From: Geopseudomonas sagittaria
GTDB lineage: Bacteria > Pseudomonadota > Gammaproteobacteria > Pseudomonadales > Pseudomonadaceae
Direction: 5' to 3'
Assembly: GCF_900115715.1 (NCBI RefSeq)
Contig: NZ_FOXM01000020.1
Span: forward strand, 1-52,631
DNA length: 52,631 nt
Shown: positions 1 to 52,631 of the stretch, in pieces
Layout: each line of letters begins with the position of its first letter
Numbering within the stretch: the first letter of the stretch is position 1
Position numbers and translations under genes: made by a program
Notes under the pieces: generated by a model
The model's input: only the letters and a program-made list of their open reading frames with translations
The model's database searches: none
Told to the model about the DNA's origin: nothing

Positions 1-1
1 T

Positions 2-141
2 GGCCCGCATCGCCGCGAGGGCGCGCCTCCTACGGGAGCGCGGTGTGGTCTGGTTTTGTGGCGGGCCCGAGCTTGGCGAAGGGGTTGGTTTGTTTGGCGA
101 GCCGTTGGCCCCATCGCCGCGAGGGCGCGGCTCCTACAGGG
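2..141. repeat. Pair of REP-like palindromic elements
   Basis: Two near-identical units, about 2-36 and 107-141, share the core 'CATCGCCGCGAGGGCGCG' followed by 'CTCCTAC'. A third copy in the same orientation is at 963-998, and degenerate copies are at 911-940 and 42515-42548. This form, a GC-rich imperfect palindrome ending in CTCCTACAGG, is typical of pseudomonad REP elements between genes. The pair lies just downstream of the PHP phosphatase stop codon and may act as a 3' end or RNA-stabilising structure. No gene is seen in 1-157. Confidence 0.7.
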
Positions 142-157
142 CGTAGTGTTGTTCCGG

Positions 158-883
158 TCAGGCGAAGTGGCTTTGGGCGATTTGCCAGGGCGTGTCCTTG
201 ACCAGGCGTTCAGCCTGGCTATCTCCGACGATGCGGGCGGCGTGTTCCATGCCTTCGGTCAGGCGGGGCGGGCGGTGTTGCGCGTTGTGGGCGTCGCTGG
301 CGAGGATGGTGACCAGGCCCTGTTCGAGCAGGCTGTGGGCGAGGTCCTGGGCGGTCTCGCCGAAGTGGCCGGCGACGGAGCCGGCGGTGACTTGCAGCAG
401 GCAACCCTGTTCGATGAAGGGCTTGAGCTTGTTCGGCGTGCGCATGATGCCCTTGTTGCGTTCGGGGTGGGCGATCATCGGGATGATGTTGCGCGCTAGC
501 AGCCAGCCGGTAAGGCGTTCGGCGCCGAAGGGGATCTCGCTGTGGGGGAACTCGAGCAGCAAGACCTTCTTGTCCTGCCAGCGGCCGAGGAAGGGCAGGT
601 TGCCTTCGGCCTGGCTGACCATCAGTTCCATGCCGAAGCGCACTTCGGCGGCCCAGCTGACCCGCAGTTGGATGCCGGCCTGGTCGAGGCCGCGGACGAA
701 CTGCTGGTGGGCGGTGTGGATGCTGGTGCGGTCGTTGTCGTAGCGGCCGGGGTGGATGTGCGGGGTGCAGACCAGGTGGGTGATGCCGTCCTGCACGGCG
801 ATGCGGGCCAGGTGCAGGGCGGTTTCCAGGTCGGGTGCGCCGTCGTCGATGCCGGGGAGCAGGTGGTTGTGCAGGTCGATCAT
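158..883 (-). CDS. PHP-type protein-tyrosine phosphatase (CpsB/YwqE family), copy 1
   Basis: 241 aa with the PHP metallophosphoesterase signature 'DLHNHLLPGIDDG' at the N-terminus, then 'CTPHIHPG', 'IAHPERN' and 'ASDAHN', which supply the metal-binding His and Asp residues. Family members (CpsB, Wzb-like YwqE) dephosphorylate the Tyr-rich tail of polysaccharide co-polymerase kinases and so control polymer length and export. It lies directly downstream of such a kinase (1045-3282), separated by a REP-bearing gap. The ATG at 883 puts the PHP motif at residue 2, as in the paralogue at 31342-32067, which has the same length and aligns throughout. Longer upstream starts in this frame would run through REP sequence and are rejected. 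Cytoplasmic. Function inferred from family and context. Confidence 0.88.
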   Translation of the reverse strand: MIDLHNHLLPGIDDGAPDLETALHLARIAVQDGITHLVCTPHIHPGRYDNDRTSIHTAHQQFVRGLDQAGIQLRVSWAAEVRFGMELMVSQAEGNLPFLGRWQDKKVLLLEFPHSEIPFGAERLTGWLLARNIIPMIAHPERNKGIMRTPNKLKPFIEQGCLLQVTAGSVAGHFGETAQDLAHSLLEQGLVTILASDAHNAQHRPPRLTEGMEHAARIVGDSQAERLVKDTPWQIAQSHFA

Positions 884-910
884 TGGGTGGTGTGGTTCTG
901 ATTCTGTATT

Positions 911-998
911 TTGTGGGAGGCCCGACCTCGGGGCGATTCGTTTGGGCTTTGGGCGGGCCTTTGGCCCGCATCGCCGCGAGGTCGCGCCTCCTACAGGG
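911..998. repeat. REP-like elements in opposite orientation
   Basis: In the gap between phosphatase and kinase genes (884-1044), 911-940 holds an inverted REP-like unit ('GTGGGAGGCCCGACCTCGGG') and 963-998 a forward unit nearly identical to those at 2-36 and 107-141. The opposed pair resembles a BIME-type REP doublet. It could form a large hairpin in the leftward transcript between wzc-like and phosphatase coding regions and might set their relative expression. Confidence 0.65.
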
Positions 999-1044
999 CG
1001 CGGTGGGGCGCCCATAAGTGTGAGGGCGCCTCCTGCAAGGGCGG

Positions 1045-3282
1045 TCAGGCTTTCTGGGCGTCGCTGCTGTAGCCGTAGTAGTCGTAGTAGCCGCCGTAGC
1101 TGTAGCCCTGTTTCTGGGCCTTCTTGATGTCGACCTGGTTGAGCACGATGCCGGTGACCGGGGCGTTGTTCTGCAGCAGTTGGCCGATGCCTTTCTGCAC
1201 CAGCGGGATCGGCGTGGCTTCGGACTTGACCACGTAGATCAGCGCATTGGCCAGGGTGCCGAGGACCAGGGCGTCGCTGACTGCCTGGGTCGGCGGCGAG
1301 TCGATGACGATGCGGTCGTACTTGCTGCGCAGGAACTCGACGACCTTCTCGAAGCGCGCCGAGGACAGCAGTTCCAGCGGGTTCGGCGGTACGGCGCCGG
1401 CGCTGAGCATGTCGATGCCTTCGATGTGCTTGACGCACTCTTCGAGCTTGGCGGTGCCGGCGATCAGGTTGGCCAGGCCGGGGGTGCCGACCGCGAAGCC
1501 GAAGTTCTTGGCCATGGTCGGGCGGCGCATGTCGGCGTCGATCAGCAGGACCTTTTCCATCTGGCCGAGGGCGCAGGCGAGGTTGGCCGCCACGGTGCTC
1601 TTGCCTTCGCCGGGGATGGAAGAGGTGACCACCAGGATCTTGTGCGGATCGTCCATGCCCGACAGCACCACGCCGGTGCGGATGGTGCGGATCGACTCGC
1701 TGAAGCTGCGGTCCTCGTTGCTGGTGAACAGGTGGGCGACCTGCTCGCGCTGCTTGTTCTTGATCAGCGGCAGGATGCCGAGCACCGGCAGGTTGAGCTT
1801 GTTCTCGATCTCTTCGGTGCCCTTGAAGGTGTTGTTGAGCATCTCCAGCAGCAGGGTGATGCCGACGCCGGCCATCAGGGCGAGAATGCCGGCCAGGGCG
1901 ATGATCAGGCTCTTCTTCGGCTTGATCGGCGCAGTGGGCAGCACGGCCTGGTCGACCACGCGGGCGTTGGCGCTTTCCAGGTCGGAGGTGGCGGCGGTTT
2001 CCTTCAGGCGGGTCATGAAGGTGTCGTACAGGGCGCGGTTGCCGTCCACTTCGCGCTGCAGTTCACGCAGCTTGAACTCCTTGCGCGAGATGTCCTGGAT
2101 CTGCGACTTGTTGGCGTTGAACGAGGCCTGCAGGGAGTTCTCGTTGGCGACGGCCAGCTGGTAGTTGCGCTCGATGCCGGCGACGATCTGTTCGACCTGG
2201 CCGCGCAGACTGCCGGAGGCGGCGCTGAGGTCGGAGCGGGCGGCTTCCATGGCCGGGTGGCGGGCGCCGTAGCGCTTGGACAGTTCGTCGACCTTGGCGC
2301 GGGCCTTGGCTTCGTCGGCCTTGAACTGCTGAATCAGCGGGTGGCCGAGCACGGCCGGGATGGTGGCGAGCTTTTCCCAGCCGCCGCCGCGCATGGACTG
2401 TACCTGCTGGTACTGGCTTTGGGCTTCGGCGCGCTGGCGGCGGGCGTCGATCATGCGGTCGCCGGTCAGCGACAGTTCGGCGGCGCTGATGGTGGCGACA
2501 CCGTCGACGTCGACCAGGTTTTCCTTCTCGCGGAACGCCTGCAGGCGGTCTTCGGCGTCCTTGAGCTTGGTGCGCAGTTCGCCGAGGCGGCTGTTCATCC
2601 AGTTGGTGGCGGTCATGGACATTTCCATGGTCGCTTCCAGCTGGGCTTCGATGAAGCCGTTGGCCATGGCGTTGGCGGCCTTGGTGGCCATGCGCGGGTC
2701 GGCCATGTCGACCTGGACCTTGACCAGCTGGCTCTTGCCCAGCGGCGCGATGCTGACGCGCTCCATGAAGGCTTTGGTGACTTCATCGAAGATCTTCGCT
2801 TCGGTCGGGTCGACGTCTTCTTCGAGGTCGTCCGGCAGGATGGCCGGGATGGCCTTGGTGATGTTGAAGCTGGCCAGCAGGCCGCCGATGTCGATCAGCG
2901 GCTCGGGCTGTTGGCGCGGGTCGAATTCGGGGTGGGTGGTCAGGTTCAGCTGACGTACCACACGCTCGGCGAGGGCGCGGGACTTGAGCAGTTCGAACTG
3001 GGTCTGCAGGTATTCGTTGCCGGTGCCCTCCAGACCGTAGACCTGCTCGATGGAGACGACGTTGGCCTTCTTCTGCTCGATCAGCAGGGTCGCGCCGGCG
3101 CGGTAGATCGGCGTGAGGCTGAAGGCGGCGAGGGCAGCCACCATCATGACGACCAGCATCAGACTGAGGATGCTCCATTTGCGCCGCCAGATGGTCTGCC
3201 ACATCTGCAGCAGGTCGGGGCCGTCGCTTTCCAGACGCTGGGCGATCCAGCTGCGTTCGGTGGTCTGGGCGTTACTGTCCAT
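1045..3282 (-). CDS. Wzc-like polysaccharide co-polymerase and BY-type tyrosine kinase, copy 1
   Basis: 745 aa. A Wzz/GNVR N-terminal domain has transmembrane helix 1 at about residues 36-56. A long periplasmic coiled-coil part follows, then a second helix ('LAGILALMAGVGITLLLEML', roughly 445-470). The cytoplasmic bacterial tyrosine kinase has Walker A 'GEGKST' at 558-563, Walker A' 'LLIDADMRRP' and Walker B 'IVIDSPP'. The C-terminus is the Tyr cluster 'GYSYGGYYDYYGY', the expected autophosphorylation site. Family role: sets chain length and couples polymerisation to export through Wza. The start at 3282 is chosen by alignment with the paralogue at 32104-34371; an upstream ATG at 3324 would add 14 residues absent from the paralogue. 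Lies between the Wza-like and phosphatase genes, a standard export and phosphoregulation order. Confidence 0.92.
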   Translation of the reverse strand: MDSNAQTTERSWIAQRLESDGPDLLQMWQTIWRRKWSILSLMLVVMMVAALAAFSLTPIYRAGATLLIEQKKANVVSIEQVYGLEGTGNEYLQTQFELLKSRALAERVVRQLNLTTHPEFDPRQQPEPLIDIGGLLASFNITKAIPAILPDDLEEDVDPTEAKIFDEVTKAFMERVSIAPLGKSQLVKVQVDMADPRMATKAANAMANGFIEAQLEATMEMSMTATNWMNSRLGELRTKLKDAEDRLQAFREKENLVDVDGVATISAAELSLTGDRMIDARRQRAEAQSQYQQVQSMRGGGWEKLATIPAVLGHPLIQQFKADEAKARAKVDELSKRYGARHPAMEAARSDLSAASGSLRGQVEQIVAGIERNYQLAVANENSLQASFNANKSQIQDISRKEFKLRELQREVDGNRALYDTFMTRLKETAATSDLESANARVVDQAVLPTAPIKPKKSLIIALAGILALMAGVGITLLLEMLNNTFKGTEEIENKLNLPVLGILPLIKNKQREQVAHLFTSNEDRSFSESIRTIRTGVVLSGMDDPHKILVVTSSIPGEGKSTVAANLACALGQMEKVLLIDADMRRPTMAKNFGFAVGTPGLANLIAGTAKLEECVKHIEGIDMLSAGAVPPNPLELLSSARFEKVVEFLRSKYDRIVIDSPPTQAVSDALVLGTLANALIYVVKSEATPIPLVQKGIGQLLQNNAPVTGIVLNQVDIKKAQKQGYSYGGYYDYYGYSSDAQKA

Positions 3283-3408
3283 GCTTGGGGAAACTCTGGG
3301 AAATGGTGGCTGGGTAGGCGGCAAAGCGTTCGCTTGTCACATGCGGGACAGTACCTGGGGGACTGCCGGGATGTTTACCTGCTGTTCTCGGCGGCACGGC
3401 TACGCGAA

Positions 3409-3948
3409 TCAGAAGAAACCCTGATCGATGGTGATGGTGTCGCCGGGCATCACGACGGTGTCGAGGGTGGCTTGTTCGGGAGTGCGGTTCGGATCCTGGT
3501 CGCGGATGATGGTGATGCGACCGGTGGAGGCGCGCTCGGTAAGGCCGCCGGCCAGGGCCACGGCGCGGCGCAGGGTCAGGCCGGGCTGGAAGGCGTAGCC
3601 GCCGGGCTCTTTCACTTCGCCGCTGATGAAGAATTCGCGGTAGGTGAGCACGCTGACCGAGACGCGCGGGTCGACCAGGTAGTCGCCCTTCAGGCTTTCG
3701 GTGAGGATCTGCTCGATTTCGGCGGCAGTCTTGCCCTTGGCGCGGACGTCGCCGATGAAGGGGTAGGAGAAGATGCCGGCATCGTTGAGGCGGATTTCCT
3801 CGATGCTGAGGTCCTTTTCACCGAAGACGTTGATGCGGATGACGTCGCCGGAGGCCAGTTTGTAGGTGGAATTGCTTTCAGCCAGCGCAGCGCTGCTGTT
3901 GAGCAGGAGCAGGCCCAGGATCAGGCGGAAGAAGTAACGGATGACCAT
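3409..3948 (-). CDS. Short Wza/GumB-type polysaccharide export (OPX) protein, copy 1
   Basis: 179 aa. An N-terminal signal peptide ends near 'AALAESN'. It is followed by the Poly_export motif 'YKLASGDVIRINVFGE' and an SLBB-like part ('YREFFISGEVKEPGGYAF', 'LTLRRAVALAGGLTERA'), ending 'PGDTITIDQGFF'. No lipobox Cys is seen, and the protein is less than half the length of E. coli Wza, lacking the region that forms its outer-membrane helix barrel. Short OPX proteins are thought to work with a separate beta-barrel; a candidate lies immediately upstream (4023-5183). Periplasmic or outer-membrane associated. The paralogue at 34397-34942 is closely similar across its whole length. Confidence 0.9.
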   Translation of the reverse strand: MVIRYFFRLILGLLLLNSSAALAESNSTYKLASGDVIRINVFGEKDLSIEEIRLNDAGIFSYPFIGDVRAKGKTAAEIEQILTESLKGDYLVDPRVSVSVLTYREFFISGEVKEPGGYAFQPGLTLRRAVALAGGLTERASTGRITIIRDQDPNRTPEQATLDTVVMPGDTITIDQGFF

Positions 3949-3985
3949 GTGGCTTGGTTTCTCTTGTGAAGTCGGCTACAGAAGC

Positions 3986-4003
3986 GGGGGGCGCCACCCC
4001 CCC
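3986..4003 (-). other. G6/C6 intercistronic hairpin
   Basis: In the 74-bp gap between the beta-barrel gene and the Wza-like gene, six G (3986-3991) and at least six C (3997-4002) are separated by five bases. In the leftward transcript this forms a short, very stable hairpin. No U-run follows, so a classical terminator is unlikely; mRNA stabilisation or partial attenuation is possible. Confidence 0.45.
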
Positions 4004-4022
4004 AAAGTCTGTGTTGCGCGGG

Positions 4023-5183
4023 TTACAGGCTGGCGGTGAAGCTGAGGGCGTAGATGTTGCGCTCGTAGCTCTCGTTGGCGGCGTCGGAATCGTTCTCGGA
4101 GTACTTGTAGCCGAGGCCGACGTCCAGCCAGCGCCGCATTTCGTAGGTCAGGCCGATGCCGAAGGTGTCGATCTGGTCTTCGCGATTGGTGTCCTGGTAT
4201 TCCTGGTCCATGCGGGTGTAGCTGACGTTGGAGCTCAGGCGCTCGGCCCAGTCATGGTTCCAGCTCAGGGTGGTGCTCTGGGTCTTGATGGTCGAGGCGC
4301 CGCTGTCGCCCTCGTCGAAGCCGCGACGGGTGTTCAGGCTGAAGCGCGAGTAGGTGCGCGGTTCCCAGGTGGCGCCGACTTCCCACATGCCAGTGGATTT
4401 TTCACTGATGCTGGAGTCGTCGAAGTCCTTCTTCTCGCGACCGAACTTGGCGGTGCCGGTGGTCTTGGCGGTCGCTTCCCAGGTCACACCGGTGAGCAGG
4501 CCGATGTTGGTGCTGTTCAGGCGATCGTTGCTGACGTAGTCGTAGTCGGTGTGGCGACCTTCCAGCAGGACCTTGGTCTTCGGCGCGACACGGTAGTAGA
4601 AGGTGCTCTTCAGCGCGGTGGTGTCGCGCTCCTTGTCGGCGTTGAGGCGGCCGGTGTTGGTGTAGCGCAGCTCCTCGTAGTTGGCGCCGAGGTCGATCTG
4701 CGCGCGGGCGCTCTGGGCGCCGAAGGTGTACACGCCACCGACGTTCTTGGTGTTGAACATGTCGTTCTCGACTTTCTGGTCGAGACCGGCAGTCTCTTCC
4801 ACGTCGTGATAGCCGGCGTTCAGCTTCAGACGGTTGCGGTCGTTGAATTCCATGCCGGCATCAGCGGTGAGGTGATGGTCGGTGTTGTTGTCTTTCTGGC
4901 TCGAGTGGAAGGTGTCGCTGACTGCGCTGTAGCTCAGCTTGTAGGCGCTCTTGCGGCCCTCGGCGCCGAGGGTGAAGGTCGGCGCGATGGTGGTGATCCA
5001 CGACGACTCTTCGTTGTTTTCCACTTCGCGGAAGTTGTCGTCGTAGCTCTCGCTGACCTTCAGGGTCGGGGTGAACTCGAGGCCGTCGGCCAGTTTGACG
5101 CTCGCGGCCTCCACGGCCAGTGCGCTGCTGCTGGCGGCGGTGATGGCAATCGCCAGCAGGCTGATGTGCAGTTTCTTGCTCAT
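4023..5183 (-). CDS. Outer-membrane beta-barrel protein of the polysaccharide locus (BBP2-like porin)
   Basis: 386 aa. A signal peptide ('MSKKLHISLLAIAITAASSS...' to about 'ALA') precedes a protein of alternating polar and hydrophobic strands with many Tyr, Trp, Asp and Asn residues. It ends in a strand 'YALSFTASL'. This composition is typical of putative beta-barrel porin 2 proteins found in exopolysaccharide loci. The start at 5183 follows a good ribosome-binding site (AGGAAAGGAA) and gives the signal peptide; the frame is open upstream without a plausible start. It lies directly before a short Wza-like gene that lacks its own outer-membrane barrel, so it is a candidate exit pore for the glycan (inference). 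The second cassette near 34.4 kb has no copy of it. Confidence 0.8.
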   Translation of the reverse strand: MSKKLHISLLAIAITAASSSALAVEAASVKLADGLEFTPTLKVSESYDDNFREVENNEESSWITTIAPTFTLGAEGRKSAYKLSYSAVSDTFHSSQKDNNTDHHLTADAGMEFNDRNRLKLNAGYHDVEETAGLDQKVENDMFNTKNVGGVYTFGAQSARAQIDLGANYEELRYTNTGRLNADKERDTTALKSTFYYRVAPKTKVLLEGRHTDYDYVSNDRLNSTNIGLLTGVTWEATAKTTGTAKFGREKKDFDDSSISEKSTGMWEVGATWEPRTYSRFSLNTRRGFDEGDSGASTIKTQSTTLSWNHDWAERLSSNVSYTRMDQEYQDTNREDQIDTFGIGLTYEMRRWLDVGLGYKYSENDSDAANESYERNIYALSFTASL

Positions 5184-5227
5184 TGAAAACGTTTCCTTTC
5201 CTGCCTCGGGCAGGGAGTGGTTACCAG

Positions 5228-5253
5228 GATGGCGGCCACGCTGGGCCGCCATC
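5228..5253 (-). other. Intercistronic hairpin (10-bp perfect stem)
   Basis: Arms 'GATGGCGGCC' (5228-5237) and 'GGCCGCCATC' (5244-5253) flank a 6-base loop, between the Ala-rich protein stop and the beta-barrel start. No U-run follows on the leftward transcript, so it looks like a stability or attenuation hairpin rather than a full terminator. It could allow more of the upstream secreted protein than of the downstream membrane proteins. Confidence 0.5.
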
Positions 5254-5278
5254 GGTGTCCTTTGATCTGCGCAGTGGA

Positions 5279-5809
5279 TCAGCTGCCGCTGGCAGTGCCG
5301 CCGCCACCGCCGGAGCCGCCCGGGGTGCTGGCGTTGTTGGTGGTGGTGGTACCGCCGGCGCCGCCGCCGTCAGCACTGCCGGTCGACGCGGTGGAAGCGG
5401 CTGCAGCAGCGGCGGCGTTGATGGCGGCGGCCTGGGCCGGAGCAGCGGCAACGGCGGCGCTGGTGATGGCGGCAGCTTGTGCCGGGGCAGCGGCAACGGC
5501 GGCGCTGGTGATGGCGGCAGCTTGTGCCGGGGCAGCGGCAACGGCGGCGCCGGTGATGGCGGCAGCTTGTGCCGGGTTGGCTTGCACGGCGGCGGCGACG
5601 ATGGCAGCGGCCTGCTCCGGATTGGCGGCTACCACGGCGGCGATGGCCGCTACCAGGGCTTCGCCCTCAGCGGTGGCCAGAGCCTGGGTCTGTGCCGGGG
5701 TCAGGGCGATGCCGGCGGAGCGCAGTGCGCCGACGGTGTTCTGGTCGGCCATGACCTGGCCGGAAGCCAGCGCCAGGGCGATGGAAAGTGCAGTAAGGGT
5801 TTTGCGCAT
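5279..5809 (-). CDS. Secreted alanine-rich repeat protein of unknown function
   Basis: 176 aa, no family recognised. The signal peptide 'MRKTLTALSIALALASGQVMA' region is followed by about five 15-residue repeats of the form 'AAAITSAAVAAAPAQ', then a low-complexity Gly/Ser/Thr/Asn tail. The repeats look like short Ala-rich helices broken by Pro. At DNA level 5461-5505 and 5506-5550 are identical 45-bp copies, with a partial third copy. The start at 5809 is set by 'GAGGACG' eight bases upstream and by the signal peptide. The same N-terminal pattern and a nearly identical ribosome-binding region precede the small Pro/Ala/Thr repeat protein at 35180-35461, in the equivalent place of the other export cassette. 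A cell-surface or matrix structural role is inference. Confidence 0.85.
   Translation of the reverse strand: MRKTLTALSIALALASGQVMADQNTVGALRSAGIALTPAQTQALATAEGEALVAAIAAVVAANPEQAAAIVAAAVQANPAQAAAITGAAVAAAPAQAAAITSAAVAAAPAQAAAITSAAVAAAPAQAAAINAAAAAAASTASTGSADGGGAGGTTTTNNASTPGGSGGGGGTASGS
5461..5576. repeat. 45-bp tandem repeat inside the Ala-rich gene
   Basis: 5461-5505 and 5506-5550 are identical 45-bp units, each coding one 15-residue Ala-rich repeat. A third unit continues from 5551 with one early mismatch and about 26 matching bases; diverged units lie on either side. Perfect in-frame tandem copies can gain or lose units by slippage, so protein length may vary between strains. Confidence 0.85.
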
Positions 5810-5958
5810 GTTTAACGTCCTCGTTATTTGCAGCAATTGACCTTGCCGGGAATCTGGCAAGGGAGTGGTGTTGAGCATTGCCCGGCGCGGCTGATTGGAT
5901 GGCAGCCAACATGAGCGAGGCGGGGCTTTCTGGTGAGTATCGGCTGCACCGCGTTTTT

Positions 5959-7416
5959 CTACAGGCCGGTATGGACCGACAGGCTCCGCTCATGCTGGCG
6001 GTAGCGCTCATGCAAGGCACGAGCCAGTTGCGCCTTGGCTCCGTCCTCGCCATGCACCAAGCGAATTTCGCTGGGCCAGTGGCGCATGCGGGTCACGAAG
6101 TTGACCAGGCCGCGCTGGTCGGCGTGTGCCGAATAGCCGCCAAGGGTCTCGATACCGGCGCGCATGTCGATACGCTCGCCATCCAGGTCGACGTAGCCGC
6201 CGCGGGGGCCGTATTGCTGGATGATCTGGCCGGGCGTGCCCTTGGCCTGGTAGCCGACAAACAGCACGTTGTGCCGCGGGTCGCCGAGCATCGCCTTGAG
6301 GTAGTCGACGATGCGCCCACCGCTGCACATGCCGCTGGCGGCGATGACGATGGCCGGGCGGGCGCTCTGGGCCAGATGGCGAACCGTGCTCAGGTGATCG
6401 CTGTGGCTGTCGACGGTGATCAGATTGGTGAATTTGAGCGGGTTGCGCCCCTGGCCGACGCGCTTGAGCGCTTCCTTGTCCCAGAAGGGTTGCAGCTGCT
6501 GATAGACCTCGGTGAAGCGGCTGGCCAGCGGTGAGTCGAGGATGATCGGCAGGGTGGGCCAGGGGGCGGCACTGGTCGCAGATGTGTCTGCTCCTGCAGG
6601 TGCGCTGTCGGCCTTGAACTTCATCCTGTGGGTGATGTCTTCCAGTTCGTACAGCAGCTCCTGGGTGCGGCCGATGCTGAACGCCGGGATCAACACGGTG
6701 CCGTTATCGGCCAGGGCTTTTTCGAGCACGCCCTGCAAACGCTTGCGGCGGGTGGCGCGAGACTCGTGGGTGCGGTCGCCGTAGGTGCTTTCCAGAATCA
6801 GGGTGTCGGCCTGCCAGGGCGATTTGGGGGCCGGCAGTAGCGGAGTATGGGGCGATCCCAGATCGCCGGAGAAGACGATGCGTTTTTTCTCACCGCTCTG
6901 ACGATAGTGCAGATCGCATTCGACGTAGGCCGAGCCGAGGATGTGCCCGGCGCGCTGCAGGCGGATGCGCGCGTGCAGCTGCGGATTGTCGACGATCCTG
7001 AACCAGGTCTTGTAGGGCAGGGCGATGGTGCGAGTTTCGATGAGCTTGAGGTAGCGCTCGAGCAGTTTGGCGTCGCGACTGATACCGAGGCGGAAGGCGT
7101 CTTCCAGTACCAGCGGGAGCAGCTTGGCCGAGGGTTCGCTGCACAGGATCGGGCCTTTGAAGCCGGCAGCCAGCAGCTGCGGCAGACGGCCGATGTGGTC
7201 GACGTGCACGTGGGTGGCAATCAGCGCTCTGATATTGCTGGTATCGAAGTCGACCTGTAGCTGGTTGGCATTGCTGAGGCCGTCGGGCGAGGTTTCCGCG
7301 CCCTGGAACAATCCACAGTCGATCAGCAGGCTATGCTGTTTATCCATCAACAACTGGTGGCAGGAGCCGGTAACGCCGTGGGCGGCGCCGTGATGCAGGA
7401 TTTGCGGGTAGGCCAT
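5959..7416 (-). CDS. Metallo-beta-lactamase/beta-CASP hydrolase, RNase-like (RMMBL)
   Basis: 485 aa. Near the N-terminus 'HHGAAHGVTGSCHQLL' and the metal motif 'THVHVDHIGRLP' (His69, His71, Asp73, His74) define the MBL fold. 'FSGDLGSPHTPLLPAP', the beta-CASP part ('ILESTYGDRTHESR', 'PAFSIGRTQELLYEL', 'ASGMCSGGRIVDYL') and the C-terminal RMMBL block ('FVGYQAKGTPG', 'GYSAHADQRGLVNF') follow in order. This architecture is shared with CPSF73-like and archaeal/bacterial RNA nucleases; some bacterial members are uncharacterised. It is the first gene after the ops element (7463-7474), and no other RNA-processing gene lies in the polysaccharide region. A role in transcript processing is possible but unproven. 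The start at 7416 has only a weak ribosome-binding site (CGGA). Confidence 0.88.
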   Translation of the reverse strand: MAYPQILHHGAAHGVTGSCHQLLMDKQHSLLIDCGLFQGAETSPDGLSNANQLQVDFDTSNIRALIATHVHVDHIGRLPQLLAAGFKGPILCSEPSAKLLPLVLEDAFRLGISRDAKLLERYLKLIETRTIALPYKTWFRIVDNPQLHARIRLQRAGHILGSAYVECDLHYRQSGEKKRIVFSGDLGSPHTPLLPAPKSPWQADTLILESTYGDRTHESRATRRKRLQGVLEKALADNGTVLIPAFSIGRTQELLYELEDITHRMKFKADSAPAGADTSATSAAPWPTLPIILDSPLASRFTEVYQQLQPFWDKEALKRVGQGRNPLKFTNLITVDSHSDHLSTVRHLAQSARPAIVIAASGMCSGGRIVDYLKAMLGDPRHNVLFVGYQAKGTPGQIIQQYGPRGGYVDLDGERIDMRAGIETLGGYSAHADQRGLVNFVTRMRHWPSEIRLVHGEDGAKAQLARALHERYRQHERSLSVHTGL

Positions 7417-7462
7417 GGTGTCAATCCGTTAACAGTGTCCAGTGGTGCCGCAGGTTTTCAGG

Positions 7463-7474
7463 CACGCTACCGCC
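7463..7474 (-). promoter_or_regulatory. ops element (JUMPstart core), left transcription unit
   Basis: The leftward strand reads 'GGCGGTAGCGTG', the exact ops core at which RfaH is recruited to paused RNA polymerase, set in 'CCTGGGGCGGTAGCGTGCCT' as in enterobacterial JUMPstart sequences. It lies 47 bp upstream of the MBL start and about 195 bp downstream of the rfaH stop. The same core in almost the same flanks occurs at 35688-35699. Function is established for E. coli and Salmonella; here it is inferred from exact sequence plus the adjacent rfaH. Confidence 0.9.
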
Positions 7475-7523
7475 CCAGGATTTTCCGTCGGATCCTGAGA
7501 ACGTGTATTTCGCGTACAGCGCC

Positions 7524-7556
7524 CAGCCCTATGCGCGCCGGGCGGGCACAGGGCTG
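7524..7556 (-). other. Hairpin just upstream of the left ops element
   Basis: Arms 'CAGCCCTATG' (7524-7533) and 'CACAGGGCTG' (7547-7556) pair over 10 bp with one G-U wobble in the leftward RNA, loop 13 bases. It lies 50 bp before the ops core. It could be a weak end for the rfaH transcript or part of a structured leader. I see no convincing sigma70 promoter between 7475 and 7669. Confidence 0.4.
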
Positions 7557-7669
7557 AGGGCAGATTTGTAAGGTGGGGTTTGCTGGTGCGCCCGGTCCTT
7601 GGGTCTATATTCGAAAACTCTATTATTGTGCCGGCTGTCACAACCTTTTGTCTGTAAGCATTTTTCCCT

Positions 7670-8197
7670 TTATTCCGCCTTCTGAATGCTTGACAGCGGC
7701 ACACGGACTTTCTGTTCGCGGTGCAGGATGTTCATCAGCAATACCACCCGCTCGTTACCATCCATCGACAGGAATATGGCCTCCAGTTCGGCGAAGGGGC
7801 CGTTGTTGAGGCGTACCTTGTCGCCAGACTCGAGCAGTGGGCTGGGGGCGGGAGCGCTGCAGCGTTGCTGCAGGCATTCGATCAGCTCCGGGCTGACGGC
7901 CAGCGGCTGGTTGCCGAAGCCGACTACCCGGCTGACGCCACGGGTGGAGCGCAGCGGGGCCCAGTTGTCCTGCTGGCTGAGCTGGATGAACAGGTAACCG
8001 GGGAACAGGGACTCCTCGACCAGCTGCTTTTGCCCGCGCAGCAGGCGTTCGCGGCTGTGCCGCGGGCGGTAGCAGGTGTAGCCCTGGCGGAGCAGGTTTT
8101 CCTCGGCACGCTCGTCTTGGCGCGGTTTGCACTGGACCAGATACCAGGCATGCGGTTGTCGATGCTGGGGCTGTTCCGGCGTGAGTCTGCTGCTCAT
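7670..8197 (-). CDS. rfaH: RfaH, NusG-family operon-specific antiterminator
   Basis: 175 aa. The N-terminal NGN domain ('HAWYLVQCKPRQDERAEENL', 'LFPGYLFIQL', 'LRSTRGVSRVVGFG') is followed by a short C-terminal domain ('SGDKVRLNNGPFAELEAIF', 'VLLMNILHREQKVRVPL'). Length and the 'TRGVS' and 'LLNLI/LLMNI' blocks match E. coli RfaH (162 aa) better than NusG. RfaH binds ops elements in the non-template strand, suppresses pausing and Rho termination and helps ribosome loading on long operons for LPS, capsule and toxins. Two exact ops elements lie in this window. The ATG at 8197 is preceded by AAGGA at a somewhat long spacing; the upstream in-frame extension to 8302 has no family similarity. Divergent from wbpM. 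Confidence 0.93.
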   Translation of the reverse strand: MSSRLTPEQPQHRQPHAWYLVQCKPRQDERAEENLLRQGYTCYRPRHSRERLLRGQKQLVEESLFPGYLFIQLSQQDNWAPLRSTRGVSRVVGFGNQPLAVSPELIECLQQRCSAPAPSPLLESGDKVRLNNGPFAELEAIFLSMDGNERVVLLMNILHREQKVRVPLSSIQKAE

Positions 8198-8431
8198 GCG
8201 ATCTTTCGTCCTTGCCTTTGCCTTTCGGGGGATAGCTGCGCTCTGACAGGCGCGGCTTGGCTCAATCTGCATGATTTTCAGGGATTGCGCCACTTGATGC
8301 ATGCATTGGCAGTATTTTGACGAATCTGATTCTCTATCGATCTGGACTTTTCTGGAATGGCGGCAAAATGACTCATCGTGGGCTACCGTTCCCTTGGAGG
8401 CTTCTCCTCGGAATGGGTAAAGGTGGTTTTC
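8198..8431. other. Divergent rfaH-wbpM intergenic region
   Basis: 234 bp that must hold the start signals for rfaH (leftward) and wbpM (rightward). A TTGACG-like box sits near 8319, but no -10 at good spacing was found, so no promoter is called. The wbpM ribosome-binding site AGGTGG is at 8421-8426. Confidence 0.5.
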
Positions 8432-10486
8432 ATGAGCGGGAATCGGAGTTCGCTACGTCAGCGTCTGTTGACGCTATCCCCTGCCAGGAAGCGCTTGTTG
8501 CAAGTTGCGGCGGATGTGCCGCTGATATGGCTGGCGTTGTGGCTGGCCTTCTATGTGCGCCTCGATGACGCGAACCTGATTCAACCGTTCACCAGCCATG
8601 CCTGGTTGTTCCTGGCCGCGCCGGCGGTGGCTTTGCCATTGCTCATTCGCCTGGGGATGTACCGTGCGGTGATGCGTCGCCTCGGCAACGCTGCGCTGTT
8701 GACGATCGCCAAGGCGGTGACCTTTTCCGCGTTGCTGCTGGGCTTGCTGGTCTTCCTGCGTGGCGACACGGTCAGGGTGATTCCGCCCGCGGTCATCTTC
8801 AATTACTGGTTGCTGAGTCTGCTGCTGATCGGTGGCTTGCGCATCGCCATGCGCCAGTACTTCACGGGGGACTGGTACAACCTGCGCGATCAGGCGTACC
8901 GGCGCCAAGCCGGTTTGCCGAAGGTGGCGATCTATGGGGCGGGTCTGGCCGGCAATCAGTTGGCCCATGCGTTGAGCATGGGCCGTAGCCGCCGCCCGGT
9001 GGCCTTCATCGATGATGATCCGCAGCTGGCCCATCGGGTGATCGCCGGCCTGCCGGTGTATCCGCCGAGCCTGATCGAACGCATCCAGAAGGAAACCGGG
9101 ATCGAGGAGGTGCTCCTGGCCATTCCTTCGGTCTCCCGTGCGCGTCGCCGCGAGATTCTGAACATGCTCCAGTCTTATCCCCTGGCGGTGCGCTCGATGC
9201 CGGATATCGCCGATCTGGCCAGCGGCCGGGTCAAGGTCGAGGATCTGAAGGACGTCGACATCGCCGATCTGCTCGGCCGCGATCCGGTGGCGCCCAAGCC
9301 CGAGCTGCTGGCGCGCTGTATCCGTGCTCAGGTGGTGATGGTGACCGGCGCTGGCGGTTCGATCGGTGCCGAGCTGTGCCGACAGATCCTTGATGGCGAA
9401 CCCTCGGTGCTGATCCTCTTCGATCATTCGGAGTTCAACCTGTACAGCATCCAGCTCGAGCTGGAGCAGCGCATCCGTCAGGCGAACCTGCCGGTGCAGC
9501 TGGTGGCGACCCTCGGTTCGGTGCGCTATCCGGTGCGCATGCTCGAGGTGATGCAAAGCTGGAAGGTGGACACCGTCTACCATGCGGCGGCCTACAAGCA
9601 TGTGCCGATGGTCGAGCACAATGTGGCCGAGGGCGTGCTCAACAACACTCTGGGGACGCTGTATGCCGCCCAGTCGGCCCTGCGTGCCGGGGTGCGCAAC
9701 TTCGTGCTGATTTCCACCGACAAGGCGGTGCGTCCGACCAATGTGATGGGCAGCACCAAGCGCATGGCCGAGCTGGTGCTGCAGGGCTTGGCCCACGAAA
9801 CGTCGGTGACGTTGTACGGCGAGCCGGACCTGCCGGCGCAGCCCAATCACACCCGGTTCATCATGGTGCGCTTCGGCAACGTGCTGGGCTCGTCCGGCTC
9901 GGTGATTCCACTGTTTCGCGAGCAGATCAAGCGCGGCGGGCCGATCACCGTGACGCACCCGGAAATGACCCGCTACTTCATGACCATTCCAGAAGCTGCG
10001 CAGCTGGTGATCCAGGCGGGCTCCATGGGCGAAAGCGGCGATGTGTTCGTGCTGGATATGGGCGAGCCGGTGAAGATTGCTCAGTTGGCGGAGAAGATGG
10101 TGCATCTCTCCGGTTTGACGGTGCGCTCGGCGGCGAACCCGGATGGCGACATCGACATCGAGTTCACCGGCCTGCGCCCGGGGGAGAAGTTGTACGAGGA
10201 GTTGCTGATCGGTGACAACGTGTTGCCGACCGAACACACGATGATCATGCGCGCCAACGAGGCCTGCATGCCGTGGGAGGAACTCAAGGCGCTGATGGTC
10301 GAGATGGTCCAGGCGATCCGCGTGGATGATTACCCGCATGTGCGCCAGTTGCTGTGCCGGATCGTCAGTGGCTATACGCCGGATGCCAACGTCGACTGGC
10401 TGCACTGCCAGGTGGATGTTGCCGAGTCCGCAGCGCAAGCTGTGCGCAATGATGAGGTGATGGTCTCGGGAGGCAGAGGTGCGTAG
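8432..10486 (+). CDS. wbpM: Membrane nucleotide-sugar 4,6-dehydratase (WbpM/FlaA1/CapD family)
   Basis: 684 aa. About four N-terminal transmembrane helices (residues ~20-135) precede a first nucleotide-binding domain ('VAIYGAGLAGNQLA'). The catalytic SDR domain has 'GAGGSIG' at 306-312 and 'STDKAVRPTNVMGSTKRMAE', in which Met439 replaces the usual Tyr ahead of Lys443, as known for this family. WbpM converts UDP-GlcNAc to its 4-keto-6-deoxy derivative, precursor of FucNAc, QuiNAc and related sugars. The start at 8432 follows AGGTGG at 5 bases; an in-frame ATG at 8378 is less well placed. Transcribed alone, opposite to the large wbp operon, with no ops element. No dedicated 4-keto reductase gene is seen in the window. 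Confidence 0.9.
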   Translation: MSGNRSSLRQRLLTLSPARKRLLQVAADVPLIWLALWLAFYVRLDDANLIQPFTSHAWLFLAAPAVALPLLIRLGMYRAVMRRLGNAALLTIAKAVTFSALLLGLLVFLRGDTVRVIPPAVIFNYWLLSLLLIGGLRIAMRQYFTGDWYNLRDQAYRRQAGLPKVAIYGAGLAGNQLAHALSMGRSRRPVAFIDDDPQLAHRVIAGLPVYPPSLIERIQKETGIEEVLLAIPSVSRARRREILNMLQSYPLAVRSMPDIADLASGRVKVEDLKDVDIADLLGRDPVAPKPELLARCIRAQVVMVTGAGGSIGAELCRQILDGEPSVLILFDHSEFNLYSIQLELEQRIRQANLPVQLVATLGSVRYPVRMLEVMQSWKVDTVYHAAAYKHVPMVEHNVAEGVLNNTLGTLYAAQSALRAGVRNFVLISTDKAVRPTNVMGSTKRMAELVLQGLAHETSVTLYGEPDLPAQPNHTRFIMVRFGNVLGSSGSVIPLFREQIKRGGPITVTHPEMTRYFMTIPEAAQLVIQAGSMGESGDVFVLDMGEPVKIAQLAEKMVHLSGLTVRSAANPDGDIDIEFTGLRPGEKLYEELLIGDNVLPTEHTMIMRANEACMPWEELKALMVEMVQAIRVDDYPHVRQLLCRIVSGYTPDANVDWLHCQVDVAESAAQAVRNDEVMVSGGRGA

Positions 10487-10501
10487 TGGCGCGCGGGGCT
10501 G

Positions 10502-10537
10502 ACGCCGATGCGGCCCGTGTACGGGCCGCATCGGCGT
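10502..10537. terminator. Bidirectional terminator between convergent wbpM and the long operon
   Basis: Perfect 17-bp dyad: 'ACGCCGATGCGGCCCGT' (10502-10518) and its complement (10521-10537), loop GT. It lies 16 bp after the wbpM stop and touches the stop codon of the FemAB-like gene (10538). T-runs are short on both sides, so strength is uncertain, but position and symmetry fit a shared terminator for the two convergent units. Confidence 0.75.
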
Positions 10538-11485
10538 TCAATCGTTGAAGTGCCTGAGGAACAGGACGGTCCTGAGCAGCCTCGAAGGAGTCCTGGTGAC
10601 GCAAGAATAGGGCTGTTGTATTGCTCCGAATGCCCGGAAGAAATGCTCTACCGGTTCCAGCATCGAGCCTTCGAAGTCGAAACGCCGGGTGACGGTTGTA
10701 GAGAAGCGTATGGCTTCCCACATGCACAGGCTGGTGGCGCCGCTGTTGCGCAGTTCTGGGTCACCGCCTCCCATCAGGTAGTAGGCACTGTTTTCATCCC
10801 ATATCAGATAGACACCCGCATGACGGCGGCCCAAGTCGTCTTCGGCAATGAATATCTTGCGAGCGTTGCGTGCCCGACACGCGCTGTCGAGTCGTTCTAC
10901 AAGGGGGTCGGAGTTGGGCGCAGACATGCCCTGGCGGGCAAAGGTGAGACGGCTGAGGGCAAGGAACTCGCTGACGCCGAGATCGTCGCGGATGCGGACC
11001 TTGAAGCGATTGCTGGCCTTGCGTATCTCGCGCCTGATGTTCTCCTGCAGATCGCTCCACAGTGCCTGTGGGTCGCTCAGCTCGGGAAGGATGTAGGTGT
11101 AGCGGGTGGTTTGCCTGAAGCCCTGCCAGTACAGGGGCAGACAGATGCTCTGGCTGTAGTGCCAGTTCTGTGCGTAGTGATGGAAACGTGGCAGGCGCTC
11201 GACCAGGGTCTGCATCAGGTCCTGCTGTTGGGAAACCTCCCTGGCATCGTCGGGCCGCAGCCAAGGGCCCAGCGTCTGGGTGAGAGCGGGTTGGGTGAGC
11301 AGGATCAGGCCCAGGCGCCTCTCGGTGTAGTAGGGCAGGGTCGCCATGATCCTGCCGTTTTTTGCCACGGTGATCACGTCCCAGTGCTGCTCGCCGGCGG
11401 TAGCGTCAAGCCACCATGGTTGGCTGAAAATCGGGATGGATTTTTCGCTTTCGCATAGGCGGCGATAGGCATCTTTGTTGTTCAC
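10538..11485 (-). CDS. FemAB/BioF2-like GNAT acyltransferase, copy 1
   Basis: 315 aa, cytoplasmic, no signal peptide. It shows the tandem-GNAT layout of FemAB-related proteins: N-terminal half 'FSQPWWLDATAGEQHWDV', 'LTQPALTQTLGPWLRP', 'HYAQNWHYSQ', 'YWQGFRQTTRYTY'; C-terminal half 'FIAEDDLGRRHAGVYLIWD' and 'FDFEGSMLEPVEHFFRAFGA', ending 'TPSRLLR'. FemAB proteins transfer aminoacyl groups from tRNA; related BioF2-type acetyltransferases in polysaccharide loci probably modify sugars. The motifs match the gene at 26147-27196 closely, so the two are paralogues within one operon. Last gene of the 25-kb leftward unit, its stop abutting the terminator. Substrate unknown. Confidence 0.83.
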   Translation of the reverse strand: MNNKDAYRRLCESEKSIPIFSQPWWLDATAGEQHWDVITVAKNGRIMATLPYYTERRLGLILLTQPALTQTLGPWLRPDDAREVSQQQDLMQTLVERLPRFHHYAQNWHYSQSICLPLYWQGFRQTTRYTYILPELSDPQALWSDLQENIRREIRKASNRFKVRIRDDLGVSEFLALSRLTFARQGMSAPNSDPLVERLDSACRARNARKIFIAEDDLGRRHAGVYLIWDENSAYYLMGGGDPELRNSGATSLCMWEAIRFSTTVTRRFDFEGSMLEPVEHFFRAFGAIQQPYSCVTRTPSRLLRTVLFLRHFND

Positions 11486-11602
11486 GACTCAGTCCCAAAG
11501 ACCCTGCGAGGGGCTTGAAAGGATCGGAGGTATCCCTGCCCTCGAGCGTGCGGCGCGCGTTGACTGCCCACGCGTCGCTCGGGGGCGGTTTCGTGAATCC
11601 TT

Positions 11603-13645
11603 TCAGTTTCTGCTCTGGGTTGGCCGTCGGGGGACGATCAGGGTGGGTGGGAAGATGTCGGGGGATGTCCTTGCCAGCTTCTCGTGCAGTTCGTTGGTGA
11701 GGGAAAGCACATAGAGCACGTTCAGGTGCTCGGCGTCCCTGTACATCAGGTGGTCGTTGGTGACGGTCATGCAGGTCCTCTGCGTGCAGAAGAACTCCGA
11801 CATGTCGATGAGGTTCAGGTTGCTGAGCGTGCGCAAGTGGGCAATGGAGGGGTCGATGCTCGACAGCGACTGCTCGCGCGGCTTGGCGCAGGCCAGCGCA
11901 TCCTCCGGATGTCGGGCTACGCAGGTGGCGGCATCGAAGTCGAACGCGGGGTTGTCGCGGATGGCGATCACCTTGATGCCCAGGCTTTCCAGCTTTTTCC
12001 ACTGTTGCACGTATGACGGGGGGACATGCTCCGGCGATTCGGCCAGGGTCGCCCTCGTCGAGTTGGTGATCACGGCCAGTGGCTTGAGCAGGCTCAACTC
12101 TTCGACCAACTGTCTGTTCCACTCCATGCACGAGGGATCCGAGTCGGGCAGGGCGCCGAGCGGGCAGGAGCTTTTGGTGATGTTGAGGATCTTCAGCCGA
12201 CCTTGCTTGCCGATGGTGTCCAGCGCGGGTAGCCACTGCGCCGCGTGCGAGCCGCCGACCAGGGCGACCGAGGCTTGGGAGTGCCGGTCGCCATAGGTGC
12301 AGATCCTCACCTCCGGCGAGGTGATGTCCTGGTGGCAGCCATCGGTGTAGGCATCGGGCAGCAGCTCCTTCACGGTGACCAGCTCGTCATGCGGGATATG
12401 GCTGGCATCCTGCCGTTCGTCGGGGCGGCTGACGTCGTTGATTATCGCCTGCTGCAGGTTGTAGTGGCTTTGGCTGGCGATGGTGCTCTGGATGTAATAG
12501 CTCCAGGTGGCCGCAGTGGCGAGCACGGGAGTCAGGAAGGCACCGCCGATCAGGTAGGGAGCCCATGCCTTGCCGGCTTGGTACTTCTTTTTGCGGATCG
12601 GCTCCTCGATGTAGCGGTTCGTCGCCATGGCCAGCACGACGGCAAGCAGGATGATTGCCAAACCCAGCGGCAGGCTCAGGTGGCTGTTGCCGGTGTATTC
12701 GATGGTGAACGCCAGCAGCGGCCAGTGCCAGAGGTAGATACCAAAGGAAACTTTGCCTAGGGCTTTCAGCCAGGGGTGGGACAGCAGCCGCTTGGCTGGC
12801 GTCTGCGAGCTTCCCGCGCCGGAGATGATCAGCAGGACAGCGGCGGTTACCGGGATGATGGCGATGTATCCCGGGAACTTCATGGACTCGCTCACCAGAA
12901 TGCCGCACAGCAGCAGGGCGGATATTCCGATCAGGCCCAGGGCGTTGCGCAGGGCGGCGTTGAGCTGCAGGTACGGGAGCAGAAAGGCCAGAAGTACTCC
13001 GGCAAAGAACTCCCATGCCCGTGCGCCGGGGTTGAAATAGGCGCTCACCGGGTTGCTGGTGGTTTCCACCACCGAGTACAGGAAGGATGCCGCGATGACC
13101 ACGGCGATGGCCGTGATGAAGGGGAGAGTCGAGTTGGGCCTTTTCGACAGGCCGAGGACCAGGGCCAGGATCAGCGGCAGGAAGACGTAGAACTGCACCT
13201 GGATGGACAGGGCCCAGAACTGCTGCACGGGGCTGGGGGGCAGCTCCCGCGCCAGGTAGTCCACCGAGTTGCGCATCAGGCCGATGTTTTCGATCTGCAG
13301 GGCGCTGAAGGTGACCTCCTTGATGAACTGGCTCCACAGTGGTTCCGGTACGAAGAAGTAGCCTAGGAACAGGGTGGCGAGCAATACGGTGCAGGCCGAG
13401 GGGGCGATCCGTTTCACCAGGTTGCCCCAGAACACGAACGGTTGAATCCTGTTCGTGCTTTCGAGCTGGCGGATCAGTACGCCCGTCATCAGGAAGCCCG
13501 ACATGACGAAGAACACGTCCACGCCCCCAGATACCTTGTGGATCCAGATGTGATACAGGGCGATCAGGATTGCGCCGATGGCGCGAACACCCTGTATGTC
13601 ATCTCTATAGGTATCTTGTGGGTTTATCCAAGGTGCTGAGACCAT
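11603..13645 (-). CDS. OafA-type membrane acyltransferase with C-terminal SGNH domain
   Basis: 680 aa. The N-terminal acyltransferase-3 domain has about ten membrane helices and the motifs 'IQGVRAIGAILIALYHIW' and 'SGGVDVFFVMSGFLMTG'. From about residue 430 there is a periplasmic SGNH hydrolase-like domain ('VALVGGSHAAQWLPAL', and near the end 'DAEHLN', giving the catalytic Asp-His pair). Such proteins (OafA, peptidoglycan and O-antigen acetyltransferases) move acetyl groups across the membrane and O-acetylate glycans. In this operon it most likely O-acetylates the repeat unit. The start at 13645 is the first in frame; its ribosome-binding site is weak. Spacing to neighbours about 100-120 bp. 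Confidence 0.88.
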   Translation of the reverse strand: MVSAPWINPQDTYRDDIQGVRAIGAILIALYHIWIHKVSGGVDVFFVMSGFLMTGVLIRQLESTNRIQPFVFWGNLVKRIAPSACTVLLATLFLGYFFVPEPLWSQFIKEVTFSALQIENIGLMRNSVDYLARELPPSPVQQFWALSIQVQFYVFLPLILALVLGLSKRPNSTLPFITAIAVVIAASFLYSVVETTSNPVSAYFNPGARAWEFFAGVLLAFLLPYLQLNAALRNALGLIGISALLLCGILVSESMKFPGYIAIIPVTAAVLLIISGAGSSQTPAKRLLSHPWLKALGKVSFGIYLWHWPLLAFTIEYTGNSHLSLPLGLAIILLAVVLAMATNRYIEEPIRKKKYQAGKAWAPYLIGGAFLTPVLATAATWSYYIQSTIASQSHYNLQQAIINDVSRPDERQDASHIPHDELVTVKELLPDAYTDGCHQDITSPEVRICTYGDRHSQASVALVGGSHAAQWLPALDTIGKQGRLKILNITKSSCPLGALPDSDPSCMEWNRQLVEELSLLKPLAVITNSTRATLAESPEHVPPSYVQQWKKLESLGIKVIAIRDNPAFDFDAATCVARHPEDALACAKPREQSLSSIDPSIAHLRTLSNLNLIDMSEFFCTQRTCMTVTNDHLMYRDAEHLNVLYVLSLTNELHEKLARTSPDIFPPTLIVPRRPTQSRN

Positions 13646-13747
13646 TTTGATGCCTATATGCGGGGGTGACGAAAAACACTGGTGATCAGAGCAAGCGGCG
13701 CGGGGTCAGGATTGCCAGGTGAATCCGCCGCCGCCATTTTGGCGTTC

Positions 13748-15199
13748 TCATCGGTAGATCTCGCGAAACAGAACGAAATAGCGGCCGCCGATAAATGCGG
13801 CGGTGATGGCCAGGAAAAGCAGCCAGGCGGGATGCCCGGGGAACATGGCCATTGCGATCAGCAGCGGCAAGATGCAGGCCACGGCCCACAGCAGGGCATG
13901 GCCGGTAGGGCGGAGCAGGCTGCCCAAGCTGTTGCCGGCGGAGTGGTTGATCCACAGCAGCGGCCAGATCCAGCACAGTGCACTGCCGAGCGAGAACAGC
14001 GCGATGGTCATTTCCAGGCTATCCAGCATGGCCCCGATGATGATGGTGGCGGTGCGGGTGGCCAGCAGCACGGCCTGGAACAGCAGCTCCAGTTTCTGCC
14101 TTTCCATGACATCGAACAGAGAACTCAGTGGCGAGGCCACGAAGGTCATGTACAGCCAGGGCACCATCCACTGGGCGAAATAGCCCGCATCGTGCCACTG
14201 CTCGCCGAACACCAGGGTAAACAGCTCAGGGGCGATCAGCAGCAGGACCAGCGCGGGCGGCATGGCGATGTGCGCCAGGCGTTCGTGGACCTTCGCCACC
14301 AGCGGGGCCAGGCGCTGTTTCCTGTGCGCCTCGGCCGCATTGGCGAGAAACACGCCGCCGATGGCGGTGCCGATGACCGCCATGGGAATGCCCAGCACCC
14401 GTTGCGCCAGGGTATAGAGACCTGCGGCGGCCGGGCTGAACAGGGCGGCGAGCATCAGCGGCGGCAGCTGGGTGCCGGCGGTATTGAACAGCCCCGCCCA
14501 GGTCGAGAACAGCGGAAAGCGCCGATAGCGGCGGGCGGCAGCGAGGATGCCGGCAGCGGATACCCGCTTGAGGCTCGGGCTTCTCACCAGGTGCCGGCCC
14601 AGGGCGAGGCAGCCCATGCCATGCCCGCTGGCGTGACCGAGCAGCAGGGCGACGGGACCCAGTTTGTAGCCCAGCAGCTGGAGTGTCAGCGTGGTGAAGA
14701 CCTGCTTGATACGCGTGCCGGCGATGTCCCGGAAATTCTTGTGGCGCACAGCCCAGTAATGGAGTGCCAGATAGATGCCGCCGAAGAAAACGCCCGCCGG
14801 CAAGAGCCAGAGATAGGCGGAAAGCAGCGGCACACCGAGCAGATGCGCGATGGCATCGCCGGCGAAATACACCAGTATGGCGCTGAACAGGCTGGTGCCG
14901 GTTACGACCAGCAGACATAAGACCGTGACGTTCGCCGCTACCTGCTCATCCTCCGGCAGCGGGATGGCGATCTCGTAGCGCAGGCCGGCCACCACGAGAA
15001 ACAGGGCCAGCAGACCGCCATACACCGCCAGCAGGCCGAAGTCTTCCGGAGTGAACAACCGGGTCAGCAGGGGGGCGGCCAGCACCATCATCATCTGCGC
15101 GCCCGCGGTCCCGCCGACCAGCACGCTGACACCGCGGGCGAAGGGCGCCTTGGGCAGCAGCCTGCCGGCGGTTGCACTCAGTTGCCGGATCAAGCGCAT
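13748..15199 (-). CDS. Wzx-like lipid-linked oligosaccharide flippase
   Basis: 483 aa with about 12-14 hydrophobic helices spread over the whole length and the N-terminal pattern 'VLVGGTAGAQMMMVLAAPLL...FTPEDFGLLAVY' typical of the polysaccharide-biosynthesis (MOP/Wzx) family. Such proteins flip undecaprenyl-diphosphate-linked repeat units to the periplasm. It overlaps wbpE by 10 bp, so the two are probably translationally coupled. A Wzy-like polymerase (21089-22228) and Wzc-like co-polymerases in the same operon complete a Wzx/Wzy system. Confidence 0.85.
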   Translation of the reverse strand: MRLIRQLSATAGRLLPKAPFARGVSVLVGGTAGAQMMMVLAAPLLTRLFTPEDFGLLAVYGGLLALFLVVAGLRYEIAIPLPEDEQVAANVTVLCLLVVTGTSLFSAILVYFAGDAIAHLLGVPLLSAYLWLLPAGVFFGGIYLALHYWAVRHKNFRDIAGTRIKQVFTTLTLQLLGYKLGPVALLLGHASGHGMGCLALGRHLVRSPSLKRVSAAGILAAARRYRRFPLFSTWAGLFNTAGTQLPPLMLAALFSPAAAGLYTLAQRVLGIPMAVIGTAIGGVFLANAAEAHRKQRLAPLVAKVHERLAHIAMPPALVLLLIAPELFTLVFGEQWHDAGYFAQWMVPWLYMTFVASPLSSLFDVMERQKLELLFQAVLLATRTATIIIGAMLDSLEMTIALFSLGSALCWIWPLLWINHSAGNSLGSLLRPTGHALLWAVACILPLLIAMAMFPGHPAWLLFLAITAAFIGGRYFVLFREIYR

Positions 15200-16317
15200 G
15201 TGCTCCGCAACACCTTGGCGATGGCCTGCAGGTCATCCTCGCGCAGATAGGGATGCATCGGCAGACTCAGCACCTGCTCCGCCACGGCATCACCTACCGG
15301 CAGAATAGCGCCAGGATCAGCCACGGCCGGTTGCTTGTTCAGCGGCAGCGGATAGTGCACGGCGGTGGGGATTCCCGCTGCCTCGAGTTGTGCCTGGACG
15401 GCTGCGCGGTCGGCCACGCGCAGGGTGTACTGGGCGTAGACGCTGGTGTTGTACGGCTGGATCCAGGGAGTGGCCAGGACACCTGGCAGAGCGCTCTCGG
15501 CGTAGTCGCCCGCCTCGCCTGCGCTGCTGAGCAGCTGCTTGTAGCTGGCGGCGACCTGCTGGCGCAGCTGGATCTCCTCGTCGAGAATTTCCAGCTTGGG
15601 CAAGAGGATGGCGGCCTGCAGGGTATCCAGGCGGCTGTTCACCCCGACGCGGATGTGATGGTAGCGGCGATCCTGGCCGTGCCGGGCGATCTGGCGCATG
15701 ACGGTGGCCAGTTCGTCGTCGTTGGTGAAGATCGCCCCGCCGTCGCCATAGCAGCCCAGCGGTTTGCTGGGGAAGAAGCTGGTGCAGGCGATGGTGGTCA
15801 GGTTGCAGGAACGCCGGCCCTTGTAGGTGGCGCCGAAGCTCTGCGCCGCATCTTCGATCACCGGGATGCCGTGGCGCTTGGCAATCGCGTTGATGGTGTC
15901 GAAGTCGGCGCACTGACCGTACAGCGATACCGGGATGATCGCCCGGGTGCGTGGGGTGATCGCCGCTTCCAGCACGCGCGGGTTGAGGGTGTAGGTGTGC
16001 GGCTCGATATCCACGTACACCGGCCGGGCGCCGAGCTGGGCGACGGTTTCGGCGGTGGCGATGTAGGTGAAGCCGGGGCTGATCACCTCGTCGCCGGGGC
16101 CGATGCCCAGGGCCATCTGCGCGATCTGCAGGGCGTCGGTACCGTTGGCGCAGGTGATGCAGTAGCGCGCGCCGACGAAGGCGGCGAGTCTCTCTTCCAG
16201 TTCGGCCACCTCCGGGCCGAGGATGTACTGACCGTGCTCGAGGACACGTCGAATGCCGGCTTCGATACTGTCCCTGATCCGGGCTTGCTGGGCTTGCAGG
16301 TCGATGAATTCGATCAT
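15190..16317 (-). CDS. wbpE: UDP-3-keto-GlcNAcA aminotransferase WbpE
   Basis: 375 aa, DegT/DnrJ/EryC1 family PLP aminotransferase. 'GQYILGPEVAELEERLAAFV', 'CANGTDALQIAQMALG' and 'EDAAQSFGATYKG' fit the fold. The PLP lysine is Lys185 in 'SFFPSKPLGCYGDGGA', and 'RVGVNSRLDTLQAAIL' follows. From memory the protein matches P. aeruginosa WbpE almost block by block. It transaminates UDP-3-keto-GlcNAcA, made by WbpB, with glutamate. The start at 16317 (MIEFIDLQAQQ) matches WbpE; ten more upstream residues are possible. It lies far from wbpA, wbpB and wbpD, about 10 kb down the same operon. Confidence 0.93.
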   Translation of the reverse strand: MIEFIDLQAQQARIRDSIEAGIRRVLEHGQYILGPEVAELEERLAAFVGARYCITCANGTDALQIAQMALGIGPGDEVISPGFTYIATAETVAQLGARPVYVDIEPHTYTLNPRVLEAAITPRTRAIIPVSLYGQCADFDTINAIAKRHGIPVIEDAAQSFGATYKGRRSCNLTTIACTSFFPSKPLGCYGDGGAIFTNDDELATVMRQIARHGQDRRYHHIRVGVNSRLDTLQAAILLPKLEILDEEIQLRQQVAASYKQLLSSAGEAGDYAESALPGVLATPWIQPYNTSVYAQYTLRVADRAAVQAQLEAAGIPTAVHYPLPLNKQPAVADPGAILPVGDAVAEQVLSLPMHPYLREDDLQAIAKVLRSTCA

Positions 16318-16354
16318 TTCTCGGGCGTCCACGAGGCATGGTGGCAAAGTCTAT

Positions 16355-17365
16355 TTATTGGCAGTTGGCCCTGTATCTGGGAAAGAATTTCGTGTCGGCA
16401 GATACCTCTCGAGAGAGACTTTCATATTCATCCGGATTGATGATTATCTTGAGCGTTCTGAATTCCTTGATGTATTTGGAGAACCCTGCCTTGAACATGA
16501 ACAGGGAGTCTTCATTGCAGCCCAGACCCCCGCCCAGACAGAAGTACTTGTAGCCCAGACGGGAGGCGTCCTTTCTGACGGTATCGAACATCAGCTTGGT
16601 CGGGGCCAGGCTGCCGAAGCCGGGGGCCGTGCCGCCGAGATGGTACTGAACGAATTCGCCACAGAAGACGAAGATGCCGCTGCAGATGACGGAGCCGTCC
16701 AGCGTGCAGGAGTAGATGCGGGCGTCGAAGGACTTTGCGTCCAGCAGGCGCCGATAGTAGTTTTCCGAGAAGAAGTAGTAGGGCGCGGCATCCAGCGATT
16801 TCATGGTGGCCTCGTAGTTTTCCACGAAGTCGGCAAGATCTTTTGCTGAATTGCTCTGTTGGCAGCTGACGCCAATTCTTTCGAGTTTCCTGATATCCCT
16901 TTTGTGGTTGGTGCGGTATTCGCTGACCTGCTCCTCTTCGGTTCGGTCGAGGCGAATGATGACGACCCGGCCAGACCGCTGGAAAAGGTCCTCGCCAAGG
17001 ATTTCTGGGGTGACGAGCGGGTGACAGCGGGAAAACAGGCTGACATATCCCTGCTGGTAAAGATATGAAGTGAAATAGTCCCAGAAGCGGGGGATTTCTG
17101 TCCGGCCTATCTCCCCGTAGATCAGCGGCGATGGGTAGCCATAGACGGAGGTCAAATCCTTCAAGGGAGAGTCTTTGATGCTGCGCGCGAGCAGGGGAAA
17201 GAGTACTCCGCCATGCTCGAGCCGGATGTCGAACAGCACTGGATCGCCCTCGCCATTCAGACTGGAGAGCTGGTGGAAATCCATGGTGTGGTAAAAATCA
17301 TGGCGAGGGGCTTTTGACAGGGATTTTTCCCAGTCGGCCTTGCCAGAGATCTCGATGATATCCAT
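16355..17365 (-). CDS. FemAB/BioF2-like GNAT acyltransferase, divergent copy
   Basis: 336 aa, cytoplasmic. It has the FemAB-like core: 'TNHKRDIRKLERIGVSCQ', 'FVENYEATMKSLDAAPYYFF', 'GSVICSGIFVFCGEFVQYHL' and the C-terminal 'LGYKYFCLGGGLGCNEDSLF...FKAGFSKY'. That last block is common in polysaccharide-locus acetyltransferases of the FemAB superfamily. It is clearly different from the two similar copies at 10538 and 26147. Lower GC and more AT-rich codons than neighbouring wbp genes suggest separate acquisition. It lies between the phosphoglycosyl transferase and wbpE (37-bp gap). Donor and acceptor are unknown; N-acylation or aminoacylation of an amino sugar is plausible. Confidence 0.78.
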   Translation of the reverse strand: MDIIEISGKADWEKSLSKAPRHDFYHTMDFHQLSSLNGEGDPVLFDIRLEHGGVLFPLLARSIKDSPLKDLTSVYGYPSPLIYGEIGRTEIPRFWDYFTSYLYQQGYVSLFSRCHPLVTPEILGEDLFQRSGRVVIIRLDRTEEEQVSEYRTNHKRDIRKLERIGVSCQQSNSAKDLADFVENYEATMKSLDAAPYYFFSENYYRRLLDAKSFDARIYSCTLDGSVICSGIFVFCGEFVQYHLGGTAPGFGSLAPTKLMFDTVRKDASRLGYKYFCLGGGLGCNEDSLFMFKAGFSKYIKEFRTLKIIINPDEYESLSREVSADTKFFPRYRANCQ

Positions 17366-17417
17366 GACGTTGCGGCCCGTTGAGCAAACTTTGCGGTTTT
17401 CAATGCAGGGGGGGCGG

Positions 17418-18011
17418 CTATTTGGAGCCGGTGAACTTTGGCATCGTCGCTTCGCCCGCGGCGCTGATGCCTTCGCGCACCATGACCTTGGCGAGCGTCA
17501 GGCAGATGATCTTCAGGTCCAGCCAGAAGGACTGGTGGTCCACGTACCAGATATCCAGGCGGAACTTGTCTTCCCAGCTCAGAGCATTGCGGCCGTTGAC
17601 CTGGGCCCAGCCGGTGACGCCGGGGCGCACCGCATGACGGCGAAATTGCTCGGGGCTGTACAGCGGCAGGTACTCCATCAGCAGCGGGCGCGGGCCGACC
17701 AGGCTCATGTCGCCCTTGAGCACGTTCCACAGCTCCGGCAGTTCGTCCAGGCTGCTGGCACGCAGGAAGCTGCCGAACGGCGTCATGCGCTCGCCATCCG
17801 GCAGCGGGTCGCCGTGGGCATCCACGGCGTCGCGCATGCTGCGGAACTTGATGATTTCGAACGGCTTGCCGTCGCGGCCGGGGCGCAGCTGTCGAAACAG
17901 CACCGGGGAACCGAGCTTGCGACGGATCTGCCAGGCGACGATGGCGATGACCGGGGCGAGCAGCAACAGGCCGCAGGCGGCCGCGACGATATCGAACAGA
18001 CGCTTGAGCAT
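17418..18011 (-). CDS. Initiating phosphoglycosyl transferase (PglC/WcaJ catalytic-domain type)
   Basis: 197 aa. A single N-terminal re-entrant membrane segment ('LFDIVAAACGLLLLAPVIAI') is followed by the bacterial sugar-transferase motifs 'FEIIKFRSMRDA', the catalytic 'SLDELPELWNVLKGDMSLVG', 'PRPL' and 'RPGVTGWAQVNGRN'. The short, monotopic form resembles PglC, which puts a bacillosamine phosphate on undecaprenyl phosphate; longer WbaP/WcaJ proteins carry extra helices. It probably attaches the first sugar of the repeat unit, perhaps one made by WbpM (inference). The ATG overlaps the stop of the upstream GT4 gene (TGATG), indicating translational coupling. Confidence 0.9.
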   Translation of the reverse strand: MLKRLFDIVAAACGLLLLAPVIAIVAWQIRRKLGSPVLFRQLRPGRDGKPFEIIKFRSMRDAVDAHGDPLPDGERMTPFGSFLRASSLDELPELWNVLKGDMSLVGPRPLLMEYLPLYSPEQFRRHAVRPGVTGWAQVNGRNALSWEDKFRLDIWYVDHQSFWLDLKIICLTLAKVMVREGISAAGEATMPKFTGSK

Positions 18012-19135
18012 CAGATTCCCATCTCCTGCAGCATCACCGTATTGACCCGGTGCACGTCGTATTTCTCTTCGGCAATCTGCCGCGCCCGTGCTCCCATGCG
18101 GGCGGCCAGCTCGGGCTCTTCGATGAAGCGCTGCATGGCGCCCACCAGCTCGTCCACCGCCTTGACCGGCACCAGAAAGCCGTTGTCGCCATCGACCACC
18201 GTCTCGCGGCAACCGGGGGCGTCGGTGGTGATGATGGCGCGGCCCATGGCCATGGCCTCCAGCACCGTGCGCGGTGTGCCTTCGTGATAGGAGGGCAGGA
18301 CATAGACCGTGCAGGCGGCAATCGCGGGACGCACGTCGCTCAGGCGACCGAGATAGTTGCAGGTGCCATCCGCCACCCAGGCATCCAGCTCCTGCTGGGC
18401 GATGGCATCGGGATTCTCGTCGATCCAGCCGACCAGGCTGAATACGGCGTCCGGATAGCGGGCGCGAATGCGCCGGGCCGCTGCGGCGTACTCGCGCACG
18501 CCCTTGTCGCGGAGCAGGCGGGCGATCAGCAGAAAGTGTGGCGCCTTGGGTAGCGGCGCGACCTCGTATTCGGCCACGTCGACGCCGGAACCGTTGACTA
18601 CCACCGAGGGCGTCGCCGGCGGGAGAATCCCCAGGGAGCGGAACAGCGCCTGATCGTCGGGGTTCTGCAGGAACACCTTGTGGGTGCAGCGCAGCGCCAG
18701 GGCGTACAGCGGTTGCACCAGCGAGCGTAGCCGGCTGCGGCTATCGCCTTCGTCGACCTCGCTCTGGAACAGGTAGCCGAGCCCGGTCACCAGGGCAAAG
18801 CGCTGCGGAACCTGGGCCAGCAGGGCGGCCAGCGAACCGTAGATCACCGGCTTGATGGTGTAGCCCAGCACGAATTGCGGATGGATGCGCCGCATCAGCT
18901 GCCACAGGTGCAGCAGGGTGGTTGCGTCGGCCAGGGGGTTGGTGCCGGTGCGGCGCAGGGGGATGTCATGCACCTGGATGCCCCGGGCTTCCAGGCGCTG
19001 GCGCATGAGGCTGTCTGCCGGCAGATCCGGTGCGGCGACATGCACGCTGAGGCCGCGGGCGAGCAGGGCATCCAGCAGCGGGCCGCGGAAGCTGAGGATC
19101 GAGTCGGCGAAACTAGCGATGAGCAGAAAGGTCAT
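18011..19135 (-). CDS. GT4-family glycosyltransferase
   Basis: 374 aa, GT-B fold. N-terminal 'LLIASFADSILSFRGPLLDAL' and 'VLGYTIKPVIYGSLAA'; C-terminal donor site 'YVLPSYHEGTPRTVLEAMA' and 'GCRETVVDGDNGFLVP', with the E-x7-E motif of family 4. The layout resembles PglA-type transferases that add the second sugar next to a PglC-like initiating enzyme. It overlaps asnB by 23 bp upstream and the phosphoglycosyl transferase by 1 bp downstream. Cytoplasmic face of the inner membrane. Specificity cannot be read from sequence. Confidence 0.9.
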   Translation of the reverse strand: MTFLLIASFADSILSFRGPLLDALLARGLSVHVAAPDLPADSLMRQRLEARGIQVHDIPLRRTGTNPLADATTLLHLWQLMRRIHPQFVLGYTIKPVIYGSLAALLAQVPQRFALVTGLGYLFQSEVDEGDSRSRLRSLVQPLYALALRCTHKVFLQNPDDQALFRSLGILPPATPSVVVNGSGVDVAEYEVAPLPKAPHFLLIARLLRDKGVREYAAAARRIRARYPDAVFSLVGWIDENPDAIAQQELDAWVADGTCNYLGRLSDVRPAIAACTVYVLPSYHEGTPRTVLEAMAMGRAIITTDAPGCRETVVDGDNGFLVPVKAVDELVGAMQRFIEEPELAARMGARARQIAEEKYDVHRVNTVMLQEMGI

Positions 19136-21101
19136 GGTGCTGGTTCTCCGCGAGCCAGGCCTGGAACATCAGCACATCCCACAGGTGATGCTGCCAGTTG
19201 CGCCGCCCGCTCAGGTGTTCGGTCCACATTTGGCGGATCGGTGCGGGGTGGAAGTAGCCTTCCTGGCGCAGGCGTCCCTCATTGAGCAGATGTTCCGCCC
19301 AGTCGCGCAGCGGGCCGCGCAGCCAGCTGTCCAGCGGAATGCTGAAGCCCTGCTTGGGGCGCTCGATCAGCTGCTGCGGAATATGGCGGTACAGCACCTG
19401 GCGCAGCAGCCATTTGCCCTGCCCCTGGCGGATCTTCAGATCCAGCGGCATGCGCCAGGCCAGCTCGACCACGCGGTGGTCGAGCATCGGCACGCGGGTT
19501 TCCAGGCTAGTGGCCATGGCCGCGCGATCGACTTTGACCAGGATGTCGTCGGTCATGTAGGTCTGCGTATCCATGGCCATCATCCAGTGCTCGAAGCTGT
19601 CGCTGTGCGGCCAGGCCGCCGGCGTGGTCAGCTGGGTCTGCGGCTCGCGGGCACCGATGACGATGCTGGCGGGGTCCTTCCAGTGGCTGGTGAGCTGGTG
19701 AAAGAAGGCTTGCTCGTCGGACAGGGCCAGTACGTCGGCCAGTTTCTGCGCCTTGTCGCCGGGGATGGCGAGATGCAGGCGTTTGGGCAGCAGTGGTTTG
19801 GCCAGGGCGAACAGGCGGTCCCAGGTGGCGGGCGGCAGGGCGCGCAGCATGCCGGCCGCGGCATGCCGGGCGAAGAGCGGCAGGCGCTGCATCCGGCTCC
19901 ACACCTTGCGCGCACTGAGATAGCGGTTGTAGCCGCCGAACAGTTCGTCGCCACCGTCGCCACTCAAGGCCACCGTCACGTGCTGGCGCGCCATCTGGCT
20001 GACCAGGAAGGTGGGGATCTGCGAACTGTCGCTGAACGGCTCGCAATACATCGTCGGCAGGCGCGGGATCACCGCCAGCGCGTCCTTGGGGTGGACATAC
20101 AGTTCGGTATGCTCGGTGCCCAGATGGCGGGCGACGGCCTTGGCGTGCGCCGCCTCGTCATAGCCGCCCTCGTCGAAGCCGATGGTGAAGGTGCGGATCG
20201 GTTGATGGCTCTGTGCCTGCATCAGCGCGGCGATGGTGCTGCTGTCCGTGCCGCCACTGAGGAAGGCGCCGAGGGGGACATCGGCCAGCATCTGCTCGCC
20301 GATGCTGGCCGAGAGGCGGCTGTGCAGCAGATCGACGGCCTCGTCCGGGCTGCCGCTGAAGGGATCGGCCAGCCCCCGCTGCACCGCATCGTTCAGGCGC
20401 CAGTAGGCCTGCGGCTGCGCGGCGCGGGCAGAGGAGCTGCCGTGCAGCGGAATGTTGATGAAGTGACCGGGCAGCAGCTTGGCGATGCCTTGATAGATGC
20501 TGTACGGGGCGGGAATGCAGTTGTGCCGCAGCAGCAGGGTCAGTGCATTGCGGTCGACAGCGCCACGAAACGCCGGGTGGGCCTTGAGTGCCTTGAGTTC
20601 GGAGCCGAACAGCAGCGTATCGCCCTGCCAGCCGTAGTACAGCGGCTTTTCGCCCATGCGATCGCGTGCCAGGGTGAGCCGCCTGTCCCGGCGATCCCAC
20701 AGGGCGATGGCGAACATGCCCACGCAGGCTTGCAGGGTCTTCTCGATGCCCCAGGCGGCAAAGCAGGCCAGCAGGGTTTCGGTATCGGCATGTCCGCACC
20801 AGGGAGGATCCTTGCCCTCGTCGGTCAGTTGGCTGCGCAGGTCACGGTGGTTGTAGATCTCGCCGTTGAAGGCGATGACATAACGCTCGCAGGCCGAATG
20901 CATCGGCTGGTGGCCGGCCGGGGAGAGGTCAAGGATCGACAGGCGGCGATGGCCGAGGGCCAGGTTGTGCGCGTGGTCCAGCCATACGCCGCCATCATCC
21001 GGTCCACGGTTGCGCAGGGTATCGGCCATGCGCCAGGCGATGCCGGCCGAGGCGCTGGTATCGGCAGTTTCAGCTGACCAGAAACCGGTTATGCCACACA
21101 T
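19113..21101 (-). CDS. Asparagine synthetase-like glutamine amidotransferase (WbpS-like)
   Basis: 662 aa. The start Met is followed by the catalytic Cys2 ('MCGITGFW'), as needed for the class II glutaminase domain ('RRLSILDLSPAGHQPM', 'FNGEIYNHRDLR'). The synthetase domain has the ATP loop 'FLSGGTDSSTIAAL' and 'VALSGDGGDELFGGYNRY'. AsnB homologues in O-antigen and exopolysaccharide loci, such as WbpS of P. aeruginosa O6, are linked to amidation of uronic acids. With an acidic-sugar pathway in the same operon, amidation of a hexosaminuronic acid is the likely role (inference). The 21101 start is fixed by Cys2; it overlaps the wzy-like gene by 13 bp. Confidence 0.9.
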   Translation of the reverse strand: MCGITGFWSAETADTSASAGIAWRMADTLRNRGPDDGGVWLDHAHNLALGHRRLSILDLSPAGHQPMHSACERYVIAFNGEIYNHRDLRSQLTDEGKDPPWCGHADTETLLACFAAWGIEKTLQACVGMFAIALWDRRDRRLTLARDRMGEKPLYYGWQGDTLLFGSELKALKAHPAFRGAVDRNALTLLLRHNCIPAPYSIYQGIAKLLPGHFINIPLHGSSSARAAQPQAYWRLNDAVQRGLADPFSGSPDEAVDLLHSRLSASIGEQMLADVPLGAFLSGGTDSSTIAALMQAQSHQPIRTFTIGFDEGGYDEAAHAKAVARHLGTEHTELYVHPKDALAVIPRLPTMYCEPFSDSSQIPTFLVSQMARQHVTVALSGDGGDELFGGYNRYLSARKVWSRMQRLPLFARHAAAGMLRALPPATWDRLFALAKPLLPKRLHLAIPGDKAQKLADVLALSDEQAFFHQLTSHWKDPASIVIGAREPQTQLTTPAAWPHSDSFEHWMMAMDTQTYMTDDILVKVDRAAMATSLETRVPMLDHRVVELAWRMPLDLKIRQGQGKWLLRQVLYRHIPQQLIERPKQGFSIPLDSWLRGPLRDWAEHLLNEGRLRQEGYFHPAPIRQMWTEHLSGRRNWQHHLWDVLMFQAWLAENQHHDLSAHR

Positions 21102-22228
21102 GATCTGGCAATCCCTTGTTGATCTTTGATGTACTGAAAGAGGAAGAAGAGCGTGACCCAGAAGATCGGGTGGCGGGCCACGAAGTGGAAGAGGGTGAAG
21201 CCGATCAGGCCAACGGTGCAGGCGAAGACCAGCTTCTGGTCGAGCCGGTAGACATCGATGGCCCACTTGACCGGAAAGAAGTAGATCGCGACAAATCCGA
21301 GCAGCCCGCCGACCGACAGTATGTCGATCGGGGTGCTATGGGCCTCCGAGCCTTGGAAGGGGGCGTAGATCCCCGAGAAATTGCCCGCCCCATTGCCCAG
21401 CATGAAGCTCAACGGGGTGTCGAGCCATGCCCTGATGCCGTTGAGGTAGAGGGTGATCCGCGAACCCCCTTCGTCGGCGACCGACCACTGCTTGCCGAGC
21501 ATGTTCGCGATGTCCTCGAGGAACCAGACACCGAGGATGACCGCGAGAATCATGGCCAAGGGCGCCGCCAGCATGAAGAAGCGGCTGGGAATGATGAGGG
21601 TAAGCAGCAGAATGCCCAGGGTTATGCCCGCATAGGCCAAATAGGCATCGGAGAGGCTGGCGATGCCGAAGAAAACCAGGATGCCGATGCAGGCGGACTT
21701 CAGCAGTGGGTGGGTGATGTGGATGGCGGCAATCAGGGTCAGGCAGACGACGTACAAGGCCAACTGGTTCGGGTTTTTTGCGCCACCGGTAAAGCGGATT
21801 TGCGAGTACCAAGCGCTGTTGTCGCCAAACAGATACTGCAGTGAAACCAGGGCGATGGTGATGCCGATGGTCAGAATCGCGATTTCTCGGGTTTTCGACG
21901 CTTGCGTGGCAAGTGCAAAGGTTGTGAACGCGCACAGCAGATAGGCAAATAGATCCCTGAATTCCGCGCCATGGGTGCCGTAGTAGGTGTTGAGGGCTGT
22001 CACCGGGAGCAGAACCGTCAGGAGGTAGATCAGTGCCAGCAGCGGCAGCGGATGATCACTGAGTGCTGGCGTTCTGGCCGGTGTGGCAAAGCAGCTGGCT
22101 ATCGAGAAAATGATGAACAGCGCCAGGCCTATTTCGCCCACGCCAATTCCGTCCGACAGTCTGTAGTTGGTCTGCAGAACCAGGGAGATTGCCGTGGCGA
22201 TCAGGAAGCTGGGAATTATGGTTTTCAT
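21089..22228 (-). CDS. Wzy-like polymerase / O-antigen ligase family membrane protein
   Basis: 379 aa with about ten membrane helices and the O-antigen ligase/polymerase domain signs 'SQIRFTGGAKNPNQLALY', a large periplasmic loop with 'FMLGNGAGNFSG' and then 'EAHSTPIDILSVGGLLG', which carries the His and nearby residues conserved in this family. Likely polymerises flipped repeat units; WaaL-like ligase activity cannot be excluded, though the operon has no other polymerase candidate. GC is visibly lower than in wbp genes, as is usual for wzy. The 103-bp gap upstream holds nothing recognisable. Confidence 0.82.
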   Translation of the reverse strand: MKTIIPSFLIATAISLVLQTNYRLSDGIGVGEIGLALFIIFSIASCFATPARTPALSDHPLPLLALIYLLTVLLPVTALNTYYGTHGAEFRDLFAYLLCAFTTFALATQASKTREIAILTIGITIALVSLQYLFGDNSAWYSQIRFTGGAKNPNQLALYVVCLTLIAAIHITHPLLKSACIGILVFFGIASLSDAYLAYAGITLGILLLTLIIPSRFFMLAAPLAMILAVILGVWFLEDIANMLGKQWSVADEGGSRITLYLNGIRAWLDTPLSFMLGNGAGNFSGIYAPFQGSEAHSTPIDILSVGGLLGFVAIYFFPVKWAIDVYRLDQKLVFACTVGLIGFTLFHFVARHPIFWVTLFFLFQYIKDQQGIARSCVA

Positions 22229-22331
22229 CGTGGCCGAGACTCGGTTCGGTGAGTATGGGGCAGCCGCGTTTGGTGGTTTTCAGTGCAGGCAATGTGGGGT
22301 TGCCAAGGGAAGGTTGTTGCCGGTTTTCTAA

Positions 22332-23591
22332 TTAGATGGTCTGGCAGCAGTCGGATGCACCTTTGGCTGGTGCAGTCAGTGCCTTTATTGAAGCGAGCAG
22401 TTGGTTTTTCGATATTTCCGAGTAATCGACGGCCTGTTGCAGAGGTAGTGCCTGCTTGCCGGTGATGATCTGCTCGAACTCCTCGAGCGTGAGCAGGCGG
22501 TTGTGTTTTTTCAGGATTCTGTATATTTCCGAGTGCTCGTCGGGGCCGATCAGGAGGATCGGCTTGGTGGTGGCGAGATACTCGAAGATTTTTCCGGTCA
22601 ATACCCCACGGGCTTCCGGTGCGGGTGATTCGAGCAGCACGAGGATGTCGGATTGCAGTTGCAGGTCGATGGATGCCTGCCTTGAGAGCGCACCCTTGAA
22701 ATCGACAAATTCGCTGGCGTCGAGGTGGCGGGCTATTTCAAGGAGATTCCCCGGGTTTTTCGAGGCCACGCAAAATTTCACTGCACTTGTTTCGATCCTG
22801 TTGGCGCGCTGGAGTGTGGTCAGCAGTTGCAGCAGCGGGGCGGGATCCCGCCAGCCATTGTTGATGGTGCCCGTGTAGCACAGGGTGAGCGGGGCCGCGG
22901 AATTGCCGGGGGTGGGCGCCGCTGTTTTATCCAGCCTGGCCGGGCAGTTGTATATCAGCTGGGTCTTTGCCTGGCCGAGGGTCTTGTCCAGTTCTTCCTG
23001 CAGGCCCTGGCTGACAGTCGAGACGACCTCTGCTCGGTTCAGGGCTCTTTTTTCCAGGTATCTCTCCAGTTTCGAGAGCAGCGGCAAGCCTGTCGAAATG
23101 TGGTTGCCGACCCACAGGTCACGAAAGTCGACCCAGAGTTTTGTCCTGGGGTTGTTCAGGCAATAGAGAAGCGCAATGACGATGCTGATGTAGGGGCTGT
23201 GGGTCGCGATGACCAGGTCGGGGCGGATCCTTTTCAGTTCGCCATAGGCCGATGGCAGCCAGAAATCGAACAGACAGGGCATCCGGTAAACAAGGGCTCC
23301 GGAGGAGGTTTTCTTGTCGTTGCCCTGGGGCTTGGCGAGCCTGGGGTTTTGCGCCTTGTCGGACCGGGCTTTTTTCCGGTAGGCATTGAGCGCCTCGATG
23401 ATCCTGATGGGCAACGACCGGGTGCGCGAGATCCGATAGCTGCAGTCGCCGCTATCATCCGGCGCGTTGGCGGCACGGGTGACGACATGGACTTCGTGCT
23501 CCTGGGCGAGCCAGGTCGCCCAGTTTTCCGGCCGGATCGATCCGACCGCCTCGTCTGGTCGGAAGTGGAAGGCGAGTAGGGCGATTCTCAT
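22332..23591 (-). CDS. Glycosyltransferase, GT4-like (WbuB type)
   Basis: 419 aa. 'MRIALLAFHFRPDEAVGSIR' is the N-terminal loop of GT-B transferases acting on nucleotide-amino sugars. It is followed by 'WATWLAQEHEVHVVTRAA', 'DLVIATHSPY', 'LWVDFRDLWVGNH' and a C-terminal donor region 'DILVLLESPAPEARGVLTGKIFEYLATTKPILLIG'-like block. It overlaps wbpI by 4 bp (ATGA), so epimerase and transferase are coupled. This supports, but does not prove, transfer of the WbpI product. Lower GC than neighbours. Confidence 0.85.
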   Translation of the reverse strand: MRIALLAFHFRPDEAVGSIRPENWATWLAQEHEVHVVTRAANAPDDSGDCSYRISRTRSLPIRIIEALNAYRKKARSDKAQNPRLAKPQGNDKKTSSGALVYRMPCLFDFWLPSAYGELKRIRPDLVIATHSPYISIVIALLYCLNNPRTKLWVDFRDLWVGNHISTGLPLLSKLERYLEKRALNRAEVVSTVSQGLQEELDKTLGQAKTQLIYNCPARLDKTAAPTPGNSAAPLTLCYTGTINNGWRDPAPLLQLLTTLQRANRIETSAVKFCVASKNPGNLLEIARHLDASEFVDFKGALSRQASIDLQLQSDILVLLESPAPEARGVLTGKIFEYLATTKPILLIGPDEHSEIYRILKKHNRLLTLEEFEQIITGKQALPLQQAVDYSEISKNQLLASIKALTAPAKGASDCCQTI

Positions 23592-24646
23592 CGGATGCTC
23601 CGGGCAATCAGGGGGGCACTCTCGCCGTTGCCGTACAGGCCATCGATGCCGGCGGGGAACTGACAGGACTTGATGTGGGCCATGATGGCCTCGGGGCTAT
23701 GCCCGGCGATCAGGTTGCAGCCGTGGCTGACCAGTTCGACCCACTCGGTCTCGCCGCGCAGGGTGACGCAGGGCTTGCGGTGGAAGTAGGCCTCTTTCTG
23801 CACTCCACCCGAGTCGGTGGCAATCAGTTTGCAGTGGGCCTCGAGCCAGGCCATTTCCAGATAGCCGACAGGGTCGACTGCCCGGATGTTGGCCGGCAGC
23901 CGGAGCGCCATGCTCTCGAGTTTGCCGCGCGTCCTGGGGTGCAGGGGGAGGATCACCGGCAGCTCGCTGCCTTCCAGGCCCGCGAGGATTCCACGCAGGC
24001 AGATGGGGTCGTCGGTGTTTTCCGCACGATGGATGGTGCAGAGCACGAAGGCGTCGATCGGGATGTCGAGCGCGTCGAACCAAGCCGGCTTGCGCGCGCG
24101 CGCCTGGTAGTAGAGGGCGGCGTCGTACATGACATCACCGACCACCCGGATGCTGTCCGGCTCGACACCTTCGCGGAGCAGGTTGGCACGGGCAATGTCG
24201 GTGGGGGCGAACAGCAGGCTGGCAAGGTGGTCGGTCAGCACGCGATTGATTTCTTCCGGCATGCGCCGGTTGAACGAGCGCAGGCCCGCTTCGATATGGG
24301 CGACCGGGACATGCTGCTTCGCGGCGGCCAGCGCGCCGGCCAGGGTGCTGTCGGTATCGCCGTAGACCAGCGTCCAGTCGGGCTTTTCGCTCAGCAGCAG
24401 CTCCTCGATCTTTTCGAGCATGCGCCCGGTGTTTTGGCCGTGCGTGCCGCCGCCGATACCGAGGTTGTAATCCGGCCGCGGAATGTGCAGTTCCTCGAAG
24501 AAGACCTCCGACATGTTGGTGTCGTAGTGCTGGCCGGTGTGCACGAGGATTTCGCGAACATCCGGCCGGTGTTCGGACAAGGCCCGGGACACCACGGCGG
24601 CCTTGATGAACTGGGGGCGAGCGCCGATGACGGTCAGTATTTTCAT
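23588..24646 (-). CDS. wbpI: UDP-GlcNAc3NAcA 2-epimerase WbpI
   Basis: 352 aa, non-hydrolysing UDP-GlcNAc 2-epimerase family: 'MKILTVIGARPQFIKAA', 'VHTGQHYDTNMSEVFFEEL', 'VYGDTDSTLAGALAA', 'HIEAGLRSFNRRMPEEINR', 'TDSGGVQKEAYF' and 'GETEWVELV'. The length equals P. aeruginosa WbpI (354 aa) rather than WecB (~376), and the full WbpA/B/D/E set is present, so it most likely converts UDP-GlcNAc3NAcA to UDP-ManNAc3NAcA. A WecB-like reaction on UDP-GlcNAc is the alternative. The gap 24647-24779 upstream is empty. Confidence 0.88.
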   Translation of the reverse strand: MKILTVIGARPQFIKAAVVSRALSEHRPDVREILVHTGQHYDTNMSEVFFEELHIPRPDYNLGIGGGTHGQNTGRMLEKIEELLLSEKPDWTLVYGDTDSTLAGALAAAKQHVPVAHIEAGLRSFNRRMPEEINRVLTDHLASLLFAPTDIARANLLREGVEPDSIRVVGDVMYDAALYYQARARKPAWFDALDIPIDAFVLCTIHRAENTDDPICLRGILAGLEGSELPVILPLHPRTRGKLESMALRLPANIRAVDPVGYLEMAWLEAHCKLIATDSGGVQKEAYFHRKPCVTLRGETEWVELVSHGCNLIAGHSPEAIMAHIKSCQFPAGIDGLYGNGESAPLIARSIR

Positions 24647-24779
24647 GGATCATGCCCTGGGATACTGGATTCGAGTGGTTGTCGATCGGGGCAGTCAGCC
24701 CATTTGCTGCGGCACTGGCGGGGCGCGGCTCAAGCAGGTGATGAACGGTGGCGGCTGATGGCGCGGGCCTGGGCAGGCA

Positions 24780-26144
24780 TCACTGCAGGAGTTGCCGATA
24801 CAGCTCGCGCTCGGCCTGGGTATCGAACAACGAGTTGTGCCAGAGCAGGGTGAAGCACCCCTTGACGGCCTTGCAGCGATCTTTCAGTTCGTTGAACTTG
24901 TTGAGTGCGGCCTCGCCGCTACCCAGCCCCATGTAGGTTGGTTCCATGACCGTACCCTCCATGGCGATCAGCGGGCGGATGCGCAGCTTCAGTGCCTGGC
25001 CCTTCACGGGGTCGAAGGCCGGGTATTCGAAACAGGTGCCGCAGCGAAAGCCTGGGCGATCGGCATAGCTGAGGGTGCTGTCATAGGCCATGCCCGCCTG
25101 TTCCCAGGCGCGCGGGGTGGTCGGGTTTTCCCAGCGCAGGTAGTGCATGCGTCCGCCCCATGCGGCCTGTTCGATACCCTCTTCCGCGCATATACGGCGC
25201 AGCCGCTGGGCCTCGGCGACAATGGCCGCCGGCTTCTGATAGGTGTCGAAGCTCGGGTGTAGGCCAATTTCATGGCCGCGGGCATGGATGCGCCGCATCA
25301 ATTCGCGGATCGCCGGGTGTTCGGGTTCGTAGTCGGCATCGCGCTGCGGGTCGGTGCGGCCACAGATGAAATAGAAGGCACTGCTCAGCCCGTGCTGCTC
25401 GGAGAGATCCATCAGCCAGTCGAAGGTGTTGTCGGGATCTGCGGGATGCAGCGTGTCCCGACTGCCGAGACGTACCCAGGGCGCCAGCCATGCGTTCTTG
25501 AAGTACCGGCGCTTGAGTACATCGCCCGCCATGAAGCGGATGATTCGGGCTGCGGAGCAGAATCCGTAGCGACTTGGCCGGTCGACATCGTGGGACACCT
25601 TCATGCTGAAGTGGTGCTGGCGGATCGGCAGCGCTGGCCACAGTTGCTGGATGACCTGGCCGAGTACCTGCAGCCATTCGTCGATGACCGGGCGTTCCAG
25701 ATAGTCATGCCTGAAGGCATGGGACGAGGTGGCCGGAAAGCGCTGGTGATGGTCCAGGTCCTGGCGGCCAACCTCCTCCTGGCGCGCGAGCATCCAGTAG
25801 GTCAGACCGAGGATGTCGTAGTGCATGCGAAAGCCCGTGGCCGTTGGCTCGATCAGCGGCGAAGGCAGTCTGGCCGCTCCGGGGGCGGGCAGCGGTTTGC
25901 CCAGGGCCGATTGCCAGCCTTCGCGGCTGGCTTCCCAGGACGTGCAGGGCAGACTCGAGTCGCTGCGGGTGAAGAGCTCGGGTGCCGAGGCGATTTCGAT
26001 TGCCTGCGAACTGTCGGCCATGCCCAGGCGAACAAAGCCGTTGCCGGCAACCTGCAGGGTAAAGGCATGGCCGAAGCGCTCGGCCAGGATCTGTTCCAGC
26101 CAGGCGGTGATAGCGGGAGTTGGCCATGCGTCGCGGGTGTTCAT
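24780..26144 (-). CDS. Polysaccharide deacetylase (NodB-like, C-terminal) with N-terminal DUF region
   Basis: 454 aa. Roughly the first 190 residues carry an uncharacterised region ('MHYDILGLTYWMLARQEEVG'). The NodB domain follows: 'FSMKVSHDVDRPSRYGF' gives the Asp-Asp catalytic/metal pair, 'RGHEIGLHPSFDTYQ' the metal-binding His pair, and 'GCFTLLWHNSLFD' the last motif. No signal peptide, so it probably acts in the cytoplasm on a lipid-linked or nucleotide sugar, unlike the secreted IcaB/PgaB. Proteins of this layout are frequent beside FemAB-like genes in polysaccharide loci; here the FemAB gene is 2 bp upstream. De-N-acetylation followed by new N-acylation is an attractive pairing (inference). 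Confidence 0.85.
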   Translation of the reverse strand: MNTRDAWPTPAITAWLEQILAERFGHAFTLQVAGNGFVRLGMADSSQAIEIASAPELFTRSDSSLPCTSWEASREGWQSALGKPLPAPGAARLPSPLIEPTATGFRMHYDILGLTYWMLARQEEVGRQDLDHHQRFPATSSHAFRHDYLERPVIDEWLQVLGQVIQQLWPALPIRQHHFSMKVSHDVDRPSRYGFCSAARIIRFMAGDVLKRRYFKNAWLAPWVRLGSRDTLHPADPDNTFDWLMDLSEQHGLSSAFYFICGRTDPQRDADYEPEHPAIRELMRRIHARGHEIGLHPSFDTYQKPAAIVAEAQRLRRICAEEGIEQAAWGGRMHYLRWENPTTPRAWEQAGMAYDSTLSYADRPGFRCGTCFEYPAFDPVKGQALKLRIRPLIAMEGTVMEPTYMGLGSGEAALNKFNELKDRCKAVKGCFTLLWHNSLFDTQAERELYRQLLQ

Positions 26145-26146
26145 GC

Positions 26147-27196
26147 CTAGCTCGATTTCAGGTCCTTGAGGAACAGATAGGTCTTGAGCAGCCGGGAGGG
26201 CGTTTTGGATACAGCGAAATAAGGGATCTGCACGGCTCCATACTGGCGAAACGAGCGCTCAATCGGTTCGCTCATCGAGCCTTCGAAATCGAACTTGCAG
26301 GTCTTGTCGGCTACGAAGTCGATGATGGCCATGTTGAGCAGTGAGGCTGCTCCGTGGGTTCGGTAGTCCGGGTCAATGGTGCAGATCAGGCCATAGGCAC
26401 TCATGGCGTCCCAGACAACAAAGAGTGCGGCGTGCAGGTTGCCGCTCTTGTCGTAGGCGCCGACAGTACGTGCCGAGTTGTTGGCGTAGCCGGCATCGTG
26501 AATTCGTTTGAACAGGTCTCGGGAGTAGGAGATCGTCGCCCCGCGCTTGGCGAGGGTCATCCGATGGTTTTCATAGAGTTCGTCGGCTGGGATATCGAAA
26601 ACGACATCCACCAGCTTTTGGCTCTTCTTGATGTTGGCCCGCTTCGAGTTCTCGAACTCCGCATAGACCTTGCTCAGGTCGCTCAGGTCGTTCAGGACAT
26701 AGGTATAGCGGGTGGTTTGCTTGAAGCCGTGCCAGTAGAAGGGCAGCCAGTTGGTCTGGCTGTAGTGCCAGTTCTGCGCGTAGTGGTCGAAGTGGGGAAG
26801 CTGGGCGATGAGGGCTTCCATCAAGTCTTTTTGCTGGCCGAGCTTCTTCGGCGGCCTGGCGTTGCTTTCGCGTATCCAGGGGCCGAGCGACTGGGTGAGC
26901 GGAGGCTGGGTCAGCATGCTGAAACCCATGCGTTTCTGGAGGACATAGGGCAGGGAGGCGATGATCTTTCCATTGCTTTCGACCAAGGCGACATCCCAGT
27001 TGTCCGCGCCGGCACTGGCATCTAGCCACCAGCCGCGACTGAATACCGGAATGGTTTTTTCCGTGGCCGAAAAATCCCTGTACAGCGCTTTCTTCGTGGT
27101 CGCTTTATCTGTCCCCGCCGGATCATCCCGATGCAGGCGCCAATTCTGTTCTTGAGAGGGGAGGTCCGGGACCTGATAGTTGAGTGGCTCAAGCAT
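26147..27196 (-). CDS. FemAB/BioF2-like GNAT acyltransferase, copy 2
   Basis: 349 aa, cytoplasmic. The same motif order as in the gene at 10538-11485: 'FSRGWWLDASAGADNWDV', 'LTQPPLTQSLGPWIRE', 'HYAQNWHYSQTNWLPFYWHG', 'QTTRYTYVL', 'CKFDFEGSMSEPIERSFRQY' and 'SKTPSRLLKTYLF'. About 30 extra N-terminal residues precede the shared part. The two share perhaps half of their residues by eye and must derive from one duplication. wbpD ends one base upstream and the deacetylase starts 2 bp downstream, so it is embedded in the sugar pathway. Substrate unknown; transfer of an acyl or aminoacyl group to the amino group of a sugar is likely. Confidence 0.83.
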   Translation of the reverse strand: MLEPLNYQVPDLPSQEQNWRLHRDDPAGTDKATTKKALYRDFSATEKTIPVFSRGWWLDASAGADNWDVALVESNGKIIASLPYVLQKRMGFSMLTQPPLTQSLGPWIRESNARPPKKLGQQKDLMEALIAQLPHFDHYAQNWHYSQTNWLPFYWHGFKQTTRYTYVLNDLSDLSKVYAEFENSKRANIKKSQKLVDVVFDIPADELYENHRMTLAKRGATISYSRDLFKRIHDAGYANNSARTVGAYDKSGNLHAALFVVWDAMSAYGLICTIDPDYRTHGAASLLNMAIIDFVADKTCKFDFEGSMSEPIERSFRQYGAVQIPYFAVSKTPSRLLKTYLFLKDLKSS

Positions 27197-28773
<1,577 letters not shown>

Positions 28774-28835
28774 CTAGTGGCTGGCCATGCCCGGCGTGGG
28801 GGCATGGCGGGCAGGCTCGGTGGTGGTGTGGCGGG

Positions 28836-29858
28836 TCAGGCGTGACTGATGTACCAGGGCATGGCAGCAGCGATGCCGGCGTTGATGTCGTACTGCGGCG
28901 CATAGCCGAGCAGGCGCCGGGCTTTGCCGATGTCAGCCTGGGAATGGCGTACGTCGCCGACCCGGAAGTCTCGGTAGACCGGCTCCAGCGCGTAGTCCAC
29001 ACCGTGGCTGGCCAGGCTCTTGCGCAGCGCCGCGAACAGTTGGTTGAGGTCGGTGCGGCCGCTGACCGCGACGTTGTAGATCTGGTTGCGCGCGGCGGCG
29101 TCGCTGGTCGTGGCGGCGAGCAGATTGGCCTGCACGACATTCTCGACAAAGCAGAAGTCGCGGCTGGTTTCGCCGTCGCCGTTGATCGACACCCGCTCGC
29201 CCTTGATCATTGCCGCGGTCCATTTCGGGATCACTGCGGCGTAGGCGCCCTCCGGATCCTGGCGTTTGCCGAATACGTTGAAGTAGCGCAGACCGATGGT
29301 GGTGAAGCCGTAGTTACGGGCGAACACGTCGGCATACAGCTCGTTGACGTACTTGGTCACCGCGTAGGGAGAGAGCGGCTTGCCGATCAGGTCCTCGACC
29401 TTGGGCAGACCGGGATGGTCGCCGTAGGTGGAGCTGCTGGCGGCGTAGGTGAAGCTTTTCACCCGGGCATCGCGAGCGGCGACCAGCATGTTGAGAAAGC
29501 CGTCGATGTTGGCGCTGTTGGTGGTGATCGGGTCGTCGATCGAGCGTGGCACGGAGCCGAGGGCGGCCTGGTGGAGGACGTAATCCACGCCTTCGCAGGC
29601 TTGCCGACAGACGTCCAGAGCGCGGATGTCGCCCTGGATGAACTGGAAGCGTGCCCACTGCTCCGGGCTGACCAGGCTCTGCACCTCGTCGAGGTTGCGC
29701 CGGTGCCCGGTGGCGAAGTTGTCGAGGCCAACCACCTGCTGCCCGAGCTTGAGCAGGGTTTCCAGCAGGTTGGAACCGATGAAGCCGGCGACCCCGGTGA
29801 CCAGCCAGGTTTTGGGGGACCGGGCGAGTTCGTGCTGCAGGGATGGGTAGCGAGTCAT
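28836..29858 (-). CDS. wbpP: UDP-GlcNAc C4-epimerase WbpP
   Basis: 340 aa extended SDR enzyme: '[20 protein letters not shown]' (NAD site), '[16 protein letters not shown]', '[15 protein letters not shown]', catalytic '[16 protein letters not shown]' with '[15 protein letters not shown]' (YxxxK), '[18 protein letters not shown]' and 'FREGDVRHS'-like '[16 protein letters not shown]'. These are the signatures of WbpP from P. aeruginosa O6, which interconverts UDP-GlcNAc and UDP-GalNAc (and the uronic acids). The start at 29858 matches WbpP; the frame extends upstream but overlaps wbpA. It lies 88 bp after wbpA and 95 bp before wbpB. Confidence 0.93.
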
Positions 29859-29946
29859 GGCGTTCGATTCTGCTCGTGCGGGAGCGGGTCGGTGGCGCTC
29901 GGCGATGGTGGTGGGGCCGACCTCGGCGCGCCGCCGCCGCTCGGGC

Positions 29947-31224
<1,278 letters not shown>

Positions 31225-31341
31225 GGTGGTCGTCCAGATTGGGGCCTGTGGTGGGTCTGGGGCCATCCATGGTTCGCGTGTCTTGGTCGGGCGCCGTCCG
31301 TGCGCTCGGGGTATTCGGGTGGACAGTCGCGTGTGTGCGCT

Positions 31342-32067
31342 TCAGGAGAAATGCTCGCGGGCGATCTTCCAGGGGTTATCGATCACCAGGCGTTCGGCCT
31401 CGATATCGCCGACGATGCGTGCGGCGTGCTCCATGCCTTCGGCCAGCGCGGGCGGTCGATGCTGGACGTTGTGGGCATCGCTGGCGAGGATGGTCACCAG
31501 CCCGTACTCGAGCAGGGCATGGGCGATGAGCCGCGCCGGCTCGCCGAAGTGGCCGGCGACCGCGCCGGCGGTCACCTGCAGCAGGCAGCCCTGTTCGAGG
31601 AACGGCTTGAGCTTGCGCGGGCAGCGCATGACGCCCTTGTTGCGCTCGGGGTGGGCGATCATCGGCATCACATCATGCTGCAGCAGCCATTCGGTCAGGC
31701 GCTCGGCGCCGAAGGGCACCTCGCCGTGCGGCAATTCGAGCAGCAGCACCCGCTTGCCGTGCCATGTGCCCAGGAAAGGCAGGGTTTCCTGCTCGATACC
31801 GAGCATCAGCTCGCTGCCGTAGCGCACTTCGGCGGCTGCGGCGATCTGCAGTGGGATGCCCGTCTCCAGCAGGCCTGCCACCAGCTTTTCCCGGGCGGCC
31901 GCGATGCTGGCGATGGTGTTGTCGTAGCGGCCGGGATGGATGTGCGGGGTGCAGACCAGGTGGGTGATGCCTTGCTCGACGGCCATGCGCGCCAGTTGCA
32001 AGGCCGTGTCGAGGTCGGGTGCCCCGTCGTCGATGCCGGGCAGCAGGTGGTTGTGCAGGTCGATCAT
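31342..32067 (-). CDS. PHP-type protein-tyrosine phosphatase (CpsB/YwqE family), copy 2
   Basis: 241 aa, the same length as the copy at 158-883 and mostly identical to it: 'MIDLHNHLLPGIDDGAPDLD', 'CTPHIHPGRYDN', 'IAHPERNKGVMR' and 'ASDAHNVQHRPP'. The metal ligands of the PHP domain are all present. Likely partner is the adjacent Wzc-like kinase (32104-34371), whose Tyr tail it would dephosphorylate. A 117-bp gap to wbpA contains nothing recognisable, and no REP is seen, unlike around copy 1. Confidence 0.9.
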   Translation of the reverse strand: MIDLHNHLLPGIDDGAPDLDTALQLARMAVEQGITHLVCTPHIHPGRYDNTIASIAAAREKLVAGLLETGIPLQIAAAAEVRYGSELMLGIEQETLPFLGTWHGKRVLLLELPHGEVPFGAERLTEWLLQHDVMPMIAHPERNKGVMRCPRKLKPFLEQGCLLQVTAGAVAGHFGEPARLIAHALLEYGLVTILASDAHNVQHRPPALAEGMEHAARIVGDIEAERLVIDNPWKIAREHFS

Positions 32068-32103
32068 GGGCGGATCCTGACTCTTCAGGGCCCGGGTACC
32101 GGG

Positions 32104-34371
32104 CTAGGCTTGTGATCCTTGGGCAGCCTGTGGTTCCGCTTTCTGCGGTTTGGTGTAACCGTAGTAGTCGTAGTAGCCGCCGTAGTGGTAGCCGTGTTTC
32201 TGCGCTTTCTTGACGTCCACCTGGTTGAGCACCACGCCGGTGACCGGGGAGTTGGTCTGCAGCAGCTGGCCGACGCCCTTCTGGGCCAGGGGAATGGGCG
32301 TGGCCTCTGACTTGATCACGTAGATCTGCGCGTCGGCATGGGTGGCCAGGATGGTGGCATCGCTGACCGCCTGGATCGGCGGCGAGTCGATGATCACCCG
32401 GTCATAGCGGCTCTTGAGATGGTCGATGAGCTTGGCGAAGCGCTCGGAGGACAGCAGTTCCAGCGGGTTCGGTGGCACGGCGCCGGCGCATATCATGTCG
32501 ATGCCCTCGATGCTCTTGATGCAGTCGTCGGTCTTCGCGGTGCCGGCGATGAGGTTGGCCAGGCCGGGAGTGCCCACCGGGAACTTGAAGTTCTTCGCCA
32601 GGGTTGGCCGCCGCAGGTCGGCGTCGATCAGCAGCACCCGCTCCATCTGACCGAAGGCATAGGCCAGGTTGGCGGCCACCGTGCTCTTGCCTTCACCGGG
32701 CAGAGAGGAGGTGACCACCAGGATGCGGTGCGGCCCGTTCATGCCGGACAGCACCAGGGCTGTGCGGATGGTGCGGATCGACTCGCTGAAGCTCTTGTCC
32801 TCGTCACTGGTAAACAGGTGGGCGATCTGGCTGCGCTGGCGGTTCTTGATCAGCGGCAGGATACCCAGCACCGGCAGGTTGAGCTTGTTCTCGACGTCCT
32901 GGGTGCTCTTGAAGGTGTTGTTGAGGATTTGCAGCAGCAGAGTGATGCCAACGCTGGACACCAAGGCGAGGATGCCGGACAGGCCGACGATCAGGCCTTT
33001 CATCGGCCGGATCGGTGCGCTGGGCAGCACCGCCGGATCGACCACGCGGGCGTTGGCGGATTCCAGATCGGCGGTGGCGGTGGTTTCCTTCAGGCGGGTC
33101 ACGAAGGTTTCGTAGAGGATGCGGTTGGCTTCCACTTCACGCATCAGCTCGCGGACCTCGAACTCCTTGCGCGAGATCTTTTGAATCTGCGCCTTGTTGG
33201 ACTCCACCGAGGCGCGCAGCGAGTTTTCGTTGGCCACGGCCAGTTGGTAGTTGCGCTCGATACCGGCGACGATCTGTTCGACCTGACCGCGCAGGCTGGC
33301 GGAGGCGGCACTGAGATCGGAGCGGGCAGCTTCCAGGGCGGGGTGGCGGGCACCATAGCGCTTGGACAGCTCGTCGACCTTGGCGCGAGCCCTGGCTTCG
33401 TCGGCCTTGAACTGCTGGATCAGCGGGTGACCGAGAACGGCCGGAATGGTGGCGAGCTTTTGCCAGCCGCCGCTGCGCATGGATTGCACCTGGCGGTACT
33501 GGCTCTGCGCTTCGGCGCGCTGGCGGCGGGCGTCGATCATGCGGTCGCTGGTGGCCGACAGTTCGGCGGCGCTGACGCTGGCCACGCCGCCGATATCCAC
33601 CAGGTTTTCCTTCTCGCGAAAGGCCTGCAGGCGGTCCTCGGCCTCCTTCAGCTTGGTGCGCAGCTCGCCCATGCGGCTGTTCATCCAGGTCGTGGCCAGG
33701 ATGGACATGTTCATGGAGGCTTCCAGCTGGGCTTCGATGAAGCCATTGGCCAGGGCATTGGCAGCCCGGGTCGCCAGTTCCGCGTCGGCCATGTCGACCT
33801 GAACCTTGACCAGCTGGCTCTTGCCCACGGGCTCGATGCTGATGCGCCCCATGAAGTCCAGGGTGACTGCGTCGAAAATCTGCGTTTCGCTCGGACCGGC
33901 GGCTGCCCCCTCAAGGTCTTCCGGCTGGGGGGCGGGGACGGCCTGGGCACTATTGAGGCTGCTCAGCAGGCCGCCGATGCCGATCAGCGACTCCTCTTGC
34001 TGGCGCGGGTCGAACTCGGGGTGGTTGGTCAGGTCCAGCGTGCGTACCACCCTTTCGGCCAGGGCACGGGACTTGAGCAGGGCGAACTGGGTTTCCAGAT
34101 ATTCGTTGCCGGTACCCTCGGCGCCATAGACCTGCTCGATGGAGACGACATTGGCCGTCTTCTTCTCGATCAACAGCGTGGTCGAGGCACGGTAGGTTGG
34201 GGTGATGGCGTAGGTGGCGAGGGCTGTCGCCAGCATGATGATCAGCATCAGCGTGAGGATGCTCCACTTTCGCCGCCAGATGGTCTGCCACATCTGCAGC
34301 ATGTCTGGAGCGTCGCTCACAAGCCGCTGGGCTATCCAGGTACGATCTCTGGGCTGGGCGGGTTTGTCCAT
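32104..34371 (-). CDS. Wzc-like polysaccharide co-polymerase and BY-type tyrosine kinase, copy 2
   Basis: 755 aa, about three quarters identical to the copy at 1045-3282 over the regions compared. First helix in 'WSILTLMLIIMLATALATYA', long coiled-coil periplasmic part, second helix 'SGILALVSSVGITLLLQIL'. Walker A is 'GEGKST' at 559-564, Walker A' 'LLIDADLRRP' and Walker B 'VIIDSPP'; the Tyr cluster 'GYHYGGYYDYYGY' is followed by a tail nine residues longer than in copy 1 ('TKPQKAEPQAAQGSQA'). Start at 34371 follows GGGAGC. Differences concentrate in the periplasmic loop near residues 135-165 and in the tail, where partner choice could differ. Confidence 0.93.
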   Translation of the reverse strand: MDKPAQPRDRTWIAQRLVSDAPDMLQMWQTIWRRKWSILTLMLIIMLATALATYAITPTYRASTTLLIEKKTANVVSIEQVYGAEGTGNEYLETQFALLKSRALAERVVRTLDLTNHPEFDPRQQEESLIGIGGLLSSLNSAQAVPAPQPEDLEGAAAGPSETQIFDAVTLDFMGRISIEPVGKSQLVKVQVDMADAELATRAANALANGFIEAQLEASMNMSILATTWMNSRMGELRTKLKEAEDRLQAFREKENLVDIGGVASVSAAELSATSDRMIDARRQRAEAQSQYRQVQSMRSGGWQKLATIPAVLGHPLIQQFKADEARARAKVDELSKRYGARHPALEAARSDLSAASASLRGQVEQIVAGIERNYQLAVANENSLRASVESNKAQIQKISRKEFEVRELMREVEANRILYETFVTRLKETTATADLESANARVVDPAVLPSAPIRPMKGLIVGLSGILALVSSVGITLLLQILNNTFKSTQDVENKLNLPVLGILPLIKNRQRSQIAHLFTSDEDKSFSESIRTIRTALVLSGMNGPHRILVVTSSLPGEGKSTVAANLAYAFGQMERVLLIDADLRRPTLAKNFKFPVGTPGLANLIAGTAKTDDCIKSIEGIDMICAGAVPPNPLELLSSERFAKLIDHLKSRYDRVIIDSPPIQAVSDATILATHADAQIYVIKSEATPIPLAQKGVGQLLQTNSPVTGVVLNQVDVKKAQKHGYHYGGYYDYYGYTKPQKAEPQAAQGSQA

Positions 34372-34396
34372 TTCGGGAAGCTCCCTGGTGAATGGA

Positions 34397-34942
34397 TTAG
34401 AAGAATCCCTGGTCGATGGTGATGGTGTCGCCGGGCATCACGATGGTGTCGAGAGTTGCCGGCTCGGGAGTGCGCCCTGGGCTCTGGTCGCGGATGATGG
34501 TGATGCGCTTCTCCGAGGCGCGCTCGGTCAGGCCGCCGGCCAGGGCCACGGCGCGGCGCAGGGTCAGACCGGGTTGGAAGGGATAGCCGCCGGGTGTTTT
34601 CACTTCGCCACTGATGAAAAACTCGCGGTATTTCAGAATGCTGACCGAGACGCGCGGGTCGACCAGGTAGTCGCCCTTGAGACGTTCGGTGAGTATCTGT
34701 TCTATCTCGGCGGCGGTCCTCCCCTTGGCCCGCACGTCGCCGATGAAGGGATAGGAGAAGATCCCCGCATCGTTGAGGCGGACTTCTCCGAAGCTGAGGT
34801 CCGGCTCGCCGAATACGTTGATGTTTATGACATCGCCTGAGGCCAGCTTGTAGGTGGAGTTGTTCTCGGCCAGCACGCTGCCGCTGTTGGACAGGAGGAT
34901 GGCCATGCTCAGGGCCAGAGGGATCAAGTAACGGGAGATCAT
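34397..34942 (-). CDS. Short Wza/GumB-type polysaccharide export (OPX) protein, copy 2
   Basis: 181 aa. Signal peptide ('YLIPLALSMAILLSNSGSVLA') without lipobox Cys, then 'YKLASGDVININVFGEPDLS', 'GIFSYPFIGDVRAKGRTAAE', 'VDPRVSVSILKYREFFISG' and the end 'PGDTITIDQGFF', identical to copy 1. Lacks the C-terminal helix of full-length Wza. Unlike copy 1 it has no beta-barrel gene beside it. The start at 34942 gives the signal peptide after GAGAG; the longer open frame upstream is rejected because it would bury the signal sequence. Confidence 0.9.
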   Translation of the reverse strand: MISRYLIPLALSMAILLSNSGSVLAENNSTYKLASGDVININVFGEPDLSFGEVRLNDAGIFSYPFIGDVRAKGRTAAEIEQILTERLKGDYLVDPRVSVSILKYREFFISGEVKTPGGYPFQPGLTLRRAVALAGGLTERASEKRITIIRDQSPGRTPEPATLDTIVMPGDTITIDQGFF

Positions 34943-35179
34943 GGCTCGGTCTCTCTTGGATGAGGTTGAGGCTTGAATCGGAGCGCTTCCTGCTCCTGAA
35001 CTCTTGCCGCAACTGCTGGAGTTACAGGCCGGCACTGCTGGAGGTCTCGAGGCGGTGTGGCATGACGTAGCTGCAACCAACCTTGTCGAGACCGTCATCG
35101 CCGTTGCATTCGTCGCGGGGAGCGGGCGGCCAGCTTCACTGCCCGCCCTTCGTACTCATCAACGCTACGGTTGACCGGG
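34943..35179 (-). other. Gap with hairpin and possible gene remnant
   Basis: 237 bp between the small secreted protein and the Wza-like gene. It holds a GC-rich hairpin, GGGCGG (35124-35129) with CCGCCC (35143-35148). It also holds a start-less open stretch, 35022-35135, ending in a stop and coding an Asp/Gly/Cys-bearing string with Pseudomonas-like codons ('DECNGDDGLDKVGCSY'). The first cassette has the beta-barrel gene at this position, but I see no resemblance to it. Confidence 0.4.
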
Positions 35180-35461
35180 TTAGCTTCGGCTGGCCTTGGG
35201 CGTGGCCGGGGTCGCCGGAGTTGCTGGGGTTGCCGGGGTGGCGGGAGTGCCTGGGGTGCCCGGGACAGCCGGAGTAGCCGGGGTTGCCGGCGTTGCCGGC
35301 GTGCCTTGTTTCGATTTGGTGGATTCCTTCTCGCTCTTGTCGTTGGCTGCGAGGAGGATGCTGCCTGCGGTCGTCAGGTCGCTCGGTGCGGCGCTGGCCG
35401 CAAGCGCCTGGGGAGCGATCAGCGCCAGTGCCAGGGATAGAGTGGTCAGGGTCTTGCGCAT
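35180..35461 (-). CDS. Small secreted Pro/Ala/Thr-repeat protein of unknown function
   Basis: 93 aa, no family recognised. Signal peptide 'MRKTLTTLSLALALIAPQALA', then a short charged part ('NDKSEKESTKSKQG') and a C-terminal run of about ten 'TPA'-type triplets ('TPATPATPAVPGTPGTPA'), ending 'KASRS'. The signal sequence is very like that of the Ala-rich protein at 5279-5809, and the ribosome-binding region 'GAGGACGTTCAACATG' differs there in one base only. First gene after the right ops element and head of the 25-kb operon. The repeat looks extended and surface-exposed, perhaps glycosylated on Thr or embedded in the polysaccharide (inference). Confidence 0.8.
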   Translation of the reverse strand: MRKTLTTLSLALALIAPQALAASAAPSDLTTAGSILLAANDKSEKESTKSKQGTPATPATPATPAVPGTPGTPATPATPATPATPATPKASRS

Positions 35462-35687
35462 GTTGAACGTCCTCGCGTGCAAACCAGACAGTCTTCTGAA
35501 GGCTAGATCATCAATTCTCATGCGCCGCTGACGTGCTCGGTAACACGCGACAAGCGGTATCGGCAGGTATGCGGTTGTCAGTCCTGGGGGATGGCGGTAA
35601 CGGTAGAGACCATCCTTCGGATAGGGGCGCTATGCCTTGTGCATCTGGTCGACTGCTAGTGTTTGTTGTTTGACAGAGTCATTCAGG

Positions 35688-35699
35688 CACGCTACCGCC
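35688..35699 (-). promoter_or_regulatory. ops element (JUMPstart core), right transcription unit
   Basis: The leftward strand reads 'GGCGGTAGCGTG' inside 'CTTGGGGCGGTAGCGTGCCT'. It shares 'TCAGGCACGCTACCGCCCCA' on the + strand with the element at 7463-7474, and a similar T-rich flank. It lies 227 bp upstream of the first gene of the 25-kb operon. Exact ops core plus rfaH in the same locus makes RfaH recruitment very likely. Confidence 0.9.
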
Positions 35700-36425
35700 C
35701 CAAGATTTTTCGTTGTTTCTTGAATACGAGAGTTCTTGAGAGTTAACGGCTTTCCCATCGGAAGTGGCGGATGGTGTGCCTATGGTCGAGAGTGTAGTGC
35801 GGCTTTCGGAGTCGTAAAGTCGACGATCCAGTGTTTTCATCTGACGCAGGTGTCTTTGTAGGGTCTGCTTTTTGACGCGCGGTGAGCTATTCTGCTTGGG
35901 AGGCATGGATATGTGAGGGGGAAGGGGATGAGGGCATCACTCGAGGGGCAATGAAGTCTGTCAGGACTTCCGGTCAGGCATGAGGGATGTGCTTTGAACG
36001 GGCGGGATAGTTGCGCCTGGTTGGCGGTTTTTTGTATTGAAAACCGGAACTTGGCTGATTTCGCGCGGGGATGGCTTGCGGCTCGATGCACGTGGATTCT
36101 GTGCTGAGTGGCTATTGCCAAGTTGTTGTGGAGTTTTTTGTCCGGCTGATGTTTGGTTTTGCGGTTTGTTGTTCAAGTTTGGTGTGATGGTTTTCTTGTC
36201 ATACTTTTGGTTTGGTTTTTTCCATTATCGGTTTTAGGGCGGGATTTGTCGATCTCGGCGATTTGTTGTGGGTGAGTGTAATTTTTTTGTTGTTCGGTTT
36301 TTGTTTTTAAATGGTGGAATTTGTTTTTGAGTCGGCAGCTTTTGGTGGTGGAGGGAGAGTTTGTGAGTGTCAGTTCAACCTGTTGATTAGCTTGGGAAAA
36401 GCAGGCGCGCAGTGCGTGTCATGAA

Positions 36426-36454
36426 TATATACAGCTTCTGTGTGGTGGTGTCGC
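36426..36454 (-). promoter_or_regulatory. Candidate sigma70 promoter for the 25-kb operon
   Basis: On the leftward strand 'GCGACA' (36449-36454) and 'TATATA' (36426-36431) are 17 bp apart, matching 4/6 and 5/6 of the consensus hexamers. A start here would give a leader of about 950 nt before the first gene, with the A/C-rich stretch and the ops element inside it. Other AT-rich starts in the region are possible. Confidence 0.3.
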
Positions 36455-36489
36455 GCAGGTCACCATGTACTCGCCAAGCTTCCAAAATG

Positions 36490-36519
36490 GAATGCTATAT
36501 GCCTTGGCATATAGCATTC
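36490..36519. other. Perfect 14-bp dyad in the operon leader region
   Basis: 'GAATGCTATATGCC' (36490-36503) and its exact complement (36506-36519) with a 2-base centre. It lies 51 bp downstream of the hybrid-kinase stop and about 36 bp upstream of the candidate promoter. AT-rich and without a clear U-run, it looks more like an operator than a terminator, but a weak terminator for the kinase gene is possible. Confidence 0.6.
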
Positions 36520-36569
36520 GTTCATTCGCCTGGGATTGATGCCGCCTCGGAGTTTGCGAGGATAAACCG

Positions 36570-39497
36570 CTACTGGATGGGTGAGGGGGTGTAGCGCGGA
36601 GTGCCGATCCGCATCACCGCCTCCCGCAGGAGTTGGATCTTCAGTGGTTTGGTCAGGTAGCAGGCGACATTGAGGTCGCTGACCATGGCCAGGTCTTCCG
36701 GTAGCGCCCCGGCGCTGATGACGATTACCGGCAGGTCGCTGGTGCGGGCGTGCTTGCGCAGGCTACGCAGCAGGCTGTCGCCTTGCAGGTCGGGCAGGTC
36801 GATGTCGAGCAGCAGCAGTTCCGGCGGGTTCTCGGTGAGCCAGTGCAGGGCCTCGAGGCCGTTGTCCATCACGTCGACATCGCCAATGTCCTCCAGGGCC
36901 TTTTGCACCAGGACCTGGCTGGCATGGTCGTCCTCCACATAGAGGATGCGCAGCGGCGGGGCACCATGGTTTTTTACCGGGGCGCCGGGGGGGACTTCCC
37001 GTTGCAGGGTCGGACTGAACGGCAGTTCGATCCAGAAGGTGCTGCCGATGCCCGGCTCGCTGCTGAAGCCGAGCTTGCCGTTCATCAGTTCGGCCAGCTC
37101 GCGGCTGAGTACCAGGCCGATGCCGGTGCCCTTGATCGTGCTGTTTTCGTGGCCAAGGCGCTGGAAGGGCTTGAACAGCAGGGCCTGTTTGTCTGCGCTG
37201 ATACCGAAACCGGTGTCCTCGACGATCAGGCGCAGGCTGGTCGGGGTGGTCTTGTAGCTGAGCGAGATGTGGCCGTGCGGGCGGTTGTATTTCACTGCAT
37301 TGCTCAGCAGGTTGAGCAGCGTCTGACGCAGCCGGCGCGGCTCGGCACGCACCAGCAGGCTGCCCTCGGGGAGATGAGCTTCCAGCTGCAGGTGCTGCTC
37401 CCGGGCCTGCGTGCGGATCAGTTCGAGGCACTCGCTCATGATCTGCCGGGCGTCCACGGTTTCCATGCTCACGCTGGTCTTCTGCGCTTCGATGTGGGCC
37501 AGGTCGAGGATGTCGTCGACCAGCATGCACAGGTGGTTGCTGGCGCCGAGGATTTCGCCGGCGTACTGGCCGAGGCTGGTCTCTTCCGGGCGGTCGAGCA
37601 GCTCCAGCTGGATCATCTGGGCAAAGCCCTGCACGGCATTGAGCGGGGTGCGCAGCTCGTGGCTCATGCTCGACAGGAAACGGGTCTTGGCGACGTTGGC
37701 GGCCTGGGCCTGCTGGCTGGCCTGGCGGAGGGCTTCCTGGGTGGCCTTGAGGGCGTCGATGTCGACGTGGGTGCCTGCCAGGCGCTGGATATGGCCGTCG
37801 GCATCGGCGGTGACCACCCGGCCTCGACTGAGCAACCAGTGGTAGATGCCGCGGTTGTCGCTGAAGCGGTATTCGATGGTGTAGTCGTCGCTTGGGCGCT
37901 GCTCGGGGTGTTCGTGGCAGATGACGACGTCTTCCAGGTCGTCGGGGTGGACCAGGGCGTAGAAGCCGTCCAGCGGCAGGTCCGGCCCGCTCAGGCCGAA
38001 ACGCTCGATGAAGCGGCCTTCGATATGCACGCTGCGCTGGACGAGGTCGATTTCCCAGAGGCTTTCGGTGGTGGAGTCGAGCACCAGTTCCAGCTGGTTC
38101 TGCGCCTGCTGGCGAGTGGTTTCGCTGTGGGCCAGTTGCTTGCCCATGGTGGCGGCGGCGGTCGCCATCTGGTCGAGTTCGGCGATGTCCGATTGCGCAC
38201 GGGTGGGATTCCAGTGGCCCTGGCCGATCTGCGCCATCATGCCGGTGACGCCGTCCATCGGCTGCTGCAGCTGGTGGCTGAGCTGGCGCGAGCGCAGCCA
38301 CATGGCGGCGAAGAACAGCAGGTAGAACAGGACCATGCCGGCGATCAGCAGGTAGCCGATCTGCTGGTAGCGGGCGGCGAGGGCGTTGGTCTTGCTGAAG
38401 ATTTCCGCCTCGTCGACCACGGTGATGAGTTTCCAGCCGGTTTCCGGGATGGTCGCCCAGGCGGCCAGTTTCGGTTTGCCGTCGAGGTTGAGGGCCTCGA
38501 TGCCGGTCTGGCTGCGACTGATGGCCTGGGCCAGGCGGGAGCTGTCCTGGCGCTTGGCCAGGTTGAAGTCGGCGGGCTTGAAGATTTCCTGACGGATGGC
38601 TTCGTCGTAGGAATGCTCGGTCAGCTCGGCGAGGGCGAAATCCTGCTCGCCCTGCGGCGGCAGGGCCATGATGTTCAGCTCGCCGCTGACCAGCATGGCG
38701 TAGCCGTTCCAGCTCACCTGCAGTGCGGCGATTTCCTTGAGAATGGAGTCGACGGTGATGTCGAGGCCGGCGACGCCTTCGAGGAAGTCGCCACGGTAGA
38801 CCGGTGCCAGCGCGGACATCATCCAGCCGTGGCCGGCCGGGTCGACGTAGATGTCGGTCCAGACCACCTTGCGTTGCGGATTGTGGCGGGCGTCGGCCAA
38901 GTAGTAGAAGTTGTAGTCGGGGATGACCATGTCGTGCGGGTACTGGTCCGGGGTGAAGAACCACGGATAGATCCGGTTGTAGCTGTCCCAGGTGTTGAAG
39001 TAGAGCGAGGCGATCAGCTTGTTGGAGGCCTGCAGGCTTTTCATCAGCGGATCGAGCTGGGCCAGGCGCAGGACGCGATCGAGGTCCTGCTGCTCCGTCG
39101 GGGTGCTGTTGGCGTAGAAGGAAGCGGCGCGGCCATCGTCCGTCTTGGTGTAGAGCACGCCATCCGGGGTGCGGGTGTGGCGCTGGCGCTCTAGCTCGTC
39201 GACCAAATAATCCTTGCGCAGCAGGACGCTGCCGACCTGCTCGCGGTAGAGATCGGTGAGCTTGCCGATGGTGGCCAGGCGCTCGCTGACCAGCTGGGCT
39301 TCCTGCTGGGCGGCGGTTTGCAGATCGCTGAGGGCGGTTTCGCGCAGGTGATCGATCTGCGCTTCGCGGATCGAGCTGTTGGTCAGCAGGTAGGCGGCGA
39401 TCAGCACGGTCTCGACCAGCACCAGCGGGATCAGCGCGCTTTGTACGAATGCGCGCCACATCCAGCCGCGGAGGGAGGTTTTCGGGTGTTCCTGCAT
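36570..39497 (-). CDS. Hybrid sensor histidine kinase (Cache-HAMP-PAS-HisKA-HATPase-REC)
   Basis: 975 aa. An N-terminal membrane helix (~15-35) and a second near residues 385-405 enclose a large periplasmic Cache-type sensor ('YLADARHNPQRKVVWTDIYV', 'GWMMSALAPVY'). A HAMP-like linker, a PAS domain ('FYALVHPDDLEDVV', 'YRFSDNRGIYHWLLSRGRVV'), HisKA with His613 in 'SSMSHELRTPLNAV', an HATPase ('GTGIGLVLSRELAELM') and a receiver with Asp898 in 'ELLLLDIDLPDLQGD' follow. No output domain, so the signal passes to a separate partner not seen here. The start at 39497 has AAGG only one base away, so a nearby downstream start is possible. It lies upstream of the polysaccharide operon leader, but a link is unproven. 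Confidence 0.9.
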   Translation of the reverse strand: MQEHPKTSLRGWMWRAFVQSALIPLVLVETVLIAAYLLTNSSIREAQIDHLRETALSDLQTAAQQEAQLVSERLATIGKLTDLYREQVGSVLLRKDYLVDELERQRHTRTPDGVLYTKTDDGRAASFYANSTPTEQQDLDRVLRLAQLDPLMKSLQASNKLIASLYFNTWDSYNRIYPWFFTPDQYPHDMVIPDYNFYYLADARHNPQRKVVWTDIYVDPAGHGWMMSALAPVYRGDFLEGVAGLDITVDSILKEIAALQVSWNGYAMLVSGELNIMALPPQGEQDFALAELTEHSYDEAIRQEIFKPADFNLAKRQDSSRLAQAISRSQTGIEALNLDGKPKLAAWATIPETGWKLITVVDEAEIFSKTNALAARYQQIGYLLIAGMVLFYLLFFAAMWLRSRQLSHQLQQPMDGVTGMMAQIGQGHWNPTRAQSDIAELDQMATAAATMGKQLAHSETTRQQAQNQLELVLDSTTESLWEIDLVQRSVHIEGRFIERFGLSGPDLPLDGFYALVHPDDLEDVVICHEHPEQRPSDDYTIEYRFSDNRGIYHWLLSRGRVVTADADGHIQRLAGTHVDIDALKATQEALRQASQQAQAANVAKTRFLSSMSHELRTPLNAVQGFAQMIQLELLDRPEETSLGQYAGEILGASNHLCMLVDDILDLAHIEAQKTSVSMETVDARQIMSECLELIRTQAREQHLQLEAHLPEGSLLVRAEPRRLRQTLLNLLSNAVKYNRPHGHISLSYKTTPTSLRLIVEDTGFGISADKQALLFKPFQRLGHENSTIKGTGIGLVLSRELAELMNGKLGFSSEPGIGSTFWIELPFSPTLQREVPPGAPVKNHGAPPLRILYVEDDHASQVLVQKALEDIGDVDVMDNGLEALHWLTENPPELLLLDIDLPDLQGDSLLRSLRKHARTSDLPVIVISAGALPEDLAMVSDLNVACYLTKPLKIQLLREAVMRIGTPRYTPSPIQ

Positions 39498-39797
39498 ACC
39501 TTGGGGTCTCGAGCGCTCTAGGATGGGGGCTGCGCAGGCAAGAAAAGCGGTTTTTCTATTGGTGGCATACCACCTTATGAGGCGCGGCGGCTGCCTTTGT
39601 GCGCTGATGATAATTCAAAGTTCCGGTTTTGTGACGCAATTTGCATAACGTGCTGCCATCATATTGCTTCTGGTGAGGTCTTTCTGTTGGCCATGGATGG
39701 GGTTGCTGGGCCTGATGCGCTGTTTTTCGCTTGCCGGGTTGTAACTTGGGCGCGAGTCGCTACAATGGCCCCGCTCGCTGCAAGGCGGGTACGTTAT
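39498..39797. promoter_or_regulatory. Divergent region with the ffs promoter
   Basis: 300 bp between the hybrid kinase and ffs. On the + strand TTGTAA (39739-39744) and TACAAT (39761-39766), 16 bp apart, make a good sigma70 promoter placed to start just before the SRP RNA. No coding sequence is evident. Confidence 0.6.
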
Positions 39798-39907
39798 GGT
39801 GGCCCTGTCGGTCCCTCCGCAACGATTAGCCGTTAACCTGGTCAGGCCCGGAAGGGAGCAGCCACAGCGGTGACATCGTGTGCCGGAGTGTGGCTGGCGG
39901 GGCCATC
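39798..39907 (+). ncRNA. ffs: Signal recognition particle 4.5S RNA
   Basis: About 110 nt with the conserved SRP apical domain: 'GGTCAGGCCCGGAAGGGAGC' then 'AGCC', followed after the bulge by 'GTGTGCCGG'. The ends pair (GGCCC near 39801 with GGGCC near 39902), closing the long hairpin typical of the bacterial small SRP RNA. It binds Ffh for cotranslational membrane targeting. Directly upstream of dnaX, as in other pseudomonads. Exact ends are estimated from the pairing. Confidence 0.93.
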
Positions 39908-40114
39908 TCCATTTCTGCCCCGGGAAAACTCGCCCGGGGTGGCCCGCCCCAGCGCGGCAGCCCGCAGCAAGCCTCCAAGTGGCGTGTCTGCGTGCAAGAT
40001 GCAGGTCGCAGGTTCGCCAGTGATCCAGGTCCCTCGCCCCGAGGCCGGGTGCAATTTATCCCGCGCTTCGCTAGCATGACGCCCCACGCTTAACAGTCGC
40101 AGCGAACAGATTCG

Positions 40115-42103
40115 ATGAGTTATCAGGTTCTTGCCCGCAAGTGGCGTCCGCGCTCGTTCCGTGAAATGGTCGGCCAGACCCATGTGCTCAAGGCCCTGAT
40201 CAACGCGCTCGACAACCAGCGCCTGCACCACGCCTACCTGTTCACCGGCACCCGCGGGGTGGGCAAGACCACCATTGCGCGGATCCTGGCCAAGTGCCTG
40301 AACTGCGAACAGGGGGTCAGCTCGACGCCCTGTGGGCAGTGCTCGGTGTGCCGGGAGATCGACGAGGGGCGCTTCGTCGATCTGATCGAGGTGGACGCGG
40401 CGAGCCGCACCAAGGTCGAGGACACCCGCGAACTGCTCGACAACGTGCAGTACGCACCGAGCCGCGGGCGCTACAAGGTCTACCTGATCGACGAAGTGCA
40501 CATGCTCTCCACGCACTCGTTCAACGCCCTGCTGAAGACCCTCGAAGAGCCGCCGCCGCACGTCAAGTTCCTGCTTGCCACCACCGACCCGCAGAAGCTG
40601 CCGGTCACCATCCTTTCGCGCTGCCTGCAGTTCTCCCTGAAGAACATGCCGCCGGAGCGGGTGGTCGAGCACCTGACCCATGTACTGACCGTCGAACAGA
40701 TCCCCTTCGAGGTGGATGCGCTGTGGCTGCTGGGGCGCGCCGCCGACGGCTCGATGCGCGATGCGATGAGTCTGACCGATCAGGCGATTGCCTTCGGCGA
40801 GGGCAAGGTGCTGGCCGCCGATGTGCGCTCGATGCTCGGTACTCTCGACCATGGCCAGGTCTACGGCGTGCTGCAGGCGTTGCTGGAGGGCGACGCGCGC
40901 GCGCTGCTCGAGGCCGTGCGACATCTGGCCGAGCAGGGGCCGGACTGGGCCGGGGTGCTGGCCGAAATACTCAATGTGCTGCACCGGGTGGCGATCGCCC
41001 AGGTGCTGCCGGATGCGGTGGACAACGGCCAGGGCGATCGCGATCGGGTGCTGGCGCTGGCCGCCGCCCTGCCGGGCGAAGACGTGCAGTTCTATTACCA
41101 GATGGGCCTGATTGGCCGGCGCGACCTGCCGCTGGCGCCGGATCCGCGTAGCGGCTTCGAGATGGTGCTGCTGCGCATGCTGGCCTTCCGCCCGGCGGAT
41201 GCCGCCAGGGCGCCGGATACGCCGCTAAAGACCACGGGGATCAGTCAGGCCACGACTGACTCCCCGGCGGCGCCGGTGGCCGGGCCTGCGCTCGAAAGGA
41301 CCGTGGCGCCTGCTGCCAGCGAGCCTCCTGCCCCGGTTGCGCGACCTGTCGAGCCGCCCGCGCGCGCGGCTGCGCCGGTCGCTCCGCTCGAGCCGGTGGA
41401 TGTGCCCTGGGATACCGCTGCGCCAGCGCCGAGTCCGGCGCCCGGCGAGGAAGTGGCTCGTGCCCGAGCTGCCGAACCCGCAGCGCAGACGGTGGCCGCC
41501 GAGCGTGCAGCGGTCGTCAGCGCTAGCGCCCCGCGCCCCTCGCCAGCGGCGGCCGAAGCTGCGGATGACGCGGTCGATGACGGCGACGACTACGACGCGA
41601 TCGACGTGGATGCCTATGCCTATCTGGAAAGCATGCAGCCCGTCGACGAAGACGAGTACGCCGCATCGGCCGCCGCGCCTGTCGAGGTGCCGCAGCCTGC
41701 CGCCACGCCGGCCACGGGCCTGGCCGCCGAATGGCTGGAACTGTTTCCCAAGCTCGGCCTGGCCGGCATGACCGCCAGCATCGCGGCCAACTGCACGCTG
41801 GTGGCAGTGGACGGCGACCGCTGGCATCTGCACCTGGACCCCGGGCAGAGTGCGCTGTTCAACGCCAGTCAGCAGCGCCGCCTGAGCGATGCGCTGAGCA
41901 GCTATCATGGACGTTCATTGACCCTGCAGATCGATATCGTCCGGCCCGAGCAGGAAACCCCGGCCCAGGCCGCTGCCCGCCAGCGCGCCGAGCGGCAGCG
42001 CCAGGCCGAGGCATCGATTCATGCCGATCCGCTGGTTCGGCAGATGATGGACCAATTCGCCGCGGTGATCCGCGACGGCACTATCGTACCCCTGGAAAAT
42101 TGA
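40115..42103 (+). CDS. dnaX: DNA polymerase III subunits gamma/tau
   Basis: 662 aa. AAA+ domain with Walker A 'GTRGVGKT' (45-52), the zinc cysteines 61/64, 73, 76 and 79, and 'LIDEVHMLSTHSFNALLKTL' (Walker B region); 'LLATTDPQKLPVTILSRCLQF' holds sensor 1. From about residue 370 a long Ala/Pro/Glu-rich linker leads to the tau-specific C-terminal domain that binds DnaB and the alpha subunit. Forms the clamp-loader core. No A-rich slippery site like that of E. coli was noticed. ybaB follows after 9 bp, a conserved dnaX-ybaB-recR operon. The + strand between 39908 and 40114 has no gene. Confidence 0.97.
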   Translation: MSYQVLARKWRPRSFREMVGQTHVLKALINALDNQRLHHAYLFTGTRGVGKTTIARILAKCLNCEQGVSSTPCGQCSVCREIDEGRFVDLIEVDAASRTKVEDTRELLDNVQYAPSRGRYKVYLIDEVHMLSTHSFNALLKTLEEPPPHVKFLLATTDPQKLPVTILSRCLQFSLKNMPPERVVEHLTHVLTVEQIPFEVDALWLLGRAADGSMRDAMSLTDQAIAFGEGKVLAADVRSMLGTLDHGQVYGVLQALLEGDARALLEAVRHLAEQGPDWAGVLAEILNVLHRVAIAQVLPDAVDNGQGDRDRVLALAAALPGEDVQFYYQMGLIGRRDLPLAPDPRSGFEMVLLRMLAFRPADAARAPDTPLKTTGISQATTDSPAAPVAGPALERTVAPAASEPPAPVARPVEPPARAAAPVAPLEPVDVPWDTAAPAPSPAPGEEVARARAAEPAAQTVAAERAAVVSASAPRPSPAAAEAADDAVDDGDDYDAIDVDAYAYLESMQPVDEDEYAASAAAPVEVPQPAATPATGLAAEWLELFPKLGLAGMTASIAANCTLVAVDGDRWHLHLDPGQSALFNASQQRRLSDALSSYHGRSLTLQIDIVRPEQETPAQAAARQRAERQRQAEASIHADPLVRQMMDQFAAVIRDGTIVPLEN

Positions 42104-42112
42104 GGTGATCCC

Positions 42113-42439
42113 ATGATGAAAGGTGGCATGGCCGGGCTGATGAAGCAGGCCCAGCAGATGCAGGAAAAAATGCAGAAGATGCAGGAAGAGCTGGCCAACG
42201 CCGAGGTGACCGGTCAGTCCGGTGCCGGCCTGGTGAGCGTGGTGATGACCGGTCGCCATGACGTCAAGCGCGTCTCCCTGGATGACAGCCTGATGCAGGA
42301 AGACAAGGAGATCCTCGAGGATCTGATCGCCGCGGCGGTGAACGACGCCGTGCGCAAGATCGAGCAGAACAATCAGGACAAGATGGCCGGCATGACCGCC
42401 GGCATGCAGCTGCCCCCGGGCTTCAAGATGCCGTTCTGA
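42113..42439 (+). CDS. ybaB: YbaB/EbfC nucleoid-associated protein
   Basis: 108 aa. '[20 protein letters not shown]' with the Met/Gln-rich coiled N-terminal helix, then '[20 protein letters not shown]' and '[15 protein letters not shown]', ending in a Gly/Pro/Met-rich tail 'LPPGFKMPF'. Dimeric DNA-binding protein of wide distribution. The second gene of the dnaX-recR operon, 9 bp after dnaX. Confidence 0.96.
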
Positions 42440-42514
42440 TTGGGCTCTTGATCTCTGGCGCACCAGCGCCTGCATTCGCTCCAAGGTCGCGTTTCCTGCA
42501 GGTGTGCAGTCGCT

Positions 42515-42548
42515 CTTGTAGGAGGCCCGACCCGGGGCGAAGCTCTTG
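42515..42548. repeat. REP-like element, degenerate
   Basis: 'TTGTAGGAGGCCCGACCCGG' followed by GGCGAAG, closely like the inverted unit at 911-940. It lies in the 176-bp gap between ybaB and recR, so recR may be partly uncoupled from dnaX-ybaB. Confidence 0.55.
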
Positions 42549-42615
42549 GGCGTCTCGGGTTTTTCTCGATGCGTCGCATATCCTCCGTTTCGATGTCTGT
42601 AGTTGGTCATTCCCC

Positions 42616-43215
42616 ATGAGCTTCAGTCCCCTGATTCGCCAGTTGATCGACGCCCTGCGCATTCTGCCCGGAGTGGGGCAGAAGACCGCCCAGCGCATGG
42701 CACTGCAGTTGCTCGAGCGCGACCGCAGTGGTGGCCTGCGCCTGGCGCAGGCGCTGACCCGGGCCATGGAGGGGGTCGGTTACTGCCGGCAGTGCCGTAC
42801 CTTGAGTGAAGACGGGCTGTGCCCGCAGTGCAGCGATCCGCGTCGCGACGATGCGCTGCTGTGCGTGGTCGAGGGGCCGATGGATGTGTTTGCCGTCGAG
42901 CAGACCGGTTATCGCGGCCGCTATTTCGTGCTCAAGGGACATCTGTCGCCGCTGGATGGCCTGGGGCCGGAGGCCATCGGCATTCCGGAGCTGGAGGAGC
43001 GCATCGCGCGGGGTACGTTCGCGGAAGTGATCCTGGCCACCAATCCGACGGTGGAGGGCGAGGCGACCGCCCATTACATCGCCCAGATGCTGGCGCCGCG
43101 CGGTCTCACCGTGTCGCGCATCGCCCATGGCGTGCCGCTGGGCGGCGAGTTGGAGATGGTGGACGGCGGCACCCTGGCCCATGCGATGGCCGGGCGCCGG
43201 CCGATCGGGCTCTGA
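42616..43215 (+). CDS. recR: Recombination mediator RecR
   Basis: 199 aa. Helix-hairpin-helix '[17 protein letters not shown]', Cys4 zinc finger '[16 protein letters not shown]' and Toprim domain ('[15 protein letters not shown]', '[17 protein letters not shown]'), C-terminal '[20 protein letters not shown]'. Works with RecO and RecF to load RecA on gapped DNA. The start at 42616 gives the usual 198-200 residue length; the open frame extends upstream through REP sequence without support. Confidence 0.96.
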
Positions 43216-43262
43216 GGGGCGCGCCCCGACGGAGTTCTGCGGTTGCCGATGGCAGAAGCAAA

Positions 43263-43294
43263 AACGCCCGCGTCAGCATGCTGACGCGGGCGTT
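43263..43294. terminator. Bidirectional terminator between recR and anr
   Basis: A 32-bp perfect palindrome, left arm 'AACGCCCGCGTCAGCA', with 'AAAA' before it and 'TTCTGTTTT' after it, so a hairpin plus U-rich tail forms on both strands. Lies 48 bp after the recR stop and 21 bp from the anr stop. Confidence 0.92.
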
Positions 43295-43314
43295 CTGTTT
43301 TGGAGCGGGGGAGG

Positions 43315-44058
43315 TCAGCCTTCCAGGCGGCCACCAGCCAGGCTGCACAGCTCGACGGAGTCGAGAATCTGCACTTCCTTGCCTTCGGCCTGCAGCAGAC
43401 CGTTCTGCTGGAAGCGGGTGAACACCCGTGACACGGTTTCCACCGCGAGCCCCAGGTAGTTGCCGATCTCGCTGCGCGACATGGCCAGGCGGAACTGGTT
43501 GGCCGAGTAGCCGCGGGCGCGGAAGCGGGCGGAAAGGTTGACCAGGAAGGTGGCGATGCGTTCGTCGGCGGTCTTCTTGGAGAGCAGGAGCATCATCTGC
43601 TGATCGTCGCGGATCTCGCGGCTCATCATGCGCATCAGCTGGCGACGCAGTTGCGGCAGCTGAACCGACAGCTCGTCGAGCTTCTCGAAGGGGATCTCGC
43701 ACAGCGAGGTGGTTTCCAGCGCCTGGGCGGAAACCGGATAGGCCTCGGCGTCCATGCCGGACATGCCGACCAGTTCGCTGGGCAGGTGGAAGCCGGTGAT
43801 CTGCTCTTCGCCGCCATCGGTGACGCTGAAGGTCTTCAGCGCGCCGGTGCGCACGGCGAACAGCGAGGTGAAGCCATCACCCTGGCGGAACAGGAACTCA
43901 CCCTTCTTCAGCGGCCGGCCACGCTTGACGATATTGTCCAGCGCATCCATGTCCTCCAGGTTCAGGGACAGCGGCAGGCACAGGGGGGCGAGGCTGCATT
44001 CCTTGCAGTGTGCTTGCGGCAGGTTGCGCGCCTTGATGGTGTCTTGGCCGGCAGTCAT
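43315..44058 (-). CDS. anr: Oxygen-sensing transcriptional regulator Anr (FNR family)
   Basis: 247 aa. N-terminal Cys18, Cys21 and Cys27 in '[12 protein letters not shown]' plus a central Cys in '[12 protein letters not shown]' are the four ligands of the oxygen-labile [4Fe-4S] cluster. A cyclic-nucleotide-like beta barrel, the dimer helix and the helix-turn-helix '[20 protein letters not shown]' follow; the Glu/Ser/Arg of ETVSR read TTGAT half sites. Activates low-oxygen genes such as cco, hemN and arc. SD AAGGA lies before the start at 44058. Downstream of hemN, as in P. aeruginosa. Confidence 0.97.
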
Positions 44059-44146
44059 GGTGGGATCCTTACCTACACAACGGAATTGTGCGCAAGGGTA
44101 CCCCAGCCCGCCGGGCGCTGCCAGTGCGTGACCGCGACCATTTGGC

Positions 44147-45529
44147 TCAGATGACCCGCGAGAAGCGCTGGGTGCTCTGCATCGGCAGGTAGCTGTCGAA
44201 CAGCATGCACACCGAACGTACCAGCAGGCGACCGGCGGCCGTGATGTCTATGCTCTGGGCGTCGAGGCGGATCAGGCCATCGCTGGCGGCGCTCTCCAGG
44301 GTGGGCCAGATGTCGTTGAAGTAACCGCGGAAATCGATGTTGAACTGCTGCTCGATGGCGGTGAAGTCGAGCTTGAAATGGCAGATCAGCTGCTGGATCA
44401 CCGCCCGGCGGATGCGGTCGTCGTTGTTGCAGTGCAGGCCGCGGCGGGTGGCGAGCTGGCCGTTGTCCAGGGTGCTCTGGTAGTCGTTGATGTCGCTGCT
44501 GTTCTGGCAGTACAGGTCGCCGACCTGGCTGATCGAGGAGACGCCCAGGCCAATCAGGTCGCAGTGGCCGTGGGTGGTGTAGCCTTGGAAGTTGCGCTGC
44601 AGGCTGCCTTCCTCCTGGGCGATGGCCAGTTCGTCGTCGGGCAGGGCGAAGTGGTCCATGCCGATGTAGCGGTAGCCGGCGCGGGTCAGCTGCTCGATGG
44701 TGCGCTGGAGCATTTCCAGCTTGGCGCCGGGGCTGGGCAGGTCCTCGGCGTTGATCCGCCGCTGCGGCGGGAAGCGCTCGGGCAGGTGGGCGTAGTTGAA
44801 CACCGAAAGGCGGTCGGGCTGCAGGGCGATCACTTCGGCGACGGTTTTCGCGAAGGACTCCGGGGTCTGCAGCGGCAGGCCATAGATCAGGTCGATGTTG
44901 ACCGAGCGGAACTGCAGGGTGCGCGCGGCCTCGAGGATGGCGCGGGTTTCCTCGAGAGTCTGCAGGCGGTTGACCGCCCGCTGCACGGCCGGGTCGAAGT
45001 CCTGCACGCCGAGGCTGACGCGGTTGAAGCCTATGTCGCGCAGCAGGCCCATGGTGGCCCAGTCGGCCTCGCGCGGGTCGATCTCGATGCTGTAGTCGCC
45101 GCTGTCGTCGTCGAGCAGGTTGAAGTGCTGGCGCAGGCCGGCCATCAGCTGGCGCAGCTCGTCGTGGCTGAGGAAGGTCGGCGTGCCGCCGCCGAAGTGC
45201 AGCTGCTCGACCACCTGCTCGGGATCGAGATGGCGGCCGACCAGTTCCATCTCGCGGAGCAGGCGCTGCAGGTAGGGCGCGCTGCGTCCGCGGTCCTTGG
45301 TGATGACCTTGTTGCAGGCGCAGTAGTAGCAGATGTGCGCGCAGAACGGCAGGTGCACGTACAGCGACAGGGCGCGCTTGGCCTGGGCGCTGGCGCGCAA
45401 GGCGTGCAGCAGGTCGAAGGAGCCGATGCCGTCGTGGAATTGCACGGCGGTGGGATAGGAGGTGTAGCGTGGCCCGGCCAGATCGTAGCGGCGGATCAGG
45501 TCGGTATCCCAGCGGATGGCGTCGAGCAT
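44147..45529 (-). CDS. hemN: Oxygen-independent coproporphyrinogen III dehydrogenase
   Basis: 460 aa radical SAM enzyme. Cluster motif Cys63, Cys67, Cys70 in '[19 protein letters not shown]', then '[15 protein letters not shown]', '[17 protein letters not shown]' and '[20 protein letters not shown]', and a C-terminal HemN domain. Makes protoporphyrinogen IX without oxygen, needed for haem in anaerobic or microaerobic cells. A perfect Anr box lies 61 bp upstream (45590-45603). Length matches HemN (~457), not the shorter HemW. Confidence 0.97.
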
Positions 45530-45589
45530 GCGGTTGTCCCGGATTATCAGACTTGCGTTGCAGTCTAGAGTCCGGGCGCCGGAGGGGTG

Positions 45590-45603
45590 TTGATTTGCAT
45601 CAA
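45590..45603 (-). promoter_or_regulatory. Anr/FNR box upstream of hemN
   Basis: 'TTGATTTGCATCAA' is a perfect match to the TTGAT-N4-ATCAA consensus and lies 61 bp before the hemN start, a fitting place for class II activation. It touches the end of the preceding SafE-like gene (stop at 45609), so the hemN promoter is squeezed into 79 bp. Confidence 0.9.
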
Positions 45604-45608
45604 CCGCT

Positions 45609-46322
45609 TCAGTGTGCGGGTTGTGCGCTGGCGTGACCGCCGTGGCCCATCAGCCAGGCCTGGTGGGGGCCGGGCAGGGTCCACAGGCCGAACAGGATGA
45701 CCAGCAGGCCGCCGGCGATGCGCACGCCACGCTGGCGCAGCAGGGCTGTCAGGCGCTCGGCGGCCAGGCCGGTGGCGAGCAGCACCGGTAGGGTGCCGAG
45801 GCCGAAGGCCAGCATCAGCAGCGCGCTGTCCACGGCATCGCCCTGGCTGGCCGCCCACAGCAGGGTGCTGTAGACCAGGCCGCAGGGCAGCCAGCCCCAC
45901 AGGGCGCCGAGCAGCAGGGCGCGCCGGGGATTGCGCACCGGCAGCAGGCCGCGGGCCAGCGGCTCGATGCGTCGCCAGAGCACCCGGCCGAGGCCTTCGA
46001 TGCGGGTCAGGCCGCTCCACCAGCCGGCCAGGTACAGGCCCATGGCGACCAGCAGCAGGCCGGCGATGACCCGCAGCACGGTGGCCGCCGGGCCGCTGGC
46101 CACGGCCCAGCCTGCGGCGCCGACCAGCAGGCCGGCGCAGGTGTAGGAGGCGATGCGGCCGAGGTTGTAGGCCAGCAGCAGCTGCAGGCGACGCTGGCGC
46201 TGCTCGGCGGGAATCGCCAGGGTCAGCGCGCCCATCAGGCCGCCGCACATGCCTATGCAGTGGCCGCCGCCGAGCAGGCCGAGAATCAGTGCCGAGGCCA
46301 GCAGGGGCAGCAGGTCAGCCAC
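45609..46322 (-). CDS. Sulfite exporter TauE/SafE-family membrane protein of the cco locus
   Basis: 237 aa with about six to seven helices. 'GLLGGGHCIGMCGGLMGALT' carries the paired Cys/His motif of the DsbD-like SafE group, and 'LLGALWGWLPCGLVYSTLLW' the second Cys. Members next to ccoS are thought to take part in copper or haem delivery for cbb3 oxidase. The start is GTG at 46322, overlapping ccoS by 8 bp with GGGAA upstream; no ATG fits. His-rich C-terminal end 'HGGHASAQPAH'. Confidence 0.85.
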   Translation of the reverse strand: MADLLPLLASALILGLLGGGHCIGMCGGLMGALTLAIPAEQRQRRLQLLLAYNLGRIASYTCAGLLVGAAGWAVASGPAATVLRVIAGLLLVAMGLYLAGWWSGLTRIEGLGRVLWRRIEPLARGLLPVRNPRRALLLGALWGWLPCGLVYSTLLWAASQGDAVDSALLMLAFGLGTLPVLLATGLAAERLTALLRQRGVRIAGGLLVILFGLWTLPGPHQAWLMGHGGHASAQPAH

Positions 46323-46548
46323 GCGGCGGTTCCCGGTCGGTGGGTGCGGCGCTGTCGCCGGCCGGTTTGCCGGCGCTGGCCTCGTCGATGCCGGCCTGGT
46401 GCTTGGGGTCCTCGTCGTCGAACAGGATGCTGTGGGCCGGGCCGTCGAGGTCGTCATACTGGCCGCTGTCCACGGCCCAGAAGAACACCCAGATGGCCAG
46501 GCCGACCAGCACCACGGCAACCGGGATCAGCAGGTAGAGGGCGGACAT
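46315..46548 (-). CDS. ccoS: cbb3 oxidase assembly protein CcoS
   Basis: 77 aa. Single N-terminal helix 'LYLLIPVAVVLVGLAIWVFF', then 'WAVDSGQYDDLDGPAHSILF' and a charged tail, the CcoS/FixS signature. Required to insert haem b and Cu into CcoN. Lies between ccoI (14-bp gap) and the SafE-like gene (8-bp overlap). Confidence 0.95.
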   Translation of the reverse strand: MSALYLLIPVAVVLVGLAIWVFFWAVDSGQYDDLDGPAHSILFDDEDPKHQAGIDEASAGKPAGDSAAPTDREPPRG

Positions 46549-46562
46549 CGCAAGGCTCCGGG

Positions 46563-49031
46563 TCAGGTGCGGCTGGGAAGGGCGGGCGGCAGCTCGGGCG
46601 CGTGCCCGGCAGCGCTCGCGGGACTGCTGTCGGTCACGCTGCTGAGGCGCAGGGCGTTGACCACCACCACCAGCGAGCTGAGCGACATGCCGATGGCTGC
46701 CCAGCCGGGGGTGATCCAGCCGATGGCGGCGAACGGCAGCACCAGGCCATTGTACAGGCCGGCCCAGGTCAGGTTTTCGACGATGATGCGGCGGGTGCGT
46801 TTGGCCACGTCGAGCGCCTGCACCAGGCTGTCGAGGCGGTTGGACAACAGCACCGCGTCGGCGCTGGTCTTGGCCAGGTCGGTGGCGCTGCCCATGGCCA
46901 CGCTGATGTCGGCGCCGGCGAGCACCGGGACGTCGTTGACGCCGTCGCCGAGCATCAGCACGCGCCGCCCCTGTTCATGCAGCTGGTGCAGCACGGCCAG
47001 CTTGGCGTCCGGGGTCAGGCCGCCGCGGGCGTCGGCGATGCCCAGTTCGGCGGCCACGCTGGCCACCATCGGCGAGCTGTCGCCGGACAGCAGCAGTACC
47101 TGCCAGCCGCGCTGGTGGGCGGCGTCGACCAGTCGCCGGGCGTCGCTGCGCAGACGGTCATCGAGGCGGAACCAGGCCAGCGGCCCATGCTCGTCGCCGA
47201 GCAGCAGCCACTGGCCGGGCTCCTGGGGCATGCTCGGTGCCGGCTGGCCACCGAGCTGGCTGACGAAGGCGGGCTCGCCGATGCGCAGGCGGCGTCCGCC
47301 GACTTCACCCTGCAGCCCTTTGCCGGGCTCGCTGTGGACGGCTGCGGCGGCCTGCGGGGCGCGGCCGAAGGCGCGGGCGATCGGGTGTTCCGAACGGCTT
47401 TCCAGGGCGGCGGCCAGGCTCAGGCAGGCCTGGCTATCCAGGGCGCCGAGCACGCGCACCTCGCGCAGGGTCAGGCGTCCTTCGGTGAGGGTGCCGGTCT
47501 TGTCGACGATCAGGGTGTCGATCTGGGTGAGGCTTTCCAGCACATGGCCGCGGGTGACCAACAGGCCGAGCTTGTGCAGGCTGCCGGTGGCGGTGGTCAG
47601 TGCTGTGGGGGTGGCCAGCGACAGGGCGCAGGGGCAGGTGGCGACCAGCAGGGCGAGGACGATCCAGAACGCCCGCTCGCTGTCGAGCTGCCACCAGACC
47701 AGGCCGATCACCGCCGCGGTGAGCAGCACGACCACCAGGAACCACTGCGCCACGCGGTCGGCCAGCTGGGCCAGGCGCGGCTTGTCGGCCTGGGCGCGCT
47801 CGAGCAGGCGGACGATGGCGGACAGGCGGGTATCGTCGCCGAGCGCCTCGACCTGCACGGTCAGCGGGCCTTCGATGTTCAGGGTGCCGGCGGTGACGTG
47901 CTGGCCGGCACTGCGCGGCTGCGGCATGTATTCGCCGGTGAGCAGCGATTCGTCGATGCTCGACTGGCCGGCGAGGATCTGGGCGTCGGCGGGCACCACC
48001 GCGCCGGGCGGCACCAGTACCTGGTCGCCGAGCTGCAGCTCGTTGAGCAGGATGCGCTCGCTATGGCCTTGGGCATCCAGGCGCAGGCAGGAGGCCGGCA
48101 GCAGGTTGACCAGCTGCGCGGTGACCTGGGCGGTGCGTTCGCGGGCGCGGCGCTCCAGGTAGCGGCCAGCGAGCAGGAACAGGGCGAACATGCCCACGGC
48201 GTCGAAATACAGCTCGCCCTGGCCGGTGACGGTCGACCACAGGCCGGCGGCATAGGCACCGCCGATGGCCAGCGACACCGAGACGTCCATGGTCAGGTGA
48301 CGGGTGCGCAGGTCGCGCAGGGCGCCGCGGAAGAACTGGCCGCAGCAGTAGAAGACGATGGGGGTGGTGAGGAACAGGCTGGTCCAGCGCAGGATGGCAT
48401 CGAAGCTGGCGCTGAGGTCGAGGTTGAATTCCGGCCAGGTGGCCATGGTCGCCATCATCACCTGCATCCACAGCAGGCCGGCCACGCCGAGCTGGCGCAT
48501 GGCCAGGCGGTTTTCCCGGTGCATCTGCTCGGCGGCGGCATCGGCCTGGTAGGGGTGGGCGGCATAGCCGATCCGGCGCAGCTCGGCGAGCAGCTGGCTG
48601 AGCGGCAGGCGGCTGTCGTCCCAGCTGATCTGCAGACGATGGTTGGACAGGTTGAGGCTGGCCTCGCTGACGCCGGGAAGCTTCTTCAGGTGGTGCTCGA
48701 TCAGCCAGCCGCAGGCGGCGCAGCTGATGCCCTCGATCAGCAGGCAGGTTTGCGCCTGCTCGCCGGCATGGCTGACCAGCCCCTGCTGCACGTCCTCGCG
48801 GTCGTACAGCGCCAGCTCGTCGCTCAGGGCCTTGGGCAGGGCTTCGGGGTTGGCGGCGGTTTCGCTGCGGTGCCGATAGTAGCCTTCCAGGCCGCCGGCG
48901 ACGATGGCCTCGGCCACCGCCTGGCAGCCGGGGCAGCACATGGCGCGGGCTTCGCCGAGCACTTGGGCGTGATACGGGCTGCCGTCGGGAACCGGCAGCC
49001 CGCAGTGGTAGCAGGGCAGGGGCGTGGCCAT
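46563..49031 (-). CDS. ccoI: P1B-type copper-exporting ATPase CcoI (FixI)
   Basis: 822 aa. N-terminal Cys-rich stretch 'CYHCGLPVPDG' and 'MCCPGCQAVAEAI', heavy-metal domain 'GISCAACGWLIEHHL', eight helices with the 'CPCAL' ion motif, phosphorylation site 'DKTGTLTEG', 'SEHPIARAF' and 'MLGDGVNDVPVLAGADISVA'. Delivers copper to the cbb3 oxidase. Fourth-strand order ccoG-ccoH-ccoI-ccoS is standard. Start at 49031, 8 bp after ccoH. Confidence 0.97.
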   Translation of the reverse strand: MATPLPCYHCGLPVPDGSPYHAQVLGEARAMCCPGCQAVAEAIVAGGLEGYYRHRSETAANPEALPKALSDELALYDREDVQQGLVSHAGEQAQTCLLIEGISCAACGWLIEHHLKKLPGVSEASLNLSNHRLQISWDDSRLPLSQLLAELRRIGYAAHPYQADAAAEQMHRENRLAMRQLGVAGLLWMQVMMATMATWPEFNLDLSASFDAILRWTSLFLTTPIVFYCCGQFFRGALRDLRTRHLTMDVSVSLAIGGAYAAGLWSTVTGQGELYFDAVGMFALFLLAGRYLERRARERTAQVTAQLVNLLPASCLRLDAQGHSERILLNELQLGDQVLVPPGAVVPADAQILAGQSSIDESLLTGEYMPQPRSAGQHVTAGTLNIEGPLTVQVEALGDDTRLSAIVRLLERAQADKPRLAQLADRVAQWFLVVVLLTAAVIGLVWWQLDSERAFWIVLALLVATCPCALSLATPTALTTATGSLHKLGLLVTRGHVLESLTQIDTLIVDKTGTLTEGRLTLREVRVLGALDSQACLSLAAALESRSEHPIARAFGRAPQAAAAVHSEPGKGLQGEVGGRRLRIGEPAFVSQLGGQPAPSMPQEPGQWLLLGDEHGPLAWFRLDDRLRSDARRLVDAAHQRGWQVLLLSGDSSPMVASVAAELGIADARGGLTPDAKLAVLHQLHEQGRRVLMLGDGVNDVPVLAGADISVAMGSATDLAKTSADAVLLSNRLDSLVQALDVAKRTRRIIVENLTWAGLYNGLVLPFAAIGWITPGWAAIGMSLSSLVVVVNALRLSSVTDSSPASAAGHAPELPPALPSRT

Positions 49032-49039
49032 GACGCAGG

Positions 49040-49546
49040 TCAGGGCAGCAGCTGCACGGGGCGGCGGTCTTCGAGAGTGATCTCGTGGTACAGACGCCAG
49101 TCCTCGCCGCCTTCCTGGCCGAGCAGTTCGACGAAGCGACGCCCGCTGACCGCATCTTGCATCTGACCGTGGTACAGCCCGGCTTCGCCGGCGACCGGCT
49201 GGAGCACGACGCGGCGGTCACGCTCCGGCTGGGTCGGCGAGATCAGGTTGAGCACCAGCTGCGCCGGCTGGCTGATGCCGGCCAGGCGCAGTTCGGCGAG
49301 GCCGGTGTGCTCGTCGAGGGTGAGGGTGGCCTGCATGCCCAGACGCTCGGCCAGCTCTTCACGCTTGAGCGAGGTGTTGATGCCCTTGCCGACGTCGTAG
49401 TAGTTGTCGGCGACCAGAGTGTCGGCGGTCTTGATCGACACCACCAGCAGCGTGGTCCCGAGGACCACGCTGAAGGCCAGGATGCCGATGACGAACCAGG
49501 CCCAGAACTGCTTGTACCAGCGGGTGGTGATCTCGGGCTGTTGCAT
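49040..49546 (-). CDS. ccoH: cbb3 oxidase assembly protein CcoH (FixH)
   Basis: 168 aa. One N-terminal helix '[20 protein letters not shown]', then a periplasmic domain with '[20 protein letters not shown]' and '[20 protein letters not shown]', the FixH pattern. ATG at 49546 with GAGAG five bases upstream is preferred to the in-frame GTG at 49552. Stop lies 8 bp before ccoI. Helps stable assembly of CcoN. Confidence 0.92.
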
Positions 49547-49558
49547 GCGCACTCTCTG

Positions 49559-50977
49559 TCAGCGGACGCTCGGGCCGATGAAGCGGCTTTCGGCGTCGAA
49601 GGTTTTGCCGGGAATGTCGGCGGCCTGAATTGTAAAGAGAATCTCGTTGGTACTGGAAGGCAGTTTGTCAGGGTCGATGGACAGTTCTACCGGTACCGCG
49701 AGGATTTCGCCGGCCACGGCCTTGACCTCGCGCCGCCCTTCGAAGACCAGACCGTCGAGGCCGGAAACGGCGATGGTGTAGACGTGGTCGCGCTGATCCT
49801 TGTTCATGATCTTCAGCGTGTAGACGTTCTCGATGCGACCTTCCTCGTTCTCGCGGTAGAGCACGCGGTCCTTGATCACGTCGAGCTCGGCCAGCGGGCG
49901 CAGGTACAGCGCGGTGGCGAAGGCGCCCATCATGACCAGCAGGGCGATGGCGTAGCCGATCAGGCGCGGACGCAGCAGGTGGGTCTTCTGGCCGCTGAGG
50001 TTGTGCTCGGTGGTATAGCTGATCAGCCCCTTGGGATAGTTCATCTTCTCCATGATGCTGTCGCAGGCGTCGACGCAGGCCGCGCAGCCGATGCAGGCGA
50101 TCTGCAGGCCGTTACGGATGTCGATGCCGGTGGGGCAGACATGCACGCACATCTTGCAGTCGATGCAGTCGCCGAGGCCCAGGGCCTTGTAGTCGGCATC
50201 CTTCTTGCGCGGGCCGCGCCGCTCGCCGCGGTTCGGGTCGTAGGAGACGATCAGGGTGTCCTTGTCGAACATCACGCTCTGGAAGCGGGCGTAGGGGCAC
50301 ATGTGGATGCACACCTGCTCGCGCAGCCAGCCGGCGTTGCCGTAGGTGGCGAGGGTGAGGAAACCAACCCAGAACAGGGCCCAGCCCTCGATGTTGAGGG
50401 TGACCAGATCGACCGTCAGCTGGCGAATCGGCGTGAAGTAGCCGACGAAGGTCAGGGCGGTGAACAGGGCGACGCCCAGCCAGATGGCGTGCTTGGCGGT
50501 CTTGCGCAGGAACTTCTCGGCGCTCATCGGCAGCTTGTCGAGCTTCATGCGCTGGTTGCGGTCACCCTCGGTGACCTTCTCCGCCCACATGTACACCCAG
50601 GTCCACACGCTCTGTGGGCAGGTGTAGCCGCACCAGACGCGGCCGGCGAACACGGTGATGAAGAACAGGCCGAAGGCGCAGATGATCAGCAGCCAGGACA
50701 ACAGCATGAAGTCCTGGGGCCAGAAAGTGGCACCGAAGATGTAGAACTTGCGCTCCGGCAGGTTCCACCAGACCGCCTGACGGTCGCCCCAGTTGAGCCA
50801 CGCGGTGCCGAAGAACATCAGGAACAGGAAGGCGCCGCTGATCATGCGGACGTTGCGGAACAGTCCGGTGAAGGCCTTGGTGTAGATCTGCTCGCGCTTG
50901 GCGTAGAGATCGACGCTTTCGCCTTTCTTGACAGGGGAGGGAGGGGTTACATCCTGAACGGGAATCTTGTCGCTCAT
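49559..50977 (-). CDS. ccoG: cbb3 oxidase accessory ferredoxin-like protein CcoG (FixG/RdxA)
   Basis: 472 aa. Membrane helices with 'VWCGYTCPQSVWTWVYMW' and 'CIHMCPYARFQSVMFDKDTL', two 4Fe-4S motifs 'CIDCKMCVHVCP' and 'CIGCAACVDACD', and a C-terminal immunoglobulin-like periplasmic domain. Acts as a Cu(II) reductase in cbb3 assembly. First gene of ccoGHIS. A partial FNR-like half site (TTGATCCC) at 51022-51035 is not strong enough to call. Confidence 0.97.
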   Translation of the reverse strand: MSDKIPVQDVTPPSPVKKGESVDLYAKREQIYTKAFTGLFRNVRMISGAFLFLMFFGTAWLNWGDRQAVWWNLPERKFYIFGATFWPQDFMLLSWLLIICAFGLFFITVFAGRVWCGYTCPQSVWTWVYMWAEKVTEGDRNQRMKLDKLPMSAEKFLRKTAKHAIWLGVALFTALTFVGYFTPIRQLTVDLVTLNIEGWALFWVGFLTLATYGNAGWLREQVCIHMCPYARFQSVMFDKDTLIVSYDPNRGERRGPRKKDADYKALGLGDCIDCKMCVHVCPTGIDIRNGLQIACIGCAACVDACDSIMEKMNYPKGLISYTTEHNLSGQKTHLLRPRLIGYAIALLVMMGAFATALYLRPLAELDVIKDRVLYRENEEGRIENVYTLKIMNKDQRDHVYTIAVSGLDGLVFEGRREVKAVAGEILAVPVELSIDPDKLPSSTNEILFTIQAADIPGKTFDAESRFIGPSVR

Positions 50978-51156
50978 CGGTCTCTACCATGGCTGGAGGA
51001 GGTGCCCCGGCCGGTACATCGCCGACCGGGATCAATTCACCTTTTCCGCAATGCTACGCCTAATGGCGGACTGCTGCATGCGACGGGTGGTCGCGCAATA
51101 CCACGTGGAGTATCTGGCCGGCACCGGTTTGGTCGTTGCATGTGCGGCACAAATGA

Positions 51157-51191
51157 AAACGCCGCTTTCCGGTGACCGGAAAGCGGCGTTT
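51157..51191. terminator. Rho-independent terminator after ccoP
   Basis: 16-bp perfect stem, 'AAACGCCGCTTTCCGG' (51157-51172) with its complement (51176-51191), loop of three. The leftward transcript ends in 'TTTTCATTT', a good U-rich tail 17 bp after the ccoP stop. It separates ccoNOQP from ccoGHIS. Confidence 0.92.
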
Positions 51192-51207
51192 CTGTCCGCA
51201 GGGTGAC

Positions 51208-52122
51208 TTACTGCTGCGGAGCCTTCTGCGACAGGCTGTACACGTAGGCCGCCAGCAGGTGGACCTTGTCGTTGCCGAGCAGGTCCTTCTGCGCCGGCAT
51301 CACGCCGTTACGGCCGTGACGCAGGGTCTGCTGGACCTGGGCGAAGCTCGAGCCGTACAGCCAGATGCGGTCGGTCAGATTCGGTGCGCCCATGGCCTGC
51401 ACGCCCTTGCCTTCCGGACCGTGGCAGACGGCGCAGTTGGTGGCGAAGGTCTTCTGGCCGGCAGCGAGATCGATGCCTTCCGGGTTCTTCAGGCCCGACA
51501 GGCTGCGCACGTAGCCGGCGACGTCCTTGATGCCTTCCTCGCCGAGAATGTCCTTCCAGGCCGGCATGGCGGCCTGACGGCCATTCATGATGGTGGTCTT
51601 GATGGTGTCGGCTTCGCCACCATACAGCCAGTCATGGTCGGTCAGGTTCGGGAAGCCGTAGGCACCCTTGGCGTCGGAACCGTGGCAGACGGAGCAGTTG
51701 GAGGCGAACAGGCGCGCCCCCATTTTCAGGGCCTGCTCGTCCTTGGCCACTTCGGCCACCGGCATGGCGGCGAACTTGGCGTACAGCGGGCCGTACTGCT
51801 CGTCCGCGCGGGCCATTTCCTTCTTCCACTGGTTGACGCCGGTCCAGCCATCCTCGTAACCCGGCAGGACGCCTTTCCAGTTGCCCAGGCCCGGGTAGAG
51901 CACCAGGTAGCCGAGGGCGAAGATCACGGTGCCGACGAACAGCATGAACCACCACTTGGGCAGCGGGTTGTCATACTCCTGAATGCCGTCGAAGGTGTGT
52001 CCCATCGTCTGGTCGGTGGTGTCCGGACGCTGGCCCTTGCGGGTCGCGAACAGCAGCCAGGTCAGCGCCACTATGGTGCCGAGGCTGAGTACGGTGACGT
52101 ACCAATTCCAAAAACTGGTCAT
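51208..52122 (-). CDS. ccoP: cbb3-type cytochrome c oxidase subunit CcoP (dihaem cytochrome c)
   Basis: 304 aa. N-terminal helices ('[20 protein letters not shown]', '[20 protein letters not shown]') then two c-type haem sites, 'CSVCH' and 'CAVCH', each followed by a Met ligand region ('AAMPAWKD', 'GVMPAQKD'). Passes electrons from soluble cytochromes to CcoO and CcoN. Start overlaps ccoQ stop (ATGA at 52119-52122). Confidence 0.97.
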
Positions 52123-52301
52123 TCGTGCTTACTCCTGGAAGCTTCTTCTTCACGCTTTTCGGACTTGGGCTCATCGGCGAAGGGCAGGTTGGCCGCTTCG
52201 TCAAAGCTCTTCTTGGACCGACCGAATACCCAGATCAGCAGGACCACGAAGGCGATGAATATGATGGCTGTACCCAGTCCACGCAGAGTCCCGATATCCA
52301 T
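52119..52301 (-). CDS. ccoQ: cbb3-type cytochrome c oxidase subunit CcoQ
   Basis: 60 aa. One helix '[20 protein letters not shown]' followed by the highly charged tail '[16 protein letters not shown]'. Small stabilising subunit typical of ccoNOQP; 6-bp gap after ccoO and 4-bp overlap with ccoP. Confidence 0.94.
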
Positions 52302-52307
52302 GGCGCG

Positions 52308-52631
<324 letters not shown>

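Follow-up and report, generated by a model that had tools for sequence, protein, structure and literature searches.

NusG is abundant and its specialised paralogues are scarce, and how such a paralogue competes for its targets is still debated. The question is raised by a locus of Geopseudomonas sagittaria in which rfaH, the gene for such a paralogue, lies directly ahead of an ops element. The window analysed here is the whole stretch of 52,631 nucleotides (contig NZ_FOXM01000020.1). With a probability of about 0.7, we read the locus as an ops-type RfaH system whose regulator gene heads one of its own target operons, with read-through into an RNA element and ops, and with RfaH acting both in cis and in trans.

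The rfaH gene (7670–8197, minus strand) codes for a 175-residue specialised paralogue of the NusG family. Its product reached 180.5 bits with TIGR01955, above the curated cut-off of 144.5, which upholds the original prediction of an RfaH-type gene inside the locus. In phmmer searches, it matched E. coli RfaH chains with E about 1e-25. A second genomic RfaH, named beforehand as a finding that would speak against the prediction, was searched for; the whole genome returned one RfaH and one NusG. In E. coli numbering, K10, R16, Q24, R40, E48, T72, R73 and R138 are kept in the window RfaH, while H20 is changed to N, Y8 to Q and R11 to P. We take K10, R16, H20, Q24, T72 and R73 to be ops- or DNA-contact residues, and E48-R138 is presumably the salt bridge of autoinhibited RfaH. 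With 17 sequences, AlphaFold2 modelled the KOW domain as a beta-barrel and did not return the autoinhibited alpha-hairpin, though E48 and R138 are present. Excerpts of a 2024 study name Y8, R11 and R40 among the contact residues (PMC11001881). Overall, six of nine contact positions are unchanged (K10, R16, Q24, R40, T72, R73).

The window holds two exact copies of the ops core GGCGGTAGCGTG, at 7463–7474 and 35688–35699, both on the minus strand; none turned up in 100 dinucleotide shuffles. As predicted, each exact core is on the strand of, and just before, a leftward polysaccharide unit. The left unit (161–7416) is cut by the contig end. Its first gene, 46 bp past ops, codes for a metallo-beta-lactamase/beta-CASP RNase-like protein (5959–7416, minus; Pfam Beta-Casp 3.6e-32, RMMBL 8e-14). 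The remainder within the window (161–5252, minus) consists of genes for a BBP2_2 outer membrane protein (4023–5252) and for wza-like (3409–3948), wzc-like (1045–3324) and cpsB-like (161–883) products, all on the minus strand. The right unit (8474–35521, minus) starts 166 bp past its ops with a small ORF (35180–35521, minus), followed on the same strand by wza-like (34397–35098), wzc-like (32104–34371) and cpsB-like (31342–32067) genes, then by genes for a UDP-sugar dehydrogenase, epimerases, glycosyltransferases, an asparagine-synthase-like protein, a flippase and acyltransferases. It is flanked by a hybrid histidine kinase gene (36570–39497, minus), which in the congener G002 lies directly upstream of rfaH. 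Among 12 named loci, all seven that were tested have at least one polysaccharide gene past ops.

Genome-wide, the exact 12-mer was found in four copies, as compared to two for the reversed control. The third copy, at G000:C26:238519 on another contig, precedes a NeuB/O-antigen-type cluster. The fourth (G000:C38:152547–152558, minus), about 150 bp ahead of a 268-aa ORF, shows no match to our RNA model R1; it could be a chance occurrence, since the reversed control is itself found twice in this genome. The presumed RfaH target operons of this genome are headed by ops. The near-identical flank of the two window sites is real. It is not private to them, as the same block also precedes the third ops and ops sites in relatives. 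A recent duplication of the ops leader was considered as the source of the flank and rejected, because the block is present in many relatives.

We then asked how far the arrangement extends. In 26 of 41 distinct RfaH loci, rfaH is followed by ops on the same strand, 63–344 bp apart. This count includes L113, which was fetched with its ops already known (25/40 without it), and excludes L037–L040, left out beforehand as weak NusG-type matches having no ops within 3.5 kb. No exact ops was present within 400 bp downstream on the rfaH strand in the other 15 loci; at L085, L088, L091 and L092 none was found at all in the surrounding sequence, which covers about 10 kb upstream and, downstream, 10 kb (for L091, about 10 kb). 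Seen from ops, rfaH lies at most 815 bp upstream on the same strand at 23 of 86 distinct sites of the family sample, and at none on the other strand; the sample of 90 sites (86 distinct) was made up of 30 loci and 60 places picked among the matches listed. Many of these 86 sites resemble coding sequence. The ops 14-mer was found in 35 of 274 genomes at the class level (reversed control, 14) and in 121 of 248 at the family level (reversed control, 19); the control matches indicate that some ops sites are due to chance. Overall, both the position of the left ops just downstream of rfaH and the search of relatives for rfaH beside ops-led polysaccharide loci are borne out, the order being directly visible in many genomes. 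In the literature searched, the succession of rfaH, short spacer and ops on one strand was not found in print.

The view of the locus as a self-contained, transferable module was not supported. With a third element on a different contig, which would be served in trans, the locus is not self-contained. Nor is there support for one transferable unit. G002 carries rfaH and ops together with the left unit, and lacks the right unit at the corresponding place, where a clean boundary of that unit was looked for and not found. In G003, none of the other tested window genes surrounds rfaH, which has no ops nearby, the single strong ops element being remote. G003 would agree with the idea that the window ops copies are relics, RfaH now being devoted to the O-antigen-type cluster of the other contig alone while both units run without it. 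We consider this highly improbable: exact ops and paired stems are kept at both window elements, and ops is retained beside rfaH in the 26 loci counted above.

Is ops carried on the rfaH transcript? The spacer is 195 bp long in the window, where the best promoter match is 8/12 (shuffle quantile 0.64). Over the 26 spacers, promoter matches were not above simple shuffles (mean quantile 0.59), and a T-tract terminator was seen in one, a raw count with no shuffled null attached. Because of these two features, we read the spacers as placing ops on the rfaH transcript, and the proposal that RfaH also acts on read-through from its own gene is consistent with them. Alternatively, rfaH may be an independent single-gene unit and ops may belong only to the next operon, with its own promoter in the spacer, adjacency reflecting shared inheritance of an island. 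A 195-bp spacer can hold a promoter, and that of the window may contain a non-consensus one. Congeners G001, G002, G006 and G007 have matches of 9/12 at quantiles 0.06–0.13, L036 has one of 10/12 at 0.19, and E. coli RfaH is described as monocistronic in the excerpts of PMC7593976. However, in 11 of the 26 loci the spacer measures only 63–98 bp, leaving 33–68 bp ahead of the RNA element. Together with the shuffle quantiles and the scarcity of terminators, this renders an independent rfaH unit unlikely, though it is the most serious competitor of read-through.

The block upstream of ops resembles the JUMPstart RNA. The left element (7475–7505, minus) scored 17.3 bits with RF01707 and the right one (35700–35730, minus) 21.6 bits, both below the gathering score of 35; a relative, G024, passes it with 40.6 bits. 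A JUMPstart search of the window at E <= 1 gave no match, and RF01707 run over 274 class genomes at E <= 1e-4 gave 0/274, the E. coli control being positive. Model R1 matched the left and right elements with E values of 4.4e-12 and 1.5e-10; these matches are not independent, as 18 of 18 comparable sites (two window and 16 locus sites) are in its training set. An R1 scan of eight genomes found no further element. The stem S2 pairs 7499–7493 with 7480–7474 at the left site, as assigned from pair counts on the family alignment, and 35724–35718 with 35705–35699 at the right site, in the register of the RF01707 stem. The stem lies directly ahead of GGGCGGUAG in alignment A3, and cmscan placed it there in the same register at the right site and at L026; L055 showed another register. 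S2 ends at ops or one base short of it.

Evidence for S2 came from pair counts. Initially, pairing was 88.1% as compared to 83.2 ± 0.8 in shuffles, with 16 both-side cells against 4.7 ± 1.8; the number of pairs with both-side change was not significant (96/500 shuffles). Nor, on the family alignment, was the count of further pair types for S2 (33/500) or S1 (71/500). RNAalifold on alignment A1 did not return S2 and gave a short helix inside ops; S2 was kept on the basis of the pair counts. A pairing value of 99.0% is inflated, because sites had been picked for core pairing. From A2, 13 of 48 sites were left out beforehand. From A3, 11 of 74 stem-selected sites with a different stem type were left out (L033, L124, L125, L128, L131, L138, L152, L166, L177, L179, L218). 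In the 57 distinct rows of A3, both-side changes numbered 20 as compared to 4.7 ± 1.6 in shuffles, and five coordinated events were counted on the tree against 0.34 ± 0.57 under the null. At the class level, 16 of 29 sites had at least five stem pairs (shuffles, 16.3%). Judged from these alignments, each window ops is preceded by a JUMPstart RNA of divergent type, which stays under the Rfam cut-off and has a covarying stem. The block is also conserved in sequence, as would be a DNA site such as a protein-bound palindrome. However, 56 of the 57 rows of A3 have U-G at pair 9–36, and G-U forms occur at other pairs, although a DNA palindrome is not expected to hold a T-G mismatch; moreover, the stem varies in sequence while pairing is retained. 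A DNA site is therefore improbable.

A second helix, S1, would cross S2 and form a candidate pseudoknot. By pair counts on the family alignment, it pairs 7503–7500 with 7489–7486 at the left site. At the right site (35728–35725 with 35714–35711, CGTA/AACG), three of four pairs form, the pair adjoining S2 being an A-A mismatch. The first test, on 35 combinations unscreened for stem type, was the weaker one (83 pairs as compared to 72.7 ± 4.5, P 0.017). When the tree was derived from these same 41 columns, leaf pairing was 0.917 against 0.677 ± 0.106; same-branch pair-to-pair events numbered 0 (null 0.42 ± 0.65), changes having occurred stepwise through wobble pairs or mismatches. Among 23 enteric leader rows, several of them near-identical, CAGU and GCUG are both kept in 15; L256, L262 and L264 retain CAGU while its partner is altered, L253 has GCUG without CAGU, and four rows have neither, giving no support for covariation. 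No S1 was seen by eye in the class-level sites. Stepwise covariation thus supports the crossing helix in Pseudomonadaceae and not in enterics, and the stem ahead of both ops may be part of a pseudoknot.

From this arrangement, we infer co-transcription, loading of RfaH and an effect of the RNA. RNA polymerase would transcribe rfaH and continue, meeting no recognisable terminator, into the leader with the JUMPstart-like element and ops. It would pause at ops, where RfaH would bind the exposed ops hairpin and remain on the polymerase across the left unit. The same RfaH would act on the right unit from that unit's own leader, and in trans on the third polysaccharide cluster. Ending at ops or one base short of it, the stem would be positioned within or at the RNA exit channel during the pause, where it could prolong pausing or block backtracking. 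The RNA part may nevertheless be dispensable, since the available sections of PMC11001881 suggest that the E. coli cycle is set by the ops and RfaH sequences alone. More tentatively, and with some doubt, ops might be the 3′ end of a pseudoknot that folds co-transcriptionally at the exit channel as polymerase arrives at ops, and that holds or ratchets the paused complex, so that RfaH newly made from the same transcript has time to load in cis. In that case, the order rfaH, pseudoknot, ops would have survived as a connection between NusG paralogues encoded in cis and the RfaH of E. coli, which acts in trans. As far as excerpts of a review go, cis loading has been proposed as an ancestral answer to target finding (PMC7819879). 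With rfaH directly ahead of ops in many relatives, cis loading and ops recruitment become testable in one natural locus, and the RNA element, which covaries and would sit at the exit channel, would offer a second handle on ops pausing.

The system shares with E. coli RfaH/ops (rfb and waa operons) the ops 12-mer, the protein family, long polysaccharide operons and, presumably, trans action on a remote cluster; a stem also abuts ops in the K-12 rfb and waaQ leaders. In contrast to E. coli, rfaH is beside its targets and directly ahead of one ops, the protein has H20 changed to N and T66-T68 to W-A-P, and the RNA stem differs in sequence and loop. With RF01707, the right site shares a stem of five pairs that stops one base before ops and has the same register, whereas the bit scores are under the gathering score, the loop is 12 nt as compared to about 8 in the consensus, and a crossing helix covaries in Pseudomonadaceae. 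The original prediction opposed the locus to enterics, where rfaH is away from its targets. The gene is indeed in the locus, but this is not new: excerpts of PMC7593976 and PMC4465626 already describe an RfaH-type gene in or beside polysaccharide genes for Shewanella CL7 and rfaH-linked LPS loci for Azotobacter, respectively, and differ in that these excerpts report no ops beside rfaH. UpxY of Bacteroides and LoaP of Bacillus are likewise encoded with their target operon, whereas the window RfaH is under both family cut-offs (NF033644, 73.6 for a cut-off of 100; NF033641, 45.7 for 125). A UNCG hairpin in the leader, bound by the protein, characterises LoaP systems, whereas recruitment in the window system is taken to occur via ops. 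LoaP requires an RNA hairpin in the leader, according to excerpts of PMC12691694. The locus thereby offers a testable link between the cis-acting and the trans-acting relatives of RfaH.

The gene at 7670-8197 (minus strand) scored 180.5 with the RfaH model, above its cut-off of 144.5, and by this protein the closest named relative is Pseudomonas linyingensis (97%). The window is one entire contig (C44) of a 4.6 Mb genome, in which a NusG-domain search returned two genes, NusG on contig C18 and the window RfaH; no second RfaH that could serve the ops sites was thus found in the genome. The two exact ops cores of the original prediction are both present on the minus strand, at 7463-7474 (left) and 35688-35699 (right), as compared to 0 in shuffles.

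To place this locus among others, 41 distinct RfaH loci were considered. An exact ops was found on the same strand, 63-344 bp past the rfaH stop, in 26 of them, one of which (L113) had been fetched with the ops already known there. In the remaining 15, ops was farther off or on the opposite strand (L032), or the stretch examined had none. The 14-mer GGGGCGGTAGCGTG was present in 20 of 56 genomes, that is in 17 of the 24 with an RfaH above the cut-off versus 3 of the 32 without (G013, G041, G042), and the reversed-pattern control gave a single match in total over the 56 genomes. Within the family, GGGCGGTAGCGTGY was detected in 121 of 248 genomes (reversed control, 19). Among 86 distinct ops sites read from the family sample, 23 lay up to 815 bp past an rfaH gene in the same orientation, and an upstream rfaH in the opposite orientation was seen at none. 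At least one polysaccharide-type gene followed ops in all seven named loci tested, the ORFs for this test having been picked from 12 loci. Overall, the rfaH/ops arrangement is real and conserved, and belongs to the RfaH-ops kind. Some genomes showed particular combinations: G041 carries four 14-mer sites and RfaH-like matches all below the cut-off, G042 one ops and no RfaH match, and G027 two RfaH genes above the cut-off with ops 1009 and 137 bp downstream (L018 and L113).

Wang et al. 2020 (PMC7593976) describe RfaH in Shewanella operons putatively for exopolysaccharide, and envelope genes over-represented as neighbours of clusters CL2 to CL8. In an Azotobacter genome, rfaH is described beside LPS loci (PMC4465626). 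The rfaH-then-ops order is unreported in the portions available of the open-licence literature, including PMC2864571, PMC9765446, PMC11150451, PMC7819879, PMC12691694 and PMC11001881.

In the 26 rfaH-ops spacers, the best sigma-70-like match did not exceed that of simple shuffles (mean quantile 0.59), a T-tract terminator was observed once, and the spacer was shorter than 100 bp in 11 loci. Because the spacers lack a promoter signal above shuffles, contain one terminator and are often short, we infer that ops is transcribed by read-through from rfaH. This had been proposed originally. In the window's genus, it is possible that a promoter lies in the spacer, since the spacers of four congeners (G001, G002, G006, G007) gave promoter matches of 9/12 at shuffle quantiles of 0.06-0.13.

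The left ops is followed by a leftward unit (161-7416) encoding a beta-CASP RNase-like protein, an outer membrane protein and wza-, wzc- and cpsB-like products, truncated by the contig end. Past the right ops, a small ORF and a long series of polysaccharide genes reach 8474. Both ends of this right unit (8474-35521) are present in five congeners (G001, G004, G005, G006, G007) with a variable middle, the region being rearranged in G004. In G002, the gene immediately preceding rfaH is the histidine kinase gene that flanks the right unit in the window; ops and the left unit are retained along with rfaH, and the right unit is absent at that place in the region examined around rfaH. This indicates that rfaH is associated, and travels, with the left unit, the right unit apparently being gained or lost independently.

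Several other features were observed in and around these units. The beta-CASP RNase-like gene (5959-7416) is the first past the left ops, and 12 of 19 named loci (L075, L076, L078-L084, L086, L089, L090) have such a gene close to rfaH, always on the rfaH strand and nine times upstream of it. The first ORF past the right ops (35180-35521; 113 aa) has repetitive-looking DNA and no Pfam match at E 0.1. Opposite ORF 5279-5878, the plus strand carries three copies of GGCGGCAGCTTG spaced 45 bp apart (5468-5569). The stretch 36000-36400, which precedes the right leader, has 45% GC as compared to 63-67% around it and could be a candidate place for a promoter or silencer site; one promoter-like match was found at 36252-36224 (minus strand), with 0.9 expected. 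A small signal recognition particle RNA lies at 39806-39902 on the plus strand (RF00169, 78.2 bits).

Elsewhere in the genome, a 20-mer spanning ops is found again at C26:238519, differing at a single position outside the ops core. Some of the ten ORFs around it match Polysacc_synt_2, DegT, a cytidylyltransferase, NeuB, Wzy_C, a polysialyltransferase-like protein and a GDP-mannose dehydratase-like protein, with a Wzz match upstream. A covariance model built from the family's own elements detected three elements in this genome; together with seven congeners the total was 18 (E <= 1.2e-6; next match 0.05). As the sites compared were all in its training set, this search is informative only in that it detected no further element in these genomes. 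A fourth exact ops 12-mer (C38:152547-152558, L276), which precedes a 268-aa ORF by about 150 bp and lies some 550 bp from the end of its contig, had no RNA element according to the same model and may be a chance match.

About 30 bases preceding these ops sites are conserved. The Rfam JUMPstart model RF01707 aligned the right site and that of L026 in one stem register, though with scores below the gathering score. Of 164 distinct exact ops sites across the loci examined, 99 were preceded by a core stem of five pairs that stops one base before ops; with shuffled upstream bases this fraction was 9.0%. To align this stem, S2, we used 74 stem-bearing sites with loops of 11-15 bases and removed 11 of a different stem type, leaving 63 (57 distinct). 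S2 was 99.0% paired, a figure inflated by choosing sites on the S2 core, so that only changes count; 20 cells had changed on both sides versus 4.7 ± 1.6 in shuffles. One pair was U-G in 56 of the 57 rows, which argues for RNA. Stem S2 is a well supported prediction. In distant Gammaproteobacteria (L124-L153), the stem at ops is of another type; by eye, CCATGC often precedes its loop and no crossing helix was seen.

The four bases immediately before the 5′ arm of S2 are complementary to four bases in its loop. This helix, S1, and S2 would together form an H-type pseudoknot whose third loop is A-rich. S1 had not been used in choosing sites. Its cells were paired at 91.7% versus 81.9 ± 1.2 in shuffles, with 26 both-side changes versus 2.9 ± 3.2 (slid versions, at most 7), counts that rest on few independent events. 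Pairing also exceeded expectation when whole strands were shuffled (209/228 versus 187 ± 3.0) and with unique combinations only (71/88 versus 61.8 ± 2.4, P 0.00025); a first test on sites unscreened for stem type was weaker (P 0.017). On a tree built from the same columns, leaf pairing was 0.917 versus 0.677 ± 0.106; zero same-branch double changes were found, the changes following CG->UG->UA, UA->UG->CG or passing via a mismatch (CG->AA->AU). Among 23 enteric leader rows, both S1 strands were unchanged in 15, the helix was broken by a one-strand change in 4, and neither strand was kept in 4. All four S1 pairs form at the left window site, and three of the four at the right one. Altogether, a pseudoknot is likely in the Pseudomonadaceae elements.

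A conserved stem-loop in JUMPstart is reported in the accessible part of PMC2864571; a JUMPstart pseudoknot is unreported in the portions available of the open-licence literature, including that paper, PMC9765446, PMC11150451, PMC7819879, PMC12691694 and PMC11001881. PMC11001881 locates the ops pause of E. coli polymerase at U11 and describes this complex as differing biochemically from pauses that a hairpin stabilises. The stem of the Pseudomonas leader reaches ops or stops one base before it, which leaves 10-12 bases to the paused RNA end. The RNA element could prolong the ops pause or prevent backtracking. The his pause hairpin has a spacing close to these 10-12 bases.
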